Made by a program: the position numbers and the translations under genes. Below, in pieces: positions 1 to 64,000 of a DNA stretch of 64,000 bases. Below the pieces are notes generated by a model. It worked only from the letters and a program-made list of their open reading frames with translations. It was not told the origin of the DNA and searched no databases. The first letter of the stretch is position 1. Every line of letters starts with the position of its first letter. The stretch lies in assembly GCF_000189635.1 (NCBI RefSeq), contig NW_002476405.1, positions 434,001 to 498,000 on the forward strand. Reading direction: 5' to 3'. The stretch is from Tetrahymena thermophila SB210 (Eukaryota; Ciliophora; Oligohymenophorea; Hymenostomatida; Tetrahymenidae).

Positions 1-899
1 AAATTTTTTAAAAGGAAATATTATTAAAACAAAATCTGTAATCCACATTCAAATGATAATTAATTTTTGCTGTCTAGAACTTTTCAATCAAAGTGGTATT
101 AGCATTTGTAAATTAAAAATTAAATTTTTTTCTGTTTGATTGATTGATTGAAAGTAGTGGGTAGGCACTTATTCTCAAAATTTAAATAAAATATCATATT
201 TTCTTATTATTATTGTTTGTTTCTTCGTCTTTTTTCATATAGGTAGGTCCCATATAAATTTTTGAGCCCTATACTCGATCAAAATTTGTAAAAAAATTTT
301 ATTACTTATCACATAAGCGAGTTGTATTTTCAAATTTTATAATGAGGTGATAGCCAATGAGGATTTGTAGTACGTAAAACAAGTAATTAATAAATATTTA
401 TTTGTTTGTTTGGTTAATGAACTCATTTATTTCATGCTAAATATAATAATAAAATCTAATTTTAGTAACGGCTTATTATTTATTACTTGTCTAAATTATT
501 TCGCACTAATAAAAAAAGAGAGAGAAAAAAGTGAAATTAATCTCAACATAGATTATATTTAATTTAGATTTGACCAAACCCTACTTATCTATTTTATATT
601 TATTAAATTTTCATTCGATGTAGAGTAATTTATTTGTTTGTTTGTCTTTTTTATTTTCGTATTTATTATTTTTATTTACTTATCTAAGCATCTACCTATC
701 TTCTAAATCAATTAATTAATTGATCAATCAATCAATCAATCATAAAAAGTTTACCACACTATTTTTCTATCTGTTTGAAAGTAAAATCTTTTTCGTAATT
801 TTTTTACTTAATATCTGATGATTTCATTTGTTTGCATATTACCTCACTATTTTGTTTTTGAGTGCATTAGGTGTAAAAAATTGATAGAATGATGAATTT

Positions 900-1975
900 T
901 TCAAAGGAAATTAAAAAATGCAAATTGAAATTAACAAATAGGATACTTGAGATGAAGGTATTTGTGAACAAAAGTATTTTGATAAATGGTTTAGTCAATA
1001 AATTTTTAGTTTTTGTTTACAAAAAATAAATGGGGGTGTTTGGGTGGGTTTTTTATTATTGCCTGGTTGAATGAAAATTTTAAATTCGTTTGAATTTTAA
1101 TAATGTGCGTTTCAATAAGAAATAGATTGGGTAAATGTTGGTTCTATTTCTGAAAGCAGGGCGTGAATTTGGCTATGAAATATTAAAAATGGAATCGGGA
1201 ATTAACAAATAGGACACCTGAAATGAGCTTTTTGGTGAATAAAAGTATTAAAATAAGTGGGATAGCTTATTAAAGCTTATCTTATATGCATTACAAATAC
1301 GGCTTATTGCCTTAACTGAATGAAAAACTTATTTACTTTCTTTTGAGTTTTTTAAAAAAAAAACCATGAAATTGTATTAAAAATAGATTGGGAAACTGTT
1401 TGTTGGTTTTATTTCTCAGATAGGGCATAAAAAGCTTATTTAGTTTGTTATTTTTTTTAAATGATAAAAATAAATAGATGGGTTAACTGCTTGGTCTATT
1501 TATTTAAGAAGAGAGCTTAAAAATGTATGTATCTATCTAATTATCTGTTAATCTATTTTTCAATCATAAAAATGAAATTAAATAGCCACATTTTTCTGTT
1601 TGTTTGAAAGTACATTTTATTTTACTCAAAATTTACTCATTAGAGATTTGGTTGATTTTAAATTAATTATTACTTCCTATGAGCTTTTTTATATATACAA
1701 CTGACTAAATGAGGAGTTTTAGAAAGAAATGTAAAAGATACAAACTAAAATTAGCTAGTACGACACTAAATGTGAAGATATTAGCCAACAGACGTGTTGA
1801 CGTATATGAATTCGTTGAAGAAAATTTCATTTATGTTTACTAAAAGCGTACTTTTGTATTTTTATACCTTCAAAACTGAATGAAAAATAAAATTTATTGT
1901 GAATTTTAAAAATTTTGCATTTCAATCAAACATAGATTGGTTAAAAGTATTGGTTGGTACTATTTGTAATCACAA
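900..1975. repeat. diverged non-coding direct repeat, about three copies
   Basis: Related blocks recur near 930-1150, 1198-1420 and 1748-1970. Each has the order 'aattaacaaatagga-acacc...gtgaa(t/c)aaaagtatt...aataa', then 'gaatgaaaa...', then '(a)atagattgg(g/t)...tggtt(c/t)tatt'. Copies differ by many substitutions and indels, and no frame is kept. I read them as an old non-coding tandem repeat of about 250-500 bases; the boundaries are approximate. Confidence 0.5.
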
Positions 1976-2289
1976 AATATAATTATAAAGGTATGAATGG
2001 AGTGATCCGCTATTTGCAACATCTTGAATGAATATTCATTCTCAACAAAATGTCAAATTATAAAATCAGCTTATATTTACAAAGCTCCATGACATTATTT
2101 CTCTGGCTTTTACCTAAGTAAAAGTACCTTGCTGCTTTGCTATTTCAACTAAAATTGATTTTTGATCCTCCAATTATAGTTTCAAAACTTAATTTATTTC
2201 GAAAATTAACTACCTATAAACTTTGAGAGGAAAAAGTTGAAATTCTTTTTATTTTTATTTTTTTTCTTATGCAGCAGCTCTTTATTTTG

Positions 2290-3125
2290 AGTGAATAAAA
2301 TTTGAATATATTTTGACTTGGGTAATTAAGAAAAGGCTGCTTGAAGTAAATTATTTATATTTTTGAGAATGAGCGAGTGAGGTAATTAGCAGACTGTAAG
2401 TAGATTTAATTGATTGTTTGTTTTCAAAAGATACGTTTGAAAATTTAATTACTTTGTAAAATTAATTAATTCAGTTTACAGTTTAAGGTTGCGCACCAGA
2501 GGCTAGCAACAAAGAAATAAAAATCACTTAAACTCAGATGCTCCTATTTCTATTGCGTCATCGGCTAAACTTTTTTTATTTTTGATCTGCAACAATATTT
2601 GTTGAATGAATATTCTTTTATTTTACTAAGTAGCAAAGATTATTATTTTTTGAATTAGATGAGTGGTTATGTCTCCTTTAGATTGAATGCGCTTAATAAA
2701 TATTTGACTGCTGATAGGAAATTTGCTTCACCGAATTTTGGAGACATTTTAGAAAAATTTATATTTTTGTAACATTAATTAATTTAGCCCACAAATGGAG
2801 TTGCAGCAAGCGAAATTTAGGATGGGTATCTTTAAATATACATTTTGAAACTCAAGCATACTGCGTATACTGCGTGGATAAAGGGAGCTAAATTTATTTT
2901 GAGTTGCAATTAAATATTGTTGAGTAAATATAGTTCAATATTCTTTTATTTTGCTAATTATCAAAGATTTTCGAAATGAATGGTATCTTTTTAGGTTAAT
3001 CTACATGATGATGGTGAGCAATAGACTGTAAACAAAATTAGCTTCATCGCTTCTGTAGATAGTTGGGATAAAGCAATGCCTTTGTAAAGTTAATTAATTT
3101 CGTTTACAAATCAAGACGACTTCAG
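2290..3125. repeat. diverged non-coding direct repeat, three copies
   Basis: Three related blocks near 2290-2520, 2590-2830 and 2920-3125 share, in order, a 'ttgagtgaata/tattcttttatttt' start, a middle containing 'gactgtaa', and an end with 'tttgtaaaattaattaatt' followed by 'cagtttaca'-like text and a short GC-richer tail. Spacing is about 300 bases. No frame is conserved. Boundaries were drawn by eye. Confidence 0.45.
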
Positions 3126-3869
3126 AGTGAATGAATGATAGGTTCGTTATCAATCAAAAAGTTAATACCACTAAAATTAACTACTCTAATCTATTGAAAT
3201 ACTCTCAAACCTACTCATCCACTGATTTCAAATTTATAATTTTTTCCCCATGCTTGATATTAGCGACAGCTTATCACATATATAATTCTTAATTTAATTT
3301 TCCGAAGCAACGAATGGGCATTAACGATTAATTATTTTTCCTTCTAAAAATTTAAAGTCTACATTTCGGAGAAATAAATAAATAGAAAAAGAAAGAAAGA
3401 AATATAGAGGGAGAATACCCTTAATTTATTACGCATTTTAAAAATAAAGATATACTTTTATAATAGCTCATATACTTGTTCATATTTCATTTAAATACAA
3501 AATATAATTAGCTTAATGTTAGTTTTATAAATATATTTCAAGTTTGTAGTTTTTTTACCACTTAATTGTTCTTCGTTCCTCACAAAAAAGTATGAGTAAT
3601 TAATTGATTAAATTTCAATTAGATCATGAGTTTGTTAGTTTGTTTGCTAAGAGATAGATTACATATTTTTAAAAAAGCAGAGCAAGATCTTAATAATTTG
3701 TAAGAATTTATGCAACTATGCATTTACAATTAATTAAGAGAGAAAATCAAATAAAATTGATTAATTCTGTCATTTTAAATTACAAAATTTGAAAAATTTT
3801 ATCTTGCAAATTCTAAAAATAATTAATTTTCTTATCAACGCTACATAAGGTTGCTATAAGGAAAAAGCC

Positions 3870-3942
3870 TGATGTTACATAAGGTATCTTAATCTTAAAA
3901 GAAATCTTTCTTTCTTTCCTCGTTCATTTTTATGTAACATCA
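3870..3942. repeat. 13-bp perfect inverted repeat, 47-base spacer
   Basis: TGATGTTACATAA at 3870-3882 is matched by its exact reverse complement TTATGTAACATCA at 3930-3942. It lies about 310 bases upstream of the small antigen gene. The spacer contains a TTTC run. It could be the ends of a tiny element, a regulatory site, or chance. Confidence 0.5.
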
Positions 3943-4250
3943 AAGAGCTTAACAACAAATAAAAAAAGTTGGTTTTTAGTATGATATTGTATTTTCAATA
4001 CTTTTTTCTTTTGTCCATTTTAATATACAAGGTGTTCCATTGCTTGCTTTATTACTCTTGTTGAAAATATTAAAACTTATCAGGAGATTTAAACAAACAA
4101 CAAATTAGTACGAACTATTAATTTAGAAGTTATTAGTGATTCCTGTTATCATTTGTTTTAAATCCTGGGACTAAACTTTATTTGATAATTAATTTCAAAT
4201 CAACAAAAACTAAAATACACAAAAAAAAAATATAAAAAATCTTTAAAAAA

Positions 4251-4598
4251 ATGAACTCCAAGGTCATCATCGCTTTATTCTGCCTCGTCGCTGTTACCCT
4301 CGCTGCTTCTGCTACTCCTGGTGCCAACGCAATTACCTGTACTGCTTGCACTGATGCTGTTTGCGGTAAATCTGGTACCACCCAAGATAACTGGTAAGCT
4401 GGTACTGCTACTGGTACATGCGTTGTTAAGGATTGTAATTTATTGACTGGTAACGGTGCTGTTGTTTCTAACAATGCTTGCGCTTCCTGTTCCACTACTA
4501 CCCCTGTTGCTAACTCTGGTGCCACCGCTTGTGTTGCTAAGAGCAGTGCTAAGCTCCTCATTGCCTCCGCTGCAGTCATCGTTGCTTTATTATTCTGA
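4251..4598 (+). CDS. small GPI-anchored-type, Cys-containing surface protein
   Basis: Encodes 115 residues under the ciliate code; Gln49 is a TAA (4395-4397) and the stop is TGA. Residues 1-20 form a signal peptide (MNSKVIIALFCLVAVTLAAS). A Thr/Ala/Gly-rich mature part follows, with CxxC pairs (TCTAC at 29-33, CASC near 77-80). The last about 18 residues are hydrophobic and end right at the stop, preceded by small residues, as expected of a GPI-attachment signal. Codons end mostly in C or T (ATC, GCC, GTC, CTC), unlike the other genes here, which suggests strong expression. It resembles the small end of the ciliate immobilization-antigen type; the specific family is not certain. The start follows an A-rich leader, and no upstream in-frame ATG is plausible. 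Single exon. A minus-strand frame over the same bases is only its shadow. Confidence 0.85.
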
Positions 4599-7591
4599 TT
4601 TAAAAAAATAAATATAAAAAGAAATTGGCTGAATATATTAATATAATTTTATTAAAATGTAAATTATGTAATAGGTTTGCTGGTATTTCTTTTTAAAATT
4701 TGTAATTTTCCCAATCCAAATTTATTTTTATATAAAAAATCAAATATAAAAAGATTGATTATTAACAATTAATTATGTAATATTCAGTGATTTTTACTAG
4801 AAAGCATTTATAATTTTTAGCTTCCATTTTATTATGCAAGTAATAAATAATAATTATCAAAAAAATGTTTATATTCAGTACCTTAATCTATAAAAGATCA
4901 TCTCTCAATGAATTACTTATTTTTTCTTCCTTAAAATTTATATTAGTAATAACTAATCTTTAAAAAAAGCTCAAATAAAAAATTATAATAATATAGGTTT
5001 CTTTCATTTATTTTTTTCTTAATATCTAAAGTACTTATGCAATTTCCTAAATAAAAACAATTATTTTCTAAATCTTATTTAATGAATGTAAATGCTTTTT
5101 CATGCATTCTTTTCATTAAATTTATGTTTAATTATATTTACAAAATTTATTTATTTTTATTAAACTTAATTTAATTCTTTAAAATTGGCATAGTAGAATT
5201 GAGGATTTACATTAAATATTTTTTTTATTATATTTTTAATATTTTATTTATAAAAATATGATAAATTATTATAGAAAGGCCTTTCATAATAATCTATCAT
5301 TCATTAACGCCATTAACAATTAAATTAATGCGACAATAAAAATAAAAGAAAAAACAAATTATTTTATTTTTGATAGCGATTGGTTGATTGAATAGGTAAA
5401 TATTAAAGTTAATTATTTAGCTTGAAATTTGATACTTTTTAAAATATTTTATGGCAAATTTTTAAATTATTTTTTTTTATTTTTCAAAGAAGAAATTTAT
5501 AAAGTCTGAATACATTATTCCTAAGACAGATATTAAATTAGCTATATAAGACAAAATAAAAAATACTTTAGAATGAAGTATCTTATGAACACTTTCTTAA
5601 AATTTCTTAAGTCTTTAAATATTTTTTTCTACTCATTAAAGATTAAGGACTCATTCAAACTGAGCTTAGTCATTATCAAATTTCATTTATCAATTTTATG
5701 AAAATCTACAGTAATAAAATTTATCTTCCATATTTTATGTATGTGAAGCGATCTATTTACATTAAATATTTCTATCTATTTTAAGAATAAAAATGCTTGG
5801 TAGAAATGGTTAACAAGCAAAAAATGTAAATTAGATTAAGAGATTTTCTAAAAATGATCTGAATAAATAATCCTTTATTAAATTAAATATAATTAAATTA
5901 AATTTTATGTATATGCTCAGTTCTTTTTTAGCGAAAGAGTGAGGGAGGGGCGAGATATAGGGGTTTAAGTGATTAGCTTAAAAGGAAAATATATAATTAA
6001 TTTTAAATGTAAATAAACATATGTTTGTAAGCTTAGTGAAAAACTATTTACTATTCACTATATTATATTGTAGACTGAATTTATATATGTTCAAAACAAC
6101 AAACTAGATTTATGACAAAGTCTGAATACTTTTTTTTAATAAAAATAAATAATAAAGAAAACTGAATAATTATAATTTTCTCATTTAGTATTTTAATTTG
6201 TTTTATATTTTAAGTTTGTTTTATGAAAAATAAATTTAATTTGAGTAAAATCTATTTATTATTCTTCTAATTTTTTGATATAAATTGCAAAATATACAGA
6301 AAGAAGTAGTAAATAGAAGAAAAAAAATTTTTATTTTATAATTTGATATTATTTAGAACAAGAGAGTTTGCTTAATGATGGAGACATATCCGTAAAATTA
6401 AAAGATAAATAAATAAATATGTTTCTAAATAGATAGAATTTATAAGTTTTTAATTACTTAATCAAAGTAAGAATTTGTTAAGATACAAAATAAATTAATA
6501 TTTTCTTTCAATTAATTGATCTTATTTGAGTAATATATAAAGCAGAGTAATTAATTTGCTGATTTAATAAATTGAATAAAGATATAATAGAAGGCGCTTA
6601 TTTTCGATTTAAGAAGCTTATTGAATAAATAAATATTTATAGTAATTCTTTATATGATCAATAATTAACTATCCATTCAATTATTTAGAAACCTTTATTT
6701 TTAGAGAGAGTTGGCATTTTAAAATCTTAAAATAAATATAAAATTTACTAATAATAATAAAAAAATTAAAACATTTAAGACTAGTTCTAACTAAATAAGT
6801 AATAAGAAAATGAGCATATTTTAAACAAAATTAATGTTTATAATTTAAATTCATCGCTCACTTCCTTCTTATTTGTATTGTTTCTAGAATTTTTTAATTT
6901 GAAAATAAACTATATGATAATGTTATTTAGTTATTTTTTTATTTATTTTTACCAAGAATAACTTACAATTAGATTTTTTGTTTGATAATTAATATTAATA
7001 GTAACATATTTATTTATATATATTACTTTAGTTTGAGATCTGATACTTTTAAACATATTTTATGGCAAGTTGATTAACTTCTTTTTTATTCGCATAGATT
7101 TTAGTTAGTTAGTTAGTTAGTTAATAATTGCGGTTTGAATTAATTTTTCGATAACACAAAATCAATTACTACCCAATTTAATCAAAGTTAAGGTTAAAAA
7201 AGGATCTTACTTAATTAATGTAGAAAAGAATTTATTAATTTTTTTATTTTCTATTCCTATTTGTATTTTTAAATTACTTATATATTTTTCGATACTCGCT
7301 TTATTTTATTTATATAATACTTCATTTAAATATTTATATTGAAGAATAATATTTTTAAATATTTTATAAGAATTTATATTTTGATTTAATTTTAAAGACT
7401 TCAAAAAAATAATTTTTTTTTAAATAAAGGATTTATGTTAAATAAAATATTTAGATTTTTTAATAAAATAAATTAAACATATTTCTTAGTAATTTTTTAA
7501 TTTTGTTTTCCAAAAAAATATTTATTTTAGCGAAGAATTTATATCTTGAAAATAGATTCATCTTTTATAACAAAATTTATTGTATATATAG
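4599..7591. other. non-coding AT-rich spacer
   Basis: No supported gene. I searched it for the Cys-rich head and beta-rich exons that precede the REJ exon in the four full-length relatives downstream and found none. It contains a short (TTAG)n run at 7101-7123. Any 5' exons of the next gene would have to lie here in strongly diverged form. Confidence 0.6.
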
Positions 7592-10500
7592 TACAGGATA
7601 TATGATAATACAGGAATTATTAGGGCTATGGCAGATTATATCGTGTTTATTTTTCCCTATTAGTTTATAGGCACAGCTTCTTATACACCTGTTATATTAA
7701 CCAAATTAAATCCTACGTCTACCATACAAATAAGCTAAGATATAAGCTAGTTTTCGCTAGCTTAATCAAAGTATTTTAATCCTTATTACTACATTTAATA
7801 TTGGTTTTGTGTGGATTCAAAAGGTAATGTTTGTGTGGATAAATCAAATTAAACTTTGAAATTAACTCAAAATGGAAGCAATATTGTTGAAATTAGCCAG
7901 TACTCTTTACTTTTGAATACACAATACACAATTTATTATTAGCTAATGAGTTAAAACTTTCCTTTTAGTAAGCAATATGCCGCTTATTAAATTGATACTG
8001 GACAGTCATATCCGTTTGCATTGGTATAAGGAATAATACCATCTGCAACTAAAACTGTTCAGGTTAATTTACAAGATGTCGTATATATTAGCATACAGCT
8101 TCATACAGATTTTCCTTACAGGATAATATTTGCATAATTCTAAATTACATTAAGCTATAATAATGTTTAGCACAGTATAGCATAAGTTTCAAATTAGTTT
8201 TCTATTATCTTAGAAGACTATTTTCCTTCACCAGATTTTACATAGACAGTATCCGTCAGTTTAAAATATTAGATTTATGATTAAATCTTACAATAAAGCA
8301 TTCCTACGCCAAGCGGAAATCAGCCATAAGTTATATATGTCAGAGCACCTCATTCCCCAGTCTAATTACAAATAAGTAATTATAATTTTTTATTTTTTTC
8401 TACTTTAATCCAAGATATTAATTACACAAACCCAAAGATATTATTCAATTTTTAAAGAATATATAATGTAAGTTTTGCTAAATAAACTTTTATAAAAATT
8501 TAAAAAATGAATTTAATTAATTAGATAAATAATATTTATTAAAAGTTTGTAAGTAAATTTTTAAGATACTTATTGAAAATAATGTAATATATAAAATAAA
8601 TAAATAGATCAATAGCCATATGTATCGTTTTAAGATAAAGTGAATGTTATATTTAATCCTACGGACAACAAACAATTATACTAATTTTTCTACTACAACA
8701 ATCAAACAGAATATTAATCAGAAATTTAATTTCCTCTTCAACCTAAAAAGAAAATGCTTTCAACTTTATCTGCTATCTAGTCTATGAGCTGCCTTTTACC
8801 AGCGGGAAATATTATTGTTATTGGAGTTTTATTTGATCCTAGCACTTACTAGTATACGAATGTAACATAAACTGTTATAATAAGTAACAACAATTTCAAT
8901 GAATAAACTTTTGTAGATTTTGTTCAAGCATAAATGGCTGCCGCTTCAGTTTATTAATCTTAAAATCTATTTATAAGTGAAATTTTTATATACTAGACTA
9001 TAATTGGAGCAATTGAGTAATATGAGGCTACTAATATTTCCCCTCAGCTAATTAATTAAATAAAAACATAGATGCTAAATAGACTGATGTAAAGTTAGTG
9101 GAATTAGTAATTCGATGATAGTTACATTCTTTCAAATCAAATTATCTTTAGAATAATATCCTCCTAGATCTAAATAGATAGAAAATCTTAATTATTTTTA
9201 CAACTTATCTAATACTCGAAAACTAGAATTGAATAATTACATAATAAAGTTCAACAAACTTTTTTTTCTTTAACTATATACCAAATTAACTACTTTAGAC
9301 AAAGCTTTTTAGATGTAGCAAACACTTATATGTTGCTAGTTAAATTAAATGAGAATTTACAAATTATCAGCGACTCCGAAATTGTTTAATACACAAACTT
9401 AATAATGAATGGATTTTTATACTTGATTTAAACAAACCAATCTCCTATTGATTTTCCTACTCCTTAGGCTAGTCTCCTTATAGAAAATAATGATTTGCTA
9501 ATGTTTTATAATAATTACTACACTTAAATTGCTCAAACTTTAGACCCATTTTCTTCTTCAAATTATAATATGTATGTAACTATTTCGACATGGTAGAACA
9601 CCACTTATTTATATAGAAATGAACTCTCCCAATTAAATACGCAATACTTATCAAAAGTCAATTCAACTGTTTAAGAATTATTAAAAAGAACTTATCCAAT
9701 TAAAATACCTAGAGTTTACACTAATGATAAGCCCAATGCTACATCTAATAGTCTAAGATTACTGCAATCTCAGAGCGTAAATGTCACCAGTAATTTTACT
9801 TTAGACTTTGGAACAATTTCACCAGAAGAAAAACTTTAATGCATTTAGCGCTCGTCATCAGGACATTGGGTGCACAGTAGCTGCTAAACTCATATTGAAG
9901 TAATAAATAACAAAAAAAACATAAAGTGTGTTTGTCAAACTCCTGATGTAACTTCAGTAATAGCTGATATTACTCAATTAATCGACAATCAAAACGTTTA
10001 ATTGATTTTTAGTGATAATGGCAAAGATAGAATTTCTAAGTTGAACAATTGGTATGAGTACATATCTATATGGACCATGATAGGCTTAAACGTAGCTTAT
10101 TTATTACTACTATGTATCTCGTACAAGCTTGATAAATTAGATAAATCGAAGATCAACTAAATTTTAAATATCATAAACTCAGTTGCAACAACTGATGAAG
10201 AATAAGCGATAAGTCAAAAATTAAGTATCAAAAAAAAAGTATCTCTATTTTTATAGATAAAAATGAAAAAAGCAAGTGAATACATCAATCGTAATGAAGA
10301 GCAGAGTGAAAAAATAAATTCAGAAACTAAATAATAGTAATAAGAAACACAGTAAATTTTAACAGATAGGAATGTTTTTGATAAAATGTACTCACAAGAA
10401 AACGAAGATTCTAATTCTCATCAAAATACATAAAGAGATTAAAATGATTATTAAGGAAGCCAAATTAAACTTAATACAAAGAGAAGCAGCATATTCAATA

Positions 10501-11792
10501 AAAAAAAGAGTGTATTTTCAAACATTTTACTGAATACTAAAAATACACCTGATTTGTAGGAGTTTTAGTAAGAAAATACTGAAGAATAAGAACTAAAAAG
10601 TCAACGAAAGAATAAAAAAGAAACAAATTAAAATCTTATTGAAAATTAAGAAAAATAAAGTTAGGCGATATCGGATAACAAAATAGTAGCATTTTAAGAC
10701 TTGTTTAATGAAAAAAAAGTAACTAAAAATAAAGAAGAAGAAATAGGATCAAATTAGGAATTTGATAAAATCTAAAAAATAATAAATAATGAAATAGCAC
10801 ATAGAAAGGGTACATATCAAACAGATTAACTTAATGAGTTTTCTAACAACTAAAATAACTAAATAAATACAGGATTCATGATTGATGAAATACCATTCGA
10901 ATTTCCTTAATCTCCATTAAACAAAGAAAGACATTTATTTGATATTGAAGTAAATTCTAACTCTTAAAATAAATCAATAAAAATTGAAGACGCTTTGGAT
11001 AAAATCGATGAAAAGAATAATTAGAATTAAAATTAACAAGCAAATTAAAAGCAGAAATAAAATGATTTAAAAAAACAATAAAAAGAAGCTAAAAGATAGT
11101 AAAAAGAATAAGAAAAGATGAGAAAAAAGTAAGAAATCAAAGAAAATAAAGAAAAAATGTAAATGAAAAAATAGATGGAAGAGGAGAAAAAGCAAAACCT
11201 GAAAAAAGAACAAAAACAAAAAGAACTAGAGAAAGAGAATTTATCTAGGCTAAAACTAATCGAATATTTATATAATGAAAAACATTTTATATGCATTTTA
11301 GCTTTCCATCACCTATTTCAAATATTTATAATTTACAGTGAAAAACAATCCAGATTCCTGAGATTTCTAATTTACTATAATAAAGTTGTTTGGATTTTAA
11401 CTTTGAATGCATTATTTGGTAAGAATCTAAGCGTTGTCCAGATATTATTTTTAAGTTTAATAACAACAATAATTCTTTAAATTTTAAGCGCACTTATTTC
11501 AATGCTACTAAAATATTAAAAAATGATGAAATTTGGATTATTTATCTCATTCTTATTCTGTTCATTTTGTTATTACAGTATTCTCGTTGTAATATCTGGT
11601 GAAGATCCTGAAGACTCTAACAAATGGATTATTTCTTACTTTATTACTTTTGCGCTTATTGAGTTATTTTTTGGAATTGGATTATCTACTTTAATGTACT
11701 TTGCTTGTAAAAAAGCAATACTTAAATTATAAACTAATACATTTTTAAAATTGATGGGAGCAAAACCATTATTATTAGCACTAAGTAGTTGA
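7592..11792 (+). CDS. REJ/GPS multi-pass membrane protein, copy A, lacking 5' exons
   Basis: Exons seen: 7592-8375 and 8608-11792 (intron 8376-8607), 1322 codons to a TGA. The first exon has the same 784-base length as exon 4 of the copy at 21131 and starts after an AG in the same phase. It carries the REJ-like core WFCVDSKGNVC and the block EDYFPSPDF. The second exon has a GPS-like box (first Cys at 9840, CVCQTPDVTS at its end), one helix (around IWTMIGLNVAYLLLLCISY), the longest linker of the family (about 385 residues, with a strongly charged KEQ coiled-coil-like stretch near 11.0-11.25 kb) and the four-helix end. What is missing is the signal peptide, the Cys-rich head and the middle exons. 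The first in-frame ATG is at 7628. It is either a 5'-truncated copy or one whose first exons have diverged; the frame itself is intact over 3.9 kb. Confidence 0.75.
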
Positions 11793-12462
11793 TTTACCAT
11801 TAGCAAATTTTAATTAAATAAAGTAATTAATTAAAATTGTATTTATTATTTCTGTTTAAGCTAATATATTATAAACTATTTTGTTTGTGTTAGAAATTTA
11901 ACAAAAAGAATTAATGTGCTTATATTTAACATATTCTAAAATTTTTCTGTAATAAAATAACTTTTGTATGCAGATTTTGAAATATTTAAAAATGCTGTAT
12001 AATTTCATTAATACATTTACTCCCCTTAATCCAAAACTCCAAAATTTAAAATGACGTAAAAAGACAATTTTTTTAAAAAAACTATTTTTTTGAAAGTGGC
12101 CATAATTAATGTGAAAATACAGTATTTGTTTATTATTTAATTAAATCCAAATTAAGTTAAAGCTAATCCAAAATAATGATAATACATTTTTATTATTAAA
12201 TTTTAATATAAAGTAATGATAAAAGATAATTGAATTTTATTTTGTATAACAAAATTGATTATTAATTAAAATTTTTATTTTGAAATTTCTTATTAATTTT
12301 ATTATTTCTAACTTAAGTCGAAAATAAAATAAAAAATTATATCAAAAGAGTGTTTGTTTCTGTGTTGATACATTTATTTAAACTTATAATTAAATATTAT
12401 TTAATTTTTTTCCATCAAACCATAAATCATTTTAAGATTATTTTTTCTTTTTATTAATTTAA
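11793..12462. other. non-coding spacer; left edge of the duplicated block
   Basis: No gene. From about 12070 onward it matches 15920-16354 (shared 'gaaagtggccataattaa' and the following about 350 bases), marking the left copy of the direct duplication that carries the two minus-strand genes. Confidence 0.6.
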
Positions 12463-15400
12463 TCAAAAAGATCTATTTTATTTTTATAAATGAGTGAAAA
12501 AGTAGTCTTCGTGATCCTCTGAATTAGCTCCTTCACTATTACTTTTGGTATCATCTAGGTAGTCTTCCTTTATACTTATATCTACAAGTCTTTTAAGTTT
12601 GTAAAAGGGAGCAAGTTCAGGCTTTAAGCTATCATTATAGTCATAATCATAAGATGTAGTACAATATATTTTAATTTTGTTAATTTTAGTTTAATCTATT
12701 TATTTTATAATTCTATCTAAGTTATAATAATCCTCTCCATTATAAGAATAAAGTTCTAAATTTAGCTGGATAATCTATTTGCATCCTAACAAATTGAAAT
12801 AGGCACTTTCACCTTTTTTATAGTACAAAGTTAATTTTTGCAAGTGTTCAAGCTTTTATAAGAAACTAGTTTATAAATCATAAAGCTTATTATCTTGAAA
12901 TATGTAAGCACAATCTTGTCTAAATAAATCAGAATACATTTAGTAATTAAACTCAAGTTTCATAACTTCTTGAAATGACTTATTTTCTGGTTATTTAGCC
13001 AATAAATATGGATTATTTTTGCTCAAATAAAATAGCTCTTCTTCTATTATTAAAATCTAAATGAAATAAATTGACCTTACTTCACTTTCAAATTTAATTA
13101 CTAAAGTTTAATATGAATTTTCAGATATTAATTGACATTAATCCTAAGTTAATATTTCTGGATTTTAAATTTTACTTAGATTAACCAAGCCCTTTTTAAT
13201 TGTATAAAGTTCCAATGCTTTTAAGTTAGTCACTTCTTCAAATAGGAATGATAATAATTATTACTAGAAATTAAGAAAATATTAACTATCATAAGAAGAA
13301 AAAAATAACTTTAATAATTATAATTCTTTTTCAAATTTTTAATAAGAGTTTTTATTTTGAGAGGGATTTATTTTAGTGTGTTGAGCTTTGTTAAATAAAT
13401 CTACAGGAATTCTTAGTGAATTAATTTAAATATCTTCGTGAATTCTATGTATTTTTGCAATAAGATCTAATTTCCATGAGTAATTTATTTGAACTTTTAC
13501 TTTTCTAAAATCAATATTTGAAATGAAAACACATTCTTTATCAATAAATCTATCAATTTTTAAAGAATTAAAAATATCAAATCCAAGAATTAACCAATTA
13601 TATATTTTGGCAACTTCTTCTTTAGAATTCTCAGAAATCTTTTGAAAAAACAAATTAACTAATTTATAATAAGCACCTTTTTCATACTACTTTAAAAAAT
13701 TTTCATCCATATAATTTCTGAGAATACTATTATTTCTTATACTTTAATTAACAATGTTAGCATAGTAAGATTGATTATCATTCAAGCTAACTGAATCGAT
13801 GACGAAATTAATAACATCTTTTTCTTTTAAATATTTTTTTAATATGAACTCAGCTTCTTTTTGAGATTTTATTTAGGATGACAAATTATTTCTGTTACTT
13901 TTGTCAAATTTAGCATGCATTTTTTCCTAAGTTTTATTAAATTCTTATATTTAAGACATATCCAACTTTTTAAGATTTTATTCAACATAATATTAATTGC
14001 TATATAAATCTTTTTGAAATATAGTATTTATTGTTTTTTGTTAGTATTATTACTAAAGATAGTAGTTATGTCCACTACTAATTAAATTAGAATCTTTAAA
14101 TAGTAAATGCTATGGATTTACTTTGGTAATTTAGTAATTATACTCAATTAGAAGTTTGCTACTAAAATAAAGAAAGCTGCATGCATTGATAATTTAATAT
14201 TCACTTGACAATTATAAATCATTCAAATTGGCAAAACTATAAGAAGCCTTATATTAATAATCAAAAAATTATTTTTCTACTAAAACATAATAGTGATTTT
14301 CAGTCATGAGTAAATCTACATTAATAATTGTTGAGTAACACTATAGTTTTTCATTTAAAATTATGAATTCTTATTTTAGCTTTTCTGCTTTACTTAAAGA
14401 ACTAAGCTAATGTCCTTTTAATATGATTATTTAGCCTCTTTTTTTAGCTATTAATTCAAATTCTAACTCATCTAAGTAATTTACTTGAAATTCTCCATAA
14501 AGTGGATGACTTTAAATCATCTCAAAAATTTATTTTGGATGGAATTTCAAAATATTTGCATAATTATTTTAAATTCTCAACAACAAATCTTTTTTTTCTA
14601 TTTAAGTATTAAAAGAATTACAAAATTCATTGATTAAATGTGGAATATCACTCATTTTGTAATTTTTTTCTTCAGGTAATTTTTATTCATGCTCCATTTC
14701 ACTTAACTTTCTATGAAATATATTTTATTTTTTAATTTTACCTTGTATTTAATCTAATGGCTTATTCTTTTGAATGTCAGATTGAATTTTCCAATGAGGA
14801 TCAATCAGATTTAATTTGACTTTTAGTTAATTATCTTGAGATATGCAAATGTAAAAGTCTTACTAATATTACTCATATTTTTTAGTTTGATAAAAAATAT
14901 GGAGACTGTTATTGAAATATTCAGTAATTTATTTCTTAACATTAACAATAAATCCTATGTTGTTTTCATATTATTATTCAATCTCATTTAAAGTAGAATT
15001 AAATTATTCCATTTCAAAAACATAAAAAATTTAATCTTAATCTAAATGATAACTATCTAGCATACTCAAAATAAGATCACTTCTAAAGGATCTTTGAGTT
15101 ATCTCTTGATAAAATGTTTTATATTTCTAATAATCCTATGAAGGACAAATAATTAGCATTTTATTTATTTTTTGAGCCTAATCATAAACTCTAACATATG
15201 CAAATTAATCTTGTGTAATATATTAATAATTATTATGATCCTTAGGTGTGTTTAAAAACTCTTTAAGCAAAAAGGAGGGTTTTGCAACCTTCAAGCATAT
15301 TTTTATATAACTTTATGTCAATTGTTTGTAAGACATTTATTTAAGTTATTGTTTTTTACAAGAAGAAGCCAATCTTTTGTTTATTATATTTTCTTTCTTT

Positions 15401-15910
15401 ATTAACTTAGTAATGAAACATATCTTAAATTTCAGAAATGATTGATCACTGAATATACTTCAAATTTAAGAATTTTGGAGGTAAAAGTAAATTAATTTAT
15501 TAACTTAATGCTTATTTTATTTTTAAAAATTTTTAACACTTAGATTTTCTTCTTTCATTTACCTCTATATTTTTTAATTGGTATCTTAATTCAATTAAAT
15601 AAAAAGAAGTTTTTAATATATGATATAATTTTTGATGGTTATTTATTTCAGATTCTTATATTAGAATTAAAATAAAATAAAAATAGCTATAAAAATTACT
15701 AAAATCAATTTACAAAAAAATAAGATAATTTTAATAAAAAAAATATTTTTCAAAATTAATTATATTTTTTAATTGTTAAATTAGTTATTAATTTTCTTTT
15801 CTACAATTTATCTTTTTAATCAAATATTTTTATAAATATATATTGTGTAAAAATATTTTAGATTTTCATTTCTCTTAAAATATATAGAATGGGGTAGTCA
15901 AACAATAATC
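12070..15910. repeat. left copy of a ~3.85-kb direct duplication
   Basis: Both the minus-strand gene and its flanks recur in the same orientation at about 15915-19835. Shared flank landmarks are 'gaaagtggccataattaa' (12095 and 15935) and the 5' side ending 'ttcatttctcttaaaatata' (15867 and 19783). Copies are similar throughout, with scattered indels. Boundaries are accurate to a few tens of bases. Confidence 0.85.
12463..15336 (-). CDS. large LRR-like protein with kinase-like fragments, copy 1
   Basis: A single uninterrupted frame of 957 residues from ATG at 15336 to TGA at 12463-12465; the only in-frame TGA upstream is at 15460-15462, and no other ATG lies between. There is no signal peptide or membrane helix. 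Around 85-115 there is a kinase hinge-like stretch (FYVFEM at 104-109). Around 319-415 a second kinase-like stretch (EFIILNEKLQC, then YYVLVEK, then KVNPQHLLFKD) looks like a catalytic loop that has lost its Asp. Around 825-900 leucine-spaced strands (EHLQKLTLYY, KQIIQLNLELY) look like leucine-rich repeats. I infer a cytosolic pseudokinase/LRR-type protein of the kind ciliates expand in tandem. The kinase reading is weak and no partner is known. The neighbour at 16355-19251 is its paralogue. Confidence 0.8.
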
Positions 15911-16354
15911 TTTTAAAAAAAATTTTTTTCTTGAAAGTGGCCATAATTAATTAATGAGAAAATACAGTGTTTATTTATTGATTATTTAAGTAAGTGAATC
16001 CAAAATAAGTTAAATAAATAAATTAGATAATTTATAAAGCGAATTCAAAGTAATGAAATAAATAAAAATTATTGAATTTTAATATAAAATGATGATAAAA
16101 GATAATTTAAATTATGTATTAAAAATTGATTATTAATTAAAATTTTTATTTTATAATTTCATATTAATTTTCAAATTTCTAACTTAAGTCCAAAATTAAA
16201 AAAAACAAAATTCTATCAAAAGAGTGTTTGTTTCTATTTTGATACATTTATTTAAATTTATACATAAATATTATTTAATTTTTTTCCAACAAACCATAAA
16301 TCATTTTAAGATTATTTTTTCTTTTTATTAATTTAATCAAAAAGGTATATTTTA
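15337..16354. other. spacer between the two minus-strand paralogues
   Basis: No gene. The right half (about 15915-16354) repeats the 3' flank of copy 1, and the left half is the 5' flank that recurs upstream of copy 2 at 19252-19835. The promoter of copy 1 must lie in the first few hundred bases; no motif is recognised. Confidence 0.55.
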
Positions 16355-19251
16355 TCATAAATTTTAGTAGAAGTAGTCATTATTAGAGTCATCATTAAAG
16401 TCATCATTAGAGTCATCATTAAAGTCATCATTAGAGTCATCATTAGAGTCATCAATAAAGTCAGAATAACGTAAACTACATTTATCTCTTCGTATCCAGT
16501 CAATTTTTATACTTGTATCTACTAGTCTTTTAAGTTTGTAAAGGGGTGGCTTTAAGTAATTATAAAATTTAAAATATTCATTCTCATAAGATAAAATATG
16601 ATATATTATAATTTAGTTAATTTTAGTTTAGTCTATTTATTTTATAATATTATCTAAATTATAATATTTATCTGCCTTATAATTTAAGAGCTCTAAATTT
16701 AGCTGGATAATCTATTTGCATCCTAACAAATTGAAATAGGCACTTTCACCTTTTTTATTTTAGAACAAAGTTAATTTTTGCAAGTGTTAAAGCTTTTATA
16801 AAAAACAAGTTTATAAATCATAAAGCTTATTATCTTGAAATATGTAAGCATAATCCTGTCCAAATAAATTAGAATACGTTGAGCGTGAAAACTCAAGTTT
16901 CATAACTTCTTGAAATGACCTATTTTCTGGTTATTTAGCCAAATAATATGGATTATTTTTGCTCAAATAAAATAGCTCTTCTTCTATTATTAAAATCTAA
17001 ATGAAATAAATTGACCATACTTCACTTTCAAATTTTATTACTAAAGTTTAAAATGAATTTTCAGATATTAATTGACATTAATCCTAAGTTAATATTTCTG
17101 GATTTTATATTTTACTTAGATTAACCAAGCCCTTTTTAATTGTATAAAGTTCCAATTCTTCAAAGTTAGCTACTTCTTCAAATAGGAATGATAATAATTA
17201 TTACTAGAAATTAAGCAAATATTAACTATCATAAGAAGAAAAAAATAACTTTAACAATTAAAATTCTTTTTCAAATATTTAATAAGAAATTTTATTTTGA
17301 GAGGGATTTATTTTAGCGTGTTGAGCTTTGTTAAATAAATCTACAGGAATTCTTAGTGAAGTAATTTAAATATCTTCATGAATTCTATGTATTTTTGCAA
17401 TAACATCTAATTTACTTGAATGCATTATAAGAACTTTTACTTTTCTAAAATCAATATTTGAAATGAAAACACGTTTAAATATACCAATTTTTAAAGAATT
17501 AAAAATATGAAATCCAAGAATTAACTAACTATATATTTTTGCAACTTCTTCTTTTGAATTCTCAGAAATCTTTTGAAAAAACAAATTAACTAATTTATAA
17601 TAAGCACATTTTTCATACTACTTTAAAAATTTTTCATCCATGTAATTTTAGAGAATACTATTATTTCTTATACTTTAATTAACAATGTTAGCATAGTAAG
17701 ATTGATTATCATTCAAGCTAACTGAATCGATGACGAAATTAATAACATCTTTTTCTTTTAAATATTTTTTTAATATGAATTCAGCTTCTTTTTGAGATTT
17801 TATTTAGGATAATGAATTGTTTCTGTTACTTTTGTCAAATTTAGTATGTATTTTTTCCTAAGTTTTATTAAATTCTTATATTTAAGATATATCCAACTTT
17901 TTAAGATTTTATTCAACATAATATTCATTGCTATATAAATCTTTTTGTAATATAGTATTTATTGTTTTTTGTTCGTATTATGTCTCAAGATTATTTTATT
18001 GTGCTCTAATACTAATTAAATTAGAATCTTTAAATAGTATATGCTATGGATTTACTTTGGTTATTTAGTAATTATACTCAGTTAGGAGTTTGCAACTTAA
18101 ATAAAGAAAGCTGCATACGTTGATAATTTAATATTCACTTGACAATTATAAATCATTCAAATTATAAGTAGCCTTATATTATAAATCAAAAAATTACTTT
18201 TCTACTAAAACATAATAATGATTTTCAGTATTTAGTTAGTCTACATTAATAATTGTTGAGTAACACTTTAGTTTTTCATTTAAAATTATGAATTCTTATT
18301 TTAGCTTTTCTGCTTTATTTAAAGAACTAAGCTAATGTCCTTTTAGTATGATTATTTAGCCTCTTTTTTAGCTATTAATTCAAATTCTAACTCATCTAAG
18401 TAATTTATTTGGAATTCTTCATAAAGTGGATGACTTTAAATCATCTCAAAAATTTCTTTTGGATGGAATTTCAAAATATTTGCATAATTATTTTAAATCC
18501 TTAACAACAAATCTTTTTTTTCTATATAAGTATTAAAAGAATTACAAAATTCATTGATTAAATGTGGAATATCACTCATTTTGTAATATTTTTCTTCAGG
18601 TAATTTTTCTTCATACTCCATTTCACTTAACTATCTATGAGATATATTTTCTTTTTCAATTTTACCTTGTATTTAATCTGATGGATTATTCTTTTGAATG
18701 TCAGATTGAATTATCCAATGAGGATCAATAAGATTAAATTTGACTTTTAGTTAATTATCATGAGCTACACAAATGTAAAAGTCTTACTCATATTTTTCAG
18801 TTTGATAAAAAATATGGAGATTGTTTTTGAAATATTCAGTAATTTATTTCTTAACATTAACAATAAATCCTATGTTGTTTTCATATTATTATTCAATCTC
18901 ATTTAAAGTAGAATTAAATTACTCCATTTCAAAAACATAAAAAAATTGATCTTAATCTAAATGATAACTATCTAGCATACTCAAAATAAGATCACTTCTA
19001 AAGGATCTTTGATTTATCTCTTGATAGAATGATTTATACTTCTAATAATTCTATGAAGGACAAATAATAAGCATTTTATTTATTTTTTGAGCCTAATCAT
19101 AAACTCTAACATATGCAAATTTATTTTGTGTAATATATTGATAATTATAATCATCCTTAGGTGAGTTTAAAAACTCTTTAAGCAAAAAAGTGGGTTTTGC
19201 TACCTTCAAACATATTTTTATATAACTTTATGTCAATTATTTGTAAGACAT
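16355..19251 (-). pseudogene. LRR-like/kinase-like paralogue, copy 2, one-base frameshift
   Basis: Starts at the equivalent ATG (19251) and is homologous to the gene at 12463-15336 over its whole length. At 18364-18369 it has six T where copy 1 has seven (14449-14455). As written, the upstream frame ends at TGA 18136-18138 after 371 residues. If the missing base is allowed for, the downstream frame runs open to TGA at 16355-16357. No other disruption is seen in about 2.9 kb. The C-terminus differs from copy 1 by an acidic tail of six DDSN/DDFN quartets encoded by 12-bp repeats. Either a young pseudogene or a homopolymer error in the sequence. Domain content is otherwise as in copy 1 (kinase-like loop, C-terminal LRR-like strands). 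Confidence 0.7.
16376..16463. repeat. 12-bp coding tandem repeat (DDSN/DDFN)
   Basis: The unit is agagtcatcatt/aaagtcatcatt on the + strand, about six to seven copies, in frame with the minus-strand gene so that each unit gives Asp-Asp-(Ser/Phe)-Asn. It is absent from the paralogue at 12463-15336, so it arose after the duplication or was lost from copy 1. Confidence 0.85.
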
Positions 19252-21130
19252 TTATTTAATTTTTTGTTTTTTACAAGAAGAAGCCAATCTTTTGTTTATT
19301 ATATTTTCTTTCTTTGTTAATTTGATGATGAAAAATATCTTAACTTTCAGAAATTATTGATTACTGAATTTACTTCAAATTTTTTAATTTTGAAGGTAAA
19401 AGTAAATTAATTTATTAAGTTAGTGCTTATTTTATTAAATAAAATTTTAATACTTTGGTTTTCTTCTTTCATTTACCTCAATATATTTCTATTCGTGTCC
19501 TTAAATATATGAAAAGAAGTTTTTAATATATGATACAATTTTTGATGTTTAATTACTTCAGATTCTTATATTAGAATTAAAATAAAATAATAATAATAAT
19601 AATAGCAATAAAAAGTACTAAACTTAATTAATCAATTATAAAAAAGATAAATCTAATAAAAAAATATTTTTCAAAATTAATTATATTTTTTAATTTTTAA
19701 ATTAGTTAGTAACTTTCTTTTCTACAATTTATCTTTTTAATCAAATATTTTTTTCAATATATTGTAGAAAAATATTTAGATTTTCATTTCTCTTAAAATA
19801 TATTGAAGGGGGGCAGTCAAGTCAAACAATAAAATTTAAGACTTACTAAAGATCTTATTTGTTAAAAGGTTTTAAAGGTCAAAATTGGCAAGTAGAACTT
19901 TGATTCCCCCCTTCCAAACCAACTCCCTTTGAAGTATAAATGCTGCTATTTTAAATTCTTTTAGATTTATTTTTAGCTTAATAATCAAAAGTTTAGTTTA
20001 TTTTTATATTTGAAATCAAAAATTTTGTTACTGCCTATTAATTTTTGAATAGACTCACAAGCTAAATATTTTTCGATAACATCAAAATTGAATTTTGCGT
20101 GTTTAAATATCAATTATTAAGGGAACTAAAACTAAAATTATCAATTTATATTTATAATTTTCTAGTAATTCTAGTGCGAAAGAGTTACTCAAAATTTATA
20201 ACATATTAGTTTGATATTCATTTTTTAAAGCGTAAAAATAAACATTTATTTGAGCTCATTTTTATTTTTAGATGCATTTAGATATAAAAATTTAATTTAT
20301 AATAACAAAAATATTATTAAATCAACAATTGATAAAATTGATGCATCGTTTTAATTACTAATTGATGAAAAATGGTATCTGGTTAACAATTACTACCATT
20401 AATGCAATTATTATCATACAATTTGAAATTTATCTCTAGGATGTGATTTTTAGATCTTATGAATCAGTACGAGTAAGATTAATTTCTTAACTTAATAATC
20501 AAAGTTTTAGTTTATCTTTATAGTTGTAATCAAACACTTTGTTTCTGCCTTTAATTCTTTGAAAAGAGTAATCAAGCTAAATATTTTTCGATAACATTAA
20601 AATTGAATTTTTGAATATTAATTATGGGAACTAAAAATAAATATATAACTTTTAATATTTTCTAATGATTTTTGTGTGAAGATTTGAAATTTATAATATA
20701 TTAGGTTGACATGCGCTTTTTAAAGTGTAAAAATAGACATTTTTCATCTCATTTTTATTTTTAGATGCATTTTTAAAATCCATATATTTTATTACAATCA
20801 CAAATTACTATTAAGCCAACAATTGATAATATTCATGGGCTTTTTTAATTTCTAATTGATGCAAAAGTACGTCAGTTTATCAACTATTACAATTCATGCT
20901 ATTATTATCGAATTATTAAAAATATTATCTCTAAGATGTGATTTTTAGGTTTTATTAATAATTGAGTATGAAATGCGTTTCCTTGATTTTATTATCTTAC
21001 ACGAGTTAAAAAGAAATTGAAATAAGTAAAATTGTTTGTATAAATTGTTCTTTTTTTGTCTTAATTCAGTATAAAAACAAATTATATTGAAAAATAATCA
21101 AACAAAAAAGTGAGTAAACAAAATAGGTAT
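19252..21130. other. non-coding spacer with a diverged direct repeat
   Basis: No gene. It contains the end of the duplicated block (to about 19835), a GC-richer patch near 19900-19935, and a two-copy repeat at 19979-20967. The last about 50 bases are A-rich and lead into the next gene. Confidence 0.6.
19979..20967. repeat. two diverged direct copies of ~490 bases
   Basis: Copy 1 is about 19979-20466 and copy 2 about 20489-20967. Shared landmarks in the same order are 'cttaataatcaaa', 'caagctaaatatttttcgat', 'gggaactaaaa', 'tttttatttttagatgcatt', 'taattgatgaaaa' versus 'taattgatgcaaa', and 'gatgtgatttttag'. No frame is conserved. Confidence 0.7.
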
Positions 21131-24100
21131 ATGAGAATTATTTAATATTTAGTAATTTTTATAGCATTCAATTGCTTAGTATTAGCTTCTAATGAGGAGA
21201 GCTAGAATCTACCATCTCATTTGAGAAAACAGACTAGACAGCTTTAAAGTTGTCCATCCAATTGCGATCTTTGTGACTTAGATGGATTTTGCTTGTAGTG
21301 TAGTAACTTAAGAGTATTTCCTAACTGCAGCTGTTAGTTAGGATATTATGAATCCTAAGGAACATGCAAATAATGCAAACCAGGCTGTATGAGTTGTACG
21401 TCTGATAATGATTGTTAAGCGTGTTTTTCTATTTACGTTTACAACGCAGCTACAACAAATTGTGATTGCAATATTCCACATGTGGGAGGTAGAATTAGAG
21501 TTTTCAAAAGAAATAATCATTATTTAATGCATTATTTTATAAAATAGGATGTGAAGACTAATAAACTGGAATTTTAATATACATTACAAGATTGAATACT
21601 GATTTAAGATCTTTTGTGGTTACGTTCAATTAGATGATTACCATGGTGGGAGTGCCTTTAGATTAATAATTTTCGGGTTCATTTCAAAACTGTTAATAAA
21701 TTCTTGATCCAAGTACCGTATAGGTCTACAATAATAATTCTCCAACTGAATAGATACCAAATTGTCTAATTGATCCCTTAAATAGAAACCAGTTCATTAT
21801 TTTTTTTAGTAAAATCAAAGAATTAATTCATAATTTTAATAAGTTCTTAAAATTATTCTATTTAAAAATAGCTACAGCTCCTAGCTCAAGCATTTACTCA
21901 TCAAATTAGCCGAAATTTATATTGGCTAATTTGAATGTAAATATCAATTAGAAAGCTATTCCTGCTACTCAAATCTATTAAAAAGAGCCTAATGTTAGTG
22001 TTTAGCATAATAAAAGAACTAAAATTTGTGCTTTTAGTCTAACTAACTATGTATACCAGTATTCTAGTACTTAAGATGTTGCGTTCGTCAGCCTTACTGA
22101 TATTGGAATTTATAGTGTAGTTAATATTGATAAAATTTAGATAGCAAGCCCTTCTTAGTACTCTAATATTTAGTTCACTTTTTCATTAAATATTAATAAA
22201 TAAGGTTATGAAATTAAATTTAATTCTAATCCATTAATTGATGATACAATTTAACTGTTTGTTTAATGTTCTATACCTTTTGGAATTACTTAAACTGATA
22301 CAGCCACAGTTAAAATTTCTTCAACTTAACCATCTTCTCCTTACAGTATATTTATTCCTTATGTAGGAAATTCCTTTTCCACCTATATCGATGCAGGTTT
22401 TATTATAAATGTTTTGAATTTTCCATCTATATAAGATTATCAAATATAAATAAGCTTTATACCTTAGTTTTAAACCACTCAAACTATCTAATGTAATAGT
22501 TTTACTACATTATATAACGTAATTATCCCTGCTTATACGATTAAATATACAACCAGCGTCTATTTGCTAGTAAATTATTAAATTCATTTATTTATCTTTT
22601 AATTAATATTAAAGAAGTTATTCCAAAACCTTCTTAATTACATCATAATACCATCAAATTTTTTTATAATTAACTATTTTTTATTTTAAAAATTTTATTT
22701 TTATATTTAAGATAAGGGTCTTTGATATAAATGGTATTCTTAGAGGAAAAGGTTATATATAATATATTAATTTAGCATACTAGTTCTTAGGTTAAAACTC
22801 TCTGACTCCAATTAGTTAAAGTAAATTAAATCCTACAGCTAATATTTAAATAGCTTAAGATACTTCGCAATTCATTTTGTCATAAGCAAAATATTTTAAT
22901 CCATAATTTTACATTTAGACTTGGTTTTGCCTAGACAGTAATGGTAATCCTTGTCTAGATCCATAATAGAAACCTCTGAAATTAATTTAGAATGGGAGTA
23001 ATATAGTGAAAATCAGTGCAAACTCTCTGCCCTTAAATACTTAATACACTATTTACTATTAGCTGATGAATCAAGGCTTCCCTTTTAGTAAATAGTATGC
23101 ATCATACTAAATCGACTCCGGTAACTCCTATCCATACGCAATTATTTAAGGAATTATACCTTAAGGACTTTAATTTGTAAGAGTTAATTTATAGGATGTT
23201 GTCTACGTTAGTATATAACTACATACAGACTTTGCTTATAAAATAAGCTATGCGCAATATACTCTAACACTTAGCTATAATAATGTTTAACATACAATCT
23301 AGTAGGTATCTAACTAGTTCTCATTTATACTGTAAGATTATTTTCCTAATCCAGATTTTTCCTAACTTGTTGGTGTACATTTAACTTATTCAATATATGA
23401 CTTCTACTTCCAATAGAACATACCTTAGTTAAATTCAAATCCACCCTCTACCATTTATGTAATTCCACCTCCTTCTCCTATATCATTGACAATCCGTAAA
23501 TTTTAATTTATTTTTCTTCTCTTATTTAAATTATTTAAATAATATTTTGTTGATTAATTATAAATTTATTTATTTTATAAATAAATATTTTCAAATATTA
23601 TTAATTATAATCAATATACTTATTTCATTCATTTTTAAAAGTTCTTACAAAATATTTAAACTAGAAATTTTTTATTTTTTAATTGCTTTTTAAAATTACA
23701 TTTTTTTTCTGCTTTTTCAAATTTTTAATTCTTGAAATATAAGGTATATATACATCTATTTCCCATTATTTAGTAGAAAAAATTTTATAAAGCAGAATCA
23801 TTTAAAATTAATAAATATTTTATTTGATTTATTTTATTTAAAATAATAATTAGCGAACTAAGCATACACAGCTTTTTAAGATTAAGTTTCAATAACTTTT
23901 AATCCCACAGATAAAACAAAATTTTACTAATTTTTCTACTATGAGAGCCAAGCAGATCTACTCTTTGAAATTTAAAATCCCTTATAACCAAAAAGAAAGA
24001 TGCTTTCAACTTAGTCTGCTGTATAATAAATAAATTGCTTATTACCTGCTGGAAATATTGTAGTTATGGGAGTTTATTTTGATCCACAATACTATACTTA

Positions 24101-26726
24101 TGCAAACACTACATAAACTGTACAAATTAATAATAACAACTTTAATTAGCAAACCATATAAACCTTTGTTAACAACCAAATGACATAAGCTCAAAGCTAC
24201 TAAAATTAAAATCTTTACTAGAATGAGATATTTGCATACTAAAACATATTGGGTTCTATTGAGTAGTTTGAAGCAGCTAACACTTCTCCTTCCTAAGTTA
24301 ATCAAGTAAAAATATAAATTTTAAATAGACTCATGTAAAGCGTTTGGACTTAGTAGTTTGATGATAGCTACACTCTTTCTGGTTAAATCATTTAAAAATT
24401 AATAGTTTCATAATTTTAGTTGGATCCATAATCATAATTGTTTTAACAGCTCTAATAATCTACTGTAAGCAGAATTAACTAAATGCATAATGCAGTTCAA
24501 TAGAAATCAGTTGCTTTATCAATAGCATAAATTAACTTCTTTAGAGAGAACTTTCAAGTTGTATCTAACACTTACATGGAGTTAATTAAAGCAAATTCTA
24601 ACTAAGGATTTATTAGCAACTCTGATATCGAAAATTATACTAATTAAATAATGAATGGATTTACTTATTTGCTTCAAACTAACCAGTCTCCTATTGACTT
24701 CCCCACATCTCAAGCTAGTTTTCATATTGAAAATAATGACAATCTAGTCTTTTTTAATAATTACTATAGCTAAGTTGTATAAAATTTAGATCCCTATGCT
24801 TCCACTAATTTTAATTATTATGTTACTGTTTCTAGTTGGTCTAATAGCACCTATTTATATCGTGATGAGCTCATTTAATATAATTAACAATATTTATCTC
24901 AAGCTAACCAAACAGTTTAAACTCTATTAAATAGAACTTACGGAATGAAGATACCAAATGTTTATACTAATAATTAACCCACTCCTTCAAACTCTAGAAT
25001 GAGATTTTTATAATCTTAGAGCACTAGTGTTCCTAGTGGATTTACTTTGAACTTTGGTCCTGTTTCATAAGAAGAAAAGCTTAAGTGCATTTAGCGTCAG
25101 CCTACAGGAAACTGGGTTCACAACAGCTGTCAAACCTCAATTGAGATGAAAAATAATTAGAGGATTATTAAATGTGTTTGCTAAACACCTCAAGTCACAT
25201 CTGTTATCTCTGATATAACTTAGTTATTAGATAATAAAAATCTTTAAAAGATCTTCAGTGAAGATGGTATTGCTGGTTTAGCTTAACTTACTAATTGGTA
25301 TGAGTATGCTCCAATATGGACTATGATAGCTCTGAATATTGGCTTTGCTTTTATGCTTTTTGCTGCTTACGGTTTTGATAAAGTTGATAAATTAGCAATA
25401 AGTTAAACTACTTCTTTAGTTTATCCTATGGACCATTAACACTCAAATAAAAATAGTCAAAAGAAACCTAAAACACTATTTTTAAAAGTAAAGATAAAAA
25501 AAGCAAGTGAGTATAATTTGCAAAATGAGATGTAATTAGAGACACTATAAAAATAAGAAAGCGGACAAGAAAAACTGGAAGTTTAACAACTTTTAGATGA
25601 AAAAGCGGCTTCTAACAATACAGATAGCAAAGAATAAAATAATTAAGGTTAAAATAAATTAAAAGTAAAAGAGGAGTATTCATCTTAAAATTTTTAAACA
25701 TAATTATTAATTAACGACAAAAGAAATTCATCAAATTAAATAGAATAAAATGAACTATAAAAATTAACATAGCATTAGTTTAAGCAAGGAAATAAACAGG
25801 ATTAGCAATCATAAAATAATTAAGTCAAAAAAGTTCAAAATGATGTTTTATTAACTAATATCGAAGTTACAGATACCAATAACTTGTTCGATAAAGAACC
25901 TTCATTAAAGGAATAAGCTAATTAAGACAAATTTTATCAAAATAAATCTCCATAAAACAAGGATAGACATAGCTTAAAATAATAGGTTTCTATTTATTCC
26001 TAAGATGGTCTTAGCAAAGAATAAAATCAATAAAAAAATGAAAACTTAAATGAATAAAAATTATAGAAAAAAAAGAGCTTAGCTGATGAAGATAGTCTCG
26101 AAAAATAAATTAGAAAAGAAGATAAAGAAATTGATAAAATAAAGTAAGAAGAAGAGAAAAAATTCAAAGATAATTTATCTAGGCAGAAATTGATTGAATA
26201 TTTAAATACAGAGAAGCCTATTTATGCTATAATGACATATCATACTCTATTTTAAACATTTATCATATACTAAGAAGACTAGTCTAGGCTATTGAGATTT
26301 ATTATCTATTACAATAAAGTAATATGGCTATTAACTCTTAATTCTATATTTGGAAAAAATATAAGCGTTGTCTAGGTCATTGTTTTAAGTATTGTTACAA
26401 CTATAGTACTTTAAGTTGTTACAACAATTATTCAAATACTTTTAAAATATAAGAAACTTAGAATAATAGGCTTGTTTATTACTTTCTTGTTTTGCTTATT
26501 TTGCTATTATAGTATTCTTGTAGTAATTGCTGGGCAATCTGCTGAAGATGCTAATATCTGGATTATCTCATATTTTGCAGTCTTTATCCTTAATGAATTT
26601 GTCATAGGATTTGGTATATGCGCTGCTATGTATTATGCTTGCAAAAAAATTATTCTTAAAGCTCAAACCAATACATTTTTAGAATTTCTAGGAGCAAGTC
26701 CACTTCTCCAAGCTTTTAGCAGCTGA
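21131..26726 (+). CDS. REJ/GPS multi-pass membrane protein, copy B
   Basis: Five exons: 21131-21488, 21548-21808, 21872-22569, 22712-23495 and 23854-26726, giving 1657 residues to TGA. Residues 1-20 are a signal peptide (MRIIQYLVIFIAFNCLVLAS). About 41-115 is a furin-like Cys-rich head (CDLCDLDGFC, GCMSCTS). A beta-rich middle follows. Exon 4 carries the REJ-like core WFCLDSNGNPC and LPLNTQYTIYY. The GPS-like box spans about 1112-1143 (CIQRQ...W...SC...CVCQTP). Helix 1 is at about 1189-1208, a Gln/Lys/Glu-rich linker lies at 1210-1485, and about four helices at 1490-1640 include FCLFCYYSILVVIAGQ. By family knowledge this is the first half of a polycystin-1-like receptor, presumably at the plasma or ciliary membrane with the Cys-rich part outside. 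No PLAT domain or channel module is seen. Intron phases match the three copies downstream. Confidence 0.85.
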
Positions 26727-29417
26727 GTTATTATTATAAATAATCAATTAAACACATATTAAAAAATTATTTGAAAATTGTATTTTTTTATAAGTAGTCT
26801 TTATTCAGACAAAGTTTATTATTTATTCCTAAAGTTAAAATGATTATTTTAAATACTTATTGAAGTTTTTCCTAATATTATTATAGTTCATCGTATTAAT
26901 TTAGTTTAATTTAAGAACAATCATTTTCTTATTAAATAAAAATTTGCAAATAAAAACCTTTTCTAATCTTTCTAAAAAAAATTATCAAAAATTTAAATCC
27001 ATGAATGAATATTAAAGCCAAAATCAAAAAATAGATTTAAGATATTTTTTTATTATTCACTTTAAAATTTTATTATATTCCATAAATTAATTAAAAAATT
27101 TTGCAAAATTAACTTGAAGTTTTTTCTTTGATTATAAAGATTTGTATGAATTAAATTTTAATTGAAAAATTTTTGGTGTTCGGTCTTAAATTCGACACCC
27201 TTTATTACATATTTTTTGTAAATTATATTTAATATCAATATTTAACTATTATGCTAACCCCAAAATAAGTAATTCGTCAATCTATTTATTAAGTAAGTAA
27301 GTAAATAAGTAAGTAATTAAGTAAATAAGTAAGTAAGTAAGAATAATGATTTTATAATTTAATTCAATTTCAAAATCTGGTTTAGATAAATGAAATGGAA
27401 ATGTAAAAAATATGAGTGAATACTCACTCTACCTATCTACTTGGTGAAAAAATATCACTTTCAAATTTTATTCTTATAAAATGGCTTATAATATGTATGA
27501 TATTGGATTATCCTAAAAATTAAAAATTAAGATATTCATCAAGCAAATATAATGATTTGTTTGATTGTATAATTAACTAAATAAAAATAATCATGGAAAA
27601 TAAATAGAACAAATAACAAATCTTCAAATAAAATTTAGTTGAGCTAATTAAGAATTGATGCAAAACAAAATATAAGTAAGTTAGGCAATATTAAGTAAAT
27701 AAAATTTATATTTTTTATAAAAGTGCTAATTTCTAATTTTAAGGTAAGATTAACTCTAGTTCAGTAATTAAATCAAGAAATATTTGATCAAATAAATCTG
27801 ATTATTAATTACTTGAAACTAAAAAGCTTGAATCTTATATACTTTAAAGCAATAAGAGGATAGAAAATAAAAATTAGGGGTTATAGTCAAAACAAAAAAG
27901 GCAAACTTAAATAAAACATTGAAAAAAAGCTTATAAAAATAAATAGAACCATATCATACATACATACAGCATCAATGAAGGATTATTTAAATTTTATTTG
28001 TAAACTATTAATACGAATATTGATTTTAAGTGAGACGGTCAGACATCTTTTGTTACAAGCTCTTTTAAATCTAAATTTCATTATTATAAAAAATCTGATC
28101 ATTACTAAGATTGATTATTGATAGTTATTAAAGTAAAGTTTCATCTATATTAATTATGTTTGGGTAGTTACTCCTAGTATCTAAATATATTAAAGGATAA
28201 AAACATAATTTATATCTTATGGGAAAATGTGTTTTGTCTATTTGCTACTGAGCTTATTGATTTTAAGATAAGAAATTAATATATAAAATCTACTGATCAT
28301 CATTATATTTTCAAAAAAGTAACATCAAAATAAAATGCGTTATATACCAAATTTAATAATTAAATTTTATAATATTTAAATAACTAAGCAAACAATCATT
28401 TTAAATTGAGTAACTTAATCAATTTAAAACTCTAATTAATTATTATTTGAAATTTAGAAGAAATTTTACCATTATTTTGTTTATAGTGCGTTAAAAACTT
28501 TGGATTAATCATAATAGTATCAATTTGTTTTTAATTTAAAAAAAAGTAAGTCAATTAATGTATCTAGTAATTTTACTCAGAAAAATCTATTTTTAAACAA
28601 TCAATTGTGTAAAGACAAATAAATATATCTTTTGATTTAAAAATTATTTATTAATTAATATCATATTAAATACTAATTTTATATTAGATTTAGTTAATTA
28701 ATTTATTTTTTCCTTCTTGAAATTTCTTAAATTATTAACAGGGATTTAAATTAAATTATGTTTATATAAAATCTTCAAGATCTTAAAATAATAAAAATAA
28801 ATTTTTTGATCTTCAAAATTAATTTAAATGTTGTTCCTCCTTAATTAATTTTAAGTAACTTTTATCTGATAAAGTCTAAATTTTCATAAAAGATAATAAA
28901 AGGAATTGTTCATCAATTTATTAATTAATGTTTATCTGCAATTTTGTTTGCAAAAAGCTTAAATAAATAGTTTTTTTCATATTATCCTAAGACTATAAAT
29001 TTATCAGAGGTAAAAATATCTGTTGTTATTGCCTGAATTTTTGTTACTGAGCTTGTAATTAAATTTATATTTTTAAAAATATCTTTGTAAAATCAATTTT
29101 GATAAATGGTTTGGCTTATTTAGATTACTAGTAATTAATTTATTAAATTCAAGTAGTTATTTATTTAAAAATAGCTAGTTTACGTTATCAATTTTGTTTT
29201 AGTAAACTTTTTATCAAAAATGTTAACCAAAGTTAATCAATTTGTAAAAATAGATTAATTTAATTGTTTATTTATTTAATTATGTTTTACTTGAATACCA
29301 GTCACTATACTCTATAAGTATTACAAGCAAATCAAAAAAAAATAGTTAGTATTACCAAAATCTTAAATTCATCAAATCAAGTAAACAATATTAAATTAAA
29401 AAGAAATCTCATAAAAT
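26727..29417. other. non-coding AT-rich spacer
   Basis: No supported gene in 2.7 kb. It contains an imperfect (AAGT)n microsatellite at 27291-27341 and otherwise unremarkable AT-rich sequence. The promoter of the next gene is presumably near its 3' end. Confidence 0.55.
27291..27341. repeat. (AAGT)n microsatellite
   Basis: About twelve imperfect tandem AAGT units interrupted by AAAT and AATT variants. Confidence 0.9.
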
Positions 29418-32400
29418 ATGTTTATACTTCCTTTCCTACTTTTTGCAACCTTTCATTTATCTCTCCAAAATAGCTTTAAAGAACATGCTCAGGGAGACAT
29501 TTAGTTACCTATATAAAAACGACAACTTTAAAGCTGCCCTTAATTTTGTGATGTTTGTGATGATTCTGGCTACTGCTTACAATGCTGCAATTGCGATTTA
29601 AGGGTATTACCTACTTGCGATTGCTAAATGGGTTATTATGATTTCGAAGGCTCTTGCCTACCTTGTAAAGAAGGCTGTATGAGTTGTACTTCAGCAGATA
29701 GTTGCTTAGAATGTTAATCTACCTATATTAAAGATCCATCTACTAATAATTGCATCTGTGATATTTCTAATGAAGCAGGTATTTTTTTGTTTTTTGCCTA
29801 CAAAAATGTTTATCAAAAGCATTATTTTTTCCATAAAAGGTGACTGTAAAAACCCAGATGAAGGATTTCTGATATATTACTCAAGGTTTATGAATGATTT
29901 TAAGTCTATAGAGGTTATATTTAACCAAATGATTAATATTATTGGTGTAGATTTAATTGAGCAATTCTAAGCATAAAGTTCTACTAATTGCTAAATACTA
30001 GATTCCTAAACAATATCAATTTATTAGGGCTCTGCCTATACATGCTTTATTGATTCTTTGCGAAGAAATAGATTTATTATTTCATTTTGTAAATAATCAT
30101 TTTATTTTAAATATTTTTTTATTTAATGTTTTTATTATAAATTTATAAGCATCTTTGAGTTAGAGTTTAGATTAAAATAAATTCTTCAGTAATCCAATAA
30201 TAGATTAAACCAAGATAAACATTTAAAATAAATAAAATGAAATAGAAGTTAAAAAAATCTATAATCTAGAAAAAAAGGTTGGAGATCAACATCACTCTAG
30301 GCAAAAAATTTGCTATTTTAATTATAAAAACCTAATGTCTAACCCTAAATAAGATTAAATAATAACATCCTTTAGTTATTTTGATAATAATTTTGAAAAT
30401 ATGATAAATTATCTATAAGCAACTATTACAAGCCCATAATAATATACAGGAATTTAATTAGATATAATGGGATAAACAATTCAGTTGAGTAATTATCTAC
30501 AAATTATATAAGAAGGACCGATTACTATAAGCCTATAGTGCTAATTATTTGATATAATAACAATTGATACAGCTACTGTACAGATAACATTTTAATAGTC
30601 ACCTAATAAAAATATATTTATTTCATCTTTGATATACTATCAAAATATTATCTAAGGTAGATATGACCAGAAAATTTAGCAAAGTTTAAATTTTAATGTT
30701 CTTTAAGACTATTAATTGAAAATTTAAACTCTCCCTCAAATCATAGACACACAAATAATTCAATTAACTGAAGCGAGCAATCTATTTACAATTAATTTAC
30801 CTGCTTACTCAGCCAAATATACCGAAACGATCTACATTATGGTAAAAGAAGATTCATTTAATTTTGAAAAAACAATTTTAATATAAAAATTAGAAATTTC
30901 TAATTTAAATAAATATTATTAAAAACCAAATAATTACTAAAGTAAAAAAATAAATAAAATTTTTAAAATATCTTTTCTTAAAATCTTTAATTCAAAGCCG
31001 CTAAGGTCAAATTCTAAAATAAATTATTTTATTAAAATAAGTAACAAGTAATTGATAAAACTGGAACTGTTGTTGCTCAATAGAATATTGCCTATCTTAA
31101 TCATAATATCTAGTATATCCCCAATCTAACTTAAACCTTAACCAACATAAACCCTCAAAACGATCTTTGGATAGACGTAGATATAACATAATTTTAACTT
31201 GCTGAGTCTAATAAAATTGATCCTAAGTATGTTTCCCAATCATGGTTTTGTGTTGATGCAAATAATAACCCATGCTTAAATGCAAGCTAATAACCTTTAT
31301 AGATAATTCAATTAAGTAACAAAATGAAAGTCAAAAAGAATTAATTGTCGTTTAACACAATCTATTTCTTTTTCTACTAACTCTAAAGTAATAACTTTTA
31401 ATATAGCTCATAATATTAGAAATTTTCTGTAGACACAGGCTTGACTTATGCATATGCAACTATTTAAGGTTAATAAAGTTCGGGTCATATTAACCTGCAA
31501 GATATTCTTAGTATTATCATATACATTCACACAGACTTCCCTTACCAAATAGAAAAAGCTCTTTACACTATAAATCTTGTTTAAAACGGATAAAAAAAAA
31601 TACTAACTTCCACCTCTAATTAGTTTTCGGTTTAGATTTAAGATTACTTTCCTAATCCTGATTTTTCTTAAAAACCTACAGAATTAATTATTAGTTATTC
31701 AATATACGATTACTATTTTAAATAAAATATTCTCATGTAAGACCCCTCTAATCCTGTGATTTTAGAGATTTCATCTCCAGATTAGCTACAGATAGAAATA
31801 AGTAAATTATTAAATCTTACTATTTTTAAATATTTAATGCAATATTCTATCTTTTAGATATATTTTATTAAAAAATTATTCAACAAATATTATTAATAGT
31901 TCAACTTTTTTTATTCACAAAAAATTTTATTAATAATTTAAACTAAAAAGGAATTACAGTACTTTTTAGGTTAATTCTTAGAAATTTTAATTTCATTAAA
32001 ATAAATTGTTTTTTTAATAATTTATTTTTACTTTCAAACAATTTATGAATATTTTTTTTATTATAGATCCATTAAATTATATTGCATTTACAGAATTGAT
32101 AACTATTTAATCAACTTCCAGTACTTCTAAGATATTCTAATTTTTCTACTATAACAATGCTCAGGACAGGGAATTTGAGCTATAAAACCCATATTAAACA
32201 ACAAGAAAACTACTGAGCTTAGACTAACCTGACTAACATATTACTTCATATCTACCTTTTGGTGATGTAGTTATAATGCTGTTAGGATTTAATCCTGATA
32301 TATATTAATACACAAATGTTACATATGTATTACCAGTAAAAGATAACAATTTCAACCCACAATCATATATAAATTACATTCAAGAAAAATATAAAAAAGC

Positions 32401-34993
32401 ATAATCTTATTAGTAATAATCTTAGCTCACAAAAGAAATTTTTGTCTATCAAACTATGATTGAAGCTATTGAATAATATGAGAAAAAAGATAATATTGTG
32501 GATCAAGTAGTTTCTTAGATTAAGCAAAATATTCTACTTAGACTACAGAATAACATATGGCAAAACTAAATTGATTAAATTTTTAATCTCTCAGGTGAAA
32601 TAACCCTAAGAATGATAAGAACTAAAATTTAATTAGACTCTTTACTTTTTAATAAAATTGTCGATCAAACAGTAAACAGAATAAAAAAGCTTAACCAATC
32701 AATTTAACAAATTTAATCATACTTAAATTAAAAATTAAAATTCTAATATTAAGAAAGCTTTAGAATTACTATTTAGACATACATGGAATTAGTTAAAATT
32801 AGTGGAAACTCAGGTCAGATTAGTGAATAAAGCATGATTTAAAATACTGTTAACGCTATGGGTGGCTTATCTATACTTTTGCATACTAATCAGTCACCGA
32901 TTAAACTTTTTACATCAGCTGCATTAATATAAGTTGAAAAATATGATGATATTTTATTTATGAGTAACTATTTTCAGTAGCTAACTACCGTTGATAAAAA
33001 CTCATTTTTGAATTAAAATTAATTCTATATACTAACTCAAAGTTGGCCTAATAATACTTTTTTGTTTAGAGATGAACTTGAGGTTTACAATGAAAAGTAT
33101 ATGATGCTTGCTAATAAAACAACTTTAAACTTGCTTTAGACAACCTATTCTATTAAAATACCTACAGTAATACCAATTTTATTTTCAAAAAATGAAGATT
33201 CAAGAAGAAGGTTTTTGCAGTAGGAGCAAGACTCAAATATTCCTAGCGATTTTGTAATAACATTCTCAAATATAACAGAATAAGAATAACTTAAGTGCAT
33301 CTAGCGTAGTAATTCTGGGTAATGGGTAAGTAAAAGTTGCAAAACAAATTTAGTAATAAATGGTCATTAAAGATAAATAGAGTGTATATGTAAAACTCCT
33401 GATGTTACTTCTATTATAGCAGATGCTGAAGCTTTATTAAATAATGAAAATTTATCAAATATATTTAGCGAGAGTGGAATAGAAGGTCTGCTTAATTTAA
33501 AAAATTGGTATGAATATGTAGCGATATGGACCATTTTCGGTTTAAATATATTTTATGTATGCCTAGCTTGCATAGCAAGAAAATTTGATAAGAGAGATAA
33601 TCTTAAAATATCTGATTTACAACAACATGAAACTTAGAAGGAATAAGAAGTATTAAATAAGGAAACTAAATAAAACGAGAAAGTTTTTATTTTAATCAAA
33701 GCAAGGAAAAGCACTTTCTTAAGGCTTTCTAATACCCTAGAAAATGGAAAAAAAATACTATAAAAATAGTAATTAGAATAAGAAAAAGTAAATAACGTAT
33801 GTGATAATGCTATACTCTAAAGTCAAATTAAAGAATAAGAGTTAACTGAGGTTCAAAGTTGCTAAATTTAAGATAAAAGTAAGTTCTCAATTTAATCACT
33901 AAGATAAATAGAAAACCATCATGAAACGACTATTAACAAGAATTTAAGCTAAAAGCCAACTTGTGATTAATTATGTGGAGAAAAATAGACTAATATATCA
34001 ATTAATATTTAGAATAACTCATATTTGAAGCCTATTTAATGTATATTTGCAGCTAAAGAAGATGAATTTATTAGTAAAAATATCAAAATCCATTAATAAG
34101 GTGAGGATAAAGATAGTCACTCCAAGATTTTATGCTCAAAGCTACAAATAGATAAGAGTCATGAATTGAGTGAAGAAGGAAAAAAGGAAAACATTATAGA
34201 AAGTTAGCACAGTATTTAGCTAAAGTATCATCTTAACGATGGTAAAATATCACCTAAAAATAAGAACTAACATCACATGACTGATGACAGTTTTATTTAA
34301 TCAAAGATAAAAGATGATCAAATTTAATAAAGAAATTCTAATGAAAATGTGGAATAAGACTACAATTAAACTAAAGGTAGTGATTAAGATAAGCAAACTT
34401 AGAAGGAGGAAAAGAAAAAATTAAAAAAAGCTAAAAAAGAACTTGCAAAATAAAAGCTGATAGAATATCTAAATTAAGAAAAAGTAACTTTTGGAATTTT
34501 ATCATTCCATTAGTTTTTTTCAATTTTCTTTATTTACTATGAAAGCTAATCAAGAGTTCTTAGGTCATCAATATTTTATAATAAAATGGTTTGGCTGTTG
34601 GCTTTAAATTCAATTTTTGGTAAAAATTTAAGTATTGTTCAAATATTAATTTTAAGCATTGTCTCATCCATCGTCCTATGGGTAGTTACTCTTATCATTT
34701 CCATCTTTCTAGACAAAAAAAAATTTTAAAAACTTGGAATCTTTATTGTGTTTTCTTTCTGCATCTTTTGCTATTACAGTATATTGGTTGTGATTTCAAG
34801 AAGCTCTGCATATGAATCAAACATATGGGTTATCACTTATTTTTCAACACTCATTCTTAATGAATTTCTATTTGGTATGATCAAAAGTACAGCTTAGTAT
34901 TTCATTTGCAAAAAAGTATTGTAAAAAATTTAAAACAAACATATTTTGAGCATGCTTGGTGCTGGCCTTTTATTAAAAACTTTGAGTGTTTGA
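29418..34993 (+). CDS. REJ/GPS multi-pass membrane protein, copy C
   Basis: Five exons: 29418-29778, 29840-30088, 30150-30841, 31042-31801 and 32067-34993, giving 1662 residues to TGA. It has a signal peptide (MFILPFLLFATFHLSLQ), a Cys-rich head (CDVCDDSGYC, GCMSCTSADSC), a beta-rich middle, a REJ-like core in exon 4 (WFCVDANNNPC, QDYFPNPDF), a GPS-like box starting at Cys1098 and ending CICKTPDVTS, helix 1 (about IWTIFGLNIFYVCLACIA), a linker of about 300 residues rich in Gln, Lys, Glu, Ser and Asn, and four closing helices (FCIFCYYSILVVISR). It is closest to copy D: exon 2 is nearly the same in both (SSTNCQILD versus SSTNCKILD, then TISIYQ, YTCFIDSL and NRFIISF), so this pair is a recent tandem duplication. 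Topology and role are inferred as for copy B. Confidence 0.85.
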
Positions 34994-36140
34994 TTTAAAT
35001 CAATATTTATATTTTGTATTCAATTATATACTTTATGCATTTCTTCTTACATTACTTACCATTTTTGAGCTAGTAAAAAACAAACATTTTAAAAAATGGC
35101 CCTCAAAAAATATTAAATGAAATGAGGAACCTAAATTATGAGTATATAATATATTTAAATATATAATTGTATTATTTTACTCTCCTAATAAACAATAATT
35201 AAGTTTTTAAACAATTAATTAAATTTAGTTTTAAAAGTAATTTTTTAATTAATTTATACTAAGCTACTACTCAACATTAGGTGGTTTCTATGAAATTTGT
35301 TTTTAATTGATACTTTTGCTACAAGTTTAAAATAGAAAAAAAATAATAAAATTATTTTTAAGAAAGGAGAAAAAATGAAGTATTTTTATAATAAACTATA
35401 TATCTTTAGAAAAAAATATTATATAAAAATATTTATTTAAAGTTAAAATTTTTTAATTTATAGCCACTAATTGAAGATCAACATTCAGTTCAAGCATTTT
35501 TGCTTAATTTTAATTTGTTTTGTTTCAATTTTTTTAAGTAACTTATTTCTGATGTATTCTAAATATTTACTAAATTAATAAAAAGAATGTGTATTCAGTA
35601 TAACATACTTTTTATTAGATCTCTTAAATAAGTTTACAATCAATTGATTAACTAAAAGAAAATCAGGTGCATTTTTGTATTTATTTTTCATATTTAAGAT
35701 TAATTAATACCACTATTTTACTGATTGTATTAAATAAAATTATTATTTTGCGCTAAGATAACTTTTTGTTCAAAATTTTGATTTGAGCTTTTGTGTGGAT
35801 GATTTAAAATTATATTTTAATACCTTGGCAAAAATCAATTTTGATTAAAATTAATGAAAAATTGATATTTAACTTCAAATAGGTAGGTATTTATTGATTA
35901 ACATATTAATATACTGTTTGTCATCATCAATTTTAAGGTAAGTAATCTTAAATTCAATCAAGATATAAAATAATCATTTAATAAAAATAGACAAACTTTT
36001 TACTTGTAAAAATGTGCTACTTACTGATTGATTAAAGCTTTGGTTCCTAATCTAATAAAAAGCGATTTGCTATTTGCAAACTTTGATATTTAAGAGTTTA
36101 AGTAAATAATATAAATTTCAACAAAATGAGGAAATAATAA
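34994..36140. other. non-coding spacer between copies C and D
   Basis: No gene seen. AT-rich with no notable repeat. The 5' leader of copy D is A-rich immediately before its start. Confidence 0.55.
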
Positions 36141-39100
36141 ATGCACTTACTTTTTTTTGTATTATTTACAATAATTCATTAATCTCTATAAGATAGTTCT
36201 ATTGAGAAAGATCAAAGGAACTTTTAGTCGATAGGATAGCAACGAATTTTATAAAGCTGTTCTTAATTTTGTGAGGTATGTGATGACACAGGTTTTTGCT
36301 TAAAATGCTTTGATCAGAGAGTTTTGCCTTCTTGCGATTGCCAAATAGGCTATTTCAATTTCTAAAATACCTGTTAGCCTTGTAAAAAAGGTTGCATGAG
36401 TTGTACTTCTGCATATGATTGTTAAGAATGCTACTCAATCTATGAATTGGACAAATCTAGCCAAATTTGTGCTTGCAAAGTTTCTAACATTATAGGTAAA
36501 TCAAATTGATGTATTATATAATTATAAAAATAAATAAATAATTTTCTTAGATGACTGCGAAAAACCTAAATAAGGTTATCTGTTATAGTATTCAAGGTAT
36601 ATGAGTGATTACAGGTCAATAGAGGTAGTATTTAATCAAATGATCAACATAATTGGTGAAAAATTAATAGACTAATTTGATGCTTAAAGTTCTACTAATT
36701 GTAAAATCTTAGATGCGAAAACAATATCAATTTATTAGGACTCAGTCTATACGTGTTTTATTGATTCTTTATAAAGAAATAGATTTATCATATCGTTTTG
36801 TAAATACTTTTTAAAATTCAATTATATTTATTTTTTTTTCTCTTTTAATTTTAATAAGCTAAATTGAGTGTGAAGTTAGATTAAAAATAATTCTTTAGTA
36901 ACCCAATAATAGATTTAAATAAGATATCTATTTAAATAAAGTAAAATTAAATAGTTGACAAATAAATCTTTAATTTAGAAGAATAAGTAAGATATTAACA
37001 TAATTAGAGTCTAAAAATTTGCTATTTGAGGGATAATAACTTTTATTTTAATTCACAGTAATAAAATTATCTCACCGAATTAGAATATTTTGATTTGAAC
37101 TATGAAAAAATGATATCAAACATAAAATTGAGTATCACAAGTCCCTAGTAATAGACAGGAAAATTGGATATTTAAGGCTAAGATATTTATTACACAGACA
37201 TATCAACCTAGGATTACGAAGGACCAATTACTATTAGGTTAGAGTGCTCCTTATTTAATATTAAAACTGTTGATACAATTACAGTGTATATTTCATTTCT
37301 GTAGAATTTTTCATAGTACGTTTACTCTTCTACACTGGATAAGTAATAAAACTCATTGATAGGAAGTTTAGACAATAAAATTTAATAAAAAACATCTTTC
37401 TTTTAGAATACACACTATTGGATAAGAATATAAACTATTCCTCAAATTATGGAAACCTAAATGATTCCAATAAGCGATAAGGACAGATTACAGATTACTA
37501 CAATACCAGCTTATTCTGCTAAATATACACAAGTCATTTTTGTAATCGTAATAAAGAAAATATTTTTAATTATTCAATTACTTAAGGAAATATTATACAT
37601 AAAAATTATTCTTCTTTCAAATTCTCAAGCTAGTTAGTCTCTCTTTTTTCTTCAAAAATAAATTGATTGAGATTTTTTAACTAAAATTTTGATTCTAAAA
37701 ACAAATCAAACATAATATTTTATCTTTTATAAAATAAACATTTTTTAAATATTATTTAAGTAAGAGGTAATAAATTCATAAGGATTTGCTATTTCTAGGT
37801 CGAATCTTGTGTATCTCAACTATAATATTTAGTACATTCCGAATATTGAGAAACAAATGAATAATGTAAACCCATAAAATGAATTTTGGATAGAAGTGGA
37901 CATAACTTAGTTTTAAATTGCTGAATCTAAAAGTATTGATCCCTAATATACTTCTCAGTCTTGGATTTGTAGTGATGAAAATAATCAGCCATGCATAAAT
38001 ATACACTAATAACCTCTATATATAGATCAATAAGGGAACAAAATGAAACTAAACAAAAATCAATTGCTGTTAAACACTGATTATTTCTTTTTTTACTAGT
38101 TTGAAAGTAAAAAATACTAATTTAGCTATCAATTTTAGAAGTTTTCAGTAAACACGGGTTAAACTTATGCCTATGCAACTATTTAAGGTTAATAGGGAGA
38201 TATTATTAACATTCAAGATTTTATCAACATAATTATTTACATTCACACAGATTTTCCTTATCAAATAGAATAAGCTCTTTACAAACTAACACTAATTTAG
38301 AATGGCTTAGAAAAAACTCTAACTTCAGTTACCAATTAATTCTCGTTTTAAATTTAAGACTATTTTCCTAATCCAGATTTCTCTTAAAATCCAACGACAT
38401 TAAGCATAAGCTACTCAGTTTATGATTATCTCTTCTAATAAACCATATTCATTTAAGATCTATCTAAATAATTCATTCTAAAGATTTCCCCACCTGATTT
38501 GATCAACATAAAGATACGTATACATTTTTTCTTTAAATTAAAGCATATTTCTTTTCATTCACTAGTTAAAATATTCACTGCAATTTATTTTAAAATAAAT
38601 CAATATAATTTTAATTTACCTTCATAAATTCTTAAATTATGAAATATTTTAATTTAAAATTTTAAAAATAAATATTAAAATTGTTACAAATTTCATTTAA
38701 AAGCTAAAAATTTTGATGTCATTAGTGTATTAAATAATAATTAAACTGTTAAAAATAATTAGAAATAAATAGAGATTTCTTTTTTTATAAAAGGCATAAA
38801 TAAATATTTAAAATTAACATGAAAATCTTAAAAGATTTTTATATTTTACTGATTTGGTTTATTTTTTTATTTGAAAAATTCTAATTACAAATTAAAATTT
38901 AATTAATATTTTATACAAAAAAAAATACTAACAACTTTTATTTATTAATTAACAGAAAATTAAATGTACGTTGCATTTAAAGATATGGTTTAAATTGAGT
39001 GCCTAGCTATTAATTCTAAGATAATCTAATTTTTCTACTACAATAGTGCTGAGGATAGAGAATTTGAATTGTAAAACCCTTATCAGACAACTAGAAAGCT

Positions 39101-41837
39101 ACTTAGTTTGGACTAAATCGACTATCATGTTAAAACATATCTTCCAAGCGGAGATATAGTAATTATGGCTTTAGGATTTGATGAACAAAAAAACCAATAC
39201 ACAAATGTTACATATGCGTTAAATGTTAATGATAATCACTTCAGCTAATAATAATATGTTTAGTTCATTGAAGAATAATATAATTTAGCTCTATCATATC
39301 AATAATTAGCTCAATTCAAGGAAGAAATTTTACTTTATTAAAATATAATTGAAACTATTGAATAATTTGAGAAAAGAGATCAAATTTTAAATTAGGTACT
39401 TGCTTAAATTAAATAAAATATTCTAGAAAGGCTTTCGAAAAGTGTTTGGTAATATAAAATAGATTAAATCTTTAATCTTTCTGGTGAAATCACTTTAAGA
39501 ATAATTAGAACTTAAATTTAATTAGACTCTAACCTATTTAATCTGATTTTGAGTTAAACAGAAAATAGAATATAGTAGCTTTACTCTTCAGTTTAGAATT
39601 TACAATCTTAGATAAATACAAAAATAAGATTTTAATATTAAGAAAGTTTTAGAATTACTATTTAGACTTACATGGAATTAGTCAAAATTAGTGGAAACTC
39701 ATACTTAATTAATGAAGAAAGAATTACCTAAAATACCTTCAGTGCCATTTATGGTATGTCTTTGCTATTGCATACTAATTAGTCTCCAGTGAATCTTTTA
39801 ACGTCAACCGCTTTAATATAAGCTGAAAAATTTGACGATGTATTATTCATGAGTAATTATTAATGGCAATCAACTATTAATTAAGATTCATTCTTAAATT
39901 TAAACTAGTTTTATGTCTTAACTTAATGTTGGCCTAATAATACATTTTTGTATAGAGATGAGTTAAAATAATTTAACAAAAAGTATTTAGCCTATGCAGA
40001 TGAATCAACTTTGCCTTTGCTTTTAATCACTTATACTGTTAAAATTCCAAAAGTGATAAAATCTAAACGTCCAATCAATTAAGATAAAAAAGGAAGGTTT
40101 TTGGAGGAAACTAATTCTTTTGACCAACCTAATAATTTTATCATTAGCTTCACAAATGTAACTTAAAATTAATAACTTCAATGCATATAGCGTAATAGTC
40201 AAGGAAAATGGGTGAACAGTAGTTGTAAAACAAGTGTTGTTATGAAAAACAATCAGTGGCAAATATAATGCATATGTTAAACTCCTGATGTTACCTCAAT
40301 AATAGCCGATGCTGAAGCCTTGCTATAAAATGATAATTTGTCTGAAATATTTAGCTAAAGTGGGTTAAGTGGCCTTTCTAAATTAAAAAATTGGTATAAG
40401 TATGTTGTAATATGGACAATAATTCTCTTAAATATTTTTTATATATGTCTTGCTTGTATAGCTAAAAAATTTGATAAAAGAGACCGTGTCAAATTATCTA
40501 ATCTTCAATAATAAACAGAAGATCAATAAAAATTATTTTATCAGGATGCCAAAAAAAAATAAAAAATTTTCATTTTTATTAAAGCAAGGAAAAGTACTTT
40601 GTTACAACTGTAAAATTGCTAGGAAAAAGAGAATAATTTAAAAGAAAAGTAACTCTTATAATAACCAAATATAAACAGTGATTTTAAACAATAAGAAATA
40701 GATGAAGCTAAAAGCTTTTAAATCTAAGATAAAAGGATCATATCTATTTAATCATTAAGGTATATTGAAAATAACCAAATGATATCAAATAATAATATAG
40801 GCTCAAAACGATATAATGATTAATTGTGCACCGAAAAATAGACTCTTGCATCACTAAATAATTAGAATGATTCATATTTTAAATAAAATTAAAACCATTT
40901 CGCAATCAAAGAAGAAGAATAAATTAAAAATAAAATCGAAATCCACCAACCAGGAGAAGAAAAATAAAGCTTATAAGAATCATTAAAATTAAAAGTTCTA
41001 AATGAGCTTAATGATTAGTAAATTGAGTAAAAAAATAAAGAAAATACAGAAATTAACTAAAATTTTTAATTATAATATCATTTAAAAGATGTTTAATAAT
41101 CACCTAAGAATAAGACATAGCATTACTTGGATAATGTAAGCTTTAACTCATCTAAAAAAAAGGAAGATTAGTAATAATAAAATAGATTAAATTAAAAATC
41201 ATAATAAAGTAAAAAGGAAATTAAAATTAATCATAAAAAAATTAGAGAATAAGAAAAAAAAGAACTCAAAAAAATTAAATACGAAATGGCAAAGTAAAAG
41301 CTTGTTGAATACCTAGATTAAGAGAAAACAATTTTTGGAATTCTTTCATTCCATTAATTTTTTTCAATTTTCTTTATTTACTAATAAAATCAATCAAGAG
41401 TTCTAAGGTCCTCAATATTTTATAACAAAATGGTTTGGCTTTTGACCCTTAATTCTATTTTTGGAAGAGACCTAAGTTTTGCTTAAATATTTATTTTAAG
41501 CATCATTTCTTCAATAGTTCTCTGGATAGTTACTAACATCATCTCAATATTTTTAAAGTTTAAAAAGCTTTTTAAAATTGGAATCTTTTTTGTATTTGTT
41601 TTCTGTCTCTTTTGCTATTACTGCATACTAGTTGCAATTTCAAGAAGTACTATTTATTAATCAAATATATGGGTTATCAGCTATTTTGCTATGCTGGTTC
41701 TGAATGAATTTGTATTTGGAATACTCAAATGTACTGCTTAGTATTTTTCTTGCAAAAGAATATTATTAAAAACCTAAAGTAGACTCATATTAAGGATAAT
41801 AGGAGCTAAAATGTTATTAAGTAGCTTTAAAGATTGA
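36141..41837 (+). CDS. REJ/GPS multi-pass membrane protein, copy D
   Basis: Five exons: 36141-36495, 36551-36799, 36859-37547, 37761-38517 and 38956-41837, giving 1643 residues to TGA. I chose ATG 36141 because MHLLFFVLFTIIHQSLQ aligns residue for residue with the start of copy C; an in-frame ATG at 36126 would add MRKQQ. It has the Cys-rich head (CEVCDDTGFC, GCMSCTSAYDC), a REJ-like core in exon 4 (WICSDENNQPC; Ile replaces the usual Phe), a GPS-like box from Cys1093 ending CICQTPDVTS, helix 1, a Gln/Lys-rich linker of about 280 residues and four final helices (FCLFCYYCILVAISR). The acceptor of the last intron is supported by the match QMYVAFKDM to the equivalent point in the other copies. 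Paralogue of copy C. Confidence 0.85.
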
Positions 41838-42941
41838 ATAATACAAAATGCAAAAATATTTATGAAAGATGCTCTATAAAATTTATTTTTATATTTTTTA
41901 AACGAGTATTTATTCATATTATATGATTTTTTATTTAATTTTTTACCAAATCAAATGTTTAAATTTAAATTAAAATATATTTTATCTAATCTCTTTATTA
42001 TTTCTGTCTAAATAATTTAATATTTAATCTAAATTAATTAAATAAATAAATATGCATTTTTTGACTCAAATAATATTATCTTAAATTAAAATATCTATCT
42101 TGCCTGTCTAAATTATTTTCAAATTATAAATTAACAATCAGAAAAAAATTAGTATGCTAATCTTATAAATGGCTATATGCTTGCATAGAAACAATATAAT
42201 ATTAAATAAACTATTTTCTAAATTTAATTGAAGTTGATATAATTTTTATAAAGCTATATGTTTGCTATGTTTGTATAGAAACAATATAATATTAAATAAG
42301 CTATTTTGTATATTAAATTGAAATTGATAAAATTTAATAGATTAAAAATTTACATTTATAAGCATACCTATGAATTTAAATCTCCATAACCTAATTTTGA
42401 TTTAGTTTTAGATAAATTTTTTGTTAAGCAAAGAGATATAAAAGAAATTAATTTTAGCATTTGAAATTAACTTATCAAAATAATGTAAAAGTGAAAATTA
42501 AAGATTTTCATCTCTTGCTAGGTTGAAATAAATTTTTGATTAATGAGGTGAGTCAGTCCTAAATTCAAGATACTATTTGATATAAAATTGTTAAATACAT
42601 TTTTTCAAAACAAAAAAAGTATGAATAACTTTTCGAGTAAAAGAAAAATCTAAAAATATTGATTGAAGCTATTGGAAATGCTAAATCATCATGTTGTTTA
42701 TGAATAAATTTTGCATTGTAGTAATTGATTAAATAGCAAACAAAATCAATCGAAAACATAATTCTATAGCTATTAAAAAACCCACATAATTAAAAAATTA
42801 AGGTAAAAAATAATCTTTAAAATTTTGATTATAATAAATGCTTAAAAAAATTTTTATTTATTTATTTATTAAGAAGGAGATATTAGATATTAGTAAGTAA
42901 ATTAAAACTAATAAAATTACTAAAAAGCACAAAAATATTGT
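41838..42941. other. non-coding spacer between copies D and E
   Basis: No gene. It contains a two-copy direct repeat at about 42161-42340. A minus-strand frame at 42565-42759 has no support from homology or composition. Confidence 0.55.
42161..42340. repeat. tandem duplication of ~85-95 bases
   Basis: Copy 1 is about 42161-42244 and copy 2 about 42245-42340. Both contain 'gctatatg(c/t)ttg', 'atagaaacaatataatatta' and 'aattgaa(g/a)ttgata'. Non-coding. Confidence 0.75.
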
Positions 42942-45900
42942 ATGAAAGTAAGTAGTTATATACTTTTATTTCTTTGCATTTCTTCATTTTATTTCAAAGA
43001 GATCAAAGCAGAACATATAGATTAATATGTCTCTTAGAATTTATACAATAGAAATTTATAAAGCTGTTAGAAAAACTGCGCTGTTTGCAATTTCGATGGA
43101 TTTTGTTTGAAATGTAATGATCTTAGAGTATTTCCTAATTGCGACTGCTAAATTGGATACTATGAAAATTCAGGAACGTGCTTACCATGCAAAAGTGGTT
43201 GTATGAGTTGTACATCAGCTAGTACATGCTCTTAATGCTATTCAATTTATACAATTGACTCTTCCACTTAAAATTGTAATTGTAACATGCCAAGCATTGG
43301 AGGTAGAATTAAATTTAATGGTAGTCATTATATTAATCTGTTTTCAATAAATTAGGAACATGTGAACTACCGAACCAAGGAACTTTGCTTTATCAGGCAA
43401 GGTTACTAGATGATTTAAGTTCAATTTAAGTTATTTTTAACTAAATGATTTAAATACTGGGACTCGCATCTTAAAGTAGCTAATTTACTCCATCACCAAA
43501 TAATTGCATAATCTTTGATACCACAACTTTATCAAACTATGGTTGTAACAATATAAATAATTGTTAATGTTTTGTAGATTCTCTAAATCGAAATAAGGTG
43601 GTCATCAACTTTAGTAAAAATTATAAATATATAACACCAAAAAATAAATTAATTTTATTTAATTAAAATTAGTCCTTCTTCAATCTCCTTCATTTACAAA
43701 TCCCTCTTTGTTTTTTATAAATCCTGTCATTGATATTACAAAGATCTAAATTCTAATAAATTAAAATGCTGTCTCAGTGCAAAACATCTACAACTTAGAA
43801 AGTTAAATTGGAGTACAAATAAACTAAAGAATAAAGCTTGGCTATTTTGCCTAAACAAACTACATCTATCAATATTCCGCAGATCCTAATAACCCTTTAG
43901 CATATGTTCTATTTTCCGACTAAAGATTTGCAATATTTTCTGTTTTGACTTGCACAGTTAAAATAAATAGTCCTCCTTAATACACAAGTATTTCACTCTA
44001 AATTGATACTTCATAATAAAACTATTATAGAATTTTGTTTAGCTCTGATCCTCAAATAAATGATACAATTATTGTAGCTTTAACTTGCCAATATTTAAAT
44101 ATTCAAAATACTGACATTGCAACAATTTAAATTTCTACTACTAAATAAAGTACAGTGAATTACATATAGCCTTAGTTATAAGCAAATGGTAATCAAATGC
44201 AAAGTGCCTTAGATTCTATAATAGGAATAATTTTTAATAACTTTTAGTAAAGTAGCTTTTAATTAATTTCTACATTCTACCCTCCAATTATACCTCAACA
44301 AGTAGTTTGGTTGGATCCATCAATCAATTATAGCAACAATTAAAATGCATACTCAGTAAATATACCCGCTTTTTCTGCCAAAATAGTAGAGACCATCTTT
44401 TGCATAGTATTGATTTTATTTTCAGAGATTTATTTGCTATAATTTTGAGCTGATCAATAAATAAAAGTATTTTTAAAATATTATGGGGGATGGATGAGTA
44501 ATGTCCGATAATATGTATAACATTTTAATAAATTAAATATAATCTAATCACTTTTATTGTTTTGAAATTTTACCAGACACCCCTCCTCTTCCATAATTCT
44601 TTCATAAATTAATTTTGCCAGATTTTTAGTTTTTTAAAACAAATTAAAAATTTTTCTTTCACTTATTTTTTGATTTTAGATAAATTTAATTTAATTTAAA
44701 AATGAATTTATTTACTAAAAAAATTTGTTTGATAAAGCTTGCTAAATAATAACTAAAAATTAGAATAATAATTACTTTTCTAATTGTTAATTTTAAATTT
44801 AATTTACGATAAATGATTTTCTTAATCTATTAAATGATATTTTTATTTAAGTTTATGAAAATATTTTTAATTTAATAGCAAAAATTAAATGTTTCTTTTT
44901 TTATAATTAAAATAATAAAGTTTAAGGTTTTAGATAACTAAAACAATCTGTTAGCTGTAGCTTATATACAATATCAAAACATGGCTTATTAAACAATATA
45001 AGACCCAAAGTTAGTTTTGGATAAATAAACACCATTGACAGATTTTTGGATAACAGTAGATACATCCTAATTTAGTCTTTCATAATCTAAAACTATTGAC
45101 CCAAATTATCAGCAATAATCTTGGTTTTGTGTGGATTAAGACAATAAACCTTGTTAGGATATTTATGGAAATAAACTAAAAATAATTGATTATGGTAATT
45201 AAATGAAAGTTCCTAAAAATTCTATATAAATTAATAAGAAATATATATTTTACTACTTATTATAAAGCATCTAATACCCATAGTATAGTAAGTAATATCA
45301 AACATTCACTGTAGGAACTGGAGTAGCATATTCTATGATGGCTTAAACTGTTTTTAAAGTGAATATTTATGACGTTATTTACAATAAAATTCTTGTTCAC
45401 ACTGATTTTTCCTATCAAATCGGAAAAGCACAATATTCTATTTAAATATCAAATAGCTAGAATTAAAAAGTTAATGTAGTTTCTATTTCTAATCAAATAT
45501 GCTTTGTTACAGAAGACTATTTTCCTCTTTTAGATTTTACTAACTCTCCAACACTTATTTTTCTTACTTTTTCTGTATTTGATTACTATTTTAACACACT
45601 TATTCCTATGCAAGACCCTACTTAGCCTATTTAGATTGAAATTTAACCACCTGCTCCATTAAATATCTAAATATGTAATTTAATAATTTTATAATTTCTA
45701 TAAATAATTTATAAAATAATGTATGTTGGGTGCCTAAAAAATATTTTTAGATTTTTATTTAAAGAAAAAACAATAAAATTTTAAATTAAATTAATTTTTA
45801 AAAATAAAAATTTAATGATACCCTTTTCAATAAAACTTAATTAAAATACTAAATTAATACCTTAATAAATTAGAGCAGTAAGCCTATAACGCTTTTACAG

Positions 45901-48749
45901 ATTTAATAACTATTACATGTAATCCAGCAGACAATACTTAATATTATCAGTTCTTTTACTATAACAGCTAAAATGAGAGAGATTTAGAGATTAAATTTCC
46001 TTATTAACCAAGAAGGAAAATGATTTCTATTATGCAATTAAGTCAATAAGTTCAAACGCTTCTACCTCCAGGTAACATAGTAATCATGGCGATGGCATTT
46101 AATCCTTCTAATTATTTATATACAAATGTTACTTAAAATGTATTTGTTAGTAACGTCGATTTCAATTAAGGAGCATACGTTAACTTTATCTAAACATAAT
46201 ACTCAAAAGCTTAATAATTCTAGGGTAACAATTAAAATGTGAATGAGCTGTAAGTTTATTCAATAATAATTGAAGCAATTGAAAGGTACGAGCAAAATAA
46301 TATTTCTCCTCTGTCTGTTGAACAAATAAAGTCTAATATTTTAATAAGATTAACTAATGCGATTTGGTATTAACAGCTTGATGATGTTTTCAATTTATCT
46401 GGATAAATAACTTACAGGATGATTTCTACTTAGTGGTAATATTCAGCTCAGTCATTCAAACAAATTTAAATAGCTACAGAAACAAGAATATAAACTCTCT
46501 ACAATTGGATTCAGCAACAATACTCTTCTCTTTCATATTCTTAGTAATTAGCTTATAAATTATGCTTTATATCCAGTATGCAGACATATATGTAGCTAAT
46601 TAACCTTAATGCTTATTCAGATGTGATATTAGACACTAATATTGTTTAATACACAATTGAGATAATGAGTGGATTATCTTATTTATTAAAAGTAAATTAG
46701 TCTCCTATTAATTTATAATCAGACTAAGCTAGTCTTTTAATAGAAAGATATGATATCATTCTGTTTATGGATAAGTACTACTAGCAATTTATTTCTGATC
46801 CAACTCCTATTTAGGTTGCTTAGAGTTTCTATGTTTTAACGCAGACTTGGGGCAATAACACATTTTTATACAGACAAGAAATTAATTAGCTAAATTAACA
46901 ATATTAAAGTAAGGCTAATTCTACAACTTAGGCTTTACTTAATATAACATATCCAATAAAAATACCAACTGTTTTTACAGATTAGGCACAAACAAATTTT
47001 TAGTCTAGAAGAGATAGAGTACTATAAACAAATGCTGCATCTCTACCAAATAATTTTATACTAGATTTTGGAACAGTAAATGAGCAATAAGTTAAATGTA
47101 TTTAGCGTTCATAATCAGGTTAATGGGTAAGTAATAGTTGTTAAGTTTAATTCAATGTGGTTAATAATAAGAGAAATGTAAAGTGTGTTTGTTCTACTCC
47201 TACAGCAACATCGATTTTAGCTGATGCTGAAGCTCTTTTAAACAACTAAAATCTTTAAAATATATTCAGTGAAGGTGGTATTTAAAACATTTCAAAATTA
47301 AATGATTGGTATGATTATGTAGCAATTTGGACAATGCTAGGTTTGAACATAATCTTAATTTTTATGCTCCATTTTGTGAATACTATAGATAAAAAAGATT
47401 TTCAAACAATTTAACAATTTTAGGTAGTCAATACTGAGACATACATAGACACAGAAAAGTAAAATTAAAATAGAGATTAAAGGAGAGGAGTTTTCATTAT
47501 GATTAAAGCCAAAAATATATCAGAATACAGCAACCTATTTGAAGATATTACAAGCTTACAAAAGTTAGAAAATAAACTAGAAACCTAATAGCTATTAAAA
47601 GAAAAGTCTGAATCGCAGCTTATTCTTTAGAACTAGTAAACAAATCTTAAAATAGAGCTTATTTAAAAATAGACAAGCTTAGAGCAAGATAAGTAAAATA
47701 ATGATTTATTTTAGAAGAAATAAGCAGACTCAAAAGAAGGATTAAATGAAACATAAAAAGACAAGGAATAAAAGTTAAATGGAGAGCATGAAATTTAAAC
47801 AGATAGAGAAATAAACTTGTAAAACTAAAAAAATAACAATAAACAGCAAAGTTATAGTTAAGAATAAAACTAACCAAATAGCTTTAAGGTCTTATCAACT
47901 GTTGCTATTTTACCCAAAGAAAATTAAAATACAACATAAAAAATATAACCTGATGAGGAAAATATGAAAAACTTAACTGATCAATAAAATGAAGAAGAGA
48001 GATTTAGTGTAAATAATGATGAATAGACAGAAAAGAGTAAAATAAACAAGAAACCTTCTAAGAAAAATTCTAGTAAAGTATTCCCAGTAACCTCAAAGAA
48101 TGAAGTTTAAGAGAAATAGCAAGAAGGTGATATTGAAGATAAAAAAGAAGATTTGAAAGCTTTAAAAGAGTAAGAATAAAAGAAAAAAGAAATAGTAGCA
48201 AAAGAAAAATTTAAAGAATATTTATAGCTAGAGAAATTTAAGTTTGGTGTATTTGCTTTCCATTAGCTATTTTCTATTTTTACAGTTTACAATGAAGACC
48301 AATCTAGAATATTTAGGTTCGTGATTTTCTACAATAAACTAGTTTGGCTATTAACTCTAAATTCGATATTTGGCAAGAATTTAAGTGTAGTTCAAGTTAT
48401 TATCTTAAGTATTGTTACAACTATTGTCCTGCAAATAGTAACCAATATTGTTGAAATACTTCTGAGATATAAAAAACTTAGAAAACTTGGATTATTAGTA
48501 GTGTCTTTATTCTGTCTTTTCTGCTATTATAGTATTCTTGTAGTTATTGCAGGAGAATCTGCATACGAATCTAATCTCTGGATTATCTCATACTTTGCCA
48601 CTTTAATTGTTAATGAATTAATATTGGGAATCCTCATTAGCGCTGTAATGTTTTACTTGTGTAGAAGATTTATAAAATAAATCAAAAATAACATGATTTT
48701 AGAACTTCTTGGAGCAGGAGTATTATTATAAGCTTTTAGCAAAAATTGA
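42942..48749 (+). CDS. REJ/GPS multi-pass membrane protein, copy E
   Basis: Five exons: 42942-43302, 43356-43613, 43673-44406, 44921-45674 and 45874-48749, giving 1660 residues to TGA. It has a signal peptide (MKVSSYILLFLCISSFYF), a Cys-rich head (CAVCNFDGFC, GCMSCTSASTC), a beta-rich middle with a longer exon 3 than its relatives, a REJ-like core (WFCVDQDNKPC, EDYFPLLDF), a GPS-like box from Cys1111 ending CVCSTPTATS, helix 1 (about IWTMLGLNIILIFMLHF), a linker of about 280 residues very rich in Gln, Glu and Lys, and four closing helices (LFCYYSILVVIAGE). The intron before the last exon needs the acceptor at 45872-45873 to keep phase 1 and restore QQQAYNAFTDLIT. Last member of the tandem array; family function as for copy B. 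Confidence 0.85.
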
Positions 48750-49337
48750 ATTAAGAAAAAAGAATAAAAAAAAGGCAAAGATTTTTTATATACTGTAATA
48801 ATTTTATTTACATAATTTAACAATTTGATTAAAATTAATTATTTATTTATTCAATAAAAAATAATAAAAACGAAAAATTAAATGTAAAATTTTTGATTTT
48901 GAGTATCTGCATTCATAAATTTATTCATCAAAAAAGGTGAATGAATATATTATTTTAAATTAATATTCACTATTTGTTTGCTTAACAAAAATATTAATTC
49001 ATAATGATTAGAAGTAAACATAAAAATAAAATAATAATAATAAAAAAAGATATTTTTATCAATTTAAATAATCAATCAAATAAATTTTAAAATAATTTCA
49101 AGTAAATATGGATGATAATTATTTAATTATTGAGATTGAAAACTGTTTTATATGTTAAAATTAAAACAAATAGAATATAAAGATATCATATTGTTATTAG
49201 TAAATATAAGCTGGTTAATTAATTAATTAATAGAGAACTTTTGCTTATTGCAGAGTTTGTTTGGAAAATGGTTTGTATATACTTAAGAAATTTAATCATT
49301 AAAGAACAAATAAATAAAATTATCAAAAATGAATCGC
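48750..49337. other. non-coding convergent spacer
   Basis: No gene. It lies between two genes that converge (REJ copy E on +, small membrane protein on -), so it should hold both 3' ends. Confidence 0.55.
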
Positions 49338-50042
49338 TCATTCATTTTTTTTAAAAACAGAATATGTTTTATCCTCTTCTTATAAGTTGTTATTATTTTT
49401 GTTGAAATTATAATTCTGCTGTTGGATTGTTTACTAATTATCATCATCATCTTTATTGTTATTTTCTTTTTACTCCTCTTCTTCTTACTCTTCATCGCTA
49501 TCTTGCTTACCTAAAAATGGGCGATTTAGCTAATATTCTATAGTTTCTTCGTTACCATTAGCAATTGTTTGCAATTTATTTTTTTATTTTGCAGGTAATC
49601 TGCTAGGTAAAGCAGTTTATTCATCATTTATTATTTTATTTTGAGATTATGCTTAATTAGTCTCTGGGGGAATATTTTATGAAAAATCATCTTCTTCACT
49701 TTAATAATCTTAATGAGGGAGAAGAATTTGAGCATCTGGCTCGCTTAATTCTTGCAATTATTTTCTATATTATTTTTCCTTTTTATCCATTTTCCAGTTC
49801 ACAAATATTGCAACAAAGAATAAAATAAATGATAGAGGGCCGAATATGACCAAAAGATAACTAATGCAAGAATCGTTTGAACAGAATTCAGTTGAAGAGC
49901 AACACTAGCTTAAACCACAGCATGAGTAGTCGGAGGGACAATATTATTCAATTGCATTTTTATCAACCCCACAACTTTAATCAGCCTTAATGCAAGCTAT
50001 TTAAAATATTGTAATTACTAATAAGATGGATATTATTTTCAT
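49338..50042 (-). CDS. small type I membrane protein with eight-Cys ectodomain
   Basis: One exon, 234 residues, ATG at 50042 and TGA at 49338-49340, found only with the ciliate code. Residues 1-20 are a signal peptide (MKIISILLVITIFQIACIKA). The ectodomain, about 21-61, is compact with eight Cys at 24, 35, 41, 42, 47, 48, 54 and 59 (core CPSDYSCCGLSQCC). One helix spans about 62-82 (YLLVIFGPLSFILFFVAIF). The cytoplasmic tail of about 150 residues starts with basic NWKMDKKEK and becomes very acidic and Asn/Gln-rich (QEEEEQKENNNKDDDD). The paired-Cys core is reminiscent of granulin-like or VOPP1/WBP1-type small membrane proteins, but I see no PPxY motif and make no family claim. Composition is GC-richer than the flanks, which supports coding. 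Confidence 0.85.
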
Positions 50043-50697
50043 GAACTCTTTGCGTACTTAACAACTAATAATAAATGATCCTTATCACAATCTCAAATTT
50101 TTTATAGTTATTTCTTTATTGATTATCAGGACTAATTATTTAATTAATTAAATGATAAAACTTTGCTTAATTAGTTTTGTCATTCATTAATAGTCTTTAG
50201 ATTGCTTTTCTAATTAATTAATTTATTAATTATAAGCATTTATCAATCAAAAATAATCAATTTCAATTACTAATTTCTATTTAAAGTTTCTTACTTTTGT
50301 CTTATTAATAGATTCTGATTAGATGAACAGAAAAAATATTAGGTTTGAGTAGATATATGTTAAATATTTTAATTTGTATTTTTCTTTGATTTTCCCAATA
50401 AGAATGAAATATTGATTTATTGATTGATTGATTTGTTAATTTGGGAAGAATTTGAAATCAATTTCAATAGAAAATAAAATACAAAAGAAAACAATTAATT
50501 TCAAAAGGAAATAAATAAATTACAAAAGCAATTAATTGTGTGTGGGAATTATAAAATAATTGATAGAAGAAAAAAGACAAAAGGAAAAAATATTCATAAT
50601 TAATTAATTAAGAAAAAAACTCTAAAAGAGGAAAAAAAATAATTAAAAAAAATAAAGAAGTAAATGATTATCATCATCAATCAACCTAACAACTATC
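50043..50697. other. non-coding spacer
   Basis: AT-rich, with a short (GATT)n run near 50418-50432. It should contain the promoter of the small membrane protein gene transcribed leftward. No other feature seen. Confidence 0.5.
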
Positions 50698-51002
50698 TCA
50701 GAATTTGGAATGAGCAATGGGCAATAAGTTTTTAAACTCAAAACCGTTCGGTTCAAAGTCAAAATCAGCACCGAGATCGACTAAGTTTTTTAGAACCCAT
50801 CGAATTGCCCTTCTTTTTCCAGGTTCAGAGATAATGCGGGGACCTTTAATGAAAAATGATGATTAATGCAAAAAGTAAAATTGATGCATTTCTTTGATTT
50901 TATTAAAGGAACAACGCGAGGCTTTTCAAAATGTCTATATCCGAAAAGTCTATCTAAGTAGATAGACCCAGTAAGGATCTCTTCCACCTTTTGTATTACC
51001 CT
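50698..51002 (-). CDS. unidentified coding-like island, gene model unresolved
   Basis: This stretch is clearly GC-richer than its surroundings. On the minus strand a frame ending at TGA 50698-50700 reads GPRIISEPGKRRAIRWVLKN, then LVDLGADFDFEPNGF and ends in PIAHSKF; the in-frame ATG is at 50889 (63 residues). A second block at about 50910-51002 reads EEILTGSIYLDRLFGYRHFE in another frame. An intron of about 70 bases (GTTGTTCC...TTAAAG) between them would fit by borders but leaves the phases unmatched, so the true model is unknown. The block also holds a perfect palindrome at 50948-50967. The family is not recognised. A plus-strand reading from 50711 (MSNGQQVFKLKTVRFK...) is possible but stops within 50 residues. 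Confidence 0.4.
50948..50967. repeat. perfect 9-bp inverted repeat with 2-base loop
   Basis: GTCTATCTA-AG-TAGATAGAC, a hairpin-forming palindrome inside the coding-like island. Confidence 0.8.
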
Positions 51003-52362
51003 GATTTTTTAATGTATAGTTTTATGTATTTTTAATTAAATCGTTATAAAAAGAAAAAAGAATGAAAGATATTTTGATCGGATAATTTGCTGCTCTTGCT
51101 AATGTTGCTGCTGCTATTAATAAAATTAAAAGATAAAAGATAAAATTAAGAAAAATTAATTAAGAAAAAAAGAAAGAATAAATTAAAAAGAATAAATTCA
51201 AAATTCAGAGAATCGAGAGAAAAAAATCAGAGAATCGAGAGATAAAAAATAATTAAAAAATAAATAAGAAATAAAAGCAATAAAACAAACAAACAAACAA
51301 ACAAAGAAATTAAAGCAAAATTTGAAAGAAAATAAACTGCAAAATAATAATTAAAAAGAAAAGAAATCAAATAATAAATAACATCAAAAGAATATTTTAA
51401 AATAAGCCAAGCATGCCAAATTTTTTTTGTTTTTTAATAAATTAATTAAAAAAACAATTTAATTTTAATTATCAGGATAATTATTCTGTTTTTACAAATA
51501 ATTCAAATCTTTAATTACTTTTTTATATAAAAGCAATGAATGCAATCATTTATGAAAAGAAATCAAATAATATCTAAAAACCTTAAAAATCAAATTAAAT
51601 TCATATTTCTTCATTTTAATATAAAAATTTATTCATTTAAATACGAATTAATATAACTTTGAGCTCACTAAAATTCGTAGATATTTAAAAAATAATTTTC
51701 TTTTCTTTTATATTTTATGAAAAATAATATTAATATGTTTTTGTTGATAAATTTAAATTTATTGAATTTGGGTTAATAAATTTTATTTTATTTGTTTTAT
51801 TAAATGCAAAAAGTCTAATTAGTTTTATATGTTTAAAAGAGATTATTTCTTTAACTTAATTTTATAACAAAATTAATAATCTCTTTTAAAATTAACATTT
51901 TATCAAATGCAAAATCAAAAAAACAGATGTAGCGCTTTAAATTTTATTTTTTTATAATATTTTATTAACCTAGTTTAGCTTGATGAAAAATATAACGGGG
52001 ATGAGTAAAAATTTAAAAATAAGTTGATTTATGTTTACTCTTAGATTCGAAAATAACACTTTACTTTGATTTAAAAAAGTGTCGACCTAAGTTATTATTC
52101 CGTCTATAAAAAATCTTTTATAAAAAAAGATACTTAATATTTTTAATATCAACCAGCTCAAAAGGAAACAATTTTCAAAAATAAAATTTGAAAATAAATT
52201 ACTTCTTTGAAGCTATATTTTTATTTTTTATTTTATGGGACATTAATTTCTTAGAGTCTTAGTCAATATTTTAGGATTCACAGTGTTACTAATTTGTAAA
52301 TCTTCTTAAAATGTATTAATTTATTATAAAAAATTTTATTGAAAATAAGCTTATAAATTACA

Positions 52363-53420
52363 TTTTCTCGAAAATAATTAATTAAAGCATAATTAATGTA
52401 AATATTGTTTATTTTTAAAAACAAATTTTTTATTATTACTTCAATATAAAGTTAAGTGATTTTCTCGAAAATAATTTGAACATAATTAATGTAAACTATT
52501 ATCTTTAGAAACAAAATAACCACTCTTTTATTATCTCTATAAATCAAATTAGTTAATTCAACTCACATCTTAAAGTCTTTTGAAAATAGATATGTAATCT
52601 GCTTTTTTTCAATAAATATCGCATTCATTTTTCATTAAATGATTCGATAAATAAAATAGTAAGCTTGATGATGGACTTTATTAATTAATGAAATATATAT
52701 TTAATAATCTTTCAGATTTAATCTAATGGGCTTTTTATGCTCTCTAAAGTTTGTTATATTGATTTTTTTATCTTTTCATTTGAAGAATTTTTTCCAATTA
52801 TAATTAAAACATGATTTAGTTTATTCTTTTAGAAATTTGGATTTTTCTTAAATTGATTGCCTATGTTACTTACACCCTTTTTTAATTAAAAAAATTAATT
52901 TTCTCAATTTTATTTTGATAATTTTATATTCAAAATAAATAGTAAGATATTCATTCATCTTCCCTTTTCTCAAAAAATTGAATTGGTTTGAAGAAAAATT
53001 TGATGATATAAATATCTTATTTACTTACAATTTCACCTAACATTCATTATCAATCATAACAACCTTTACTGTATAAATTTTTTTTACTTAAAAAAAATAT
53101 AAAACAGAAATGATTGTAAATACATTAAGTATAAATTAATATTAAACCAAATTTTTTTATCATTCATTTTATTTTAAAGTATGCATTTTTGTTTCTAATT
53201 TGCAATAAAAACCTATGATATTATATATTTCATATATCAAGCTAAAAATGAGTGGAAAATTTTTTAAGTACTGGCAATAAAAATAAATTAATTTAATTAG
53301 ATTTCTCGAAAAAAAATAATTAACTTAATTAACTTATACTGGCCTGAATTTATTAGATTAAATTTATCTTATTTTTAAGTATTCAAATTAATTATTTTGT
53401 TTACATTTTTCTCGAAAATT
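52363..53420. promoter_or_regulatory. recurring TTCTCGAAAA motif upstream of the antigen gene
   Basis: TTTTCTCGAAAATAATT occurs exactly at 52363-52379 and 52460-52476. Shorter versions (TTTCTCGAAAA at 53302-53312, TTTTTCTCGAAAATT at 53406-53420) lie nearer the gene, and CTTCTCGAAAATAATT recurs at 57226-57241 in the next repeat unit. CG-containing words are rare in this DNA, so repetition of this one is notable. A regulatory role is inference; it may simply be part of the larger repeat. Confidence 0.4.
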
Positions 53421-53468
53421 TTTTTTTATCTTCAAGAAATGAGCCAAAGATAGAACGCATAAATAAAC

Positions 53469-53488
53469 AGCTAAACAAATAATTAATT
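53469..53488 (+). promoter_or_regulatory. shared leader block of the two repeat-antigen genes
   Basis: AGCTAAACAAATAATTAATT is identical at 53469-53488 and 59587-59606, 40 to 60 bases before the start codons. The surrounding 100 bases are also similar, so both genes kept the same 5' leader and probably the same promoter. Confidence 0.5.
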
Positions 53489-53528
53489 TAAAATAAATAC
53501 TATTAAATTCAAAATACTAAGTGAAGAA

Positions 53529-55430
53529 ATGAATAAATAAAATACTATTATTATAGTCTTACTTATTTCGACTGCTTTTGTTAGAGCTGGTATACCAGTT
53601 ACTTGTGGTAATGGACACAATTGTGATTCATGTGGAGATACTGCTGACATTAGAGCAAATTTCATTCCTATTACTTGGACATAATGCATGTATACTTAGT
53701 GTAATACAGCTCCGAGTTCAATAAGTAGCTTCGTTTGCTAATCTTGTTTTGGATAACCAAATTCAATTACAGCTTTAAACAAAGGCAATTATTATGATCC
53801 AAGTACAACCTCTTGTGTTAATTCCTGTCCTTTAGGTACTTAAGCTGATAGTTCTAATACTTGCAAGCCGAATCCTAAACCTGGTAATAATATTTCATGT
53901 GGTTCTAGTGGTAGCTGCTCTGGATGTGGTGCCACTACACAAATAGCAAATTTATTCACACCAGTTCCTGGTCCAATTTGCCAAGTTACAGATTGTAGCT
54001 AAATTCCTAGTTCATATAATAGCTATGTTTGCTAATCTTGCTATCAAGCTGCAGGCGCTATAGCTGCTTTAAATATTGGTAATTATTACGACTTAGGTAC
54101 AAGTGCTTGTGTTGCTTCCTGCCCTATAGGTACTAAAGCTGATAATACTAATACTTGCTAGATTGTTAAACCTGGTAATAATGTTTCATGTGGCTCAAGT
54201 GGCAGCTGCTCTGGGTGTGGTGCCACTCCTTAAATAGCAAATTTATTCACACCCGTTACTGGCTTAATCTGCAAAATGAATGATTGTAGCTAAAAACCTT
54301 CTTCATATAATAGCTATGTTTGTTAATCTTGCTATCAAGCAGCAGGCGCTATAGCTGCTTTAAATATTGGTAATTATTACGACCTAGGTACAAGTGCTTG
54401 TGTTGCTTCCTGCCCTATAGGTACTAAAGCTGATAATACTAATACTTGCTAGATTGTTAAACCTGGTAATAATGTTTCATGTGGCTCAAGTGGCAGCTGC
54501 TCTGGGTGTGGTGCCACTCCTTAAATAGCAAATTTATTCACACCCGTTACTGGCTTAATCTGCAAAATGAATGATTGTAGCTAAACTCCTTCTTCATATA
54601 ATAGCTATGTTTGTTAATCTTGCTATCAAGCACCAGGTGCTATAGCTGCTTTAAATATTGGTAATTATTACAACCCAGGTACACATGCTTGTGTTACTTC
54701 CTGTCCTTAAGGTACTTAAGCTGATAATACTAATACTTGCTAGCCAATTCCTACTAAACCTGGTAATAACATTTCATGTGGCTCAAGTGGTAGCTGTTCT
54801 GGGTGTGGTACCACTCCAGAAATAGTTAATTTATTCACACCTGTTTCTGGCTCAAGTTGCAAAGTGACAGATTGTAGCTAAACTCCTACTTCATACAATA
54901 GTTATGTATGTTAATCTTGTTATCAATTGACTGGTGCAATTGCTGCTTTAAATATAGGTAATTATTACGACCCAGGAACAAATGCTTGTGTTGCTGAATG
55001 CCCTAAAGGTAAAGTTGCAGATATTAATAAAACTTGTTAAACTCCAAAAACTATCATCGGTAAAGATGTCGGCTGTGGCACGGCTGCTTCGAATGGAAAT
55101 GCTGCTAACTGCAATCTTTGTGGAGATAATTCCACAATGCAAAACCTTTTTTCTTACGATACAACAACAGCAGGTTAAAATTGTTAATTTAAAGATTGTA
55201 GCACTATCCCAAGTACTCTAAATGGTTGGATATGCAACTCTTGTAATGGTGTAGAAGGATCTAAAATTCCAGTTGGCTTATATTTTAATGGTAGTACTTG
55301 TGTTTCCACATGTTCCACTGGAGTTGCTACATCTTAAACTAATTGGACTTGCAAAATTTTTAATACTTATAACTTTGGAAGCTTTTTAAGCTTGGTGATA
55401 TATTTTTTGTTATTAAATATATTATTTTGA
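53529..55430 (+). CDS. immobilization-antigen-like Cys-rich repeat surface protein
   Basis: One exon, 633 residues, TGA stop, many Gln from TAA/TAG. The signal peptide is about 1-20 (MNKQNTIIIVLLISTAFVRA). Five Cys-rich units of about 97 residues follow, each with the order SCGSSGSCSGCGATPQ, NLFTPVTG, DCSQ, YNSYVCQSCYQ, LNIGNYYD, GTSACVASCP, KADNTNTC. A sixth, diverged unit ends CSTGVATSQTNWTCKIFNTY. The last about 20 residues are hydrophobic and end at the stop (SLVIYFLLLNILF-type), typical of GPI attachment. This architecture matches the ciliate i-antigen class (Tetrahymena Ser proteins, Ichthyophthirius i-antigens) by family knowledge: an abundant GPI-anchored coat protein of cell body and cilia. 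Units starting at 54171 and 54462 are nearly identical in their first halves, showing recent unit exchange. The start is the first ATG after the A/T-rich leader. Confidence 0.9.
53880..55048 (+). repeat. 291-297-bp coding tandem repeats
   Basis: Unit starts (CCTGGTAATAA) lie at 53880, 54171, 54462 and 54759, so the period is 291, 291 and 297 bases, always in frame. The first (53603-53879) and last (about 55049 onward) units are diverged; the central ones are near-identical in patches. Confidence 0.95.
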
Positions 55431-58400
55431 TTTGTAATGAATGTATCTATCAATTAAAATTAATGTATTTTATTTTAATAATAGCTTTTTTAATAAATTA
55501 AATTTACAAAAAAAGAAATTTTTTATTGTAAATAACCTTTATTTTTATTGGATTTAGTTATTTAAATGTATAATTTGCTAAAATAGTTCAATATATTTGA
55601 ACATTTTAGAACCAATATCAAAAAAGTTTGTATGAGAAAATTTACTAAATTTTAAATACATATAAATGCTTCAATAAATTACTTTTAAACTGATAATAAA
55701 AATAAATTTTTTCCTAAGATATTAATTTATAAATAAAAAACAAATAAATAATTGATATTTCAAATTTAATAATTATTAAATTAAATTATTATTATAATAA
55801 AATTGTTTTGATTTATAAATCAGTGAATTTTTACAGTTTTCTGATACTTCGAAAGTATAAAAATCATTGCAAAAAGAAAAAGATAGTAAAGAGTAAATAA
55901 AATAGACATTATAGAGAATTTTAGAGAAATGACAAGAACTAAGGTAGCTATATACATTAAATAGTCAATTACTTCAAATTCATACAAAACTGATTTATAA
56001 GTGCTAAATGATGATTTTAATACTTTGCTTATAACAATGAATATCTCAGCAATTTTAACTATAGAGCGCATCAGTAAAAAATTTGAAGCTGTATATATAA
56101 AAGAGCTGCAAGTGTACATACATAACAGAGAGGAACATTTTAAAAATAGAATTACTAAATAAATCCATCTTAGCAATCTTTTTATCTACAAGAATTAGCA
56201 TTAACAATAAAAAAGTTAAAGATTTTAATGACTATACATTAAAATCTCAGTATTTAGTCAAGTTGGTATTAGATTCGTGTTTGAATTTATAAGCAAAATA
56301 AATAGTGAAGATTATAGAAAATATTGGAAGGGTATTATTGATTAGTAAAACATTATTAATATTCAATTCATTTGCATAATCTAAAAAAAAGAGTTTTAAT
56401 AATACTAAAAAAGAAAGTTTAGTAGAAGATGATAAAAATTATCACCTAGAAAATAATGTATGTTTTTTGTTGATTAAATATGAAAAGTTGTCAAAAACTT
56501 ATTATTTATTAACTCTTAATATATTTTTTTTAAGTATTTTTTCATATTAATCTAAAAATCGAGTATTTTTCTTCTAAGATTTTATAAAATAAATATTTAA
56601 AAGAATAAAATAAATATTTAAATCTACTCAACTATGTTTGATTTTTTTTAATTCAAAAAAAAATTTTCAATTAAACTAACCTTTATATTATTATAATCTA
56701 CTATTTAATTAATTTCACTTTCCTCAAAAATTTAATATCTTCTTTAGTTGCGATACTATTTCTTGCAAGATAATAGATATTGTGTTTAAATTTTATTTTT
56801 AAATAATATTTTATTAAAATTAGTTAAACTTGATGAGAAGTATATCTGGAATGAGCAAAATAGTCAAATATAATTTTATTTGTGTTTTATCTTTGAGTCA
56901 AAAATACTGCTTTAACTTTATTTAGAAAGTGTCAACTCAAATCAACTCAACTTAAGTTTTATTCAGTCATAAAAATCTTTTATAAAGATACATAATATCT
57001 GTAAAAACTAACTAATTCTAAATCAAACAATTCCCTAAAATAATATTTGAAAATAAATTACTTCTAAGAAGCAATATTTTAATTTTTTATAATATGGGCA
57101 TTAATTTCTTTGAGTCTTAATCAATATTTTAGGATTTAAAGTATTGCTTTTTTGTAAATGTTCTTAAAACTGATTAACTTATTTTAAATTATTTTATTTA
57201 ATAAAAACATATGATATAATTATAACTTCTCGAAAATAATTAGAACATAATTTATGTAAGTAAATATTTTTAGAAGTAAATTAACCACTTTTTGATGATC
57301 TCTATAAATCAAATTAGATTATTCATTTCCATATCTTAAATTCTTTTGAATATAGATATAAAATCTGCTCGTTTTCAATAAATTACACATTCATTTTTTA
57401 TTAACGGGTTTAACAAACTAAATAGTAAGCTTGATAATAATTTTATTCAATAATAAACAATATACTTATTACTATTGCACATTTTATCTAATCAATGAAT
57501 TTTATGCCATTTACATTTATTTACTTATACTAATTTTGTTAACCATTTCATTTAATGAGTTTTTGTTACTTTTTCTTGATGAATTTTGTATTTTTAAAAA
57601 ATCTAATTACCCAATTAATTTAATTACTCCCTTTTTTTATCAAGTAAATTTCATAACTGTAAGATATTTGTTTTTCCTCCCTTTACTCAAAAAATTGAAT
57701 TGATTACACTAAAAATTGGATGATTTAAAAATAAAATTTACTCATAAATTAATATATAACAATTTTTTTACAGTGTCGTCAAGTTTTTTACTCAAAAAAA
57801 AAAATATATTATAATTATTTGAAATATATTTATGTAAAATTATATTATTGCTTATATTCGATAAATTGCTCATTCATCTTTAATTAACAAACGAAATAGT
57901 AAGTTTGATGATTATTTTATTGAATAGTATTTATTACTCTTGCACATTTAATCTTATTAATGAATTTTATGCCCTTTATATTTATTTACTTATACTAATT
58001 TTGTTTACCTTTTCATTTTATGAGTTTCTATTGATTAATTAAAACATCATTTAATTTTTGTTTATGAATTTTGTATTTTTAAAAAATCAAATTGACTAAT
58101 TAATTTAATTACTCCCTTTTTTTTATTTAGTAAATTTATTAAATTTACATTTATAACTGTAAGATATTTATTTGTTTTTCCTCCCTTTAATTAAAAAACT
58201 GAATTGATTTCACAAAAATTGGATGATTCAAAAATAAAATTTACTCATAAATTCATAATATTAATACATAACAATTTTTTTACTGCCTCTAGTTTTTTAC
58301 TCAAAAAAAGAATAGTTTATAATTACTTGAAATCTATTTATCGATAATTAAATGATTATTTTTTTCAATTTTAGTAAAAACACACCTCATTTGTTTCTAA

Positions 58401-59645
58401 TTAACTGTAAAGACTATTATATTTTTTATTTCTTAGAGCAAGCTAATAACGAGTTGAAAAGTTTTTAATCTCTGATAATAAAAGAAAATTAATCTAACCA
58501 GGTTTTTTTAAAAACAAAAGATATTCGGTTAATTTAATTAAAATCTTAAAATTTTCCTAACTAATAGATTCACATATTACTGATGTATAACAATCTTTGC
58601 TGATTTAAGTTTTTTGTTCAAAAATAAATAAATAAAATTATATTATAATTTATGTTAAACTCAATTTTTGTTGTTTTCAATTTTATTATAAAGCATTCCT
58701 TATTTCTTTTTAATTAACTGTAAAGCTTATTATATTTTTAAAAAACTAAATACCAATCAAAAAGTTTTTAATCACTGATAGTAAAAACCAATCAAAAAGT
58801 TTTTAATCACTGATAGTAAAAGTAAATTAATCTAACAGGATCTCTATAATTCAAATGATATATTCTAAATTAAAATCTGCATATTTGCCTGACTAATGAT
58901 GTCACATATTATTGACTCATAGCAATAATAAAAAAATATATTTTAAAGATTATTATTATTAGCTAAAATATATTTATGTTAAACAAAATTATTTTTTTTA
59001 ATTATATTCTAAAATATTCCTCTAATTAACAGTAAAAACCTATAATTTTTTTATTGTAAGAGCAAGCTAAAAAAGAAGTTGAAATTTTTAAATCCTTAAT
59101 AATAAAAGTTAATTAATCTCTATAAAACAAATGATATATCCTTTATTAAAATCTTCATATTTGCCTGACTAATTATTCACATATAATTGAGGAATAGCAA
59201 TCTTTACTGTTAAATTTTATAATAATAAAAAAATATATTATGAAGAATATTATTATTATCTGATATATATTTATGTTAAACTAAATAATTATTATTTTCA
59301 ATTTTATTATATAACATACCTTATTTGCTTTTTAATTAACTGTAATCTCTATTTTGTTTTTTATCTGTAAGAGCAAGCTAAAAAAAACGAATCAAAGAAT
59401 TTTTAATTACTTGACATAAAACAAATTAATCTAACCAGATTTTTTTAAAAACAAATGATTAATAGTTAAATTAATTAAAATTTTTATATTTGTCATAATT
59501 TATTTGATTAAATTTATCTTGTTTTAAGTTGTAAAATTAATTATTTTGTCGACAAATAAGCCAACAAAAAGAGCACTTAAATAAGAAGCTAAACAAATAA
59601 TTAATTAAAAATAAATACTTTTAAATTCAAAATAATTCTTCAAAA
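55431..59645. other. non-coding spacer made of repeated blocks
   Basis: No supported gene. 55431-56600 repeats after the second antigen gene (61261-62170), and 56640-57420 repeats at 62190-62960 and, more weakly, at 51900-52660. 57420-59400 contains at least four diverged tandem blocks. Hydrophobic open frames here (55820-56239 minus, 57431-57703 plus) are broken by indels in the sister copies, so I do not call them genes. Confidence 0.6.
57420..59400. repeat. diverged tandem blocks upstream of the second antigen gene
   Basis: Blocks starting 'aaatagtaag(c/t)ttgat' (57420, 57895), 'ttttactcaaaaaa' (57785, 58296) and 'taagagcaagctaa' (about 58434, 59055, 59369) repeat every about 300-500 bases. 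They contain 'aaaagtaaattaatctaac' and 'ttgcctgactaatga' in order. A short perfect duplication lies at about 58757-58817 ('ccaatcaaaaagtttttaat' twice). The same set starts again at about 62950. Confidence 0.65.
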
Positions 59646-61260
59646 ATGAATAAATTAAATACTATAATAATAGCCTTACTTATTTGCTAGATTGTTAAAT
59701 CTGGTAAAATCGTTACATGCAGTTCTGGTGCTAACTGCTCTGGGTGTGGTGCCACTCCATAAATACAAAATTTATTCTCATCAATTTCTAGCCCACTTTG
59801 CTACGTTACAGATTGTAGCTAAACTCCTCCATCATATAATGGCTTTGTTTGTAGTTCTTGTTATCAATCTTAAGGCACTTCAGCCTTCAGCTGCTTTAAA
59901 TATAGGTCAATATTATGACCCAGGTACAAGTGCTTGTGTTGCTTCCTGCCCTTAAGACACTTAAGCTGATGATACTTATACTTGCAAGCCGATACCTAAA
60001 CCTGGTAATATAGTTGCATGCGGTTCTAGTGGTAGCTGCTCTGGGTGTGGTACCACTCCTTAAATAGCAAATTTATTCACACCAGTTACTGGCTTAATCT
60101 GTAAAATGATAGATTGTAGCTAAGCTCCTCCATCATATAATGGCTATGTTTGTTAATCTTGCTATCAAGCAACAGGCGCTATAGCTGCTTTAAATATTGG
60201 TAATTATTACGACCCAGGTACAAGTGCTTGTGTTGCTTCCTGCCCTTAAGGTACTAAAGCTGATAATACTAATACTTGCTAGATTATTAAACCTGGTAAT
60301 AATGTTTAATGTGGCTCAGGTGGTAGCTGCTCTGGGTGTGGTGCCACTTCATAAATAGTAAATTTATTCACAACAGTTTCTTAGTCAAGTTGCAAAATGA
60401 TAGACTGTAGTTAAACTCCTCCATCATATAATGCCTATGTTTGTTAATCTTGCTATCAAGTAACAGGCGCTATAGCTGCTTTAAATATTGGTAATTATTA
60501 CAACCCAGGTACACATGCTTGTGTTACTTCCTGTCCTTAAGGTACTTAAGCTGATAATACTAATACTTGCTAGCCAATTCCTACTAAACCTGGTAATAAC
60601 ATTTCATGTGGCTCAAGTGGTAGCTGTTCTGGGTGTGGTACAACTTCAGAAATAGTTAATTTATTCACACCTGTTTCTGGTTCAAGCTGCAAAGTCACAG
60701 ATTGTAGCTAAACTCCTACTTCATACAATAGTTATGTATGTTAATCTTGTTATTAAGTGACTGGTGCAATTCCTGCTTTAAATATAGGTAATTATTACGA
60801 CCCAGGAACAAATACTTGTGTTGCTGAATGCCCTCAAGGTAAAGTTGCAGACATCAATAACACTTGTTAAACTCCAAAAACTATCATCGGTAAAGATGTC
60901 GGCTGTGGTACTGCTGCTTCGAATGGAAATGCTGCTAACTGCAATCTTTGTGGGGAGAATTCCTCAATACAAAATCTTTTTTCTTACGATTCAAAAACAG
61001 CAGGTTAAAATTGTTAATTTAAAGATTGTAGCACTATCCCAAGTACTCTAAATGGTTGGATATGCAACTCCTGTAATGATGTAGAAGGATCTAAAATTCC
61101 AGTTGGCTTATATTTTAATGGAAGTACTTGCGTTTCCACGTGTTCCAGTGGAGTTGCTACATCTTAAAGTAATTGGACTTGCAAAATTTTTAATACTTAT
61201 AATTATGGAAGCATTTTAAACTTGGTGATATATTTTTTGTTATTAAATATATTATTTTGA
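59646..61260 (+). pseudogene. second i-antigen-like repeat gene, frameshifted and chimeric at its start
   Basis: Homologous to the gene at 53529-55430, with fewer units. From ATG 59646 the frame reads MNKLNTIIIALLICQIVKSG and the first Cys-rich unit. Then a 7-bp direct duplication (TTCAGCC at 59879-59885 before TTCAGCT at 59886-59892) shifts the frame, and translation would stop at TGA 59916-59918 after 90 residues. Beyond it the expected units continue without a break in the +1 frame to TGA 61258-61260, including the hydrophobic GPI-type end. The start is chimeric: after LLI the sequence CQIVKSG matches the inter-unit linker CQIVKPG of the first gene, not its signal-peptide end. Either a decaying copy, a silent donor for recombination, or a sequence error at the duplication. 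Confidence 0.75.
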
Positions 61261-64000
61261 TATGCAGCATTTCTATCTATTATAATTAATGTATTTTATT
61301 TTAATAATAGCATATTTAATAAATTAAATTTACAAAAAATGAAAAATTTTTGTTGTAAATTATCTTTATTATATATATATAGCCGTTCCTGGTTTTAAAA
61401 TTCCACTGATTGGATATATGTAATCAGCGAAGTTTGTAAAAATAAAATTAAAGTTTTTTTTATAAACTTTATTTTGACTTCAATGAACAATTGTCTAAAA
61501 TAGTTTAATATTTAAATATTTTAGAACCAATCAAAAAGACAATTTACTAAATTTTAAATACATATTAATACTTAAATAAATTACTTTCAAATTAATGAAT
61601 AAAAATATATTTTTTGTCTGAGCTTTTAATTCATTAAAATAAAAACAAACAAATAATTGATATTTCAAATTTAATAATTATTAATTAAATTATTATTATC
61701 AAACAAAAATAGCATATTATAATAATAAAATGCATCAAATGTTTTTATTTTTTAATAAGTTAACTATTACTCTTTTTTTGATACTTAGAAAGTATTATAA
61801 TCATGGTAAAAAGAGAAAGAGAGTTAAGAGTAAAATAAAGACAATAGAGAATTTGAAAGAAAGGACTAGAACTAGATTAGCTATACATTAAATTGTCAAT
61901 TTCTTCAAATCCATACAAAATTGAAATATAAATGCTAAATGCTGATTCTAATACTTTGCTTCTAACAATAAATATCTTAGCAATTTTAACAATAGAGTTC
62001 ATCAATAAAAATTTTCAGTTAGGCAATCTATGTTTTTTGTTGATTAAGTACGAAAAGTTTTCAAAAACATATAATTTATTAGCTCCTAATATTTTGTAAT
62101 TAAGTAGGTCATAGTCTTAATCTTTTATCGAGTGATTTTCTTCTTTGATTTTAAGAATTCTTTTAAATGTTATTTTTAGAAATATGTAAATATATTTAAT
62201 TATGTTTGATTTTTTAAATGCAATAGAAATTTCAAAAAAATGTTTTTAATTAAGTAAAATAACCTATAAATTGTTATAATCAACGTATTTAATTAATTTC
62301 ATTATCCTCAAAAAATATAAAATCACCTTTAGTTGTGGAATTATTTATTGCTAGGTAATAGATATAGCGTTTCAATTTTATTTTTATTAACTATTTAAAA
62401 TTGGTGAGAAGTATAATTGGAATGAGCAAAACAGTAAAATATAATTTGATTTGTATTTGATCTTTTATTTTACTTTGATTTAACGAGTTTCAAGTTAATT
62501 TTTATTCAGTCATAATAATTTTTATAAAGATAGATAATAAATATCTGTTAACACCACCCAACACTATATGAAACAATAATATTTGAAAATAAATTACTTC
62601 TTAGAAACAATATTTTTATTTTTTATAATATAGGCATTAATTTCTTAGTGTCTTAATCAATATTTGAGGATTTAAAATGTTGCTTTTTTCTAAATATTCT
62701 TAAAATTTATTAACTTATTTTAAATTATTTTATTAAAGATAAACTTATGAGATAATTATAATTTGTTGAAAATAATTAGAAAATAATTTATGTAAGTAAT
62801 TATCTTTAGAACTAAATTAACCACTTTTTGATGGTCTCTTTAAATTAAATTAGATTATTCATTTCCATATCTTAAATTCTTTTGAATTTAGATATAAAAT
62901 CTGCTCGCATTCAATAAAATACACATTCATTTTTTATTAAGGGATTTAACAAATGAAATAGTAAGCTTGATGATTATTTTATTGAATAGTGAAAAAGATA
63001 TTTATTGCTCTTGCACATTTAATCTAATTAATTAATTTTATGCCCTTTATATTTATTTACTTATATTAATTTTGTTTACTTTTTCATTTTATGAGTTATT
63101 ATTGATTAATTAAAACACGATATAATTTTTCTTTATGAATTTTGTATTTTTTAAAAATCAAATTTTCTAATTAATTTATTTTCTCCTATTATTTTGATTA
63201 AGCAATTTTAATTTATAAATTTACATTCATAACAATAAGATATTTGTTTTTCCTCCCTTTAATCGAAAAATTGAATTTATTACACAAAAAATTGGATGTT
63301 TTAAAAATCAAATTTACTCATAAATTCATAATATTGATACATAACAATTTTTTTTACTGCGTCTAGTTTTTTACTCAAAAAAAGAATATATTATAATTAC
63401 TTGAAATCTATTTATTTAAAATTTAATTATTATTTTTTTCAATTTTAGTAAAAACACACCTCATTTGTTTCTAATTAACTGTAAAGCCTATTATATTTTT
63501 TATTTCTTAGAGCAAGCTAAAAACTAGATTTTTTAAAAAACTAATGATATTGAGTTAATTTAATTAAAATCTTTATATTTTCCTAACTAATAGATTCATA
63601 CCTTATTGATTTATAACAATATCTACTGATTTAAGTTTTTTACTAAAAAAAATAAATTATAAAAAATTATTATTATTATTTGAAAGATATTGATGTTAAA
63701 CAACTAAATATTATTTTTTTCAATTTTTAACTTACTTTATTAGTTTAGTTAACTGTAAAAACCTATTATTTTTTTTATTTGTAAGCGAAAGCTAAAAAAA
63801 GAGATGGAAAATTTATAATCACTGATAATAAAAGTAAATTAATCTAACTAGATCTCTCTTAAAGCAAATGATATATAATTAATTCACTTAATTATAATCT
63901 TTATATTTACCTAAATAATGATTTCACATATTATATGTTTCACAATCTTTAATGTATTAAGCTTTTTCCTCAAAAACAAAATTATATTATTATTTATATT
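61261..64000. other. non-coding repeated 3' flank and start of a third repeat unit
   Basis: No gene. 61261-62170 resembles 55431-56530 (the 3' flank of the first antigen gene, with a shorter middle). From about 62190 it follows 56640 onward, up to the window end. By position a third antigen gene may lie just beyond 64000; this is inference. Confidence 0.6.

What the first reader, a model, noticed from the sequence alone, without database searches (positions are those of the whole stretch)
7592..48749. Tandem array of five polycystin-1-like 'half receptors' in a ciliate
Each copy carries Cys-rich head, REJ-like core, GPS-like box, one helix, long cytosolic linker and about four more helices, then stops. 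This is the polycystin-1/PKDREJ order up to the helices after PLAT, but no PLAT domain is recognisable in the linker and the six-helix channel module is absent. If confirmed, these are receptor halves that would need a separate channel partner or signal differently. Five same-strand copies in 41 kb is a strong local expansion.
Basis: partly seen in the sequence, partly recalled or inferred. Interest (0 to 1): 0.75.

Follow-up and report, generated by a model that had tools for sequence, protein, structure and literature searches.

The report
Channel-less polycystin-1 half receptors in Tetrahymena
Five neighbouring genes of the ciliate Tetrahymena thermophila encode surface proteins built like the front half of the kidney-disease protein polycystin-1 but ending before its ion channel, and they belong to a family of roughly a hundred such genes, which suggests that polycystin-1's receptor and channel may once have been separate proteins.

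The parts
7592..11792 (+). copy 1: 5'-truncated gene; exon opening at acceptor 7592 (first ATG used by the model 7628) to 8375, and 8608-11792; no Cys-rich head
   Evidence: gene model; tblastn of P0006/P0002 N-termini finds no upstream head exon; NCBI protein P0005, 1201 aa, 'LMBR1-like motif protein'
21131..26726 (+). copy 2: exons 21131-21488, 21548-21808, 21872-22569, 22712-23495, 23854-26726; 1657 aa, identical to NCBI protein P0002
29418..34993 (+). copy 3: exons 29418-29778, 29840-30088, 30150-30941, 30998-31801, 32067-34993 (model)
36141..41837 (+). copy 4: exons 36141-36495, 36551-~36800 (3' end uncertain), ~36890-37547 (5' end uncertain), 37761-38517, 38956-41837
42942..48749 (+). 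copy 5: exons 42942-43302, 43356-~43615 (3' end uncertain), 43673-44406, 44927-45674, 45874-48749
21131..21488 (+). hydrophobic start (signal-peptide-like) and Cys-rich (furin/GFR-like) head of copy 2; same exon in copies 3, 4, 5 (29418-29778, 36141-36495, 42942-43302)
   Evidence: R-spondin furin-like repeats are the top PDB hits of the family profile
23856..25205 (+). copy 2 beta domain + GAIN-like domain ending in the GPS-like box
9840..9959 (+). GPS-like box copy 1 (C-W-C-CxC kept, no H-L-S/T)
25086..25205 (+). GPS-like box copy 2
33296..33415 (+). GPS-like box copy 3
40182..40301 (+). GPS-like box copy 4
47097..47216 (+). GPS-like box copy 5
25296..25382 (+). TM1 copy 2 (copies 1, 3, 4, 5: 10050-10136, 33506-33592, 40392-40478, 47307-47393)
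25383..26162 (+). linker of copy 2 in the place of PLAT: pLDDT <50 over nearly all of residues 520-745 of the last exon
26238..26723 (+). TM2-TM5 module copy 2 (copies 1, 3, 4, 5: 11304-11789, 34505-34990, 41349-41834, 48258-48746), followed at once by the TGA stop
47298..48746 (+). copy 5 TM1-linker-TM5, folded alone: the first 11 VIA-align rows are all polycystin-1

Best explanation
Shown by sequence and models: the five genes encode surface-type proteins made of a Cys-rich furin/GFR-like head (absent in copy 1), beta domains homologous to the REJ region of sister genes, a GAIN-like domain whose GPS box keeps its cysteines but not the cleavage triplet, and then the N-terminal membrane module of polycystin-1 (TM1 to TM5), with PLAT replaced by a disordered linker and the six-helix channel half absent. 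The TM2-5 module occurs about 105 times in T. thermophila. Inferred: they are uncleaved receptors. Ligand or force on the ectodomain would be passed through the intact GAIN domain to the five-helix module and the linker. The five-helix module would regulate a partner in trans, most plausibly one of the PKD2-like channels encoded elsewhere in the genome, as the same module may do in cis in polycystin-1. My confidence is about 0.9 in the anatomy and homology, about 0.6 in uncleaved receptor action, and about 0.35 in a PKD2 partner.
Confidence: 0.62

Rival explanations
1. Same anatomy, but no channel partner: the family is a diversified set of adhesion or recognition proteins (food, prey, or self/non-self), the five helices serving as anchor and signalling platform to cytosolic partners through the linker.
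For: About 105 modules, 80 of 105 with a same-strand neighbour within 20 kb, a pattern usual for surface-recognition genes (inference). The mating-type proteins MTA, MTB and MRC1 are also described as having five TM helices and a Cys-rich GFR domain (PMC10901506, passages; PMC3608545, passages). Far more modules than channel matches (105 to 6).
Against: The five-helix module is kept together with GAIN (TM2-5 48-69% and GAIN+TM1 39-62% identity against 23-47% in the linker, in 4 of the 10 pairs of copies), and it is the module that in polycystin-1 is joined to a channel. MTA and MTB sequences were not in hand, and no head-to-head pair of modules is found in the genome.
Confidence: 0.3
2. The fold match to polycystin-1 is a chance likeness of five-helix membrane bundles; the proteins are GAIN receptors with an unrelated membrane part.
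For: TM2-5 profile without any PDB sequence hit; weak Foldseek E-values; helical bundles often give middling Z (notes).
Confidence: 0.05
3. The genes are decayed or mis-assembled full polycystin-1 genes that lost their channel exons.
For: Copy 1 is truncated at its 5' end.
Against: A single stop right after the last helix in five of five copies. Of seven REJ gene models, L014 and L017 run cleanly to a stop behind TM5, L013 does so with doubtful last exons, L012 and L018 break off inside the module, L015 and L016 were fetched too short to tell. Orthologues in T. malaccensis and T. utriculariae. Third-position bias in GAIN and TM2-5. No PKD_channel match on any of the 46 contigs with modules.
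Confidence: 0.03

Closest known systems
Polycystin-1 / PKDREJ / PKD1L family
   Same: REJ-related ectodomain, GAIN with GPS box, TM1, cytosolic insert, TM2-TM5 of the same fold
   Different: No PLAT, no TM6-11 channel half, no cleavage triplet; Cys-rich furin-like head instead of LRR/PKD/lectin modules (those of polycystin-1 recalled)
T. thermophila 'REJ domain protein' genes (NCBI annotation)
   Same: Same order from Cys-rich head to TM5 where the models are complete; homologous over GAIN and TM2-5
   Different: They score on Pfam REJ (74 matches); the window branch does not
Adhesion GPCRs (BAI2/3, latrophilin, GPR110, CD97)
   Same: GAIN fold and GPS cysteine core
T. thermophila mating-type proteins MTA, MTB and MRC1
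   Same: Described as five TM helices plus a Cys-rich GFR domain on a large membrane protein (passages)
   Different: In MTA/MTB the Cys-rich segment lies in the terminal exon, about 50 residues in, not at the N-terminus; sequences not in hand, so kinship untested
Polycystin-2 / PKD2-like channels
   Same: Possible partner; six PKD_channel matches in the genome
   Different: Carry the channel half that these proteins lack

Membership tests
Polycystin-1 family | REJ region N-terminal to GAIN | tested here: inconclusive
   Pfam REJ not reached in window copies, but the homologous region is REJ-positive in sister genes
Polycystin-1 family | GAIN domain with GPS | tested here: met
   Foldseek and VIA GAIN matches; C-[W/M]-C-CxC in 50 of 50 rows; Pfam GPS itself not reached
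Polycystin-1 family | TM1 to TM5 module of polycystin-1 fold | tested here: met
   [not shown]
Polycystin-1 family | PLAT domain between TM1 and TM2 | tested here: not met
   No Pfam PLAT in scanned window ORFs of copies 1-3 or P0002; linker pLDDT <50 in copies 2 and 5
Polycystin-1 family | TM6-11 polycystin/channel half | tested here: not met
   Stop right after the last helix in five of five copies; no PKD_channel match on the contig
Polycystin-1 family | GPS cleavage triplet H-L-S/T | tested here: not met
   0 of 50 rows, the five copies included; cleavage itself not testable here
Adhesion GPCR | seven-helix 7TM_2 domain after GAIN | tested here: not met
   One helix, long linker, then four membrane helices in the models; no Pfam 7TM match
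Tetrahymena REJ/GAIN/TM1-5 family (defined here) | Cys-rich head, REJ/GAIN region, GPS-like box, TM1, linker, TM2-5, stop | tested here: met
   Copies 2-5 in full, copy 1 without head
MTA/MTB mating-type proteins | shared TM exon with GFR repeat, head-to-head gene pair | tested here: inconclusive
   No head-to-head pair among the modules; MTA/MTB sequences not available for comparison

The most novel reading that the evidence does not exclude
Polycystin-1 is a fusion: an ancient GAIN plus five-helix receptor joined to a PKD2-type channel. T. thermophila keeps the two halves apart, as about 105 receptor halves whose GAIN domains lack the cleavage triplet and a handful of PKD2-like channels that could be combined in many ways, giving a cell a large set of ligand-specific inputs to few channels.
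Probability: 0.25. Interest if true: 0.87.

Novelty: new variant of a known kind. Interest (0 to 1): 0.74.

Why it matters
What the N-terminal five helices of polycystin-1 do apart from the channel is hard to test in animals, because both halves are in one chain. Here the half stands alone, in about a hundred versions, in a genetically tractable cell. It bears on how polycystin-1 arose (fusion or split). It also bears on the view that ciliates lack PKD1: a 2019 Paramecium paper describes Paramecium as a background without homologous sequences for Pkd1 (PMC6627415, passages); Paramecium itself was not tested here. And it offers natural GAIN domains without the cleavage triplet, useful for asking which functions need no cleavage.

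Tried and rejected
Direct Pfam proof: none for REJ, GPS, PLAT or channel in nine window ORFs (eight of copies 1-3, one of a neighbouring gene; copies 4 and 5 were not scanned) at E<=1, nor in P0002, P0007, P0009, P0057 up to E 10; positive controls rang (REJ in P0012 and P0028, GPS in L049 and L050), while the family member P0051 gave nothing. Sequence profile of TM2-5 against PDB: no hit. Profile of the whole family against PDB finds mainly furin-like repeats. Relatives outside Tetrahymena: the profile search listed P0059 of Pseudocohnilembus, but it covers 6% of the query and its sequence is mainly Cys-rich repeats; I do not count it as a relative of the GAIN/TM part. Mating-type kinship: no head-to-head pair of modules; left open. 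Whether the canonical-GPS proteins at L050 and L049 share TM2-5: hhalign E 0.08 and 0.1, probability under 1%, inconclusive. Genome-wide PLAT search: 0 matches but no control rang, so not used as proof. Rows left out: the 50-row alignment holds the five copies and 45 of the 55 proteins found; left out were P0002 and P0005 (the copies' own proteins) and P0015, P0021, P0042, P0043, P0047, P0050, P0055, P0056. Papers: no paper in the held library has 'Tetrahymena' with 'REJ domain' or with 'receptor for egg jelly', nor 'Paramecium' with 'polycystin-1-like'. Searches (1 of 1 listed; 20 of 24 listed; 15 of 64 listed; 1 of 1 listed) showed nothing that by title and start of abstract describes this family; PMC12716839 and PMC9960496 were searched by terms only.

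Full report
What was looked at. The window is contig C140:434001-498000 of a 101-Mb, 445-contig genome. A full-length spliced model of copy 2 finds an NCBI protein of Tetrahymena thermophila SB210 at 100% over the searched part, and the refined model equals that protein residue for residue, so the organism is settled.

The five genes. A small Viterbi gene finder trained on the long 3' exons gave models for five + strand genes, refined for copy 2. All five end in a long exon opened by an intron of the same phase, with one stop right after the last helix. Copies 2-5 begin with a hydrophobic start and a Cys-rich exon. Copy 1 does not: its first exon opens at an acceptor at 7592 and nothing like the head lies upstream in the window (best E 1.4), although the T. 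malaccensis orthologue P0006 has one. A tree of 17 rows puts copies 1 and 2 together, each with its own orthologue from another species, so that duplication is older than the species; copies 3 and 4 are sisters and copy 5 stands apart, with an open fork. In four of the ten pairs of copies, GAIN and TM2-5 differ most at third codon positions and are more conserved than the linker: these parts look constrained, not decayed.

REJ and GPS. Pfam is silent on nine window ORFs from copies 1-3 and one neighbour and on P0002. The same genome has 74 REJ matches, none on C140. Gene models at seven of these loci show Cys-rich repeats and, where long enough, the GPS-like box, TM1, linker and C-terminal helices: clean to the stop in L014 and L017, with doubtful last exons in L013, broken off inside the module in L012 and L018; L015 and L016 were cut by the fetched stretch. 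Window copies and REJ genes are homologous by plain blastp, for example copy 4 to L014 at E 8e-20, and copy 2 residues 530-804 to L012 802-1068 at E 1.4e-7, inside L012's REJ match (about 735-1109, my arithmetic). A profile of the GAIN/GPS part finds only three PDB sequences at E<=10, all adhesion-GPCR GPS regions, with the cysteines in register; the E-values are weak (0.13, 0.23, 6.1). The cysteine core is present in 50 of 50 aligned rows (W in 49, M in P0011), and the cleavage triplet H-L-S/T in 0 of 50. For contrast, two other genes of this genome (L049, L050) score on Pfam GPS and read HLS and HLT at that place.

How many. The last exon of copy 2 finds 53 matches in the genome, 48 of 211 first-look candidates being scored. 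A TM2-5 stretch of a REJ gene finds 108, all five window copies among them, which merge to 105 modules on 46 contigs; the tool says that counts of large families are lower bounds. Of 74 REJ matches, 69 are followed by a module on the same strand within 1573-2356 bases (median 1696); of the five others, three lie on the minus strand within 2 kb of the low end of their contig. 36 modules have no REJ match upstream, the five window copies included. 80 of 105 have a same-strand neighbour within 20 kb. The six PKD_channel matches lie on five contigs, none of which carries a module. So by these searches T. thermophila has receptor halves and channel halves but no gene with both; only the window copies and a few REJ genes were followed to their stop.

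How it may work. In human polycystin complexes the N-terminal part of PC1 is needed for channel activation (PMC7728438, passages). The half receptors keep an ectodomain, GAIN and five-helix module and lack the channel. I think it most likely that they are uncleaved surface receptors acting on a partner in trans, and that a PKD2-like channel is the single most plausible partner (about 0.35); this is inference. The main rival is channel-free recognition. The mating-type proteins of the same species are described as having five TM helices and a Cys-rich GFR domain (PMC10901506 and PMC3608545, passages), which makes self/non-self recognition worth testing, but I had no MTA or MTB sequence, and no head-to-head pair of modules was found.

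What is known. NCBI names these genes 'REJ domain protein', 'transmembrane protein, putative' or 'LMBR1-like motif protein'. The precomputed Pfam column of the 45 proteins found with a REJ gene (39 with REJ) lists no PLAT, GPS or PKD channel. I found no paper that describes the family in the searches made (listings partly capped); subscription journals are mostly not held. From memory, GAIN-domain surveys have mentioned Tetrahymena; I could not check that. I therefore file it as a new variant of a known kind: polycystin-1-like receptors reduced to the receptor half, in about a hundred copies.

Noticed in passing
window 12466-19374, - strand: Two mutually similar genes (a 998-aa ORF, and a pair of ORFs of 405 and 674 aa) sit between copies 1 and 2 on the opposite strand; the 998-aa ORF has no Pfam match at E<=1.
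   Followed up: no
window 53007-55427 and 59650-61257, + strand: Two repeat-rich Cys proteins that look like Tetrahymena immobilization (surface) antigens; label recalled, not tested.
   Followed up: no
window 4140-4595, + strand: Small Cys-containing ORF with a hydrophobic stretch at each end, like a short GPI-type surface antigen; impression only.
   Followed up: no
L049 (C97:516501-520500) and L050 (C122:462901-466900, - strand): Two other genes with Pfam GPS, intact HLS/HLT triplets and several hydrophobic stretches behind; they may be a second set of channel-less GAIN proteins, but comparison of their helices with TM2-5 was inconclusive.
   Followed up: partly
window 7592-11792: Copy 1 lacks head exons in T. 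thermophila while the T. malaccensis orthologue P0006 has them; the NCBI name 'LMBR1-like motif protein' for it looks spurious.
   Followed up: yes
L018 (C184:725001-734900): The model runs two REJ genes together; the two copies share long identical stretches, which suggests a recent tandem duplication.
   Followed up: no
[not shown]
   Followed up: no
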